Assembly: GCA_030062745.1 (NCBI GenBank)
Contig: CP099848.1
Location: 19,703,081 to 19,767,080 of the forward strand
Source: Capitulum mitella
Lineage: Eukaryota > Arthropoda > Thecostraca > Pollicipedomorpha > Pollicipedidae
DNA: 64,000 bases
Direction of reading: 5' to 3'
Within the stretch, counting starts at the first letter, position 1; the number at the start of each line of letters is the position of its first letter. The notes under the pieces were generated by a model. That model saw only the letters and a list, made by a program, of their open reading frames with translations, searched no databases and was not told the DNA's origin. This document shows positions 1-64,000 of this stretch, piece after piece. The position numbers and the translations under genes were made by a program.

Positions 1-1
1 C

Positions 2-160
2 TTCGGGTGGTCAGGTATCGAGCTGGAGGCGCTCCGATTCGTGGACCAGAGTCTGCGCGAGCTGCTGAAGGCGCGTCTGCTGCTGGCCGGCTCCTACGTT
101 TACGCCTACTTCATGGACGACGCCAGCGGCTACAGCAAGAACATCTTCGAGTTCATGCAG
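2..160 (+). CDS. ANKIB1: ANKIB1 exon (Ariadne domain helix), 5' edge cut by window
   Basis: Open in frame from base 2; donor GTGGGA at 161, phase 0. Encodes LEALRFVDQSLRELLKARLL followed by AGSYVYAYFM and IFEFMQ, the helical hairpin of the Ariadne domain. A CAG at bases 13-15 could be the true acceptor, so the first few codons may be intron. Confidence 0.8.
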
Positions 161-3100
161 GTGGGAGCCGCTCAGAGTGTCGTGCAACGATGTTGACGGG
201 ACGCGGGATTCTGTCAGCCGAGACAGGACTCTGTCCGTTCGTCTCCATCTGCAATCCGTGGACTGGTGCCCTGGTTCCCGTGTACTGTATGCATCCATTG
301 AACCTCGCACCGTGTTCAAGTCAGGCCAGATTATTGATTAAGATCCATCCGCATAGTGGCTCTTTTGGGACTCTTCGTCAGTTTCAGGAGGCGGGAGCAC
401 AATGATAAAATCACTCCGGATTGTTGGGGGGTAGGAGTGTGTTGGCCGCGGCCGTCGTCACGGTCAGCTAACTCTGCGTTCCCGGCGCCCGCCGCAGTCG
501 GAGCTGGAACAGGCCACCGAGTCGCTGGCCACCATGGCCGCGCTGCCCTACCTCAAGACGCCGATGCCGACCATCGTTGCCGCCACGCAGCTCGTCAAAC
601 GCAAGGTGCTTGTCCGGGCCGGCTCCGGGGCGCTCAGACTGATGGCTGGCCGGTGTACGGCTGCTGCGGGGGCGGCGGTACTCCTGGCGTTTAGTGGGGG
701 GGGGTCCGTGGCGGCGTCTGATGCGTTATGTTTTGCTGTTGATGAATCTACGCCCCGATGGCGTCTAGTGCAGCACCTGTCTTGCCGCGGCAACGAACCG
801 TTGGGAATGGTTTTGTTGTTGAAGTTCCCAGGTGCGTTACCGTCAGCTTCGAATGAAAGGGACCCGGCTCAGCTTTGGAGGAAAATATCCTTTGCTCAGC
901 TCATGGCTACAGTGGACCTGCGCTAAATTTGAGGAGCGTCACTAACCAATGGTTGACCGTTCAGCGAAAGCCACGGAGCCTCAGGCCTGTTGTGAGCCGT
1001 CGGAGCGCCGTGACAATTTGGCCCCGTTCGGCTGCAGTGAGCGTTTTTTCGTGAAATCGCAGGCTCACGCTTCGAGTGCTCTTCGGTAGCGCAAAACGTC
1101 GTTACAGTAGCGCGACAGCTGACGCGAGAGCCTGCGACACTGAACGTCGTTACAGTAGCGCGACAGCTGACGCGGGAGCCTGCGACACTGAACGTCGTTA
1201 CAGTAGCGCGACAGCCGACGCGGGAGCCTGCGACACTGAACGCCCGTCGCCGTTGAGCGCGGACGGTGGCCGCCGCAGTCGTGGTAACAGAGCGCGGTCT
1301 GCCGCCGCCGCGTTTCAGCGGGACGAGTTCGTGCAGGCGTGCGAGCGGGGCCTGGTGCCGCCGGAGACGCCGCAGTCGCTGCGAGGGCCCTGGAACCGCT
1401 TCCTCCCGCCCGGCGCCGGAGGCACCAACCAGGTGAGCGGTGCTGCTGCACGGCGTCAGCTGCCGCCTGCCGGCCAGCTGCCGCCTGCCGGTCAGCTTCG
1501 CCGCCGGCCGGCCGAACTGGACTCGTCGCTGGCGGCCGACGAGATCGCTGCCAGCTGGCGACCGACCACGGCGCCTTTCTCTCGGCTTCTGTCGAGCGGG
1601 CTGCTGACGTTAGAGATCGCACCCGCCTTGGCTCGGCTGGGGTGAACAGCCTCAGACAAGAGAGTGCAGGAATGCCAGTATAAATTAGCCGTTTTCCAAG
1701 AAAAGAAAAGGTTAACGGTCATGAAAACAGTGGTGGGTCATGCAAACAACTCTTAATCGGCCTGATTCCTGATGCCAACGGGAACGAAATGTTTGCATTC
1801 CGACAAAGGACGCTGTTGCAGTCGCCCTGTTGACATCCTCCATTTAAATCTTGAGTGCGTGGTGTGGTTTTCCGAGAGTTTGTGGTATGCTGCATTCGTT
1901 AGCGACGGAACATATTCCGGCGGAGGGAAGGGCACTTGCTTGTTTTCGAGCTATTTCTTTCCATGCAACGCCCGGGGTAATGCTTACGTCCCGCCATTTG
2001 GGGGTGGGGGAGGGGCACGGCGCCCGTCTCCCCCCCCCCGCTTCTCCGCGTATGGCTGCAATATCCGGTCTTGCTCACACTGCAATGTCCTATCGTGCTG
2101 TGCAGTAGAAGCCATGTGTTATGTGTGGCCGTACAGTAACCGTTCCGCGCTCCCCTAGCTGCCGGCGCACGTGGTGGCGACTCTGTCGGAGCTGGACCCG
2201 GCCACCTCGTGGTCGCGCGACGTCCAGGCCAACCTGTCGGCCATGTACGACTGGCCAGACGTTGACTGGGAGGACGACGAGGTGAGTGGCCCGCTTCGGC
2301 CGCCGCCGAACGTCGGGGTGTGGCTGACGGAGGCGGGAACCGACTGCTGGCCGAGGCGGCCGAGAGGTCGCTCCGCCTGCGTGCCAGGCCAGACCGGCTG
2401 CTGTTCGGATGAGCCGGACGCGATGTTACTGGTCACATCGAGGGGGCCGAGAGGTCGCTCCGCGTTCGTGCCAGGCCAGACCGGCTGATGTTCGGATGAG
2501 CCGGACGCGATGTTACTGGTGACTTCGAGGCGGGAAGAGGGCAGACTGCTCCGTTCTCCATGATTACCCCTTCCGTTTGTGACAGAGACGATGTCGTCTC
2601 GCCAGTCGACTGGCTTGAACTGCCTGTCTCGCCAGCGTACTTGACTGCAGCCTGAACCACGTGAACGCCCGGTCCAAGGGCCCGGCTGCGTGTGCCTTCC
2701 CCGCTGACCTGTCGTGTCACGCCCTGCGCAGGAGGACGAGGACAGCGACTCGCTGACGGCGCTGGCGGCCCGCCTGCTGGTGCAGTGTCGCCGCCAGGGC
2801 TGCGCCCGGCCGCGCGCCCGCAACCCGCGCACCGGCGCCACGCACGACTACTGCTCGCTCAAGTGCTCCCGCATGGACATGCTGGGCGACCTGATGGGTG
2901 CGTGGTTCGTGGCGGCTGGCAGGGTGCGAGGGCCGTGCCGGGAGAGTGGGCTGACGCAGAGCGTCAGAGCGAGTGGAGGTGTAGCAGGTTTCGCGCGGCT
3001 GAGCTCTGAAAGTGGCCGTGTTTTGGTCAGGGAAAGCGACGTTACTCCTCGGCTCCGGTGTGGCCTAGTTTCTGTTACATATGTCGTTTCGACCCAGGCG

Positions 3101-6100
3101 TTACCTCGGATCATTGGCGCCACCGTCCTTGCAGCTAGCAGTCCGTCGAGGGAATGGCTTCGGTACACCTGTCCGTGCTGTTTGTCCCTGTCATTGCCGT
3201 CTGTGCACCGGACCTGCTGTTGTCGCGGTGCCCCTGAGTGTTCCCCAGTCCGACTGACCTCGCTGGTGTCGTTTGCAGACCAGGGCGGTGCCGTGACGGG
3301 CGGCTACAACATGGAGCTGCGCATCGCTCTGGAGATGTCGCGGCTGCAGCACCTGGAGGAGCAGAACCTGGAGAAACAGCGCTCCGCCGCACACAGGTAC
3401 CGGGCGGCGGCCGGGTGTCCGCTGCTGATGGTGGGACCCGCAGGGGGTCGGCGGAAGGCTCGGAACACTGTTCCCAGATTGTGCTGCTTTGATCCCGAGC
3501 GATGTGTCTGGTTCTGATTGTCGGGAGCTTTGAGGAATCACTAACTGTTGTTATGCTTTTGAGATGTTATTCACCGTTGGGCGTCTTAGATGTTATTTCC
3601 CCCAGGTTATCATTTGGATGACGTTTAGGTTTAGTGCCGGTTGTAACCACCATAACTCGCTTCGTGTGCATATTTGAAAGTTTGGCAGTTCTCTCCCGTC
3701 TTCATCTATGGAGGGCATGGTCGCGCAGCATCGTTTTGAGTCATTATCATCCCGGTACCCCGCACTGCGGCACGTTGATGGTGTGTTCTGTAACCAGTGC
3801 TGCTGCCGTGGCCGGATTGATAAGGAGCCAGACAACAGAGTCCGGTGCGTCTCAGGCACCGGGTTCGAGTCCCAGAACTGGCACCTGTACTTGGTCCGAG
3901 AACGAAAGGCTCGGCCAGGCACGGGCGGCCGTGTCGTGGAGCTGCACGGCAAAATAGAGATCCTGCAGCGCCATGTGGTTCCTGCCGCCCCTGGGACGAA
4001 ATTACTCCATATGTAGGAACACTTGGATGACAGGGTCGGGGTCCAGCAACAAGCTCGTCTTAGCTTAGAATCTGATCCCAACGCCATCTGCTTCAAGTCG
4101 TTCGGGCTAAAATAAAAAAAAAAATAGCTGGTTACTCTGCGCATTAGGTTCGGTACTGTTGACGCGCTGTCGCTGTTGCAGCGGCGGCGCCACCTGCAGC
4201 TCGGAGCCGGACGGAGAGGGAGCCGCCGAGCCGGCCGCCGCTGCTGCCGCCGCTGCTGCCGCCTCCTCGGCACCCCAGCCGGCCACCGGTCAGTGCTGTC
4301 GTCCTGCTCCTACCGGAAATTCATCGCCTGCTGGCGTCCTGCTGCTGTTCCTGTACGGCCTTTAAACTCCCGCCGTCATTCTTCTCTGCTTCCCCTCTGC
4401 TGCCTCGATGCCAGTCCGTTATTTCGCTTCGGCTGGCAGGACGGGTCTCCAGAAAAGGTGATAGGCATTGGGCTCCGAGACAATATGGAGCGTATTTCCT
4501 GAATCCTAGGTAATACGCCGTCACAGCCGCACAGTGTGGTAGGTTGCAATGCTTCGCGCCATTCTGTAGAGACGCACTCATCTGCATGGTATCAGAACTG
4601 CTAAATTTTCCAAAATGGTTTTTGCGTCATTCACCAGAGCTTTTTCCGCGTCCTGCTGGGTGCGTTCCTGCCAGTTACGACCCTTCGCTGACAGGTGGCC
4701 AGTTGTCTCGGGGTCATGTTTAGAGGCCTTTCACATAGCAGATCGGGCAGCCGTTAACACGTCGACCAGTGAGCGGATGTGTTCCGAGCGCCATGAGAAG
4801 GAGGAGAGGACTGATTTCCTTTGATTGGCGTGGCGGCTAGATTCTGAACCACTTGACCGTCACAACCGTGCGCTGCACAGCGTTCTCGGTTGGCCGAGTG
4901 GTATTACGGTTTAAATCGAAATGGGTGATGCGGAACCGCAAGTTCGCGTATAAGGATAGCTGTTTTGTTTTTGTTTTGTCTCCTCCGTTCTCATTTCTGA
5001 GCACATGGATTGCTTGGGAACATTGTGTTGCAGACATTGTTGTCCATATTGGAAACATACGGGAACACATGCGCTGGACAATGTGATGATACCAAGCGAC
5101 TGGAGATGACCCATCAGTTGTAACTAGTGATGTCATCCCTGAGGAAGGCATAAAGCTCATCCTAACTCAACCGGCATAGTCAGCGATATCTTCAATTTAG
5201 ATATCATATGACGGCATTTAGTCTCCGTGGGTGGAGACAGGGCTCTAGTTCCTCACTGGCGGTGAGAAATAGTTAACTCCTGTCTTGCGAAATGTTCGTA
5301 AAGTAAAAAAAAGCGTTGAACACACCCAGCATTTATATTGGTATTTCGTTTGTGTCACACTTGATAAACAACTTGTATTTATGTTTTTTAACGCGCACAG
5401 TAGAGGGCGTCTGAAAATTACACGCAGTGGAGGAGAGGCGCGGAATTTCCCCCTCCCCCTGTAACTTCAGAAAGAAGGTAATGACAGGAAACTTTCAGGG
5501 TGAGTGGGAGGCTGTTGGCAACTACATCTGTCCAAATTTCGTGACCCCAGGGGAACATGTTCGAGGTCAGATCGGGTCAGACGTTCGAAATTTCTTCGAT
5601 TTGGCAGCGTTTGGGACATCTTCCCGGATAATTACCGTATTTGATCGAAAGTATACCAAAATCAGATTTATCTCTATTTCAAGGGCGATCCACGATGGCT
5701 GGCAAACAGAACGCAGCATTTAACACATTGTTCGAACATTAACTAATATCACCATGGGTAATGTATGGAGGGGAGGGGGGTAGGGCAGCCGGCAGGTTTT
5801 GCCTCTGCGGTTCAATTTACGAGGCCATATCCCCCAAAATGTCTGGTGGATTTCCATCTTTTTTTTTTTTTTGCTTTTGACAGCGCACTAGACATCAGTT
5901 TAAACCATGCAAAATATGCAGTTGGCGACCAACAAGAGGTCAGGGACGGGGCTCGGATTTTCCCTCCCCCACTGGGTTCCGACCAAGGATTTCCAGCGTA
6001 AAGCCCGTCCAGAGCCAGGTCGTATTCCAGACTCGCCCCAAAAAACATTTTACACTGTCACTTTTCTAAAGAATGATAAATATTTTACGTCATGCCAAAT

Positions 6101-7800
6101 ATGTATTTACGTTGTATCAAACGGAATATTTCCGTCGAAGTTAACCACCCCTCGGTCCCCGGTCAGCAAAATTAATTTAACCCCTACCCCTCACTCCCTT
6201 ATGAAACGCTCCTACGTCCCTGCGATCATACCATTGACTGCTACTGTATGCTTATCTCACGACAGGACGACATGGTCATCTGTTTCATTCGTTTCGTTGA
6301 AAGGGTGCATATGTAAACGCATATCGTGGACATATTAAAGGCAAAGGCATGCATATCATTAACCACTGGTGATCTGCGCAAACAGTTCAAACCCAGCCAA
6401 GTTAAACAAAAGTTTCCGTTGTGTAAAGCCATCCAGGGGAAGACATCGGTGACATGAATGGATCCTTAGCGGCACCAAATATTGTCGTGTCGGTCAAACA
6501 TAGCGATGTAAAAAAATCGCGGTATCAAAAGTTGCGTTCCAATTGGTCATCTGCTGATCGGACCGGGAGCGGATCGCTAACCAAATATTTTCCCTTTCCT
6601 CTCCAAGTTGTCATTGACGCCACTGGAAATGTCTGATGTGGGTAGGGTATAAATATCCATGTTTTCCAAGATATACAGGATCAATACGTACGCTTGTTTA
6701 ACCTTCGCCAGATGGCAGGGATTTTCACTCCCACCGATGATAGGGATAGGCATCTCCACGCCATTTGGCCCCTAATCGAGTAAGCGCCTCGGAACAGAAA
6801 AAAATCGATGCCGTATTCCCAAGGAATCCACCGGTATCCGTGTCGTCCCCGTCAGGTCAGCCAGTGACCTCCTAGGTCAGGTCAGACTTTATGCTTGGGA
6901 ACTACAAATTGATTTTCTTGACGACACATTTGGGGCCAGGTAGGCCTAAAATCGTCTCCTGTATCATGTTCAGTGCCGAAAATAGTATAGAAACGTTTTA
7001 AGGCCGAAAAGGTCATCTAAGGTCGTTGACTCTGTTTGGCCTTGAAAAGGGTCATTGATTGATATAAACTGACCTGTTCGTATGTGGACTACCATTCTGA
7101 ACTGGTTTTATGCCAGTCATCTGCTTGCTGTGCATACCTATTGCCCTAAAACAGTGAAAACCGACATTTGACGTAAAAATCGCTCTGCAAGCCTTCAGCA
7201 ATGACGTCATAGCTCGGTGCCCTGAGATGACCTGGGGGCACTCTTTTTTTAAACATGCACAATAAATGCGTTGTCAGCTATGGTCAATTTTACGACGCTG
7301 TCGTGCGCCGTTTTGCCGTGGTCCCGGAAACACTGGGGGCGGCATCCAACCCCTCGTCCGGTGAGGGGTAACCCGGCACCGCCTTGGAATTTCAGATAGG
7401 ACACCCCTTTGGTTTTTCCTAACTAACTTTTGAACCGTTGGAGCCAGCCCAACAAAACTTTCAGTACCTGTTCATCAATTAATTTCACATGTTTTGGTGT
7501 CAAAACCATTTCCATGCTAGGTAAGGTCATGGAGATATGACGTCATAAGTGAACCCTTGCATGCTGCTTTCGCCTCTTCGGGTGGTGGCGCAAACATGCT
7601 TCTAACATGTTTTTTATGATATTTGCGAATATAATGCATGGATTATTTCGATTTACATAGGGCACGGTCCCCAAAAGGATATAAAACCGTGACATGTCAG
7701 TATTAGAGGTCATGCTTGGTCACGTGCGTGATGATGATGGAACTGATTTATGGGTGATAGAAGTGGTTACCGCTGTGACCTTTCCCATCGTTCAAGCCAT

Positions 7801-7857
<57 letters not shown>

Positions 7858-10800
7858 GCCTCTTAGAAAGGCCCATCAAATGCAACGTGAGGTAAAGTCA
7901 GGTCACGTCATAGGTAGATGTGAAGACCAAATGAAATGCAATATTGCCTGTGGCAGATCAATTTTTTTATTCAATTATTGTTTTCAATTATTGTTCCTAG
8001 TAAGAAAAAAATGACGTTCTCAACTGGCTTGACCTTGACCCGAATAAGGGCAGACAAAGCAGATTTAATTCTCTCGAAATGTTATTTCAATTCTGTGCTT
8101 GACACAGTTAAGAATCTAAGTGAATATTTTTTTTTTCTCCCTGTCAGGAAGAGTAATGCAATCTTATGTGAGCTGACTAAGACTGACCTTGACTGGATGA
8201 AAATCAGGTAATGCAAAACTGATCACCAGAAGGTTTCATTTCCGTCCTTTTTGTCACATGGATCAAAACTGCTGCGTGTAAGTATCGATCTTGGACATGT
8301 AAAGTAAAGCAGATATCTGATCTGACCTAGACTGACGTGGCCCGACATTTGTTTTACATTTTGACATGCTCATCATCCAGAGGATTGTGACGTTTCGTTT
8401 GATACCCAATTGAAAGCTCTAAGACCAGTATTGCCGACGGCATGCTGTCGAATCGGTGTCAGTTTTTGGGACGTCGTGTTATGCGTTTTACGTAGCCTGT
8501 GGCGTCATCAGCCTTTTGATTAGGGTTAACATAGTATTTTCTTGAACTGCAAGACTCAGGGCTATCGATTGGATAAGTTTAGATCCGACGATAAGATCCT
8601 GAGATAACGGGGTGCCTTTTGAATATTCCCCAGGCGGTCGCGGGTACAAAAACACGCCAGGTGGTGCCGGGTTAGGTTCATATCATTTCGAATTGATAGC
8701 ATATTTGGGGCCAGTTCCACATTGTGAGCAGTCCCCCCCCCCCGAGATACGAAGTTCCGCCCCTGATAATGTGTGTATGTATGCCGTACAGTTAAGTGCC
8801 CGCATGTCAATACACGCAGTATTCGTCGGTTTAGTCTCGTGTCATTACCACTGATATGAACTAGCAATGACATTCACCATACAGTTATCACAAAAGCGTC
8901 TTCTGTGTTCAGTATGATCCGTTCATTCGTGTGTAAGTCATTTTCAACGTTGTTGCTCAGAAATCGCTCAGCCGTTATTGCTTTGGTCGAATGTTCACGT
9001 CCAGTCAGGTGAAAAACTGCATGTTTGGATGGGACTGCAGGTCGGAAACGGCCCTGTCAGTCTCCGCGACGCCCTCAGAGCCCTCCGACAGAACATGTCT
9101 TGTGACCAAGACGCGCTCCCTCTTCATACCCTCAACCCACTGCTCCATTCACAACATAACTGATGTTATCAATTTGAGAGCCGAGAGGGTTAGCGCAGTG
9201 GCGGAACTAAGAAACCTGCCCAAAGGCCCCGCCTACCGAGCGTAAATGCGGTTTTCATGTTTTTAGACATGAAGTTAAAATATGAAACAGTTTTGAAGTT
9301 TTTTACGGGTACTGTTACGTCGCGGCAACTAGCTGCTCATATTTTATTGCATTAACGCCATAAATACCGGAGCTGTAGCCGGCTTACCACAAGGACCCTA
9401 ATGCCTATCATTACTTTTGTGACCTGAGATCTGTACGTAACACTTGCGAACAAGTGGACGCATGGTGTTTTCAACAACAACAAGTGGACGCTGGCAGCAC
9501 GCGGCCCGGTCGTTTTACGACCGCCAGCTGGACGCCGCCAGTGCGCCGGTGCTGACGGCGGTGACGCGCGCCGGCAGGCCGGTGCTCGGAGGAGACGGCC
9601 GGCCGGCGCGGCTCGCTCCTGCTGCCCGCCACGGAGCCGGACCGGCCGGACGCCGGCGCGCCGCGTCGCTGCCAGTCGATGGGCGAGCTGCGCCCCCAGG
9701 AGGGCGCCGGCCACGGACCGTTTGATGTTACCGGTGAGTCACCAGGGGACAGGACCGGCGGGGGGGGGGGAGCGGGCTGTGGTCTGGGGTGGGACGGATC
9801 CACGCGTTAGATGTCGGGTTTGAAGTGTGGTCCTGCTCACCGAGTGGACAGTTAAGGGTGCCTTCGTTGGGTGCTCCAGGCTGTCGTTCATGACATTTCC
9901 AGTCCATTCGTCATGTGAAGATTGGTGAGGGTGGGCTGTCATTGCCGTGGTTGGGATGCGTAGAAGGTCCGCTCAGAATGATTCATTCTTAAAGCTATAT
10001 ATTTGTTCTCATTGCAATCGCCGGGTGATCTGTGAACCAAAACCATTGTACCGCAGAGAGCGTACTTGGGGATTTCTGGGCGCTGAAATCGGGTCACGGT
10101 CAGGCATAGAAAGGGCTCCGTGTTTGTATGCAGATGACGCGGCATGATCGGACACCGTTTAGCTATGCAGATTTGGTTTGTGTCGCGGCTGCTGTTTCTG
10201 ATCGGTACCGGGAAGCCAGTTAGCGTCCAGGGTCGCGTGGAACTCCCGTCATGGGGGCTATTGCATCACACTGCAGTGTAATGTGTCTGTCAGAGTGTGG
10301 TGTTACTGTGTCGTGTTACCACACCCCGACCTGTTTTCACGATTGCCTGAAACGTCGCGAACGGAACTAACGCGGCGTTTGTGATTGTCTAGGTCGGAGC
10401 GCACTGGGTCGGGCCTTTGCCGGGTAGTTGGTGTGTTGGCAGCCCTGCGATAGCAGCGGACGCAGAAGCTGCGACTCGTTGGACGTCTGCGCCCCTGGGA
10501 TTTGCCGGTGACTAACCAGACGCCCGCGCCCGCAGGCGGCGGCCGGCTGGAGCCGGCGGCCGACGTGGCCGACCAGGAGGTGTGCGCCATCCTGGAGTGC
10601 CGGCCGGCCCCGCCCCCGGCGGCGGCGGCGGCGGCGCGCGACGCCAGCAGCCGGCTGTCGGGCCACGTGGCTGACGACGAGTCGGTGAGCTCGGCGTCGG
10701 ACGGCCGCGGCCGCATGCACATCGTGATCCGGCGGCCCGAGCTGCAGACGGAGAGCTCGGCCGACTGCGAGAGCGAGACGGGCATCCCGCGCTCGCCGAC

Positions 10801-11317
10801 ACTCTACATCAGCGGCGTGTCCATCAGCCGCAGCCCGGAGGCGGCGGCCGGCTCGCCGCAGCCGCGGCCGGCCGTGCGCGACTGCCTCAGCCCCGGCCTG
10901 GCGCCGCCGCCGCCGACTCCGCGCGGCCGCCCGCTCAGCGCGGCGGCCGAGGCGGCGCCGCCAGCCGCGCCGCCGCCGTCGCCGCCGGCCGCGAGCCGGC
11001 TGTCGGCGGCGGCGGCGGCCGGCCGCCGGCCGTCGCACACCTCCAGCCTGAGCCTGCACCTGGCGCGCGTCGGCTCGCCGCCGCGCCACGCCGAGCTGCG
11101 CGCCAGCAAGTCTGCCTCGGACGCCGAGAAGCGCCACGACGTGTTCCAGTTCCCAGTGTCGCCGTCCGACGGCCAGCTGTCGTGCGTGCTGCACGTGGAG
11201 GAGAGCACGCTCAGCTCCGACGACTTCCACGAGGCGCTCTTCCTGGAGAAGTCGCCCAAAGGCCGGCGCAAGCGGTCGCGTCGTGACAGGCCGCGCGACA
11301 GGAAGCCCGGTTTGTAG
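2..11317 (+). CDS. ANKIB1: ANKIB1-like RBR E3 ubiquitin ligase, C-terminal 610 residues (9 exons)
   Basis: The 3' part of an Ariadne-family RING-between-RING E3 ligase. Exons: 2-160, 498-605, 1319-1432, 2159-2281, 2732-2897, 3279-3396, 4182-4288, 9578-9733, 10536-11317. Every junction is GT/AG and phases match; the joined length is exactly 611 codons with TAG at 11315-11317. The first two exons encode the Ariadne-domain helices that follow the RBR module (SYVYAYFM, FEFMQSELEQATESL, PYLKTP). Next come an acidic linker, a C-x4-C-x16-C-x3-C zinc-like cluster around NPRTGATHDYC, a ubiquitin-interacting-motif-like helix (MELRIALEMSRLQ), and a low-complexity Ser/Ala/Pro tail ending in a basic patch. 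Family knowledge: RBR ligases pass ubiquitin from E2 to a RING2 cysteine and then to substrate; RING1-IBR-RING2 and the ankyrin repeats must lie left of base 1. Assignment to ANKIB1 rather than another ariadne protein rests on the Ariadne segment followed by a UIM-bearing tail. Confidence 0.8.
498..605 (+). CDS. ANKIB1: ANKIB1 exon (Ariadne domain continuation)
   Basis: Acceptor GCCGCAG ends at 497; donor GTGCTT at 606, a weak donor. 36 codons, phase 0 to 0. Encodes SELEQATESLATMAALPYLK, then a helix ending QLVKRK. It continues the previous exon (FEFMQ|SELEQATESL) as in ariadne proteins. Confidence 0.8.
1097..1240 (+). repeat. 48-bp minisatellite, 3 copies
   Basis: A 48-bp unit starting CGTCGTTACAGTAGCGCGAC repeats at 1097, 1145 and 1193, nearly identical, inside an ANKIB1 intron. 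The unit is a multiple of three, so both strands stay open across it; this explains the spurious reading frames there. Confidence 0.9.
1319..1432 (+). CDS. ANKIB1: ANKIB1 exon
   Basis: Acceptor CGTTTCAG ends at 1318; donor GTGAGC at 1433; 38 codons, phase 0 to 0. Encodes RDEFVQACERGLVPPETPQS and then a Pro/Gly-rich stretch. It joins the previous exon as ...KRK|RDEFVQA, a continuous charged helix. Confidence 0.8.
2159..2281 (+). CDS. ANKIB1: ANKIB1 exon (acidic linker)
   Basis: Acceptor CTCCCCTAG ends at 2158; donor GTGAGT at 2282; 41 codons, phase 0 to 0. Encodes a Leu-rich amphipathic stretch, then WPDVDWEDDE, an acidic linker that continues into the next exon. Confidence 0.8.
2359..2532 (+). 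repeat. 87-bp tandem duplication, 2 copies
   Basis: GCCGAGAGGTCGCTCCG recurs at 2359 and 2446 with about 87 bp between starts and high identity through the unit. It is intronic in ANKIB1. Confidence 0.85.
2732..2897 (+). CDS. ANKIB1: ANKIB1 exon (Cys cluster)
   Basis: Acceptor CTGCGCAG ends at 2731; donor GTGCGT at 2898; ends in phase 1. Encodes EDEDSDSLTALAARLLVQ and then CRRQGC...YCSLKC, spacing C-x4-C-x16-C-x3-C, consistent with one zinc site. No fold name is claimed beyond that. Confidence 0.8.
3279..3396 (+). CDS. ANKIB1: ANKIB1 exon (UIM-like helix)
   Basis: Acceptor GTTTGCAG ends at 3278; donor GTACCG at 3397; phase 1 in, phase 2 out. Encodes GGYNMELRIALEMSRLQHLE and a charged helix EEQNLEKQR. 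The E-x3-A-x2-x-S pattern matches the ubiquitin-interacting motif, expected in ANKIB1 proteins. Confidence 0.8.
3795..4125 (+). mobile_element. tRNA-derived SINE in ANKIB1 intron
   Basis: A tRNA-like head has an A-box-like stretch at 3809-3825 (TGGCCGGATTGATAAGG) and a perfect B box at 3861-3873 (GGGTTCGAGTCCC), spaced as in a class II tRNA with a long variable arm. A body of about 230 bp follows, then an A-rich tail at about 4109-4125. Acceptor stem halves do not pair, so this is a SINE and not a tRNA gene. Confidence 0.65.
4182..4288 (+). CDS. ANKIB1: ANKIB1 exon (poly-Ala linker)
   Basis: Acceptor CTGTTGCAG ends at 4181; donor GTCAGT at 4289; phase 2 in, phase 1 out. Encodes SGGATCSSEPDGEGAAEP, then a run of about ten Ala, then SSAPQPAT. 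Disordered linker. Confidence 0.7.
4289..9577 (+). other. Large ANKIB1 intron (5.3 kb)
   Basis: No supported coding sequence. AT-richer than the exons, with scattered TGACCT/AGGTCA half-sites (for example 6850-6890 and 8025-8045), a T-run near 5860 and a long (TA)n tract at 7803-7855. Ends at acceptor CGGCAG (9572-9577). Confidence 0.65.
7803..7855. repeat. (TA)n microsatellite
   Basis: About 53 bp of uninterrupted TA dinucleotides in the ANKIB1 intron. Confidence 0.98.
9578..9733 (+). CDS. ANKIB1: ANKIB1 exon
   Basis: Acceptor choice CCGGCAG (ends 9577) is the one that fits phase 1 and the acidic reading frame EETAGRRGSLLLPATEPDRP; donor GTGAGT at 9734, phase 1. The acceptor has a weak polypyrimidine tract, so the left edge is less sure than the right. 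Also encodes SMGELRPQEGAGHGPFDVT. Confidence 0.65.
10536..11317 (+). CDS. ANKIB1: ANKIB1 terminal exon (260 residues and stop)
   Basis: Acceptor CGCCCGCAG ends at 10535; stop TAG at 11315-11317. The largest exon, very GC-rich. Encodes GGRLEPAADVADQEVCAILE, SGHVADDESVSSASDG, IVIRRPELQTESSADCESE, a Pro/Ala/Ser-rich middle, SDAEKRHDVFQFPVSPSDGQ, SSDDFHEALFLEKSPKG and a basic C-terminus rich in Arg. Mostly disordered with short conserved-looking acidic/serine motifs. Frame choice is fixed by upstream phase 1 and by the in-frame stop. The long minus-strand frame over it is a GC artefact. Confidence 0.8.
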
Positions 11318-14300
11318 CGGCCGCGCGTGGTGGACCGGTCTGGACAGTCGCCCGCGTGGCGCCGTCCGGACGCAGCCTCACGCTGTTCATGGGCTCTCGA
11401 GTGTGGTAAACCGTCGACGCAGCGTCCCTGCCAACAGCCAGTACAATCTCCAGCATGGGGTAGACCGCGACATTCGGTTATCTGCAATCAGCTGTGGACG
11501 ATTTGGGGCTTCCCCTTACTCTTGGTTAACAATCACCGTATTTTACGAGAGGTTTTACGGAGATGCGCACCGCCAAATTGGGATCTTTGTCTCAGGCTCT
11601 TGCGCCTTGTCAGTTCTACATTGTGTGATACAACGGCATTGTGTTGCTGGGATCTAAGATACCCAGCTGTAGCTGGCCTCTTTCGACCATCGAATGGCGT
11701 GAGCTTTGTGTTTGTTTTCCTCGCCCCAATCATTTTATGCGTCGTTTGAGATACCAAAGTCTTGCCGTGGCACGGTAACGTAACGCTTAAACAGGCATCC
11801 CTCAAGCCGAGAACGTGCGCTGTCCATGTGACGGCATACGCGGCCTGTCTCTTGAGCGTGACGACCTGTTTTAAGTTAGCCGCCGCTGCGCCGGCACGTC
11901 AGGCCTGTCCTCGGACCCGACCGTTGGTGTACCGTCTCTCTGCGCGTCCGGTCCCTTGTGAGCCGCTCTCGCAGGCTGCTCTCCGCCAGTCTGTAGGCGC
12001 CCCTATTTTTCTACCTGTAGCTGCGTGCATGGCGGTGCGTTTGTACGGACGCGGCCGGGCGTCGGTGACTGCGGCGGCTGCATTCCGTGACGCCGGGCGG
12101 CGTGACGGACGGGGCGCTCGGCGCCGCCGGGGAGGCGACGGGGCCGCTCTCCGTCTCCGCGGCGGCGCGGCGGCCGGAGGCTCGCCAGCTCCGCCGGCAG
12201 GCGCCGGACCGAGGCTGAGTCCGGCCGCTAACAGGACTCACAGCCGGCTGTCGCGGCCAGCGCGCGACTCCGTGGCCCCGCCTTTTCAGGGTCGGGGTCA
12301 GAAGCCTGTCAGAGGGGCTGTCTGCCGAGGGGCCGTTTGCTCTGTCTGCGCCGCTCCAGAGCCGGGGTCAGAAGCCTGTCAGAGGGACCGTCTGCCCTGT
12401 CTGCGCCGCCTGGTCCGGTCCGGGTCGGGTCGCCAGCCGCCTGCTGAGGCGTGCGGGGAGGACGGGGAGCTTTCACCGTGATTTTGTACATTTGTAACGA
12501 GGGACGCTGTCGGCGGGGTGACGGCGGGGACGGCTGCCGGAGAGCCAGGGTCTCGCTGATGTGGCTGCGGTAGTCGTAAGAAGCGGTGCGGTGGTGTGAA
12601 CGTCCTCCCACGGGCGGCGGCTCAGCGCCGACTTTTGTGGAGCTGACCCGCTCAGCTGAAGTTGCGGGCATTCGCTCCTGGTTTTGATCATTGGGTGGCG
12701 CGAAATCAGGAGTGTTTTGTTTGCTGCCTCCCTGCTCCAGACGACGTTTCCATGGTTCGTTTGGTGCACTAGTCGCGTCCGGTGTTGATCTGGCGCGTTG
12801 GTGATAAGACAAGCTAGCTAGACGCACATTTTTACTTTTGTGCTTGATTGTACCGCGCCTATCCTTTGCGCCGTATCCGCTATTCGTGTTCGTTTAGATT
12901 ACGCGTTGTGTGGCCATTCCGTGTGCACGTTTGCAGGATATACGGCGCATGCGCGCGCGATTACGTTCCCACGGTCGCGCCAGTTGGCCGGTGTAGCGAC
13001 CGGCGCGCCCAGCGGGCCGGTCTGCGTCCTAGTCCCGGCCGGCGACGCTCGGTCCGGCCGTCTAACGGCCGCCCGTGCAGCGGGTCTCCAGTTCTGGTCG
13101 GCGCCGCCCCGCCCTACCGTACCACCTCCCGCCCGGGCAGCAGGGTCCACCCGCGCCTCTCGCGGAGTGGCGGGCGGCGAGCTCGCGCTCCTGCCGTGGG
13201 GTTTCGGCGCGGAGGCTCGGCGGGAAGTTCGCCGTCGGCGCGTGCTGGCTGGCGCTGAGCGGACCGCGGCCGCGGTGTGTGGAGGTGCGCGGCGCGTCCG
13301 TGCGGGTTTCGGGAGTCACGGCTGTCGCGGCCGGCTCTGTGATCGTGCTAGTCAGGCCGCCGCGGCCGGCCGGCGCCGCGCCGCGCCGCTCCCTGCTTGT
13401 GATAACCGTCGATGTCTCGTGCACGTGCGCGTCCGGGGGCCGCCGACACCTTCCACTGGCGACCAATTCCACTTCCGACTCTGTCGCACGGGGAGCGCGG
13501 GGGAGTTTGGCGGCCGCCAGTCGTCCCCTCAGGGCGCGGAGGGCAGGCATTTTGGGTCCGGCCGCGTCCGGGCGCCGGCGGAAATCCTCGGACGCGATCA
13601 CCCCTATCTCTCGCGGTGTGTTTCAAGAGCGTGACGGAGTGTGACCGCGGTGCGTGCCGCCCGATTTCTGCTCGGTATGCCGCGTCGGAACCGTTGCAAA
13701 CGAACGCGCGTGAACTGGCCGCCGCGGCCGCCGTGGGTGCGCCCGCCGTTGATGCTGGATTGTTTTTCGTGGTCGGCACCACCGCTTGCCGTCGTGTCAT
13801 CTAAGGAAGAGTGTAGCCGTGAATCCTGCCCCTTGCCGGTGGCCGTGTACTGCTGTCTGTGGCGTTTCATGGTAAATACAGCCGGTGGGACGGGACTTTC
13901 AGCTGAACTTTTTACCGGTCAATTCGTGTTGCCTAAGTTGTGCTTGCGAACCTCAAGTAACCAGATACCAGCTCAGATGCGCGTGATTGCAGTTGGCCGA
14001 ACAAAAATGTCCGAAATTATCCCGTCGGGCAAGAAACGTCATATCAAATCAGCCATGAAAAACAACGATCTGGCTAAATGATACGGCGAGTTAAATGACC
14101 GTTTTTTGCCGTGTTATGTAAGCCTTTTTTTCCTAATGTGCGTAACAATGATGTAAAAACATTACTCCATGATATTTGTTTTAGAACATTTGATAGCCAA
14201 ACGTAGGAGTTAGTCAGGAATAGTTTCAGCTTTGAGTAGAATGCCAGATATTAACTTAATCTGGAAGCACACGTAAACCAACTTGAATGCATTCTGTGTA

Positions 14301-16400
14301 TCGGAACCACGGTTCCTGAAGAAGAGGTTGAATGGGTGTTTGCAAACAAAGATTTGAAAAGTGACCAGTGTTGCATGTATAAATATACTAATACGACAAA
14401 AATAATGCCCTATATGGGGGAATTCGTGACAAGTTGCGGCCTCTTGGCTGTTTCCTTTTTTCTTCCGTCAAAAGGAGCAATGTTGCGCTTAAGCATAAAC
14501 GCCCATATCTGACATTGCCCCGAAATGCCAGAGCAGGCGTAAGCCAGTTTATGTCAGTTAATATGCAGTTATCGTTAACTGCTGCTCATGTTGCGAATTT
14601 TCTTGCGGGCATCAGATTGGTTGCTCGAGCTGCGTTTAAATTCAAGACTGATAGCCATTGTGCACTGGACCACATACGTCAGGCCGTACATTCAAATTGA
14701 CCGATTCGGTGCGGCGGACTGTTTTAAATCATCCGATGAAGCATCCGAAAAACGAAAAAGTGGCCGCATGATAATATGCATATGTGTGCCATAAAAAGCA
14801 GGATACAGTAACGTCGGAGACTCGGCGGAGATCGGGGGCAGACGTGGTCTTTACCTCGTTTCGCTCCATGCACCGCCATAGGGTCAATGTTAAATGTTGC
14901 CCAAAGTGGGGGGGGGGGGCAGCTGCCCCTGCCACCGCGTTCCGACGCCCCTGAAAGGGTTTACAGAATGCGAGGCCCTGAAGACAACAGTGTCCTTAAT
15001 TTCTTTTCTGGGCTCTAAGTCGCCTGTGCGAAGCGTCTGCCAGTCAGTTTTCACTCTTCCGTCGTGGAAACGACTACTGCAGTAAGACTGTAGCTGTTTT
15101 CAGCAACACCCGCATACGGGTTTCGGTCCAGGCGTTGTCCGCTCATAGATGACAGGTTCCTGGCAAACCCGGACGGAGGGAGCTGCTTTAAGCATCCCAG
15201 ACCTGTGACTGCTCGCAGGTTCAGCCAGCCCTGCACCGCGATTATCGTATCCTGTCTCGATTACCGCTGCTGCCTTACCAGGAAATGGGAGTGGGTGGCT
15301 GATAACGTTGAGGGGGCCGGGGAAATCCCTCGCCCGCCGTCTCCCACCGCCTGATACCATCGTCCCGCGCCGACCGCGCGGTTCGGCAGCCCGCAGTGTG
15401 TGTCGATTGCGTTGTCCGTGCTGGTTCGTACTGTCGGACTGTCCTCTGCGCGAGTCCTACTGGTCCCATCACCCACCCCTGGACTCGCGGGTGGCTCGGA
15501 AACGCGGCCGTCTCCACTGGACCGTGGAGCGGCGCCGGCGAGCGGGCGGCGGGCGGCCGCCCTCCTTTGACGCCGGCCGCCCGCCGCCCGCCAGCGGCTT
15601 TGTGCGCCGGGTTCGACGCCCGGAGGCCGGACGCCCGACGGCCGAGGGGAAGGCACGTGCCAGACACCGTGTCACCCTGTCACGGTGGCCCTCTGTCGGA
15701 GGGTCGGCCGTCGGTGGGTGGGAGAGGGAAGGGTGGACCAGACACCGTGGCCCGTGTCACGGTGGCCCTCTGTCGGAGGGTCGGCCGTCGGTGGGTGGGA
15801 GAGGGAAGGGTGGACCAGACACCGTGGCCCGTGTCACGTTGGCCCTCTGTCGGAGGGTCGGCCGTCGGTGGGTGGGAGAGGGAAGGATGGACCAGACACC
15901 GTGGCCCGTGTCACGGTGGCCCTCTGTCGGAGGGTCGGCCGCCGGTGGGTGGGAGGGGAAGGGGAGCGGGGACCAGACCCCGTGGCCCGGTGTCGAAGGG
16001 TCGGCCGCCGGCGGACGTCCAGCCTTGTTCCGTTCTGAACCTGGAGAAGGGAGCCCGCTGGACAGACCGAGGAGTCCATCGTCTCGGAACGCCTGCTCGC
16101 CGCCGGAGTCGCCCACGTTGGGGGTGCATCCCGCACACCAGCGCTGCACCGCGCGCAGCAGGATGTCTATGTTGTGCATATCCTACTGTTGAGGCCTTGC
16201 TATGAAAACGTGATCCGTGGTATTCGCTATGGTAATACTTGGGATCAAGTCCTGGGTGACGCAGAGTTTGTTGCATATGTAGACTTAACCGAGGCCGTCT
16301 GTAGGGACTAAACCACGCAAATGAACGAGTTACAAAGAACGGATGATCCTGTTGGGGAAGCTGAACCTTAGTGCAATAAAAAGCAATGAAGCGATGGAAC
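11318..16400 (+). other. GC-rich 3' flank of ANKIB1, possible long 3' UTR
   Basis: No supported coding sequence. GC- and CpG-rich to about 13.9 kb and again at 15.3-16.15 kb; long arginine-rich open frames on both strands reflect composition. I see no AATAAA close to the stop; the first clear one is at 16375-16380, so either the 3' UTR is about 5 kb or a variant signal is used. A 70-bp-period duplication lies at 12290-12405. Confidence 0.4.
15660..16010. repeat. 77-bp tandem repeat, about 4.3 copies
   Basis: CACGGTGGCCCTCTGTCGGA starts at 15681, 15758, 15835 (one change) and 15912, spacing exactly 77 bp; the last copy decays. Because 77 is not divisible by three, the same peptide appears in turn in all three frames, which gives overlapping spurious ORFs on both strands. 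Confidence 0.95.
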
Positions 16401-16859
16401 ATACCGCCAAAGGTATGGCATGACACTGTTGTAGGCGACCACACGACCCTCAGATATTTAGTAGACTAAATCCCTCGCCGCGGTTTAAGAATATGAGACG
16501 AAACATCGCGATTTGTAAGGCATTTTTCGTATCCAGTGCCATTAGAAAGCATATGTGTCATGCTCATCGGTAGGGGTGTGATGTTAAATTCCACAAGAGA
16601 TGGTAGCATGTCCCCTGTCTTTTCCGTCCATCCTGTGGTGTACATCGTACAGTTTTGAGGTTAGATTTAAATGCTTTGGGGTTAAATGTGACCGTGAACA
16701 AATCTGCTTGAGAATAGCTAACTGGCATTTCTGAACAATACATGTGAGCTGTTTTTCTAACGTCAGTGGATCAAAACGTAGGATAACAACGATAGGAGCG
16801 ACGGCGCACAAGCTGAAAGTTATAAAAGACCGGATGTTATGTTTAAGTAAGTGTAAGAA

Positions 16860-17720
16860 GTACGGTTTATAACGGCTCCGTCAACGAGTGCTGATTTCAA
16901 TGAAAGCTATGCCATAGAATAACCTGACCGAGTTATTCACCAATCTGAACTATGTTTTGGAATAGCTCCGACCGTTTGACCTCCAGAGGTCGCGCAAAAA
17001 AGGAAATTAGCAACAGCGACGGCAACGGCTCCAGCAGCGAGCACCGATTTCAATGAAAGCTGTGTCATTGATCACCTGACCGTGTTATTCACGAATGCAA
17101 AGTCTGTTCTGGAGTAGTTCGGACCATTTGACCTCTAGAGGTGACACAAAAACGTGAAGTAAGCAACAGCCACAGCAGACGACTCCGGCATCGAGCACCG
17201 ATTTCAATGAAAGCCATGCCACAGGATAACCTAGCCAAGTTATTCACGAATCTGAAGTCCGTTTTGCAAAACTTTGACCGTTTGATCTTAAATTACATGT
17301 ATGCCGTTGGATAATCTGGCCGAGTTACTTTCAAAACCGAAGTTCATTTTGGAATAGCCCTGACCATTTCGCCTCCAGGGACCGTTCAAAAAACGTAAAT
17401 ATGGCAGCATCTACAGCAACAGCTCCAGCAACGAGCACCTATTTCAATGATGTGCCATGGAGCCACAGATCATAGAGCATGCCATAGAGCTATAAAGCAC
17501 CTTGGACTAGTTGCTCATGACTCCTATTACTATTTTACAGTAGCTTTAACCGTTTGATCTCCAGAGGTCACGCAAAAAACGTAATAAACAAACAGTCACA
17601 ACAGATGGCTCCTGCAATGAGCACCAATTGCAAGGATATGTATAACATAGACAATGGAAAAACTGACCGTATGGCCTTCAGTGCCGTTCAAAAAGTGGCC
17701 GTTCAGTCACAGGGTCAATA
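16860..17720 (+). repeat. About 153-bp satellite, about 5 degenerate copies
   Basis: The marker GATTTCAATGAAAGC recurs at 16893, 17046 and 17200, with more diverged copies near 17284, 17440 and 17620. Each unit also holds GGATAACCTGACCGAGTTAT-like and TTTGACCTCCAGAGGTC-like segments. Confidence 0.8.
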
Positions 17721-18224
17721 TGGGGTATTAGCAACGTCAGTTCAAACAATGGGGCACAGCATGATCAGTGTGGTGAGTACGAATGGACTCCTTACTGCAT
17801 TAGAACTCGCAACGCGCTTAGCGCGCTAGCGCACTAGCGTCCCGAGTGCGAGCGTGCGAGTTCGACTCGTTGGTGTGCGCTAGGTAAATAGACGATGTGG
17901 TCACTATGTGGGGACTATATTTAAAGTTCTGTTTGCGCTCTATTGGCCTACTGTATTTTTACGTTACAAATGAACACTAAGCACGTTCACGTATTTGCAT
18001 TCCACGTGCCAGATGAGTTTCACACCTTTCCGGCACTCCGAACTGGTCGGCGTGCACTTGTGTAGGAAATGACTTTTGATCACATTAAAGCACATGAACC
18101 AATCAGTACTCACATCAAGAAAGACGCTATCGATACTGTGGCACCCGATGGTGTCTTGGCATGTTACCATGCCTAGATGCGTCGGATGAGTTTCGAACCT
18201 CTCTGACACTCCGATCTGGTTGGC

Positions 18225-18432
18225 GTCCACTTGTACTGCGGTCGTTGCCGGAGCTGTCAGCTGTGGCTGCTGCTAGCTTCACTCTTTTGTTATGTGACTT
18301 CAAGAGGTCAAACGGCCAGAGCTATTCCAAAACAGACTTCACATTCGTGAATAATTCGGTTACGTTATCCTTTGGCCTAGCTTTCATTGAAATCGGTACT
18401 CAGTGCTGGAGACGTTGCTGTGGCTGTTGCTA
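18225..18432 (-). repeat. Inverted copies of the 153-bp satellite
   Basis: The reverse complement holds ACCGATTTCAATGAAAGCTA and GTTTGACCTCTTGAAG, so one full and one partial unit lie opposite to the array at 16860-17720. The 17990-18230 interval carries its own two-copy repeat (ATGAGTTTC...CACTTGT near 18013 and 18186). Confidence 0.75.
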
Positions 18433-19179
18433 ACTTCACGGATGTGTCATACAATCGACGAAGCCCAGAGTTTTGAAGCTTGCTTGTTGAATGCATTGTA
18501 CAAGTAACGTTTGAATTCCGCCTCCATGATCCTCCCACCCCCCTAACTAGTGACATTTAACATTAACCCTATGGCGCTGCATGGAGAAAAATGGCTCGAA
18601 GAGTAACCGGTGCCTCCCTTGCCGGAACACGTTCCGCCCCTAGTGGTGAGAGAGCGTAGGAGCGAATGCAGTCATACAGTCTATGAAAACCAAACTATTA
18701 AATGCCTGCTGTTTGTTCCTTTGCTTGTTTGCTTACTGAAACGTAATTAACGGACTTTTCCTTTTCCTTGGGCTTGGCTTAACAGTCTCGGCACCCAGCT
18801 AAATGTCCCAGAATTACTCAGTGCTTAGGCTAGGGTTAAGGGTTAAGCCCATGCGTTTATTTCAAAATCAGTACACAAGTTTTTTATGGGGAAATTTTAA
18901 TCGCCTTGAAAGAAGTTTCCGTAGATCACCTGATAAAACTCCTGACATAGTTCCCGTACAGAAAACTTTAGAGCGTGCATAAGTCATTAACTACATTGCT
19001 TGTGCTATGACTACCCAAGCAGCACACAACATTGATTTGATATCGCTCTTTGGTCGAACATAGATTGGACTGCAACATTGTGTTTCGGCATCCAATCTTG
19101 GTCTAGTCGACATCGAATTCGTGTTGATTTGATACTGCATGTTGTCGAGAACAGGTAGAAATACATTATATTTCAATCT

Positions 19180-19600
19180 GAAACAGACACCATTTCATTG
19201 CTTTCTTTTCGCTATAAACCACAGGTCCATGTTGTTTCAATGTTGCATTTTCGATGGATGTGCCGTCTTTGGGCTTTAACCCGAAACGATTTTTCCAACG
19301 TCCCATTTTCGATGATAACCACAAACCAATTATTTCCATCTTACATTCTCGATGAAAATACTACATTTGAATTCCAACCCGAAACCGATGTGACTTCAGT
19401 ATTCTGTTGCGATGAATATGCTATATTTAGGATATTTCAGTGATGCATTTTTGGTAAGACTGCTACACTTGCATTTCAGCCCAAAACAGATGTTATTTTA
19501 ACATTTTATTCCGATCACATGCTGCATCTGGATTTCTACCTTAACTGATGCTATTTCAGAGTTGCGTTTTCGATTAGACAAACGATGAAAATAGCATTCA
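19180..19600. repeat. Degenerate about 70-bp tandem repeat
   Basis: Repeated variants of TTCGATGATAACC...AACCCGAAACCGATGT occur through this stretch. Copies are diverged, so unit length is approximate. Confidence 0.5.
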
Positions 19601-19699
19601 CCGCACATATCACCGAACAATGACGCATACGCGTCACCTGTCATGCAGCATTGACAAAAACACACAATAATTGACAATTATTATCAAGACTATCCGTCA

Positions 19700-20448
19700 G
19701 CCTCAGGTACGGAGCCAAAGGAGGACGACGGGGCGACCGCCATCCCCTAGGCCTGAGAAGGGGCCCCAAGAGAGGGGCCCCGAGGGGGCCTCTCTCGGGC
19801 CGGCACCGAAAGGTGCCCTCTCAGACTTTAAACAGGCCCCGAAGGGGCCGAGTATGAGCTTCACGTCTGGGAAAACCTGACGGGTTCTTGATGAACCCAG
19901 GGGGCCTAGGGAGGGTTAGATGACCCCTGAGACGCACAGAAGGACCTCTGAAGCCCCAAGAGACGATAACAGGCCCCAACACGGCGGATTGCCTCTGAAA
20001 CTGCCAGAAGGGTCACAGGATCCTTGAGACGGCCAAGATGGGGCTGAGTCCCTAGGACGGCATAAGGGCCCCTAAAATGTCATAGTGGCCCCGAATGGCT
20101 TTCACGGTCACGTGTGAAAAACTGAATGTTCCTGATGCAGTCAGAGGGCCTCCGGGAAAGTCAATGAGACTCTGAGACGGCAAGATAGCTCCTAAGATGA
20201 ACAGAAGAGCCCCTCAAACTCTCCAAGGTTCCCTGGAACCGCAAGAGAGACTCCAAAACAACAAAGGGCCCACGAGACCGCTATCCATGAGACCGCTCAA
20301 AGTGCTAGGGAGGCCCCGAGACGGGAAGAATTTACGAGGGTGCCTAACACGGCAAAAGGAGACCCTGACCAGCCAGAGTGGACCCCTTGAACAGGACAGG
20401 TGCCATGTGACAACGTAGTCGGAGCGCCCTAACTCCGCAATCACACGT

Positions 20449-20484
<36 letters not shown>

Positions 20485-21500
20485 GAACAGGAATTCGTCA
20501 GTGACCTTCTCAACCTCGAGAGGGGCCCCAAATGGTCTACACTGGTCTTTTTGTAAGCCTGCGAGGCTCTTGATGCAGTCAGGGGGTCATGAGAAGGTCA
20601 GGTGGGTCCTGAGACGGCAAGATGGGCTCCTACACGGCAGATGGCCCTTGAGACCGTCAAAAAGGTCGGAGCGCCCCTGCGAAGCAACGACAGTTAGAGG
20701 ATCTCTGAGAAGGTATGGGGACTCCGGACACCCAGAGGGCCCCCGAGTACGTTAGGCGGATTCGTAACACAGAAAAAGTCCCCCTGAGACTGCCAGCGAG
20801 GCCCCTGATGCGTCAACAAAGGCCCCTGACATGGCCAGAGGGGCTGTAAGACTGCCAGATACACCCCGTGTAAAGAACCACTGAGGCGACCAGAGACGTT
20901 CCAGAAGGCCCATGACACTGCAAAGGGGCGCTGAAATTGCCAAAACGTCTTTTGTAACTGCCAGAGGGCCCATGAGGCGGCAAAAATGTTCCGCAGAGAC
21001 GACAAGGCTGGGACAACAGGGATTCAATGAGACTGCTAGAGGGACCTCTTAGACAGCGGTCTCTAACAATGAGGGCCCCTGAGACGACCAAAGGAGTCCC
21101 TGGAACTACTAAGTCTTGAGACGTCCAGACAGTTCCTGAAACGTCAAAAGGACCTAAAACATTGCCAAAGGCGCCACTGCCGCGGCGGAAAGAGACTTAT
21201 AGAGGGTCATTGTTACTGCCTGAGGGGCTCCTTAGACGGCAAAAATCCCCCAGGGACGACAGGAAGGAACCCGGCATGGCCTTGTGTCTCCGCGACTGCC
21301 AGATGGGTCCATGGAGCTACCCGAAGTGCTCCTGAAATTGCCAAATGAACGCCAGAGGCGTCCTGAGGAACACGTGAAACTGTAAAAGGAACCTGAGACT
21401 ACTAGAGGGTCCTGACATGGCAGACCGACCGAGACCACCAAAAGTGACTCCTGTAAGTGTGAGAGGGAACCTAAGCTAACAAAAAGTCTCTGAAACTGCG
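19700..21500. repeat. 1.8-kb degenerate short-unit repeat block
   Basis: Variants of CCCCTGAGACGGCAAGAGGG recur every 35-40 bp or so across the block with heavy divergence. A (CA)n tract at 20452-20482 interrupts it. No coding sense in any frame. Confidence 0.65.
20452..20482. repeat. (CA)n microsatellite
   Basis: About 31 bp of uninterrupted CA repeats inside the degenerate block. Confidence 0.95.
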
Positions 21501-22689
21501 CGGGGGCAGACGGGATACCGGAACAGATCCAGACACGTCATTTCGACGCTGTTCGAAGTCCTGCTTGCGTGGTTGTGCGAGCCGTGAGCTTGCAGACAAA
21601 AACAAATGGTATTCGGTAAGGGTTGCAAGCATTCGCAAACACACTGAATTTACAACACAACTGTTTTATATTACATCTTTAGTTTACAATGTGAATTTAC
21701 GACATTTTACACCTCACCAAATATTACACATAAGCAAATGACTTACGACTACAACTTACGACTACAACGCCGCGATGCTGTCTGGCCTGTCTGGCTCGCG
21801 GTTGCCTGCGGTGGGTTTACCTGTTTCGGCGCAAGCAACGCAAGCTGCCGCGAGCAAAAGGCTTTCAGCTTGCGTGGCATTCCTTGCCTCAGCGTTTGAA
21901 TTCCATTGGTGGATCTCTGGCTACGGGGTTGCGCAAGCAACCTCAAGCAAGACCTCGAACCGGGCCTTAACTCAGAAAGAGAGACGCAGCCGCCTAAAAT
22001 TCCGCCATTGTTGTCACATTTGGGCTGCTTTGTAGGGGAACAAATCGTGAAATTTGCCTTAGTGTGGTGACGCTTCGAGTTTGTTTTCAGAAAGTACACA
22101 ATGTTAAAAAAACGTAAAATGATGACAAATATTTCCCCCCAAAGCCGAGCAGATCAACGTTTTTTTCATACTTGAAGAGCAAAAAACGGGGGAACCGGCC
22201 CGGAGGAGGGTCCGCACTAACCATTCGTCCCCCCACCCCTTTGGCGAAGTTCTGGATCAGCCTGGATCAGCCTGGACCACAGAGCTGAAATCTGACTGTA
22301 GGCCGTATAAATTTACCTGGCAGGTAATGTTTGCAGTAGATCTGAAAAACGTCTCATCGACTTATCTTCGATACCAGTTTTGCGTTAGAGTTTTACGGAG
22401 CGAATGAGACGAGGTATTAGTAGGTATAACGAATGGAAGAATTTTTCGGGCTATCGTCCTCGTCTTGTGTGTTATCATGTACAGTGTTTCGGCCAGTTAT
22501 TGCTCCGGCAGTACAGTGAACGGTGAATTCGTGAGATGTTAAATGGCCCTGGGAATACTTTTATTTTATTTTGGGGCATAATTTTGAGGCATTATTTTGG
22601 GGCATTTTCCAGACTTTGTTGGGCGAATCTGAAGGAATCCTGAATACCCAGGAGATGAATAAGATGGATTTCTGAACTCCATCAGTACG

Positions 22690-22872
22690 TCCACGTCGAA
22701 AGAGCAGTGGGTAGCCTGCTAGACTCCGAAACAAAAGGTCCCTGGTTCGGATTCAAGCATACCATATCATACCACGTTCAAAGCTGTGACATGTACTTGT
22801 ACATGGCTGAAAACAATAACCCAACCGGTCGTTCTCAGAATCTCGCAAAAGCCAAACAAATAAAAAAAAGAC
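22690..22872 (+). mobile_element. tRNA-derived SINE, short
   Basis: The tRNA-Lys-like head CAGTGGGTAGCCTGCTAGAC (22705-22724) and B-box-like GGTTCGGATTC (22743-22753) are spaced as in a tRNA; an A-rich stretch near 22857-22870 could be the tail. No stem pairing as in a functional tRNA. Confidence 0.5.
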
Positions 22873-23633
22873 TATGGCTGAAACGTTGTATAAGACTTAA
22901 GACGATCGCCCAAAAACTTTTCTTTGGTAATCGACCTAATTTTTAATAGATTTTGTCCTTTTTCAACATCGAAAACATGTGTTCTGACATCGAATCAATG
23001 TTACTCGGTGCGTTTTTGGCAATGAATCGGTGTATTTTTTCGACGTGATTTGGTGTTATTACAACGTCGTCTGGTTGCGTTGAAACTGATGTCGAAAATG
23101 GTCAATAAGCAAATGTTTATGCCACATTTGGCGCAACAGTGATTCTATGTTGAAACGATGTTAATGTGTCAAGAAGGTTATAGTCATTGAGTCTTTTCTT
23201 AAAGTCATTTTTACAGTCTTTCGCAAAAATATTCGAACGTCTCTGAGTCAAATGTGTTTAAGAACATACTTTGGTTGATTTAAATAACCAAAAATGCATG
23301 TTATTTGCCTTTTCCGCAAATTTCATTTAATGTTTTTTTACCTATATATTGACAAGTAAATAAAGCGACATAAACTGACGATCATGACCTGCTAATATAC
23401 ATTAGAATATTTACTTTTAAACATTTTCTACTCAGAGAAGCCCCAATATTTCTAGGAATAGCTTAATTTCTCTGCAGAGTTACTGTAACTATTCTACTTT
23501 CCCCTTACAGGCCGATGTTTTAGCCATAGACTGATTTTGTGCGATGACCTCTCATTAAGTGGTTTGGCTAGCGGAGACTCATTGACTATATGACCGTAAA
23601 TTGAGGGAGTAGTAAAAGAGGCTGTACTTTTAA

Positions 23634-24848
23634 CCCTATTCCCGGAGGGCTAGACGGTATGGCCGATTCCCGGCAGGGGGGGGGGGCGGATTCGGCCCCC
23701 CCCTAAGATCTCGAGAACAACTTGTCTGATTTCATCGCAACAAACGGCAATCGATTTGCCGGGACGTGAACTACATTTTAAAAAAAAAAGAAATTTTCAA
23801 AATTTTGAAATTTGTGGATGCAGGGGGGCAAAAATATCAAAATGGGGGGTACTTTTGGACTTCTTATAACTCCGTTGTTTATGGACCGATTTTAATGAAA
23901 CTGACATGAATTGAGAGATTATAGATAGGGATTTTATCATGGGTCCGCAAATCTGAAATTTTGGGAAAATTCATGGGCGTTCACAGCGTTTCAAAAATAG
24001 GAGGATTAGTTTTCTAACAACAGAATGAACAAAACAGGTAAAAACACTTTTTTGGCTTCTGCTAGTCGTGCTATGCTAAAGAAGGAAACATTGCATTAAA
24101 ATGTTTGTATAATGTTAGCATAGGCGGTGTCAGGGACATAAAAAAGGGGGAACTGTCATGGTCACACGTTCTTCAGATCAACTTGTGGCCTTTGGCTTTA
24201 AATGACCTCCAGTGACCTTGGGGTCACTTGGAATGATGTTGTGTGCATTTAATATTATCTGTAAACGTTTTCAATCATTTGAATTCACTTTATTTCAAAA
24301 ATTTCATTTTATGGCTATTACGATATAGGGTACGTGCACTGACATTTTAGGTCATAGCTCCGTGACCCGACCTGATATCAAGCTGAAACTTGGTACACAA
24401 GTAGAGGGCATCTTTCTTCGTCATATATTTTCCGGGTTTGGCATTTGAAAAGGACGGCGCCGAAATGATTGCAAAAAAACAAATTTTGACTTTTGACCTT
24501 GACCTGACCTTGTTAGGTGATCTCAGACAAACAAAATTTTGTGTGCACATTGCCCAACTATTTAGCTATACATCCATATAAAGTTTTAAGTTGTATCTTA
24601 AAAACTCTGTTTTTGGCAGACATTTTTCTTCTACCCTCAACAGGGCCAAAAATGACCTGAGGTGCCTCCCAAAAACGTTGCCTGACTCCGCCCCTGAACA
24701 ATGTAGAATTGTGAAATTTTGTCGCAGCATGTAGAAAGAATAGCTAGGAAAAGTCACCAAGTTTCGTGAAGCTACGTTAAAAAGCCTGGAATTGGCAAGC
24801 AAAAAACCCGAGGGGGGGCGGATTCCGCCCCCCCTGCCGGGAATAGGG
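23634..24848 (+). mobile_element. TTAA-flanked piggyBac-like MITE, family 1 copy A
   Basis: Bounded by TTAA at 23630-23633 and 24849-24852. The ends are inverted repeats: CCCTATTCCCGG on the left and CCGGGAATAGGG on the right. 1215 bp, no transposase frame. TTAA duplication with ends starting CCC is the piggyBac signature. Carries TGACCTTGACCTGACCTT at about 24495-24512. Copy B at 27539 is a close relative. Confidence 0.85.
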
Positions 24849-27049
24849 TTAAACACACGTCAGTTACCAGAAGTGGGCTGATTTCACTTGTGGCCCAACA
24901 TGCATCATGAAACCATCGGTGACTTGTTCGAAACGTCTCATTTATGTCATGTATGTCCCGACTACTGTATAAATGATTTAGACGTAGCGAGCAAACGGAA
25001 GAACGAACGAAGCGAACGGAGCATGTGAACGCAGACATACAGTCGATGACATTTTAAAAGCGAACGTATCGATTTGAAAAAGAAATAAGTTTCTTCACCA
25101 CGTCATCAGCTGTATTTTGTATCGCCTCGAAAATCAGCGTCAGAAAAATGCTGTCTGGGGGTAAACTCGAAAGTTACGTCACAAGTACTGTTGCAGAATC
25201 GGTGAAAGACCCCGAACAAAAAAGTGCATGCCATCGTTCCTCAGAAGATTTGTAGAAAAAGGGCGATCGATTGCAGCACCGCATGTTTTCTGTCCCTGAA
25301 GCGAACGCATGATTCACATCAACGAAAATCAACAGAATATTCCGCACATCAGTAAAGCCGTGCGGGCAATTTTGTGGCCAGACATCGGGTGGTAGTCGCA
25401 GAAAACCACGAACAAACAGCGACTTGGTGGCCTAGCAGCCTACACAATGTTGCTGTAATACTGTTGTTATTGTTGTTGTAATGATGCGTAACCATTTGTG
25501 ATCATTGCTGAAGGGGAAACGTGCTCGTTTTTCTGAACAAATCCAGCTTTAGTTAGCATTTTCCTTCGAAAGTGATGCGAAGCAAACAAGTCTCGGTCAC
25601 GACAAGCACCCTTTGGGTTGTCAAAATCCCCCCCAAATTTCTAACAAAGAACAGGGGTGATAAATACAGCGTCAAGACTACACGCCGTTCATAGCGACAC
25701 TTCGTATTTGCCAACTCTGTAGGCTGTTTTGTGCTGCCAATGCCAAGGAAAGACTGCTTGCACCACGTGAAATGCTTCATTTAGCGGTCCGTTACACCGT
25801 CTGTTTTACATGAAGCATTTCCGCCTTCGCAAAAAACTCTTGTTCCAGTTTTAGCACTGTCATGTTTCACGCAACAGCAAGTTGGATGCCACAGGGCTAC
25901 TGCTAGCAGGCCGATATCACTCTGGACTCTTCTGCAGTGCGCGTCCAGCGAGAGACAGGCTGTCGCCTCACGCGAATCATTCGAGGGCTGTGTACTTGAC
26001 AAGCGTGCTGTCACTGTGCAGTGGACAAGGCCATGTTTCGGATGGGGCTGGAGCTGCGCGCTCATTAGTATGCAAACCTTGTGCGCCGCGTGTGTCCTGT
26101 TGTGCGGACACGATTCGTTTTGCAGTGGACACAATCGGCGAGATTTTCAGAGTCTCATCTCGTCATCAGCTGCCTTTATTTGTTTTGCGCTGCGTCATTC
26201 CCGTGCTGGTCAGCGGCGCTGGAGGAGGCGACGCTCGCTTGTCCGTCGCCCTGCTGGCTTCGCAGCTGAGCGGAGGACCGCAGCCTTGGATGAAAAGCGA
26301 AACCAAAACCACCACTTACTACGAAGAGATAGAGATGCTTGTTTTTAGATGAGTTCGAACCCGTAGGACAGAGCTGAGAAGTTCTTGCCATGGGTGGGGC
26401 CACCTGTATCTATTACGTTTGGTTTCGCCAACGCAACGGCTATAAGCTCGTCATTTAAGCTTGCGCTTTTAATAACTGTTGAAAAGACAGTCTGACTAGG
26501 TCTTTGGTGACACTAATATATTTCTGGAATTTCAGCTGACATCCTACTACCATAGCAAGACGATTCGCAGTCACCTCGTTCATATGTCATGTACATCCTC
26601 TGTGAACATCGTATGCTCAAAAAATGACATCAGCCAAGCTGCTAGCTGAGTAGTTCTGGGCTTGCGACACATCAACGAACGTCTTCCGATGTCCGACGGC
26701 TAATAGTGCACCGGTGCCTGGATGTATGGACGATTTTGTCCATACCAGACATGGTGTACTGGCGTCTCGACTGTGAACTGAGAGATACATCGTCCCGTGT
26801 AAGGCCGTGAACACCGATCGGCAGTGCTGGGGGACACCATATGATCAGTGCTGCGCCCGTCGTGCATCACGCAGCTTAACGAGGAGCACCGCCCGCTCAT
26901 CAGGATGCACGGAGAGGCGCTGCAAGGTCGACCGCGCGTCGGGACCACCGAGCCGACCTTTTGCCGAGACGTTCACGCACCCGGCTGGATGGGAGAGAAA
27001 TCCCGGGCTGGTACCGCGCCGGCTGACCCCTGTGATTCCCTTGCTGCAG

Positions 27050-27183
27050 CCGCCGGCGGGCGCTCGGCGCGGCGGCGTGTTTTCCAGCGGCGGCGGCGCG
27101 GCCGTGGCCGCTTCCGCAGCGGGCCGGCAGTGGCCGGCGGGACAGCACGGCACGCGGACGCACCGCCGGACGCCGCCAACGCC
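27050..27183 (+). promoter_or_regulatory. Putative 5' UTR / leader of the cGLR gene
   Basis: GC-rich leader directly before the start codon. The frame stays open upstream of the ATG, so no stop defines the start. A good acceptor (GATTCCCTTGCTGCAG ends at 27049) suggests a 5' UTR exon begins at 27050, with an unseen non-coding first exon further left. The promoter itself was not located. Confidence 0.4.
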
Positions 27184-27355
27184 ATGGGCTGCGCTGGGAG
27201 CCGCCCCGCCGCCGGCGCCGGGGACCTGCGGCTCGGTGGCTCCGGGCTGACGTTCAGCGCGCGCCAGCTGCGCAAGCTCAACGAGCGCTTCGCCTGGATG
27301 GAGCATCGCTGCAACTCGGCGCTCAACGAGTACTATTCGGCCATGAAGCCGCGAG
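27184..27355 (+). CDS. cGLR exon 1 (start codon, acylation signal, first helix)
   Basis: The ATG at 27184 has a strong context (GCCATGG). Residues 2-6 are G-C-A-G-S, matching the myristoylation pattern with a Cys beside the acyl-glycine that could be palmitoylated. It then encodes LTFSARQLRKLNERFAWMEH, the long helix that precedes the NTase core. Donor GTGAGC at 27356, phase 1. Confidence 0.8.
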
Positions 27356-30300
27356 GTGAGCGTGGCTGCGCACGGGAACGGATCCAGGATTTGGCCGGGG
27401 GCGGCAGATTTTTTTTCAGGGGCGCCGAAATCGCGGCGAAAGGGCGTTAAAATAGCGCCGGAAAGAAACAAAATTTGTATTTGTAATCGTATTTCTGTTT
27501 ACGTTTGAAGGGTGATTCATGACAAAAGTGGCTATTAACCCTATTCCCGGAGGGCTAGACGGTATGGTCGATTCCCGGCAGGGGGGCGGATTCGGCCCCC
27601 CCTGAGATCTCGAGAACTACTCGTCCGATTTCATTGCAACAAATGGCAATCGGTTCGCCGTGACGTGAACTACGTTTTTATAAAAAGAAATTTTCAAAAT
27701 TTCGAAATTTGTGGATACGGGGGGCAAAAAAGGTCAAAATGGGGGGTACTTTTGGACTTCTTATAACTTCGTTGTTTATCGACCGATTTCAATGAAACTG
27801 GCATGAATCGAGAGATTATGGATAGGGCTTTTACCATGGGTACAAAAATCTGAAATTTTGGGAAAATTCATGGGCGTTTACAGAGTTTCAAAAATAGGAG
27901 GATTAGTTTTGTAACAACTGAATGAACAAAACAGGTAAAAACACTTTTTTGGCTTCTGCTAGTCGTGCTATGCTAAAGAAGTACAAATCACATTACAATA
28001 TTTGTATAGTGTTAGCATAGGCGGTGCCAAGAACATGAAAAAGGAGGAACTGTCATGGTCACACGTTCTTCAGATCAACTTGTGACATTTGACCCTTAAA
28101 TGACCTCCAGTGACCTTGGAGTCACTTGGAATGATGTCGTGTGCATTTATTGTTATCCGTAAACGTTTTTAATCATTTGAATTCACTCTATTCCAAAAAT
28201 TTCATTTTTGGCTATTGCGATATAGGGTACGCGCACTGACATTTTAGGTCATAGCTCCGTGACCCGACCTTAGATCAAGCTGAAACTTGATACACAAGTA
28301 GAGAACATTGTGCTACGTCATGTATATTCCGGGTTTGGCATTTGAAAAAAACGGCGCCGAAATTATTGCAAAAAAACAAATTTTGACTTTTGACCTTTAC
28401 CTGACCTTGTAAAGTGATCTCAGATAAACAAAATTTTCTGTGCACATTTCTCAACTATTTAGCTATTTATCCATATAAAGTTTTAAGTTCTATTTTAGGA
28501 ACTCTGTTTTTGGCAGCCATTTTCCTTTTACCCTCAACATGGCCAAAAATGGCACGAGGTGCCTTCCAAAAACGTTGCCTGGCTCCGCTCCTGAGCAAAG
28601 TAGAATTGTGAAATTTTGTCACAGCGCGTAGAAAGAATAGCTAGGAAAAGTCATTAAGTTTCGTGAAACTGCGTTAAAAAGCCTGGAATTGGCAAGCAAA
28701 AAAACCGAGGGGGGGGCGGATTCAGCCCCCCCTGCCGGGAATAGGGTTAAGCCCCATGTCAAAGAGGACATTGGTAAGAAGCACATGCATACTCAGTAAA
28801 AACTGTGGGACATCACTTACGGGGATCGCACCGGCCTTGGATTCAGCATCTGTCGTTTCAAGGCGGGCGAGCAACGCTGACGTTCCCGAGACATTAGTTC
28901 GGTCGGTAACCGGTTGCACAATGAGGGCGCTCTTAAGCAGTAGCAGGCTTACCAGTCTCGGTTCTGGACTGCCGACATACAGCAGCCCGTCCTGCCTGGT
29001 GCTACGTTAGTGAACTTCTTTGTTCAGACGTGGTACGACTGTTTGCAAGTCGGGTTCCCCGCTCTCGAGCACCTTGTGAGTAAGAATGCTGTCTGCTATC
29101 TGCATAAAAATGAGATAGCTGCTCGACCGGCAGCCAACCCAGTTTTCATGGGCGGCGCCATCGTGGGGAACATGGGGTGCCAGTTCCCCGCAGTCATTTG
29201 CTTGTTGGGTACTACCTATATCCGGTACTTCACAATAATCGCGATTCGCGAGGCGAAATATTGTGGCAAAGCATACGACTGGTTCTTCAGCCAGACTTTA
29301 ATAGAGATCTGATGTCCGGTTTACAGCATAGCAAAATTTTACGGCGTCATTTGGCCGGTGAAATTTAACTTTGCATATGCTGACAAAGACTGATTTCATG
29401 GCATTTTCTCTGGTAATGTAAAATGCACATTTTTCGTAGAGAGGTTAGCAGTTTTCCCACGTTTTACAGTCATCTTGGCCAGATAAGCGACAATTTTTTA
29501 TTGCAGATCGAAAATCGCAAAGTGAAGTGGCTCAAATCCGGGTAGAAAACCGGTTTTGAAGGCAGTGGTCTCCTTTCAAGAGCTCATCGTCTGGGCCGCT
29601 CCCCTGTTGGTACCAGGCAATGAAAAGTCCGTGGCGCCGCCCCTGTCAGCTTCTCTACATTGAGAAAAAGTGGGACCGGTAGCCGGTCTCAAGGACCAGA
29701 AGGGGCTCCCATTTTCCCTTCCTCAAATCAGACCAGACGTTTTCGGTACACTGCCAGGACTCATTTAAGAACAGTTTCACTCAAGACTATTGGTGTCAAA
29801 TAATATGTCTAAAGTCGCACCCCCAGCCTAGACCTGAACTAGTAGACTGTGCCACATTCCCAACAGTTGGGCGGTACAGTCGTGATCAGGCGGTGCAAAC
29901 TCTACCTCTCCGAATCTGAAAGGTCAGAGGGGAGATCGGCTGATGACAAGAACAGCTGTTTTTATCCTAACCAGATGGATGCTCACGTAGTGTGTCAGCC
30001 CAGCAATGGGCGTGTGCATTAATTGGGGCTGCCTGTCTTGGAATATTGACATTTGGAATACTTAATAAAGTCAGAAATGATCTTTAGAGGATTCCCGACC
30101 TAAGACATGAATATAGATTCAAGCCGCCTTCTTGGTGCCAGAAGAAACTTGGGCTTACGCACAAGCCACATATACTAAAATTAAACTCGCTTCAGTCATA
30201 GGACTCAGCCATAGCCATAGCTTTCAACCGCCGTTTCAGCCGTAGGGTGAAACGGCGGGTCTAATGTTAGCATATGTATTTTGTGTGGAAACCCGAGTTT

Positions 30301-33300
30301 CTCCTGGCATAAAGAATGCTGCTTATTTTCATAATCATGATATTTTATATTCTCAGAAGACGTCACTATTAGTCCATCGAAAAAAATACATTAGTAGGCA
30401 GGGTACTGCATTCCCACAAATTTTGTGATGCAGTTTGTGATTACATAACGTGCTTAATACCATGGAGGTGGCTGGTCATCCCTCTGTTCATGCCAAGCTT
30501 CAGATTTGCCCTATACCTTAGAATTACGACTCGGCCATTCCCCGAATACGCGCACCAAACTTTAAAGGAAACAATTATCGACACTACAACTATTATTTAC
30601 AGCAAATGAATGTCATTGAACTCTCTTGGGGTGTGGTTCAACGTTTCTAGTTCATGGTTTTGACTGTGGGCTTTTTAACCCAGACGTACTGCGGAAAAAC
30701 CTTAACCTAGGTTTTACCACATTACGAAGGTAACAGAAAACATTAACATGTCCCGTGTGGATTCATAAAGTACTGCATGAGCCCAGATTAAATATTTTTT
30801 TTCAAAACCAAGGTGATGGGTTGATTTTTAAACGAACGTGATAGCACAAGATAAAAATTTACAACACAAGTGATTTAAGAATTATTGCCGGCCGAATGTG
30901 GTATGCGTTTTACCACAAGACGTTGAAACTGCGATTCTGATAAGATGTATGCGTATAGGATAGATGGGGAGTCCAACTTTCTGGGGCCATAAAGCATGCA
31001 GCTTAAATCGTCATCAGTCGAGTCATCACTGTCATCACCAGTCATGCCAAACATCAGCAGCTGCCATTACGTTACCATTGACAACTTCTAGTGCTGGCCA
31101 TCAGCCGTCATCTGTTCTTTGTTGTCTGACTGCAAGGAAAATTGCCGTTTGTGCCAATACATTGCACTCCTTCTGCCAGAAATGTTTTCCCTTTCAATGA
31201 AAGATGCAAGATGCCAAGCTACTCTTCAGAATTACGTCTAGACCATTCTCCAGTCACGCACATCAAGCTTCAAATATAATTAGCGACAAAGTCATCATCC
31301 ACAGCGAATGAGGGTCATTGAACTCTCTGGAGGTGTGGTTCATCATTTCTAAATTAACGTTTTGACCGTGGGCAAAGCATTGTAGCGAAAATCTTGGCCT
31401 AGGTTTAAACGACACGTGTTAATACTTTTTGCTATTTTCGGCCTTTGGTACGAACTATGTCAATACTTTTGCCGCATTCTTTTATCAGCTGGATGAAGAA
31501 AAAAGCTCATGGCCAAAACGTTCATCTATAATCGTTGAACCATACCTTCAGAAAGCTCAAAGACGTGCATTTCCGGTTTGCAATGACTTCGACGCTGAAT
31601 ATTTCATTTAACCCGCGCAGTGGAAGGGGGTTTCGCGCTAACGCGCACTGAAAGTGGGGGCACGAAAGTAGCCCCTCCAATCGCGGAAACGGAAAGAGCT
31701 AGAGATATGAAATTTTACGGACAGGGTGGGACTATAACAATTTACATTGTGTGCAATTTTCGTGACCCTACGTCAATATCTTCTAAGGTCAAATGGAGTG
31801 GAAAAGGCCAACTTTTGACACTTTATCGGCCCATGCAGGCCATTCTGTACGACTTTTCGAACGGAATCGGGAAAGGGTGTTTGTTTGGCCGCTAAAACGT
31901 GGAATGCCATAACTTTCATACATTTGGCGTCTTTGCTGAGGGTTTCCGGTCGTGGTCATATCAGATCACTGACCTAGGGCGTCATCTTCTCATCTTTTGC
32001 AGACCAGATTTCGAGCAACACGGGATAACTTGAGTGTAAACAAGGGCGCTAAACGTATCTTTTGACGTATTTTGAGTGAAGGCAGCCAATATCGGTACAT
32101 TTGGTCACTTCCAGCGTTTATATTTATGTGCGTATGCATATGTATATATGTATATACATGTGAGTTTTAATGCGCCAAATGTGTTTTTATTAGGGCCTTT
32201 CAATGTATATTTCATACAAATCGACATGTCGCAAGAAAATCTGGACCAGACCACAAGATATTTTACCTTTGCCTTTGATGACCTTGACCTTAACTGGCAA
32301 TGGTATATGTAAGCGTATCAGTAAGCGCACGTGTTTTATCAGTCTTTCAATGCATATTTCATATAAACCGACATGTTGCAAAACAAATCTGGATCAGGAC
32401 ACAAGCTGTTTGACCTTGAACTGTAATGGCTTTGACCCTCATTGACCCTGGCTTTGGTCTTGGTACATCCATCACATATGCCCAAATGACGTCGCGTGAT
32501 GGCGTTCAAATGGTAATTTTAGGTAGAACTCTGGTTTTTCACGGTTTTCCATTTGTCAGCGACAACCGTCGTTTTCGTTATGTTTGCCTGACTTCAAATG
32601 CTTGAAACTTCAAAAATTTCTGGCCGATATCTGATTTTTTTGCGTCAATCGACGAGTTATTCAATTGGCATAAATGTCGCAAAGCAGCAGCAACCAGCTC
32701 CGATCCGTTATCGAGATACTCAAGAAAAACAGGTGGGGGGGGGGGGCTCAAAAAGGCTTCCCTTCCAATGCGCGTATTGGAGTTCGGTACGCATATTCGG
32801 TGAATGGCTCAGTCGTAATGCTGAAGTAAAGCTTGACGCCTGTTTGCTGTATTTTTCATTGGCATAAAAAACATTTCTGGCAGAAGGAATGCAATGTAAT
32901 GACAGCAACGGCTGTTGTCCTCAAGGTTAGATTGTAAAGAATAGATGACGGGTGATGGCCAACACTAGAAGTTGTCAGTGATGACGTATAAGCAGCCGCT
33001 GATGATGAGCACGACTGGTGACAAGAGTGATGATTCGACTGGTGGCGACTCAGGTTGCATGTTTGGTGATCCCACAGAATCACATTGGTATCGGCATGTG
33101 GTAGAACTCATACTATATTGGGCTGGCAATAATTTTTAAAAAGATGTGAGTGGCCCTGAATTTTGGCCTCGCGTTATCATGTTCTGTTTAAAAAAAACTG
33201 TCTAACACCTCGGTTTCAAAGCATCGTTTAACTCTGCCTGATGCATTACTTTATGCAACTACACCGCATGTCCCAACGCTTTTTACATTCTTAGGCATGC

Positions 33301-36300
33301 GGTAATGCAAAATATCACACGGGGCTGGTAAAATAATTTTCCAGGACCTTGGCCGTCCTAACGATTTCTGCCCAACACCAAAGATCAAGGGCAAAAATTC
33401 AAAATCAACCAAGGTCCGGGGTATTATTTCGGCCCAAGTGTGGTATGATACTTACCAAATGCTGCTGTGTGCCAGAACATGGAGCAAAAATTAAATAATT
33501 CTTCCCATCAAACTTGGATCTTGGCATCGCGAAAAAAGACCATGAGAAGACAATTAAGAGTCTGTTTGCGCGATATTTGGTAAAAAGTTTCGGCCCATGC
33601 TCAGAAAAGTTTTCCCGGATCAGAATGCATTCAGGCAAAATTTTATGTCAAACGCTCTAGTTAATGCAAATGCGATATCCCGACATTTGGTAAGAAATCA
33701 GATGAATTCTGTTTTGACGCCTCATAGCATGATAACATGTATTACGGCAAAAGTATTTTGCAACTAACGTTTGCAACGAAAAAACAAGTGAATTGAAATT
33801 GGCTGGAGAAATAAACATGGTCCTCTTTCTGACGTCATTTCAAGATAATGAATAAAAATCATGATACAAAACTATTTTTATAAATGCATAGCATTGGTGT
33901 AAAAGAGGTATTGAAAGTTTCGTGCCGACGCCTTCCAAAGTTCTCCATATTTCTTGAAAATTCGCCAGGGGCAATTTGGCCCCTCCCTCAGCGAAAGTTG
34001 GATTAATAAACAATGCTGGCGTCATCTGTACATAGCACCTAGGTCATCTCTTTTAAAAACTAAATTCTGCGTTTGAATAACAACAACAGCAGTTCGTTCA
34101 TACGTTGATTTAACAGCGATCATGATCCATTTTTAATGCGCAAAATTTTGTTTTAACGCCTAAAACGCCTATAGCTTTAACGAAGTCTTTTCATGCAGAA
34201 CAGTTCACAGTTACTTCATTAGATGGTATTTCATCTTACTACTTTATGGATGTCAGCTGGCAGACATTTGACAGCAGCAGTGCTAATTACGTCTGAAAAA
34301 AGATAAACGATTCAGAACGCCAGGAAACGCTCATTAGCCGGCGCCCGACTGTCGTTCGGCGCCATGCACGCCCGACTGGGGGGTGACCCCTTCTAACTCA
34401 CGAACGGTTGGTTGCACGATAAAGATAAGCACACCGCTGGAAAGCTCGTGAGGAGTGGAGCTCGAAACTAACCTCATTTTTAGTTTTGGATATTGTATAA
34501 GCCATTTACGCCCTACATATGTTATCTCACAGCCGCCAGCATGAGACAGAGAAACGGCTTGGACCTCAAGGGCCGTGACTTGTAAAGGCTAAAAATGCGC
34601 GGATGGCGATACACGTCTAATTTCTCTGACTTGTTTAATATATACGCGGAAAAATTTAGTTAAAGATACGACGATTTTCGCAGTGCTGCACGGCGGGCGC
34701 CGCCGGCGAAGGCGGTACGAAATTAACGGGAACTAATTTTAGCGTTCTTTTATTTTCGCGAAATCTTCCTTTCGCAGAGTTGTTTCCTGATTCTAATGGT
34801 CCTTGTAATGATTTTTTGTGGTTCAATGTTCAAAAATTCGGTCGTTACCACTTTAAACAATTGGTGGAGGTTGATTCGCGAGAGCCTGTTTATTTCCAAA
34901 ATTTGCATCTTTTAGCTTTTTGAACTTCTTGGCATTATTTGCAACTATTCGGGCCAGTTCTGCCATTTTCTATCCGATCTGAGTCATTCATCGCTGATTT
35001 TGATGGCAGTGCATTTTGAATCATAACAGTTATTCGTGATCTGACCTCAGGTCAATGGTCGGGGGTCATTGGAACTTTGCCCATTGACGGCAAATGGATG
35101 TCTGGATCTCCCAACAATCAAATCATTATAAAAAATGCATAAATTAAAAAAAAACGACGACATGTGTTGAAAACGGGTTTGATCTTACGTAAATGAACCG
35201 GATTTATCAAAGAAGTAAGTGTATACTGAAGTCATAGTTACTTGCATGATATGGATGGGGAACCTGCAGCAGGAGAGTAATTTTACTCTCAAGTGGGGAT
35301 AAATACGTGGGCGGACCCCTCCCCCAAAATCGAGGGTTTTCGGAACCCTACGTACGAGAGTAAACAGTACGGGTTACCTGCCTGATGAGAGTTCTTCGTT
35401 TGGGGTTATCCCCTGGAACAAATATATGTCAAAAAAAGTAATTCTCAGAGAAGAGGTAAGATACCCTTGGACTGAGGGTATCTTAAATTTTAGGAGAATT
35501 TAAGATAATTTTGAGGATAACTATGGAAATTTGTTTCCCTATTTCGGCAGTGAAAAACGGTTGTTGATTCTCTCAACCCTTACAGAGTTCCCTTATAGTT
35601 AACTTTCTGAGCGGGAGTAGAAATGTTTTCAGAGCACCTTTTAAACGCCAGGGCACCCTCACACCGTTCCAGAGGTGTCTCACTGGTGACACAAGGGCCC
35701 ATTTTGAGTAACGAGGCGCTCATACTCCATCACATGATCGCATTCTTGGTGTCACAGGGGCGCCTTTTGAAGAGCAAAGTGTCAATACCCCATCGCACAG
35801 GCGCCTCCTTGGTATCACAGGGGAGTCTGTTGAACGATATGGCAGGAGCGTAACTGTATATCTGTGGTATGGAGCTTTCCGTGCCAAAAAATTATTGGTA
35901 TGGAATTCCATACCAATATTTGGCCCATTCATAAGTTTCCTTGTATAAAATGAATTTCTGTGAATACATTATGAATACCATATTTTAGGGTCGGATGAAT
36001 ATATTTTCCCCATACCGAAATTCTAACGCCATGCCCATAGACGTATACCGCATCAAGGATACGTTTTCAATGACACAGGGGTGCCTTTTCAAATGGCAGG
36101 ACTTGATTAACCTTGTCCCCGACTGGGGTGGGGGCAGTTAACTGCCTCCCCTGAGGTTTTTCTAGGATTGCGAGGGAACCAACAAACACAGAGTCACGAA
36201 ACTTTGTGTACCTTTTGCTCCATCAATTTTACATCTCGTGTCAAAATTTTGACCTCAGGTCACGTCAGGTGCTTGACCTAGGTCAGGCCAAACAGACTCA

Positions 36301-39300
36301 TGTCAAAAAAAGTTTAGCGCCCTCTAACTTTTTGGCAAAACAAGATATCTCAATAATACTTTCAGGGATTAGTGAACGTGATAGATGCAACAAATCTGCT
36401 ATCTCAGATTTTTCGAGATTTTCCGGGTCATTGACCTAAGGTCAAGCCCGTTTTTAAGACATGTCGTCGTTTTTTTCGGAAATTGACGGAATATTCCATA
36501 ACATTTTTAGTGTGGAGTAAAGCAGACATCTAGTTACCGTCATTGGGCAAAGTATCAGTGACTTCCAGCCATTGACCTGAGTTCAGGTCACGAATAACTG
36601 TAGTGGGCCAAAATGTGCCACCGTCAAAATCGACGATGAATTACTCAGAATGGGTAGAAAATGGCAGAACTAGCTTGCACAGACGTAATTAATACCAGGA
36701 ACCTCAAAAAGTTTGAAAAAGTAGCATATTTTGCAAATAAACAGGCTCTCGCGAATAAAGCTCCGCCACCTTTGTAGATTGGCAACTAATCAATTTTTCA
36801 AAAATTTAAGCATAAGAAACCATCACAAGAACCACAAAGACCAATAAAATTGACATAAGATCGTCTTTTTCGCGAAAATAAAGGAACGCCAAAATTAGTT
36901 CCCGTCAATTTGGTACCGCATACGGCAGCGGCGCACACCGACAGCTGGCGGGAGAATTGCCGTGTCTTTAACTCAACGTTTCGGGGTATATATTGAACAA
37001 ATCTGGGGACATTAGACGTGTATCGGCATCCGCGGACCTTTACTTGTGCGCTGGTGCGTTTACCTATGCGTTATTAGTCACAGCCCTTGAGATTCAGGCC
37101 ATTTCTCGGTCTCATGCAATCAGCTATGAGAAAACATATATAGGGCGTAAATTGGCTTACATATTATCTAAAACTAAAAGTGAGACCAGTTTCGAGCTCT
37201 AATCGTCACAAGCGTTCCAACGGTATGCTTGTCTTTATCATGCGGCCAACCGTCCGTGAGTTAGAGGGGGGCAGTCAACTGCCCCCCCCCCCAGTCGCCC
37301 ATGTTCGAGACGGACCGACGGTCGTGCGCGGGTTAATCACAGATCAAACGTGATTAATCACAGGGGTGCCTTTTGAATATTATTTCATCAAAGGGATGCG
37401 TTTTGGATGCTGTGCCATCGAGGAGGCGCCTCTTTGTAACACGAGCGCCGCACTAACGGAAAGATCATCCATTCACTGTGACGTGTAACGATGTGTGGCG
37501 TGTCCGCCACCATTGGCCATACACAAGCATGGAATGCTCCCTGCCTGGCTATCCTAGACGCATTCTTCTGTTGTCCTTACAAGGGAAATAGAGAAGAGGA
37601 TATATTTCTCAATTGCGTTGCATCCTGGTCCCTGTGGTCTGTTATAAGGGAAGATTGTGTCGATGATAAGCATCATGGCGGTATCGCTGTGTTCACCATG
37701 CTGCAGATTTACATGAGAATCGCTGTAATTGTGTCCCGCGCAAGTACATGGTCGTAAGCCCGGGAATCCCCAGCCTGATCCGCTGTTTGTGAGATCATTG
37801 GACCTATATCGTACTTTGTACTTGAGCCGTCGTGCGAAGACGCGTCAGATCTCATCACTTCCGCAAGACGATGGTACCGTGTTTCGACTGTCGGGAACTC
37901 GAATCGAGTAACGTCGTAAAAGCACTTGATCATAAGCCCAAACATTACGAGCATAACTCTGCTATCTGTAAGAGCATTGGATCTATATTTAGCTATGTAC
38001 TTGAGCCGTCGTTTGAAGACCCGTCAGATCTCAGCACTGGCGACAGACAATGGTCCTGCGTTTCGATTGTCGGGAATTTGAGTCGGACAACGTCGTCATT
38101 AGGATTCGGTGTCCGTTGGGGATGAAATGAAGAAGTAGCATCCAGCTCGAGGTAGTCTTTCAGGTAAATGCGTGCCGGAAAGCAGTGGCGGCCTGCAGCC
38201 ATTGCCATGATTGCATGTCTTTCTTGCTCTTCTTGCTCTTCTTGTTCGTCTTAGAGCAAATAAGTCACTTGATTACAAAAAGTGCACATACGCTACAGGA
38301 TGTCCATGTGTATGTACAAAATAATACAAAGCAATGTCAAGAGCGGAAGGAGCACTGGGATTTTTACAAGGTAAAGAAAATCGTTCAATAATATGCTTGT
38401 GCTAGCATGCACATAAACTGAGAGAGTACAAACGGTGTTAGAAGGAACAGTTGCCTTGGTTAGCATCGGTTTTTACCATTTAACTTCAAGTTAGCAGTGC
38501 GTTTTTAAATGGATGTGTAAAGTCTTTAGTGCACCTCTTAGGAAAATTATGTATACTCTTTTGGCGTTTCCCATACGTCAGAGTATTTCTTTGGCACTGC
38601 AGGAACCGTGCAGTAAAATCAGTGCTCAATTTTTTTTTCCGGCCCATGAGCGGTATTAGCGCTTATCCCACACCTGATTGCCAAATATGGTATTTTGTTT
38701 TAACAATAGTTCTTGAAAACTAGATAGGTTTGTCTGAAGCAAGGGTTCTGCATGACGCTGTACTTTGTTTCATGTGGCTGCTAATACTACAGTATATTTT
38801 TGCCGTTCCATCATGGTTTCTTAATGACTGAAATAATTTAATTTTATCATGTGCTGCGATTCCGACATATCTGGGAATTATTCCCAACCGGGCAGGGAAA
38901 TGATGCTGATTCGCCTAGCGTGTGTGTGTTTTTTTATAAAGCACCTAGGTCCTTAGTTAAAAAACCTCTCTAAACGAATGAACATTATTTCCGAGCCCGC
39001 GCGGCATATATTGTACCTCACTTGAAAAGTGACTTATTCATAGCCAGCAAATCGGTTTGTATTAAATCCATGAATACAATGCATACCTATACCTATACCT
39101 ATACCTAATACCTATACATACAATTTTCAATAGACGCGTTGTGGTTGCAAACTCATGCCCATACATTGCCCATCGGTGGCTTTCTACAAGCTGCGTCAAT
39201 TCGCAAAACCACATACAAGGAAAACAACAAGATCTGGGCAGAACGTTGGTAAATGGCAAGGAATGGAACACTTGAAAAATAAGCGGACTGGGGTATAGGT

Positions 39301-42300
39301 ATGTGATAAACAATACACAGGGTTTATGACAAGAACTAGCGGTCCGCGATTCGTCAGTGAGTTCCACGCCGACGTTGAGTGATAAGGCACTGATGTGGGA
39401 GGAAGCCTTGTCATGCGCTAAGATAGCACGCGATACGTGTACAATCACACCGAACGTGATGGGTAATGAGCCACAACGACTTCGTTCGCGTGCAAACTGT
39501 TATTTGACCATTTTGAAAAGAATACAGCGTTTACACCTATACGTATGTGGACACCTGTGCGCGCACTTCTATGTATGTCATTGGGAGACGCTGGGATCTA
39601 ATGGTGATTTACTTAGGACCTTAATTATTTCTGATTAATCTCGCCAAGTTCCGTTGGGTGCTCGTGGAAATAAGCATGGCTTGAATGTTTCATTAATTTG
39701 CTTAATACGAAGACGCACTTTTGATCTTCCTCTTATGGAAGAGGTAATAAACCATGGACTCGGAAACCTAAGAAGCAAGGTATGAATCATATTTTCAGAC
39801 GCCAACAAGTCCCTGACCTTCAATAGAACCACAGCTCTGTTGCCCCCGGCCAGACCACAGTTCTGTGATCCGGCCCAGACCAAGACTTTATGATCCTTTC
39901 CTCCTCCCCGGCCACAGCCCTGTGACCTGTCTCTGCCCCCAGGCAGCGGGCTGGACCGCAATTCTGTGACCTGTCTGTGCCCCCAGGCGGCGGGCCGGAC
40001 ATGCAGCAGCTGGACGCCGTCGGCACGGTCGAGGCGGCCGTGGAGCGACTCGTGCAGCGGATCATCATCACGGTTGGCACGCGAGATCCGCGCTTCGCTT
40101 CCTGCTTCCTGCTCAGCGTCGGCAGCTCGTACGAGCACTACAAGGTGGGCTCTGGCGGCCTGGGATCGCGCGCCGCCACGCGCTGCAGCTAGGAATGGAC
40201 TGGCGACCGCCAGGACTTCCCCGGGATTTCGGAAATGCCGCCCGATAGCGACAGGTTTATGTTGCACGTCCGGAAAACCCACTTATGACGGTCTGTACGC
40301 CGCCCGGTGTGATTTGTTGATACCGGTCCCTTCGCGGTTCGCCTGGTCATAGCGTGCGGCCCGAGTTATGCGCACATCGCGTGCCGTTCGCCGCACGGAG
40401 GTGCAATTTTGGAGCTTTAGAAGAATGGTGCTCTTCAGATAATGTTTAAAGATGCGATGTCTAGTGATGAGCGTAACAAAACCAGAATGAAAGAATGCTA
40501 AGTAAGGGTTCAGGACATGGCCGCGGGAACTCCTCCACAGCTGGGGAGGGGGTGTCCGGGGGAGTGGCAAAGAGGCATTTTAGTTCAGCTCTTTCCAGTC
40601 GCACCCACAAGGTCAATGAAAAAATTCAAAAAAGTTGAGGGGACAGTTTCCTTTCTCTGCCCCTCGCTTCCCGCGTCCCTGGCTCTGGATGTCGCCGAAG
40701 TCTTTTTCCCGTATTCTGTCCACATCCGGCCTGTTCTTTGCAAGATATAGGTATTTAGTCGCTCTTTTGAAATCCGAAAATGTCCTTAAAATTGCATGTA
40801 GTTGTAAGAAACTGACGGCATCTAAACACGTGTTTACGGCTGCGAACATCAGAAGAAGACTGGTTAGCGCAGTTGGCTTTCCTGGCTTCTTTAGTCAGTT
40901 TCCTTTCCAGCCTCCTGGCATGCACTGGATCCCGCTTGTTGTAGCACTTAACTTATAATGGGTCTCGAAACGCACGACTTGTTTTGAAACTTTTGCGTTA
41001 CCTGACCAAACACATACATGAATATCCGCGCGTTTTGCTGTTACGAGCGAGGCCGTAGGACGAGTTTCTCCAGCCAGCAGAAAAAAATCAAATTGCGTGG
41101 GCCGGCCCAGCCCGGCCATGAAGCTGTCTGCACGCTGCTAACGTCGTTGTCTTTTACCGAATGGCGATATTTTCACCAGGTGATAGGTCAGTTCTTCAGG
41201 GTTTTCATTATGTCCAAATGATTGGGGGGACCGAGGTAAGGGCCCGTCAACTTAACTTTCCCCTAGATATGTATCTCTCAACCGACTTTAGCCCACTTTA
41301 ATTTGAGCAACGACAATTTTATTCATTTAGCATCATTTTTAAATAGCCAATTATATATATATATATATAGATATATATATATACAACATTACCAGTATTG
41401 GTAGTACATATACCATATACCTGTACCATACCGCCAACGTATTTCATACCGTTATTGAGCATTTAATGCTTCGCTTCATACTCTGCCATCTACTGTACAT
41501 CGCCGTCATTGATGCTCGTAATTATTGTCTTATTGCTCTTGTTAAAACAGGCGGAAAACATGGGGCCAAGCCAACATTGGGAGGCCCAAATCAACACTGG
41601 GGAAGGGGGGCAGGGTCCTGACAAAAGAATTTGTTCTCCGTATTTAAATTTACAATGCGTTACCTCGCAAGCTGTTTTGTCCACATGAGTATTCTAGGAG
41701 TGACGTAGTCGCTCTTTGAATTTTTCCAAGGGTTCTTGCGAGCCGTTCAACAATGGCAGCGAACAATGTTGTGGGCGCATGACGAGTAAATCTGTAATTC
41801 CTCGAATGCAGAATATTGACAGAGGTCGGCCAATGTTTGCTTGTATTGGGAAATGCATTCGGGAAAGATCTGTTAGTATATGTTTTAGACATTTTAGGCT
41901 TCGGGAATATCCAAAAACATCCGGTAGTATTTGGATTTGGAAACTAAAATATCTGGAGATGGTTCGAGACATACTTTAAAATATGCAGAGAAAACAGCAA
42001 GTCGCGCTCAAGGCTGCCGCGAGCTGTCCGACAAGGCACCTTACTGGTTGTACAGCATACACCGCTGTGCGTAGCCAAAAACATTTATACAGAAAATGCT
42101 ACAGTTCAGCCCACTGACAAACACGATCCCTGCTATGATCCTGCTTTCAGGCTTGTGATTTTGCTTCGCACTCACCCTTTGCATTTGATCGTGAAGTGTT
42201 CCGCATAGTCACGTAGTACGTTTTTCCCTATCATAGTCATTTCTTCGGGTAACGATAAACAAATAACCTACTAACCTTCTGAGGCCTTGAATGCTTGGAC

Positions 42301-45300
42301 AAGTTAAACAGCACTTGCGTTTTTTTTTTTTGAAGCTCTTCCTGACTGCGGGAGGCGAAGCAGCGTAACCTTGGTTACAATGACAAGCGTCTTTATTCTA
42401 GCGTCGATGCTTGGCTATGAATTGCACGGCCCATGGGTTGGTTTTTCGTCACGCCCCTGATTTGTATTCAGGAAGACCCTGGTCCGTCCGGTGTTTGTCC
42501 AAGTGTGACATGTTTGCCCGAGCTGTCTGCAGCGTTTTTCCAGACATACGTGATCGTACGCGCCGTGCAAAGTTCTTTGCCGGCTCGCGAAGGTCGGTGC
42601 ATTGTTTGACCCAGACAGACCTACGCCATCGCCGCCGACCGCCGCCGCGTTATACGTACGTGCCGCACGTGCTGCACGTGCCACCCTGCAGCCGTGCCGC
42701 GTTGCACAGTCATTGCGACGAGATGTCGGATGGTCACGGCTTTCGCGGCGGTGAGTAGACCTGTTCGACAGTTCTGCGAAGTATATGTGCCGCGGCATAA
42801 AGTCGCCCGGTCTCGCCCGTGTTCTGTCTTTAGTTCGGGACATTAGGCCAGCCGGCGTATCCCCTGTACCGGAGGCGCCGTGGAGGAAATCACGGCATTG
42901 GAACCGCTTGATCCTTGACGAGACCGCGGGGGGCTCAAGCCGTCATCATCTACGGCACCACCGGTTCCTCATTTTTCGGGATCACATCAGTTTCGCAATG
43001 TCTAAAAAGAACAGGTCCCTTGGTCTTTCCGTTCCATCTTGTCGAGCTGGTGCTCGCGCTGCGGGAATGAGGAGTGGTCCGTTGTTCCCAGCCTTCTTCA
43101 GCAACGTCAAGAACAGACTTGAATATGGTTGCGTCATCTGCGGAGGGGCGCCAAAACAAACCTGGACAGAGTGGAAAAGGTTCAATGTAAATCTCTTTTA
43201 TTGCTTGATCATTTCAAGGGGCAACGTGGCCAGTCTGGTCATTCTATTCACTATGCAGAGCTCTTAGACCAATTTGACGTACATTCTTAAGAAAATCGTC
43301 CGGCAAAATGCCACACCCACACCTTGTTGGCCCCCAAAAAGTGTTTAGTGGCCGCATTGACTGCTCTGCTGCGTAGAAGTTTCCAAATCAACGCTAACAC
43401 CAGAGTAACACTACGAGCTGCCGTGCTATGTTCCTTTGTTGGTGTCGAAACGGTGAGGAGGGGTATGACTGTACGAGCGCCAAACATAATGAACCGCTTT
43501 TGACGACTTGCAAATAGGCTGACTTTTTATCATTTTTATAAATTTTTAATGCATAGTCATGGTAATAAGTCAGATTACTCTAATAGTTAAATTCGTCCTT
43601 CCGGAGTATGCAGGAGTTACAGTAATGAAAAATGTTACTCTAGCTTCCTCCCACAGGCCGAATTTAGCAGACGGCCACTTTGATCAGATCGATGTGACTA
43701 CAGCCTCGCATGTAGTGAAATTATAGTCACTTAATTTTTTTCGAATTTAATCAGTCATTTGATAGGGTGTTGCTAGGGTTCGGAGACCGGGCCAAATGTA
43801 GCTTGCTGCATAGACGCCGACCCCTTCATCTGGTCGCGCAGTTACAGGTAACGGCTGATTTTGTGGCGAAAGTTGAACGTGCCGCCGAGGGCGCGACATG
43901 ATCTTGTGGCAGTCAGCTTGACCCTCTTTTGGCTGGTTGCCAACAGACCCGCTGGCCAAATGTCGTACGCCGGGGTGACTCGAACCCATCGTGCCAGGAC
44001 GGGGAGGCCACCACTCTACCGAGTGAGCTGTCGATCACGGTGGCCTTCTCTTCACGCAGTTGTTATGCTTCAGTATACCAGGCACTTCATTTTTTTCTGC
44101 ATAGCATTGACGGTGTGCCTAACTGTGCGCAGTGTGTGCTGATAACTCCCTTTTCTTTCACTTGTCGACATGGGTCGTAACTGGATAACGGTTGTGACCC
44201 ATCTATCATAACAAATAACCAAATAAATCGTGCCGTGGAACTCACAAACGCGCCGCGTACCTGCGAACCTGCGGAAGAATAATACCGTTACGAATTTCTC
44301 GAACAGGGAACTATCGCAGCCTGCCTCAATAATCTTAACCTTCCCGTAAGTTTTTGTTCTGCTTTACACGTAGTTTTGAAGCATACCTCATATCTTGTAT
44401 TATAAACGTCTCATCCGTATTATTGATGCAACGGCTTCCAGAATGCACAGGCACCTGCCACGTTTCTTAAAAACTGTGCTTACTGAAAACATGCTAGCGT
44501 TAAAGATAGCACTGGTAATGACGACGATGGATGATACCGGCGCTGCGTCAGTGCAATATATAAAATTAGCAGCTCGTCTACTGTGCGAACCAGCAGACCA
44601 GCAGGTTATTGGACCAGAAGTCCGATAAGGCCCACCTGCTCGAACCGAGCCCGCATTGCTCAAAACTCTTTACAGTGAAACTTTTCGTTTAGCGGCTGCT
44701 CTTAAGTTTAACTGTGCTGTTCCGATGTTTTGTTCTGTGAAAATAAATCACACCAATGCTCCCAGACGTGAATATTTTCACATCAGCTTCCTGCCTGGGG
44801 AATGAACGCAAACATCGCACTGGTCTAGACATAACACACATACCTCACATTTACTGCACAGAGGGCTGAGGAGCAAAGCACCTGCGTCAATACCAAACGA
44901 GTAGGAGGGTCGCCGAGCCTCGGTAACCCGCCCCCGATTGGGGGGTTCGTTGACCGCCCCCCTGAGGTCTTTCCAAGATTGCGAGAGAACGAACAAACGC
45001 AGCAACACGAAACTTTCTGTACCTTTCGCTTAATCATTTTTGCACCTTTGTGCAAAATTTTGGCCTCAGGTCAGGCCAGGTGTCTGACCTAGGTTAAGTC
45101 AAGCAGGCCTTTGTCCAAAAAGGATTAGCGCCCTGTAACTTTTTCGGAACACATGATATCACAATAATACTGTTAAGCCCCTCGTTTTGCAGCGTCCACC
45201 CGCTCCCAATTAGCAACTAGAACTGTAAGAGACCTGTTTTGTTTGGAGTTATACCGCGCACACCTAGCCCAGACGAATGGAGCAGTGTGAGCACGGCGTA

Positions 45301-48300
45301 CACGAGGCTACGGGTACGAAGATCCTTATCTCGGCCCACAGCGCACACAAGGCCCAGAAAGAATGGGGCAATGTATGCATCGCTCGCACGAGGCCAAAAG
45401 CCATACCACAGCGGAACCCAGCCTGACTGGAGAGGCACATCAATGCGATAGGACAAGGTGGGTGGGTAGATCTTATCTCCAGATTGTCTGCCCGGCTTAT
45501 CTTCGTCCGTCGCCGCCGCTTCCCTGACCTTACCTCGGGTCGCGTGACCCCGACCAATCAGGAGACCGAGTGCTCCAACCAGCTCCAGGGGCAATTCAAG
45601 ATCGAAAAAGTCCCTCCGAGGTCGGTTCCGATCCCACGAACTCTCTCCAGTCGCCATGGCGAACGCACTTACTAACCGCGCCACCCTACCACGGGTGTTG
45701 ACAGGCAAACAAATGAAACGCTGGCCTTCATGCATTCGCAGCAATACTTTCTAGTAGTAGAGATCATGACAGATGCAACAAATCTGCTATCTCAGCCTTT
45801 TCAGAAGTTTCCGGGTCATTGACCCAATCTCAAACCCATTTTTAAGACAAGTCATCGTTTGTTCGGAAATTGACGGAATTTTTCACAACATTTCGAGTGT
45901 GGGGTGATGCAGACATCAAGTAACCGTCAATGGGCAAAGTATCAATGACTTTCAACCATTGACCTAAGATCAGGTCACGAATAACAGTTATGAGCCAAAA
46001 TGCACTTCTGTCAAAATCAGTGATGAATTACTCAGAACGGGTAAAAAAACTGGCAGAGAGAACGTAACAGAACATATATAAAGCATAAATGGCTTACATA
46101 TTATCCAGAACTAAAAATGGGGCCGGTTTCGAGCTCTGCTTGTCACGAGTTTTCCAACAGCGTGCTTATTTTTATCGTGCGACCAACCGTTCGTGAGTTA
46201 GAGGAGGCGGTCAACCCTCCTCCAGTCGGGCGTGATTGGGGCCGACTGCCAGTCGGGCGCGGGTTAACCCGTCCCGACTGGGAGGAAGGTTCCTGGATCT
46301 TTGATCCTCCTCTTCTTTCCAAGACTGCGGGAAAAGGAACGAGCGCAGCGCCACGAAACTTCGTGTACCCTTTGCTTGATTATTTTACAGCTTCTGTCAA
46401 AGTTTTGACCTCAGGGCAAGTCAGGTGTCTGACCTAGGTCAGGTCAAGCGGACCTATGTCCAGAAAAGGTTAACGGCCCGTAAAGTTTTTGGAAAACATG
46501 ATATCACAATAATACTTTCACGGATTAGAGATCTTGATGGATGCAACAAGTCTGCTATGTCAAATTTTTCGGAATTTTCCGGGTCCTAACGGGAATTTTC
46601 CATTGACCTAACGTCAACGTCATTTTCAAGACATGTCGTCGTCTTTTTCGGAAACTGACAGAATTTTTCAAAACATTTGTGGTGTGGGGTGATGCAGACA
46701 TCTAGTGACTATCAGTGGGCAAAGTATCAATGACTTCCAGCCATTGACCTGACGAATAACTGTTATGAACCAAAATGCACCGCCGTCAAGATCAGCGATA
46801 AACTACCCAGAACGGGAAGAAAATGGCGGATCTGGCTTGCACAGCTGCAAGTAACACCAGAAAGTTCAAAATGTTTCAAAATATGGTATGTTTTGGAAAT
46901 AAACAGACTCTTGCGAATAAAGCTCCGCCAGTTGTGTAGACTGATAAATAGTGACTGTTTTTCAAAATTTAAGCATGAGAAACCATCACTAGAACCACTA
47001 GGATTAAGAAATGAAACATGGAAACACTTATCTAGCAAAAATAAAGAAACGAAAAAATTAGTGCCCGTTAATTTTTATAACGCGTTCGGCTAAGGCGCCC
47101 GCCGGCAGTCGACGAAAAAATTGCCATGTCTTAAGTTCAGAGTTTCGGAGTATATATTAAACAGATCAGAGAAATCATATGTCTATCGGCATCTGAGGAC
47201 TTTTACCTGTTCGTTGTTGCCTTTACCTAGACTTTATTAATCACAGCCCTTGAGATACAGGTTGCTTCTCGGATTCATGCAGTCGGCTGTCAGAAAATAT
47301 ATATAGGGCGTAAATGGCTTGCATATTATCCAAAACTGAAAACGAGACTAGTTTCGAGCTTTACTTGCCACGAGCTTTCCAACGGTGCGCTTATTTGTAT
47401 TGTGCGACCAACCGTTCGTGAGTTAGAGGAGGCGGTCCACCGCCCCTCCCCCAGTCGGGTGTGATTGGCGCCGAGTGCCAGTCGGGCGCGGGATAAGGCA
47501 CCAAATTATCCCTCGATCGGGCATGAGTCAATGGAATGCCGGCCAAGGCCAGCCCTAATTTTCTGACACAGCGGCCGTGACGGCGGCAGGATCTGCAGCC
47601 TGAGGAGACGCTGTAGTGGACCGTTGAGGGCGACACGTGGCCGTTGGCGTTCTCTGTTCCTGAGCGGCGCCGCTCGTTCGCAGACACGGCATTTCCCGCC
47701 GACCAGCGGCCGGGGCAGGCCGGGCCGGGTCGGGCCGGGGGTCGGCGGGGACGCCCGCGCCACCGGCCGGATGCGGTGCAAAGCACGGGCGGCGCGGCGC
47801 TGTGCCAGCGGCACCCCCCCCCCAACCCCCTCCGGCCCGGACCGGCCGGTGGCTGGTTTGGTGCGGAAAGTCGAGGCTCGGCGTCAGGAGTCCCACACGG
47901 AAGAGGGAGCCGGATGGGAGGACGGAGTGGGGGGGGGGATGACGGGAGCCTGCGTTGCGTTGGTGTTGAGAAAAACTGCAGCTTGCAGCCGGCTCCAGCA
48001 CACCTATCGTGAGAGGTTATTGTCACGGGCTCGTATGCATTCAGCAAAATACAGGCATCCGTCGCCGTGGTCAACGACCTTATCTCGTCAGATTACCCTT
48101 GGATTTTCTGGTACATTTGCGGTCGTTTGGAGGACTTTGAAAGATCGCAGTTTTGACATCGACAGTTCGCAGCTGATGGCGTTAGATAATTTTAGACGAT
48201 CCCAGTGCCGGGGCGCAAGATCTCTCAAAAGGCCAACATCTCTGACTAATGGAAAATGATCGGAACACTCCGATGTCTCTCACGAGTATCGAGACGACAT

Positions 48301-51300
48301 CTTTCGCCAGGCTCGATTGCTCCGTTCCCTGGTTTGGTTTCGGTACAAAGGTTTATTCTTCAGTGCTGCCAATATGGCACGTATGACGCCGTGACCTGTA
48401 CGATGTCCCGACCCCTGTATGACCGTGGTGTCGCCTCGAAGTGACCAATGCCCCTGTCATGTTGAGTTAGTCTGGCCTGGAAAACACCGCTGCTGTCCAA
48501 CATGCATCGGGTACGCATGACTTAGTTTCTGTATAACCCAGCGTAACTCCCAGATGTCCCTATTTTGACACCTGAGTGACATTGGCCTAACTTCCGAGTG
48601 GTCCTGGTTTGATCCCCGAGTGACCCCGAGTCACCCCGGTTTGACCTCTGAGTGACCCTAGCTTGACTTCTGAGTGGCCCTCCTCATCGGCGCGGCCAAA
48701 CGGGGGGCCGGGTTGCGGCATTTTTGTGAAACAATTGCACATCGCCTTCCCAGCGGGCGGTTTTTGTACGATTTCAGTTCGCACTGAGTTCCGACCCCCC
48801 CTCCCACCCAGGGAAATCCAGACTGCGCCCCTGGTCCTGCTTTGGCCCGTGGGTGGCCCAGGCTTGACCCCGAGTGACCGGGTTTGACCCCTGAGTGACC
48901 CTGGCGCGCCTCAGGTGAACGAGCCGGACGAGTACGACTACATGGTGCGGCTGGACGGCCTGTCGTGGCCGCCGCTGTACCCGGCCGACGCGGCCGGTCC
49001 GCCATGCTCCCTGGTCGAGGACGACCAGTGCCCGCACGGCTTCGGGAGGCTGAAGCTCGCCGAACACTGCCGCCCGCTCTGGGCCGAGTTCGTCAACGAC
49101 GACGGACTCCTGATGCGGTGAGGTTGCTGATTTGTGAGTAGACAGCGAGCGCGGTAAGTAGGCTGCTGCACGAGTTGAATAGACGGCTGATATCGCTGGG
49201 ACGCTACTGATGCAGTGAGATGACAATTACTGTTGGTTATCGGAACCTGATTTCCGACTTTTTTTCAAGATTTTCCAATGTCCGAATCCGAAATCGAATG
49301 GACCTAGCACTCATTTCTCGGCAAAAATTGGACAGCTAATTGCAAGCCAACAGCCAAAAATGTCATAAAACCACATGTTGTTTAGTTTTCCAGTTACAAT
49401 ACCAGCTACAAGCATGGCACAAAACCATAATTTTGATGTAATCACTCAACACTATAGTTGGCTAAGCTTCTGCGCTTTCCTTATTCAGTTCAATTACACG
49501 TCTTGAAATACTCATATCCACATTGCGTACATTGGAAGTGAAACTAGACCCTTGCTGGTCATACCAATAATTATGGAAATCTAAGTGAAAACTGGAATAA
49601 AAGCGCCACATTTGCTGTTTTGTCATTTTTCGTCATTTTTAATGCCACTTTTCCATCCAAACAGAACACACGGAATTTGCAACCATTGGCCAAAACAAAC
49701 CAACAGACTAGACTGAGAAATCGAAGGACAGACATTACTACAGCGCCCGTAGTAATGGCTGCTTCTACTGCAGCACTGAAAAACATATCGCAGTTTTCTT
49801 GGTCAGACAGTCTTAGACACTCACATGGCTTCCTCCTCGGAACCTGGGTGGGAACTGGTTTAAATCTTCCGAAAATAACAATAGTAATGTCTATTGATGC
49901 GGTGGGCTCGCTGCTGGTCTGAGGTGAGTGGACCGCTGACTTGTGAGCGGAGTGCTGATACGCTGAGCAGAGTGTTGATTTGTTGATTGCTCAGTAAGCA
50001 GGAGACTTGGTGCTCTGTTTGCTGATGGGCGAATGCATTCCGCCGTCTTCATGTCCTGCATGCACATGGAGCCGGTCCACTGTTTTTAATAGCCTTCAAC
50101 GTCAACAAGCGGTTCCGACGTGAAGTAACGCTGGTGTCGCAGGCAAGGAGAGGTGTGTCGTCATAGTGCTTTCAGAGATGTGGTACAGTGTGGCAAGAAA
50201 TGAATTTTCTCTGCCAGAATGAGATTCATATAGAAAGGGGCATAGGAACCTCAGGGAGCCACGGGTCAACATGCAGTTTAGTTCTCTAAGCAGGCACCTC
50301 AAAAGCATAGGTGGGCACTGGTCCGATACTCCGTTACTCCGTTACTAACGAAGTTACTTTTTTGAGTAACAGAGTAACGGACCCGTTACTTTTATTTTAC
50401 TGTAACGGACTGAGTAACGTAAGTTACTTTTGTGGTCCGTTACTCCGTTACTTTTTGGTCCGTTACTCCGTTACTTTTTAAACTCCTTACAGACACCGCC
50501 CGGCTTTATTTGCATCGGCACACGCCATTGGCTACTTGAATAGCCAACACCCAATAGCGTGCGGCGATACAAGCGCGGCTGGGCGCGCACTCAGCTGACA
50601 ATCGCGGAGTAGACTTGTTGACAATATTCGTCAGCTGATAAACGTTGACGGCAAGCTGGCGGCAATGGTTCAGTATAAAGGCCAGCTGACTTTGGTCTCT
50701 TTTGGGACAAAAGTATTGAATTATGCGTAAGTTTGATATGACTTAAAATTATAAATTAACCAGTCGTCATTTTTCAGGCTAAAAGATATCAAAGTTATTG
50801 TCATTTATACTGGAACAGCCAGCTGACGGCAGTTTTCAATGTTGTCTCAAGTTAGTCACGGATTGCTTACCATCGCCGCGCGGTTCCCCGCCAAGATCAC
50901 TCAAGGCCGTTGAGCACATGATTACTGCCGCCATGGCCTTGGATCTGTGATGTCCATGGGGCGATGGAGTGGTGACTGATTCTTGACTGGCCTGAAATTT
51001 TAACTACCTGACACTAAAATGTCCCATCAAGGCGTCTTTACGCCGCCACTGGAGGTCGAAAACCTTAACTCGGAGTCCGACGGTGCCTCAGCTTCGGAGG
51101 CAGAGGACGAGCCCGGTCTGGGTCACCCATGGCCACATCTAGAAACGTACTTTGAGTTTCAGGAGGAGGGGAAAAACGTCATTTTTACGTATGTCCTGTG
51201 CCGACCGAAAGAGGTTATAATCAAGGGTCACAAGAGTAGCCTTTCAAACCTAAAGGCACATATCAAGAGGAAGCATTATTTACGGTATTTCCAGGTGAGA

Positions 51301-54300
51301 ACAGAATGTGCACAATAAGTTGTCAGTAGTGAAGCATAATTATGAAGCTTGTCGACTATTGCTTGGACTATTTGCCTTAACCATATTCTCTGCAGGCAGT
51401 GAGATTCACATTACCCTGGGGGGAGCCGATCTGCGGTAATCTACCTTTCGGCCGACGCTTACGCTTAATTTTTGGAGACGCGGAAGTGGCAACACAAGTT
51501 GTGCGAACAATTTAGCCCATTCAGGTATTTTTCTAAGCACTGGCCCCTACTGGATGTGTAAACTGACTTGGTTAGGTAACTCTTGAATTTTGATTCAGTT
51601 GACACATGTTTGCCTTCAGCCGATACGAGCTAACCAAACCAAAAAAACAGGCAAATTGAACCTAACAAAAAATTAGTTTTACATGCCCATCTAGGGCAAT
51701 CCCTGCAACCATACAGCAGGTTTTAGGTAAGGTTAGGTTAAATCATTTTTAACTTGGAGGACAGGCTACATTGTCCATGCGATTCGAGTTACCACTTTTG
51801 CGTTCCCGAAAAAAAATATAAACTGGCAGAAACACCTTTCGGCTGACACATTATTTTTTGTAGACGAAGAAGTGAGGACCCAAACTCAAACATGATATGA
51901 GCCGTTGCCACTTTTGCACCTTCGAAAAATATGCATTGGCCGAAAGGTGAAGATTACCAATTCTGCCCCCTCCCCTCCCCGCCCTTCCAGAGATCTCGAG
52001 ATGCATTCGTCCCATGTTGATGGGATGAATGCCATTTAATATGTTTCAACGAGATCTCCAATTCCGGACCCCAAAAATTCAAAAATTGCGAAAATAGGGC
52101 GTGGGGCAAACAAACTCCAGAATTTGGGGATTTTTGATTGGTCACTGCGGCCGTGTTTACCAACCAATTTTCATGGGAATGACACGGTTCAGCTTGGAAT
52201 GTCCAAATCTTTTACATGCTGAAATTTAAAATAGAAAACCATAGGCAGTTCCAGGGAGGGCAAGAAGGGTGATTTTTGAAATAAGAAATTTGCTTTGTTT
52301 TTTGTTTGTTTTGGGTGATATAAACATCAGATGTACAACTAGCAAGCCGGTTTAAGTTTATATGTAGCGCAGAGGTGGATCCAGGTAAATAAAATTTGGA
52401 GGGCATCATAAGCACAACATTGTGCTCCCCCATTTTTTCAGTACCTGCGTGTGCGTTAGCCTGAAAATGTGTGTGCATACGCATTGTTTAGGATGTGTAT
52501 GACTATATAAATGAGTCAGTGATCTTTATTTCTACTCAGAATGTCACGATAGTGAACCGCACAACTTTGCAGCTTCACGCACAGCACATTACCGCCGAAA
52601 ACGGGGGCTTGGAACCGCCTCTGCGGGACCGATTTTTTTTTTTAAATGTTGACAAAACACTTGTGTATCAGTTCCATGAAATGCCAGAAAATCTTGTGGC
52701 GCTGCGGCAAACAGTGTGGGAGCGACAAGCAAAAAGACACGGTTAGCAGAATCTGCCCCCCCACAGGGAATAGGGTTAAATGAAGTGTTTTTAACCCGTC
52801 TCCGGCCGAGCTCAGAATGCCCTTTGCCCGGCCGGAGGGGGAGCGCGGATTTCCGCACCTCCCAGGATCTCGGCTCCCATATATCGCACGGAAAAAGGAA
52901 AACATCGGCGGAAAGGTTTTGTCAAACCGAGACGAAAACATTCAAGAGTTTTGACCTCAGATCAATTTTGAGGCCACCAGACGCCATGAAAGGTCAAAAC
53001 ACGTCCTTGGAATTAGGTAAATAGACACAATACCTTGTCCCTGAAAAGCTGAACTTAAGCGACATATACTGAACCGTAAGACAATAGCGAGTTCATTGAT
53101 ATCAATTTTGGCCTTTCACAGGGGTCAGGTCAGGTCACGTCATCGTTCCAAAATGTTCCACTTGTGAACGGCTAACATCCTCCGTTGCATCTTACTTATG
53201 ACCATGTTTTTATAGCTAATTTGTCTTTTCAAGGGTGCTGAAGAGGTACTAAAGCACCTTTTTTTAGTCTTTTATTTCACAATAATAAAATCCATATCAG
53301 TCATGTTTTTTGAGTCCTTCGTCGTTTGGTATTAAAAAAAAAAAAAACGTCAGGGGTATCAGGAATCTTACCTCCACGCACGCGCTCGTACACAAACTAA
53401 TACACACACATAATTTCAAAACAAAACAAGAAGTTCGCGAGACCGAAACGAGCTCTAAACGGAGACCATTATGTTCAGGGCGGATACTTCGAGAGGCATT
53501 GTTGATCAAACCCAGTCGATAGATGTCCGCTGTTTGTCGCATTTTGCATGCGTCCGCTCCAGCGCCGGTTGTTCCCGCTCCGTCGGCGCCGCGGGCAATA
53601 AACAGGAATTCGTTGGTTTGAACATTGTGGCTAACACAGTGGTAGAATACCCGCCGCGGCTGTTGTCCCGGCGCCGCCGACTCTACAACGGCTGGTGAGG
53701 GCAGTGGGCAGCTAGCGGAGTGTTTTGGGTAAGCGCTTTTTGTGTCTTCCCTTTGTATATGGAATGCGTTTTACAACCACAAAGCAGCATAAAAGACTTA
53801 AAACCCGAGTTCGCTTGGTTTTCACTGCATTTAAAAAAGTAACGGAATAACGGAGTAACGGTAACTTCCGTTACTTTTTAAGGCAGAGTAACGGAGTAAC
53901 GAGTAACGGACTGGCTTTTTTGAGTAACGGAGTAACGAGTAACGAAGTTACATTTTTTAGTAACGATGCCCACCTATGCTCAAAAGTAACCTCCTCCTGG
54001 TGACAGAGACAAGCTGCGAGACCACTTTCTGGCGCTGGTGCGGGAGGCGGTGGCCGAGCCCGTGGCCGACATGAGGGACATCCAGGAGTCGTCTCTGTGT
54101 GGCTGCTCGGGGAAAATATTGGACGTCGGCGTGCTGCACTACATCCTACAGCTACCGCCGGAGCAGCGCTTCTTCCTGGCCATCGGTCAGTGCTGACGGC
54201 GCAGGGAAGTGGCGCGGAAACAAAGAGGACTAGAAAGAGAAAAATAAGAGGGGATCCGGAAGAAGGGAGGGGCGAGGTGAAGAGACTACAGCACGTAGGC

Positions 54301-57300
54301 TAGTACGACGTTTTCGTTTTGCGGTTTTAGCTCACGTTTAGCTATGTTATCCGAGATGTCGCCTATCTGCGAACGCATGAAACACGTCGCTGTTGCGTTG
54401 GTCACTAAACTGTGAAGACTCGTCCGGGCAAAAACGGAGACGAAATCTCACAGCGCTCCAAAGGAGCGTCATTTGATGGCCATGTGAGGGACGCAGAGTG
54501 ATGGCTTCGATTTGATTCGATTTGATTCGCTCCGTTTCGTGCATTCTGCACAGGTTTTTCACGAAGAGGGATTAAATTTGTTATGGCCATGAGTTATCGC
54601 TTCCAGACGGCAAAGTGAGTGCTGCAAAACTCAGTGACGCAACCATTGCATTAGTAATGTTCAACGAGATACGAATCATTGCTGGCATAATCGGCATTAT
54701 TAATGCATTTGAGGAAGGAAATGCGTAAGGTATAACACATTTTTATTCGCCATCTGGTGGACAAGTTTCGGTTAAAAGGACGATGTCCTCCAGTGAAACG
54801 TAATCAGGCTGTGAACTCAAGAGGGTTTAAAGAGAACGCTCTGTTTCGGTCGACGTTTTATAAATAGATTCGGCTGGACCGAAAAATGTCGTCCGACGGA
54901 TGCCTTACTTTCACCGTAACTAGTCAGCTTTGAGTGTTACGGAATAGCCTGCCTTCTGCGGGCTGGATATGTTGCATGACCATGGAAGACTGGTACATGC
55001 ATGAGGGAGATATTGTCGGTACCGGGCGTACATGGTGCACTTTTAGTCATAGTCACCGGTGGTTGTTTGTCACGTTGCACAGTCAGCAAGACGCGACTGA
55101 TCTTTCGATTGTCCGCCCCAACCTCCTGGTCAAGCGCTGCTGGCCACTGACGAGTTGCAATGTCCCGTGAGTCACTCCCGGATCAACCGCAGTCTGTGCT
55201 GGTCACGTGCCAAACTCGTGTGGTGAGTTAGCCCAGCTCCGGTGAGTCCGGCTCACGTCCGTCCGCCTGCACCGGGCAGGGAACCCCCGCAGCGACCTGT
55301 TCCCCGACCCGGCCCAGCTCAAAATCTCGGTCACCTGCGACGGCCCGTCCGTCAAGCTGGCCGTCGCCTTCCCGACCGGAAGTCAGCAGCTGCCGGCGCT
55401 CGTGTCGGTCGACCTGACGCTGGCCGTCGGCCTGCAGGGCTGGCCGAGCAGGGCCGACTTTCCCGATCGCGTGCCGCTCTACAATATCGACGCTCTGCTC
55501 TTCCACCGTGCCGCTGCCAAGGTGGGTGTGTCCTGATCCCCAGCCGCGGTGCCGCGATCCCCAGCCGTGGTGCCATGATCCCCAGCTGCGGCGACCTGAT
55601 CCTCAGCTGTGGTGTCCTGATCCCCAGCCAAGGTGCCCTGACCACCATTCGTGGTGTTCTGCTCCCCGGCCGTGGTGTTCCGGTCCTCTGATGTGGCGAT
55701 TCCTGTTTCCTCCTCAGCGGTTGTGGATGCCCCTGTACCTTCTACTGCAAACATAACACCTGCATAGCATGTTTACTGACGCACATGCACCCTGTAGTTT
55801 AGCCTCCAAATGACGACGACGAAGTTAGTTTCGCCCAGCTCGGCTCGCAGTCAACATCCAGGCCGCTGCAGCGATTCGAATCGGAAGGTCGGTCTGCGCA
55901 GGCCGCCTGTTGCCAAATTTGCACGGCGCCAACTTTCCGAGAAGTTGGCCAGTCTCATTGCATATGTCCGGCTCTTGCAAACAAAGGCGCTGGCATGGCG
56001 ATGGTAGACCTCAGATCTTTTGTGCAAGTGAGCACAACTAAGCAGCTGAGAGTCACTGTGTGTTTGTACGCACAGAGCAACGAAGGACTGAGGCGCAAAA
56101 GTGATTTCTAGAAAGACTCGACTCCTTCACCCGATACACGCTGGATCGAAGATACAGTCAAGCGCTAAACGTTTCAGGGACACTAGACAATAAATAAGCC
56201 CGCAACTACACACTATACAAAATACTGCAACTAAAAATAAATGCATACTAAATTTACATAAACACGGACTGCGTGTTGTGCTCAAGAAGCACTAGTTGTT
56301 CAGTTATCCGCTGCTCTTCAGTGGCATTCCATCGTCGCTTTCCATCGATAGTAAACGGTCGACGTCTGTTCACTGATCAGAGGCGAGTGCAGGCCCCTGT
56401 CTCTGGTTCCTGACCTCGCCTGCCCTGACCTGACCCCGCGGCCGGGCAGGGTTTCTACATGGTGCCGACGGAGCCGCACTGGAGCCAGCCGTGCGCCGAC
56501 CGGTCCACGGCCTGGCGCGTCAGCATGTCCTCCTGCGAGATGGAGCTCACCACGCACTACTCGCACGACTCGGCGCCGGCCGCCGTGCTGCGCGTGCTCA
56601 AGATCATCACGTCGCAGCTCAGCGAGCCGGAGACGCTGCTCAACCGCGACCTGCCGCCGGCCGAGGTCAAGGTCAGGCCGCGCGCGGGGTCGGCGGGTCA
56701 CGGCCAGCTGGTAGAACTCAGTGGGCAGCGCGACGGCTGCGGCGCGCGCTGTTGGAGGGGGCCGTCCAGGAGCGTCACGAGGCTGGTGGTTAGTCGTCTG
56801 CTGGCACGAAGGGCTGCTGCAGTTTTGACGATAATAGCCGACTCAGGGCATTGTCCTCTATGAGAGAAATGGAAACCGGGGTCGGGCGTGTGAAAGGGGT
56901 CATATCTATTAGGGGTGCAGACGTTTGCTTGGGCGATTTGTCGGCAATTTACCTACTACGTCCGGAAAACCCACAAGTCAAGCAGACACCATCGTCAGCA
57001 TTTTTGCATGACTATCCAGTTTTCGATGACGCTTTGCCTTGTTAGACGCACATTAAAGCATGTGAAGTAGTTAAATAGCTCCATCCAAAAACGGCATTGC
57101 CAAAAAGATGGCATGGAAGCGATTAGAAATTGACATGCACCTGCTCTAGGGATAAAACGCAACTTGTGAAGCATATGAATCAGTCATGACGTTTTTACTC
57201 ACTAGAGTAAACGTAATAGTGTCGTCTGATGCTGTAAAAAAAACAAGTATTTCGGCATATGTCGATTTAAGATGATCCGACTTAGGAAGGCATGTCAGTC

Positions 57301-60300
57301 TGTGCCGAAATATTTGGGTTTTTGTAAGATTAAACAACTTTGTTGATCACGCATACTCTGAAAACGTAGCCAACTTACGAACCGTTGTTATTCGCGAGCG
57401 ACTTGCCCGTTCACTCGCCTGACTCCGACACCGCCGACAGGACCTGCTCTCTTGCGTCAACACCTACATGCTGAAGACGCTCTTCTTCTTCGAGCTGGAG
57501 ACGGACGAGACGCTGGAGCACTGGAGCCTGTCGTCCGTCTCGCGGCATGTGCTGCGCATTCTGGATGCGCTGGAGCAGGCGTTGCGCAGCCGCAACCTGC
57601 GCAGCTACTTCTTCGCCGAGCATAACGTGATGCTGCGGCGCGAGTCGCAGTCGGCCGACTACGGCACGGACGCCGAGATCCTGGAGCGGGTCCTGAGGTC
57701 TCTGCACGCTGCCAGCCTGAGGGACGAGCCGCCCGGCGAGGTGGGTCGGAGGAGATAATAAAGGGGTCTGTCGGAGGCTGCTCCGCGGAGGTCGAGTCGA
57801 ACTGCGGCGAGATGTTCGGAGGTGTGTGAACGAGGAGAGGCTGAGATGTGAAATGGGTCGAGGTGTTTTAGGGAAACTTAGGCATGTGCCGTCCCTTATA
57901 AGCCACTTCTTGCTCTCGTTTACTGAAATTTTCGGCAAATCCAAAAAGTAGTTGGACAGGTGTGACCTGACAGCGCCGGCCGGGCCTCAGGCGCCGGAAC
58001 GTCGCTGGCTGGCGTCGCACCGGCGCCGCGTGCGCCAGGAGGAGCGTCTGATCGACGCCTGGCTGCGACTGCAGCGCGACCAGCGCCGGCTGCAGCCCGC
58101 CGGCCAGTTCAGCTCGCTGCAGATCCGCTACCTGGACCAGCTGCTGCGGGCCGTGTGCCCGCCGGCCGCCGCCGACCGGGAACTGGACGTGAGTGACTGC
58201 GGGTCAAAGCGACTCCGGCCGCGGTACGAAAGGGAGGTTAGAGTTTCTAACTTTATGATGCGAATGTGGTTATGATTCCATTAAAAATTATTGTGCGCTT
58301 TACGTAGGCGTTATGCACAAATTAATTGCTTTCTTTTGACGAAACCTTATGTAAATGTACGCCAGTTTTAATGTTTCTGTCACTAAAAACAAACAGAAGG
58401 AAGTCGTCCTTTTAATCGGACGCGATGCTCCAAGTTCTGGCCACCACCCCAGGCCGGCCGTCTCCACAGATAACGCCTGCGCTGCGGCTGGCCGCTCGGC
58501 ACTTGTTCCCGGACGGCCAGTTGGGATGCACCCTGGCGCAGGCGTCTCGCGGCCTGTCGACGGCGCTGCAGCAGGCGGCGCTGACGGCGCTGGCGCCGCC
58601 GGTCGCCGCCGAGCCGGCCGGTCGCACGCTGGTGCGCGCGCTGCGCGTGCTGGGCGCTCAGACGGGCAACGAACGGGCAGCCGGCCGCCTGCTGGGCCGA
58701 CTGTACGGCGCGGCCGAGCTGAACGGCGCCCAGCTGGGCGAGGAGGAGCAGCGTCGGGAGCTGGTGCCTCTCCGCCAAATGGCGCAATTCGCCGCGGCCG
58801 CCTCCACCAAGGTCAGACGACGGCGGCGGCTCACCGACGTCAAGCTGGGGCTCGCGACCGCCCCTTGTGGATACACTTCCCGCAATGTGTTTGCAGCGTG
58901 TGACGATCTTTATCTGGAACTTTTATACGTTTGGGTGGGAAAGGGAAGACGAATAGTTATATGAAACAGTTATTATAGAATGAAATGGAAACAGCTGGTT
59001 TGCTTTGATCCCTAGGCAGGTTACTGACTAATCTGAAAAAATTCCACTGATTGCGTTTTGTAATAGAACAAGCCCTCATAGTCCCGTTGCGTCCCTTTCT
59101 GATCTGACCTCAGATCGGGAATGCCGTGCCGGAGCTGGAGGAGCGCGCCCTGCAGGGCCAGAGCTGGGCCCAGGAGCTGCTGCAGCTGGCTCAGGAGATC
59201 GGCGGCGTGCGACTAGTGTTCACGCCCGAGCGGGGCCGGACAGTCAGCTGCCTGGTGCGGCCCAGCGTCCAGACCCCGCCCCCCGTCCGGGCACGTGAGT
59301 TAGCGGGGCGTCATCCAGGGGTATTTAGAAACTGACCAAGGGGATGCCATCATGCTTCATGGGATGCCGTCATTTTAAGGGGCGCCAATACGTATGGTGG
59401 AGGGGGACAGCCAAAACCCCAGAAAACGTCACCATTTATTTTTATTTCCTTCTACTTTGACGAGGAAAGGTTGTGCGGAAAGATGGCTCCACGTCGCTTG
59501 GGCTGGCAGATAGCCAGGCACTTTCTGTTATTATCTGTTATTCTGTATATCTCAGGTGCCACTTCTAGTCCCCAGGGCACGTGATACTGCGGCAGGAACG
59601 TAGCCAAGGGGGGCCTTGGGGCCATGGCCCTCCCCTGAGCCAAGCGGTCTGCACTAGATACATGACGATTTCGCATGAATACGTAATAGTGATCATAAAT
59701 ATGTAGCAAAAGCAAACATTCTATATTTTCCTGTGCATTAAAAATGGGATAAATTGCCTAAAATTGCTGCCTTTTCTTGTAAATTTTGTCATATGCCTGT
59801 GGCATATGACAAAATTTGACATTTGTCCCCCCCCTCTGAGGAAAATCCTGGCTACGTGCCCGTACTGCGGTGGCGGGGCAGAATCTCTACCTCCGAATTG
59901 CCGGAATGCGAGACTGAGCATGACGCACTGGGGCGAATCGTTGTATGAGCGTGTTTCGCGACGGTGCTCAAGTACAGCACACAGAGGAGAGTTTCAGCCT
60001 TCCATGTGTTCGATTTCTTTTGCCATACTAGGCGCCGCAGGTTCCTTAACACGCACAGTGGAAGGGAGTTTGGCGCTAACGCGCATTGGAAGGGGCACGA
60101 AAGTGCCCCCCTTCGATCTCGGAAACGGAAAGAGCTAGAGACATGAAATTTTATTCATAGGGTAGGGCTATAAAGATTTACGTTGAATGCGATTTCCACG
60201 ACCCTAGGCTAATATCTTCGAGGTCAAATGGGTCGAAAAGGTCAACTTGGACACTTTCTCTGTCCGTACAGACCATTCCATATTGCTTTTCGAACGAAAC

Positions 60301-60722
60301 GGGAATAAAGTGCATGTTTGAGCATTAAAACATGGGATACGACACTTTCTATCTATGTGGCATTTTGACCGAGGATTTCGGGCCGAGGCCATGTCAGGTC
60401 GTTGACGTATGGTGTCATTTTTTTCATTTTTGTAGGCCAGATTTCGAGAAACACGGGATATTGGTGTAGCTTGAGTGTAAACAAGGGCGCTAAACGCATC
60501 GTTTGGCGTATTTTCAGTGAAGACAGCCAACATTGGTACACTTGATCACGTCTAGGGTTTACTTACCTCCGCAAGGTCAAAAGAACGGAAGCGAGGTCAT
60601 TGACATTGGATGGAGTTTTTGGCTCAAAATAAGTCTTTATATCAACTGCTAGCGCAAAAGTTATTTCGTAATAACGAGCCCAGTTACACGATTTGATTGC
60701 CATAAAACGTAAAAATTATACG

Positions 60723-60754
<32 letters not shown>

Positions 60755-63700
60755 CACACACACATATATATATATTTATTTATTTATTTATATATATATG
60801 CATGCGTACTAATGTGCCAAAGGTAGTTTTATTAGGATGTTTAAGTGCATATTTCATACAGATCGACATGTTGCAAAGCAAATCTGGACCAAGTCACAAG
60901 ATAGTTGACCTTGACCTTCACGGACCCTAGTATACGTAAATGTACCAATGTGCGCATACGTGTTTTTATTAGTCTGAATGCATATTTCATACAAACCGAC
61001 ATGTTGCAAAGCAAATCTGGATCAGGTCACAAGCTAGTTGACCTTGACCTTTGATGACCTTGACCCGCACCGACCCTGGCTTTGGTCTTGTTACATCCAT
61101 CATTTATGCCCGAATGATGTCGGACGATTATGTTCAAACGGCAATCTGACGTAGAACGGTAGTCCTTTCGTAAGATTCCCATTTGTCAGCGATAACCGTA
61201 ATTTTCGTTAAGTCTATTTGGCTTCAAATGTTTATACCTCAAAAATTTCCAGCCGATTTTTGATTTTTTGCGTCAGTCGACGAGTTATTCATTTGCCTTA
61301 TACGTCACCAAGTAGCAGCGACCATCTCTAGTCCGTTCTCGAGATTTTCAAGAAAAACAAGTGAGAGGCACAAAACTGCGCTGTTACCATGAGCGTGTTA
61401 ATTCTGCGCTTGTTATACCTCGTATTCAGATTAGATTCAAGCGGTCCCGGTAGCCATTAATTGTGGGCGATCCAGCTGAAACAAACCATGCCGCCCTACT
61501 CCGACGAATCAGTCACACAGCGCAGAAGCAGACGCTGATACCGATGCTCGACGGTGATCACATAAGCAGATTAAGCATATCACGAAGACATTGGTTCACA
61601 CAGACCTCCGGGGCTTTGGGTACCCTTTTGTTCTTTAGGGCGTCTTTCTAAACATCGGGAATATTTTCATGTCACAGGAGAGGCGTCCTTTGAGCCCTCG
61701 GGGCGTCCCTCAAGAGTTTGGGGCGGCCTTTTGTTCTTTAGGGCGTTCCTTTAGCCATCAGAACATGTTTTCAGCCCCCAGGGGCGCCGTTAAAACTCTC
61801 GGGGACGACCCCCAGGAGTTTGGGCGCCCTTCTGTTCTTTAGAGCATTCTTCTTATTTCCATGACATGGTGTCATGCGTCAGATGCGCCCTTTGAACTAT
61901 TGGGGACGCTCCTCCAGGTTTTGGGACGTCCAGACTCTTTAGGGTGTCGCCCTAGCTTTCGAAACATATTTTCAGACCGCAGAGATGTGTTCTGAGTTCT
62001 CAGGAGCACCCTCCATGTTTTAAGGCACCCTGTTATACTTGAGGGCGTTCTTCTAGACCTCGCGACATATTTTCAGACCACAGGGGCGTTCTTTGAGCCC
62101 TCGGGGTCACCCCTTCGGGGTTTGGAACTCCTTTTTATTTGCTGGACGCTTCGTCTTCTCCTGGTCTTTCTGGATGTCAGCATGTATCTTCAAAACACAG
62201 GGGCGCCCTTTGGGGCCCTAGAGGTGCCTTTTGGGCCCTCGGGACGCCCTTTGAGTCATCAAGCCTCCTGTGGATGTGGCGCCCTTTTATTATTTAGGGC
62301 CTCCTTGTAGCCCTCGGGACATAGACTGCAGGGATGTCCGAATGAGCACTCGGGGACGCTCCTCCAGTTCGTCCGGAGGTTTGGGACGCCCTTTTGTTTT
62401 CCAGAGTGTCCTAGACTTCATGACGTATTTTGGGATCATAAGGCTGCCCTTTCAGCCCTTGGGGGCACCCCTTGAAGGTTTTGGGTGCCTTTTTATTCTC
62501 TAGGGCATCCTTTTCGCAGTCGGGATGATTTTAGACCTCAGGGGCGCCCTTTGAAGTCTCGGGGAGGGGATTTCTCCATGATTTAGGGGCCCTTGAGTCT
62601 TCATGATCACTAAGTTCAGTTGGGTTGTTGATTCCCTCCCATCCTCGGGACATTTTCAGTCCTCATGAGTCGCACGTAAAGACCTCGAGAGCATAACTTG
62701 TGCCTTCGGCGCCCTATTATCATCTGACGCTGTCCCTGTCCAAGCACGCGAGCAGGCGGGGCCGTAAGTGTTTCCCATTCGCGACACAGTTTCTTGACCT
62801 TTGAAATCTAACAAACGGAATGTCAGCTGTAGTTTGTCATACAACGCCCGGAAAAAATGATTTGCACCCCCGCCCTACCTATTCTTCGCAGGGGCGGGCC
62901 CAGCGGCTCGATTTAGGGTAGGGCATGCAACCAGACTTTTGCTGGGTATGGATGTTAGACCAGCGAATCAGCGAATCAGCGACTGGGATGGGGGATGAAA
63001 GACGCTGGCCGTGGGTTCGGAGTGTCCAGCGACCTCAAACTGTGATTGTGTTGTATTTTTTTGGGGGGGGAATGACTATTTGACCGCGTAATCGCGGTCA
63101 GGGGTCAGGGCCGAGATGGCCCCCTGGATCCGCCTATGATTCTTGGTGGATTGCAGTCAGTTTGTCCCCCCCCCCCATTTTCTGAGCCGTGGCTACATCC
63201 ATGATCATCACCTCTCTGGACCCGTCTCTTCTGCCTTCGACCTGTAAATGCATATTTGTTCAGAATCGATGACTGGCCTCTTGACTGGCCTGCTGGTGTT
63301 TCAGGTGACGACATGGAGACCGAGTTTGAGTTTCTGCTACAAGAGGCTGAGACGGTGGACAGTAGCGTGCCGCCTGCGCGTACGGTCCACTGCAGAATAC
63401 AGTTTGCAAACCCCATCAGGTCAGTGGACACACATCCCTCTCTAGTCGTGCCTTTTAATCGTTCCATTTACAGGACTTGTGTAGCCCTGAACGTAGGCGG
63501 AATCGAATCACGAGCGGTGTCCAGCTAATCTTTTATTGGCCTCCAAGGGGTCTTGACTCGAAGCTTGCTTTCTTGTTGGAATGCCCAGACTGTTCGTCTA
63601 TTATCTGTTCCATCTCTTTTGCTGACTCTCCTGCTGGAATGATACCATGTAAACTTCATGTAATCAAAATATTCGCACACCACTGAAATTGCTCTTCCCT

Positions 63701-63882
63701 TTTTAGCATCGGTGTTGGAAAGTAAAAGTTGTCTAAATCGTCACTAGGTGGCGTGTGATGCGATCAAGTCCTAATAGCTGTCGGTGTCTGGCAGGTCGTA
63801 CGTGGACCGCCGTCGGCGGTACGGTCGTCAGCGGGGACTTGGACACATCGTCCAGTTCATCATCCATATGGGGCGTAGTGAC
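27184..63882 (+). CDS. cGAS-like receptor (Mab-21 / nucleotidyltransferase family), 800 residues, 3' end beyond window
   Basis: A predicted cyclic-dinucleotide synthase of the cGAS-like receptor family. Exons: 27184-27355, 39987-40144, 48915-49117, 54007-54185, 55280-55521, 56450-56671, 57441-57740, 57991-58188, 58470-58811, 59114-59294, 63305-63419, 63795-63882. All phases agree; the total is 2400 bp. The core carries LLSVGSSYEH (GS at residues 103-104), NEPDEYDYMVRL (E116, D118) and VSVDLTLAV (D282), the same order and near-identical spacing as the catalytic motifs of vertebrate cGAS. GFYMVPTEP, TAWRVSM, SYFFAEHNVML match later Mab-21 landmarks. No zinc-thumb H-x5-CC-x6-C is seen. The N-terminus MGCAGS fits N-myristoylation. 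Residues 493-800 form an unrecognised, mostly helical extension. Family knowledge: cGLRs sense nucleic acid or other ligands and signal through STING-type receptors. Ligand and product are unknown. The last exons are joined by phase only. Confidence 0.85.
27539..28746 (+). mobile_element. TTAA-flanked piggyBac-like MITE, family 1 copy B
   Basis: TTAA at 27535-27538 and 28747-28750; same inverted ends as copy A (CCCTATTCCCGG / CCGGGAATAGGG); 1208 bp; the same orientation and highly similar along its length. It lies in cGLR intron 1. Non-coding. Confidence 0.85.
28751..30480 (+). other. cGLR intron 1 segment, no gene recognised
   Basis: Moderate-GC stretch with two short open frames (28756-29010 and 29010-29312) that overlap by one base but show no family I recognise and no clear splice sites. 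Treated as non-coding intron. Confidence 0.4.
30490..31410 (+). repeat. About 715-bp-period direct repeat, 2 partial copies
   Basis: CATTGAACTCTC followed by GGTGTGGTTCA occurs in both 30490-30730 and 31208-31410 with the same surrounding order (AAGCTTCAG/AAGCTACTC, GAATTACG, TTTTGACTGTGGG/TTTTGACCGTGGG). Two diverged copies in one orientation. Confidence 0.65.
30965..31200 (+). repeat. Dispersed repeat, arm of an inverted pair
   Basis: Matches the reverse complement of 32865-33085. Shared segments include the CTTCTGCCAGAAATGTTTT type end and the ATCTGTT...GCCATCA middle. The translated peptides of the two arms both end HSFCQKCF, which shows homology though neither is a credible gene. Confidence 0.65.
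31612..32740 (+). mobile_element. TTAA-flanked MITE, family 3 copy A (right end unclear)
   Basis: Starts after TTAA at 31608-31611 with CCCGCGCAGTGGAAGGG. Similar in order to the element at 60050-61397: GGAAACGGAAAGAGCTAGAG, a 145-bp internal duplication built on CATATTTCATA...CGACATGT, and TTTTTGCGTCAATCGACGAG near the end. No TTAA on the right, so the end is truncated near 32740. Confidence 0.7.
32865..33085 (-). repeat. Dispersed repeat, opposite arm of the inverted pair
   Basis: Reverse-complement relative of 30965-31200; the two arms enclose a MITE and about 1.66 kb. Confidence 0.65.
33090..34330. other. cGLR intron 1 segment, nothing recognised
   Basis: AT-rich intron sequence with no open frame beyond about 80 codons, no repeat that I could match within the window and no splice-like exon. 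Confidence 0.5.
34334..35190 (-). mobile_element. TTAA-type MITE, family 2, truncated, minus orientation
   Basis: The reverse complement aligns with 36440-37332: GGAACTAATTTT, CGCGAGAGCCTGTTTATT, GACATGTGTTG. The outer end reads TTAGCCGGCGCCCGACTG, a mutated TTAACCCGCGCCCGACTG terminus. The other terminus is missing. Confidence 0.7.
35620..35850. repeat. Degenerate short tandem repeat (CACAGGGGCGCCTTTTGAA type)
   Basis: Units built on CACAGGGGCGCCTTTTGAA...ATCACATGATC recur about every 65 bp, with relatives at 36075, 37360, 8609 and the large block at 61600-62650. Confidence 0.55.
36111..37332 (+). mobile_element. TTAA-flanked MITE, family 2 full copy
   Basis: TTAA at 36107-36110 and 37333-37336; 1222 bp. 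The left region has GTCCCCGACTGGGG and the right region CCCCAGTCGCCC...CGCGGG, the family's G/C-rich ends. Inside are the AGGTCA-rich tract at 36250-36290 and CGCGAATAAAGCTCCGCCA. Non-coding. Confidence 0.75.
37790..38110. repeat. 179-bp tandem duplication
   Basis: CATTGGACCTATAT at 37796 and CATTGGATCTATAT at 37975 start two copies that share TACTTGAGCCGTCGT, GTCAGATCTCA and CAACGTCGT/TAACGTCGT. Confidence 0.8.
39081..39117. repeat. (ATACCT)n hexanucleotide repeat
   Basis: About six units of ATACCT with one interruption in cGLR intron 1. Confidence 0.9.
39920..39986 (+). repeat. 44-bp duplication carrying a decoy splice acceptor
   Basis: CTGTGACCTGTCTCTGCCCC AG GCAGCGGGCTGGAC at about 39929-39955 is repeated 44 bp later as the real exon 2 acceptor region (AG at 39985-39986, then GCGGCGGGCCGGAC). 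The decoy AG is at 39941-39942. Using it would add 44 nt and shift the frame. Confidence 0.8.
39987..40144 (+). CDS. cGLR exon 2 (helix and GS motif)
   Basis: Acceptor GTGCCCCCAG ends at 39986; donor GTGGGC at 40145; phase 1 in, phase 0 out. Encodes a helix (VEAAVERLVQRIII) and then FLLSVGSSYEHYK, the NTase GS motif, with the YEH that also follows it in vertebrate cGAS. Confidence 0.9.
41351..41384. repeat. (TA)n microsatellite
   Basis: TA dinucleotides with one GA interruption in cGLR intron 2. Confidence 0.9.
42580..42756 (+). promoter_or_regulatory. Orphan GC-rich segment resembling a first exon with E-boxes
   Basis: An isolated CpG-rich patch in cGLR intron 2. Two CACGTG E-boxes (42666-42671 and 42675-42680) precede ATG at 42723, followed by MSDGHGFRG and a consensus donor GTGAGT at 42751, phase 1. 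It could be an alternative first exon for the later cGLR exons (exon 5 and exon 11 accept phase 1), a nested gene start, or chance. Confidence 0.25.
43735..44045 (-). mobile_element. tRNA-derived SINE, minus strand
   Basis: On the minus strand a tRNA-like head has AGCTCACTCGGTAGAGTGG (A box, 44011-44029) and GGGTTCGAGTCAC (B box, 43975-43987). The body runs left to a T-run on the + strand near 43733-43741, i.e. an A tail on the element strand. Acceptor stem does not pair. Confidence 0.65.
44927..46263 (+). mobile_element. TTAA-type MITE, family 2, copy split by a SINE
   Basis: Left end CCCGCCCCCGATTGGGGGG after a mutated TTAA (GTAA, 44923-44926); right end CAGTCGGGCGCGGG before TTAA at 46264-46267. 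Homologous to 36111-37332 apart from a 577-bp insertion at about 45172-45748. It shares its right TTAA with the next copy. Confidence 0.7.
45172..45748 (-). mobile_element. SINE-like insertion inside a MITE
   Basis: Interrupts the alignment of the host MITE to its relatives; AATACT occurs on both sides (45166-45171 and 45743-45748), a likely target duplication. On the minus strand a tRNA-like head reads GGTGGCGCGGTTAGTAAGTG (about 45671-45690), with a degenerate B box at about 45624-45634. The 175-codon minus-strand open frame across it is not recognised. Confidence 0.5.
46268..47492 (+). mobile_element. TTAA-flanked MITE, family 2, second tandem copy
   Basis: Left TTAA 46264-46267 followed by CCCGTCCCGACTGGG; right end CCAGTCGGGCGCGGG before a mutated TTAA (ATAA, 47493-47496). 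1225 bp, non-coding, the same orientation as the copy just upstream. Confidence 0.75.
47500..48010. other. CpG-rich island inside cGLR intron 2
   Basis: Very GC-rich, with several overlapping long frames on both strands caused by composition. The cGLR core reads straight across from exon 2 to exon 3 (YEHYK|VNEPDEYD), so no exon is missing here. Promoter, enhancer or repeat origin is undetermined. Confidence 0.45.
48540..48914 (+). repeat. Degenerate 22- to 24-bp minisatellite ending at exon 3 acceptor
   Basis: Variants of GTTTGACCCCTGAGTGACCC recur at both ends of this stretch, and the last unit runs into the exon 3 acceptor (CCTGGCGCGCCTCAG). Confidence 0.7.
48915..49117 (+). CDS. cGLR exon 3 (catalytic E-x-D)
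   Basis: Acceptor GCGCCTCAG ends at 48914; donor GTGAGG at 49118; phase 0 in, phase 2 out. Encodes VNEPDEYDYMVRLDGL with the metal-binding E116 and D118, then a loop and HGFGRLKLAEHCRPLWAEF. Confidence 0.9.
51019..51294 (+). pseudogene. hAT transposase N-terminal BED-finger exon, decayed
   Basis: A 99-codon frame from 51019 to 51318 with an acidic N-terminus and then FTYVLCRPKE...SNLKAHIKRKH, a BED zinc-finger pattern. The second Cys of the expected C-x2-C is Lys64 (C61, H81 and H86 remain), so the zinc site looks damaged. A donor-like GTGAGA at 51295 after YFQ suggests an original splice to the lost catalytic part. Confidence 0.7.
52640..52775 (+). mobile_element. Fragment of TTAA MITE family 1
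   Basis: Ends in GGGAATAGGG followed by TTAA (52776-52779), identical to the family 1 right terminus, preceded by GACAAGCAAAAAGACACGG like the family's GGCAAGCAAAAAACCCGAG. The left end is not found. Another TTAA-CCCGTCTCCGGCCG terminus begins at 52791-52808. Confidence 0.55.
54007..54185 (+). CDS. cGLR exon 4
   Basis: Acceptor TCCTCCTGGTGACAG ends at 54006; donor GTCAGT at 54186; phase 2 in, phase 1 out. Encodes DKLRDHFLALVREAVAEP, SLCGCSGK and VGVLHYILQLPPEQRFFLAI. The hAT element lies only 20 bp upstream of it. Confidence 0.8.
55280..55521 (+). CDS. cGLR exon 5 (third catalytic Asp)
   Basis: Acceptor CCGGGCAG ends at 55279; donor GTGGGT at 55522; phase 1 in, phase 0 out. Encodes ISVTCDGPSVKLAVAFPT and then LVSVDLTLAVGLQGWP with D282, the third metal ligand. 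Confidence 0.9.
55529..55690 (+). repeat. 21-bp minisatellite after exon 5 donor
   Basis: About seven units of CTGATCCCCAGCCGTGGTGTC type begin 7 bp after the exon 5 donor. Each unit carries CCCCAG, an acceptor-like triplet context. The repeat is open in one frame but that frame is not the exon's. Confidence 0.85.
56450..56671 (+). CDS. cGLR exon 6
   Basis: Acceptor GCCGGGCAG ends at 56449; donor GTCAGG at 56672; 74 codons, phase 0 to 0. Encodes GFYMVPTEPHWSQPC, TAWRVSMSSCEMEL and VLRVLKIITSQLSEPETLLN. GFY-V-P and W-R-S are Mab-21 landmarks shared with cGAS. Confidence 0.9.
57441..57740 (+). CDS. cGLR exon 7 (end of Mab-21 core)
   Basis: Acceptor CGCCGACAG ends at 57440; donor GTGGGT at 57741; 100 codons, phase 0 to 0. 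Encodes NTYMLKTLFFFELETDETLE, LSSVSRHVLRILDALEQALR, NLRSYFFAEHNVMLRR and an acidic tail. The LK-T-FFF and YF-E-N-L patterns match the C-terminal lobe of cGAS. Confidence 0.9.
57991..58188 (+). CDS. cGLR exon 8 (C-terminal extension)
   Basis: Acceptor CGGGCCTCAG ends at 57990; donor GTGAGT at 58189; 66 codons, phase 0 to 0. Encodes Arg/Gln-rich helices such as HRRRVRQEERLIDAWLRLQR and SSLQIRYLDQLLRAVC. No family recognised. Confidence 0.8.
58470..58811 (+). CDS. cGLR exon 9 (C-terminal extension)
   Basis: Acceptor CCGTCTCCACAG ends at 58469; donor GTCAGA at 58812; 114 codons, phase 0 to 0. Encodes ITPALRLAARHLFPDGQLG, alanine/leucine-rich helices, GRTLVRALRVLGAQTGNERA and GEEEQRRELVPLRQMAQFAA. 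Confidence 0.8.
59114..59294 (+). CDS. cGLR exon 10 (C-terminal extension)
   Basis: Acceptor CTGACCTCAG ends at 59113; donor GTGAGT at 59295; phase 0 in, phase 1 out. Encodes ELEERALQGQSWAQELLQLA and VRLVFTPERGRTVSCLVRPS. Confidence 0.75.
60050..61397 (+). mobile_element. TTAA-flanked MITE, family 3 full copy
   Basis: TTAA at 60046-60049 and 61398-61401; ends CACGCACAGTGG on the left and CCATGAGCGTG on the right are imperfect inverted repeats. 1348 bp. Holds GGAAACGGAAAGAGCTAGAG, TA and CA microsatellites at 60720-60802, a duplicated CATATTTCATACA...CGACATGTTG segment and TGACCTTGACC tracts near 60905 and 61040. Lies in cGLR intron 10. Confidence 0.75.
60720..60802. repeat. Compound (TA)n/(CA)n/(TTTA)n microsatellite
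   Basis: TA run, then CACACACACA, a second TA run and TTTA repeats. The sister MITE at 31612 has only a short version near 32135-32160, so this expanded after insertion. Confidence 0.9.
61600..62650. repeat. About 1.05-kb degenerate tandem repeat block
   Basis: Variants of GGGGCGCCCTTTGAGCCCTC, TTTGGGGCGCCCTTTTGTTCTTTAGGGC and ACATATTTTCAGACC recur in the same order. Copies are diverged, of roughly 110-190 bp. Related short copies occur at 8609, 35620-35850, 36075 and 37360. Confidence 0.65.
63305..63419 (+). CDS. cGLR exon 11 (assigned by phase)
   Basis: Acceptor GGTGTTTCAG ends at 63304; donor GTCAGT at 63420; phase 1 in, phase 2 out, matching exon 10. Encodes DDMETEFEFLLQEAETVDSS and TVHCRIQFANPI. 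Could belong to a separate downstream gene, but its phase and the codon usage agree with cGLR. Confidence 0.65.
63795..63882 (+). CDS. cGLR exon 12, last exon in window
   Basis: Acceptor GTCTGGCAG ends at 63794; donor GTGAGT at 63883; phase 2 in, phase 0 out. Encodes SYVDRRRRYGRQRGLGHIVQ and FIIHMGRSD. The gene continues past the window. Confidence 0.65.
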
Positions 63883-64000
63883 GTGAGTGTGACGCTGATA
63901 CGATATCTTTCTCTGATCATGGTAAGCGGAGGGCGTGTGAATGGCCTGAAGTTGTTGATACCTTTTTCGATTTCGCGATCGAAAGCTGCAAGCAGCATAG

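Follow-up and report, generated by a model that had tools for sequence, protein, structure and literature searches.

The window, a stretch of 64,000 nucleotides on contig C10 of Capitulum mitella (19703081-19767080), contains most of a gene that we read, with a probability of roughly 0.6, as a single-copy cGAS-like receptor (cGLR) making a cyclic dinucleotide that acts on STING, its ligand being likelier something other than DNA or RNA. That the encoded protein adds to the already published cGLR family is well supported. Gene structure, family, residues, charge and STING-type genes were computed, the genome searched comprising 477 Mb in 16 contigs, and from these we infer a probable catalytic activity, product, ligand and immune role.

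Gene structure and coding evidence

Exons 1-12 sum in phase to 2400 bases, or 800 codons, and are separated by GT-AG introns. The initial annotation had joined the same twelve exons into 800 codons; its phases and splice borders hold, but the 3' end is incomplete, as codon 800 is followed by a donor (GTGAGT, 63883) rather than by a stop and the remainder of the gene is cut off by the window edge. The full gene has 14 exons and encodes 941 residues, with a TGA stop at 65174-65176 (coordinates extended past the window edge) and an AATAAA at 65883, 3' of the stop.

The model was built with a dynamic-programming gene finder started at the ATG at 27184, and the resulting path was then edited by hand. 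For each of the twelve exons the gene finder recovered the 5' border, whereas exons 6, 8, 9 and 12 had their 3' ends shifted to nearer donors. Two extra gene-finder exons in intron 2 (42619-42750 and 47684-47926) were dropped because the alignment with cGAS continues without a gap across that junction. The path continued through 34 exons into a neighbouring gene and was truncated at the first stop that follows exon 14.

Table 1. Exons, motifs and tandem arrays, in window coordinates (exons 13 and 14 in coordinates extended past the window edge).
Feature	Position	Strand	Description	Codon score
Exon 1	27184..27355	+	codons 1-57; start MGCAGS	19.7
Exon 2	39987..40144	+	GS activation loop, G103-S104	19.0
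Motif VGSSYEH	40118-40138	+		
Exon 3	48915..49117	+	first two triad residues, E116 and D118	31.5
Motif EPDEYDYM	48921-48944	+		
Exon 4	54007..54185	+	helix and an insert whose length is uncertain; donor GTCAGT is weak	22.2
Exon 5	55280..55521	+	D282, third triad residue	30.3
Motif SVDLTLAV	55405-55428	+	contains D282	
Exon 6	56450..56671	+	nucleotide contacts R341-S343-S345; 3' end hand-picked	33.0
Exon 7	57441..57740	+	Mab-21_C helical lobe, T400-Y401-K404	46.3
Exon 8	57991..58188	+	C-terminal region begins, no known domain; 3' end hand-picked	36.8
Exon 9	58470..58811	+	C-terminal region; 3' end hand-picked	54.1
Exon 10	59114..59294	+	C-terminal region	25.1
Exon 11	63305..63419	+	weak support	4.4
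Exon 12	63795..63882	+	weak support; gene finder favoured end at 63921	1.8
Exon 13	64214-64351	+	past window	21.0
Exon 14	64889-65176	+	past window; includes stop	43.5
Tandem array	1095-1242		unit 48 bases	
Tandem array	2352-2533		unit 87 bases	
Tandem array	15660-15963		unit 77 bases	
Tandem array	16871-17252		unit 152 bases	

Codon scoring was trained on six frames from elsewhere in the genome, with the present gene excluded; training partly on the gene itself gave about the same scores. Twelve of the 14 exons (1-10, 13 and 14) score from 19.0 to 54.1. Among AG-to-GT open intervals outside the exons, the best control score is 8.4 on the same strand (92 intervals) and 4.4 on the other (53 intervals). 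Scores on the opposite strand reach 24.4, the four highest overlying real exons of the other strand. When the protein was shuffled 20000 times, the pattern GSxxE-8-E-h-D-h arose in 4 cases. We conclude that this is a real many-exon gene for a relative of cGAS.

Exons 11 and 12 score within the noise. They are weakly supported, being backed by splice signals and frame rather than by score, and the frame calls for some segment between exons 10 and 13, as exon 13 falls out of frame if both are left out. Together with the 4-kb length of intron 10 and the run of the gene finder into the adjoining gene, the low scores would suit a wrong fusion of two adjacent genes, in which exons 1-10 belong to one gene and exons 11-14 to another or to none. 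We regard such a fusion as quite unlikely: exons 13 and 14 score far above both controls, and the frame closes only with an intervening segment of length 2 mod 3, which exons 11 and 12 supply. The catalytic domain would be unaffected either way.

Two copies of one sequence lie 3.9 kb apart at 23785-24593 and 27682-28490, the second within intron 1; they are 89-93% identical where matched and perhaps represent a transposable element. A search of the window against Rfam gave no match, nor did a Pfam search of seven long frames from its first 16 kb. About 30 kb beyond the end of the window, a joined stretch of exons (L012) matches the guanylate kinase family (4.4e-22); these exons probably encode a voltage-gated calcium channel beta subunit.

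Catalytic domain and its relatives

Two Pfam models pass their curated cut-offs on residues 1-492, namely Mab-21, with an E value of 1.9e-14, and Mab-21_C, with one of 1.8e-11; an NCBIfam search of the same residues gave no match. In a phmmer search of PDB sequences with these residues, the best match was 8gjy (E 7.1e-15), followed by human cGAS (3.8e-10) and MAB21L1 (7.8e-5). With both lobes matched, 8gjy as the best solved relative, and the triad and most nucleotide contacts kept, the cGAS-like identity originally proposed for the gene is upheld.

The three motifs named in the initial annotation each occur once in the six frames, on the forward strand, and its residue numbers E116, D118 and D282 are correct on the 800-codon model. 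In human cGAS, the aligned counterparts of G103-S104, E116, D118 and D282 are G212-S213, E225, D227 and D319, so that the triad is intact by alignment, as had been claimed. In the pairwise alignment, human R376, S378, S380, Y436 and K439 are kept as R341, S343, S345, Y401 and K404, while S435, T211 and N482 are replaced by T400, V102 and S447. Human K414 pairs with E379 in the pairwise alignment and with K369 in the multiple alignment; the assignments of E116, D282, R341, Y401 and K404 are the same in both. Given the functional roles of the compared human residues, the catalytic residues look intact.

As far as the accessible text of PMC9980059 defines the family, a cGLR has a G[S/G] activation loop, [DE]h[DE] with a later h[DE]h, and homology over the nucleotidyltransferase core and the C-terminal helix bundle; here these are G103-S104, E116-Y-D118 with V-D282-L, and the Mab-21 and Mab-21_C matches. 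The criteria there further comprise predicted structural homology and the synthesis of a nucleotide second messenger. The search filter described there requires that GS be preceded by Q or T and that 50-90 residues separate the acidic pair from the third acidic residue, against V102 and 161 residues in the present protein. Our literal rendering of the filter pattern also fails on human cGAS and on all 18 paralog frames, so that only position and spacing were used here. We treat the filter values as settings rather than as defining features because 8gjy has K before GS and a spacing of 102. Judged on the spacing and on the residue that precedes GS, the filter as given in that text would miss both the present gene and 8gjy.

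How long the insert between the acidic pair and D282 is depends in part on the weak exon-4 donor. An alternative donor at 54099 has the right phase, is weaker still, and would shorten the insert, in which the score per codon is lower over the last 39 codons than over the first 20.

The Mab-21_C model matches 47 places in the genome, the present gene included, of which 42 are within open frames 465-1147 codons long. Three acidic residues stand at the triad columns in 13 of 15 aligned paralog rows; the exceptions are L006 and L001, the latter a mab-21 copy with Q at the third column. The mab-21 genes L001 (contig C4) and L002 (C5) are identical at 214 of 219 residues over their common part, and a genome duplication might leave such a pair. 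Another paralog frame, L021 (C2:37781496-37781771), contains the start MGNRRS, a possible myristoylation start. The available portions of PMC8416341 and PMC11331182 give C. mitella 16 chromosomes, with assemblies of 463 and 512 Mb, and those of PMC11331182 describe an ancient genome duplication in barnacles. The retained second copy of the present gene that might be expected after such an event was ruled out by a search of the genome with all 941 residues, which gave 17 matches: 14 to the gene's own exons and three weak ones elsewhere, to Mab-21_C sequences with 35-40% identity.

The initial annotation had looked to phylogeny for a place within cGLR clades. In a tree of 18 rows (paralog frames L002, L008 and L026 left out, 8gjy entered as 282 residues), the present gene, human cGAS, 8gjy and the animal's mab-21 form one group (98/95) and the other Mab-21 genes form two. 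The placement of the gene is unsure because the four grouped rows are also the four in which fewer than half of the retained columns are filled; in addition, the tree program flagged three of them (the present protein, human cGAS and mab-21) as long branches.

Charge, ligand and proposed function

The catalytic domain is acidic (pI 5.03, net charge -21), whereas residues 157-522 of human cGAS are basic (pI 9.07, +12). Over the 282 residues compared, 8gjy has a pI of 5.74 and a charge of -7. The whole 941-residue protein has a pI of 6.15 and its C-terminal 449 residues a pI of 9.03. At the zinc-ribbon positions, human H390, C396, C397 and C404 are replaced by Y355, A362, A363 and I370; the DNA-contact lysines K384, K407 and K411 align with M349, S373 and S376 in a stretch where the alignment is uncertain. 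Of the marks of cGAS proper, the zinc ribbon is therefore absent, and a basic DNA-binding surface seems to be missing as well, judged from the aligned lysines and the pI.

In the consulted portions of PMC9980059, cGLRs that sense dsDNA or dsRNA have a pI above 8.5, while some self-active cGLRs are acidic, down to pI 5.0, and a non-nucleic-acid ligand is proposed for them. By charge, the present gene would side with these acidic self-active cGLRs, with caution in view of the acidic 8gjy. A nucleic-acid ligand is judged unlikely because the domain is acidic and is without the zinc ribbon; charge is no firm guide to the ligand because the compared part of 8gjy is likewise acidic. The acidic domain thus argues, not firmly, that the ligand may be something other than DNA or RNA. 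The initial reading of a competent synthase serving as an innate immune sensor is in this way partly borne out: the Mab-21 protein of cGLR type, the triad and the presence of STING-type genes in the genome agree with it, whereas ordinary nucleic-acid sensing does not fit the low pI or the missing zinc ribbon and lysines.

The genome contains five STING_LBD matches, on contigs C15, C11, C8 and C4, which are therefore candidate receptors for a cyclic dinucleotide. At L013 (C15:8911458-8911949), a 425-residue open frame has two tandem STING ligand-binding stretches, and no membrane part is evident in it by eye; the frame ends in CCIL, which resembles a prenylation box. In the same genome, all 150 scored matches to Chitin_bind_4 (arthropod cuticle), from 627 candidates, pass the cut-off; barnacle cement protein 20k gave no match, a negative that carries no weight.

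On the basis of its charge class and of these candidate receptors, we read the gene as a probably competent orphan cGLR feeding STING. Ligand binding to the spine surface would order the G103-S104 loop, E116, D118 and D282 would bind two metals, and two NTPs would be joined into a cyclic dinucleotide acting on one STING protein of the same animal. Counted against this reading are V102 in place of T211, the spacing of 161 against the filter's 50-90, S447 in place of N482, and the pairing of K414 with E379 in the pairwise alignment.

The kept fold alone is no proof of synthesis, because three shrimp Mab21 proteins signal without making cGAMP: according to the available part of PMC12928593, Mab21-1 to -3 bind neither DNA nor RNA, produce no cGAMP and activate IKK-epsilon. 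By analogy, the present protein could be an idle or dead enzyme that keeps the fold as a scaffold and binds a partner, for instance a TBK1-like kinase, for which the 449-residue C-terminal region could serve in docking. We hold this to be improbable, since the triad is complete and most aligned nucleotide contacts are kept, unlike in the mab-21 copy L001. Somewhat less doubtful, although still unlikely, is an ordinary dsRNA- or dsDNA-sensing cGLR whose ligand surface is masked in the overall charge or lies on the basic C-terminal part. Wherever the ligand of a cGLR is known, it is dsRNA or dsDNA, as far as the text at hand of PMC9980059 goes, and the compared part of 8gjy is acidic too; against this stand the domain pI, the replaced lysines and the zinc-ribbon cysteines without counterpart.

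The C-terminal 449 residues are without a detected relative in the searches made. A 321-residue version of the region (without exons 13 and 14) gave nothing above cut-off in Pfam, with one weak match (E 0.2), and only weak matches in PDB (E 0.29 to 0.82); residues 559-941 gave no Pfam match, and the best blastp match of the region among the 18 paralog frames had an E value of 0.59. The protein ends in TKL, which resembles a class I PDZ ligand, and its MGCAGS start is a putative myristoylation and palmitoylation signal. Among the papers listed for cGLR or Mab-21 proteins and myristoylation, the one that uses this term most concerns OAS2. A more speculative version of the function, to which we give little credence, is a membrane-anchored cGLR in which the MGC start would be myristoylated and palmitoylated, the acidic groove would read a membrane signal that carries positive charge and is not a nucleic acid, and the new C-terminal part would link to a scaffold through the PDZ-ligand-like TKL. 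What cGLRs sense besides DNA and RNA is left open in the accessible sections of PMC9980059, and the present cGLR, acidic, single-copy, complete in its triad, possibly lipid-anchored and encoded in an arthropod genome with several STING-type genes, offers a concrete candidate for test.

Comparison with known systems

In its available text, PMC9980059 counts 3,020 cGLRs across 583 species. No paper on a barnacle cGLR appeared among the matches listed for barnacle STING or cGAS, for crustacean cGLR or Mab21, or for acidic or non-nucleic-acid cGLRs. The shrimp proteins LvMab21-1 to -3 are, in the part of PMC12928593 consulted, crustacean Mab-21 proteins on the cGAS side of the tree without a zinc ribbon, like the present protein; they differ, by published description only, in being reported to be without canonical ligand-recognition residues. 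Human MB21D2 (7lt1) resembles the present protein in having a complete putative triad and, in the excerpted texts of PMC8410604 and PMC9980059, no known ligand. A phmmer search with the present protein gave 41 sequences, and MB21D2 is not among them; it was matched by a three-row profile of that protein and two paralogs.

Human cGAS (4km5 and others) shares with the present protein the triad, the GS loop, W-R-x-S-x-S and the equivalents of Y436 and K439; it differs in its zinc ribbon, its DNA-contact lysines, which have no aligned counterpart here, and its basic rather than acidic charge. The closest solved chain, 8gjy_A ("cGAS-like receptor 1" in PDB), is similar in GSYYERSKVGEPDEFDLM versus GSSYEHYKVNEPDEYDYM, in SVDLTL and in the match of both lobes. 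The solved construct, a chain of 376 residues, is without the 449-residue C-terminal region of the present protein, and the distance from the acidic pair to the third acidic residue is 161 residues in the present protein, 102 in 8gjy and 89 in human cGAS.
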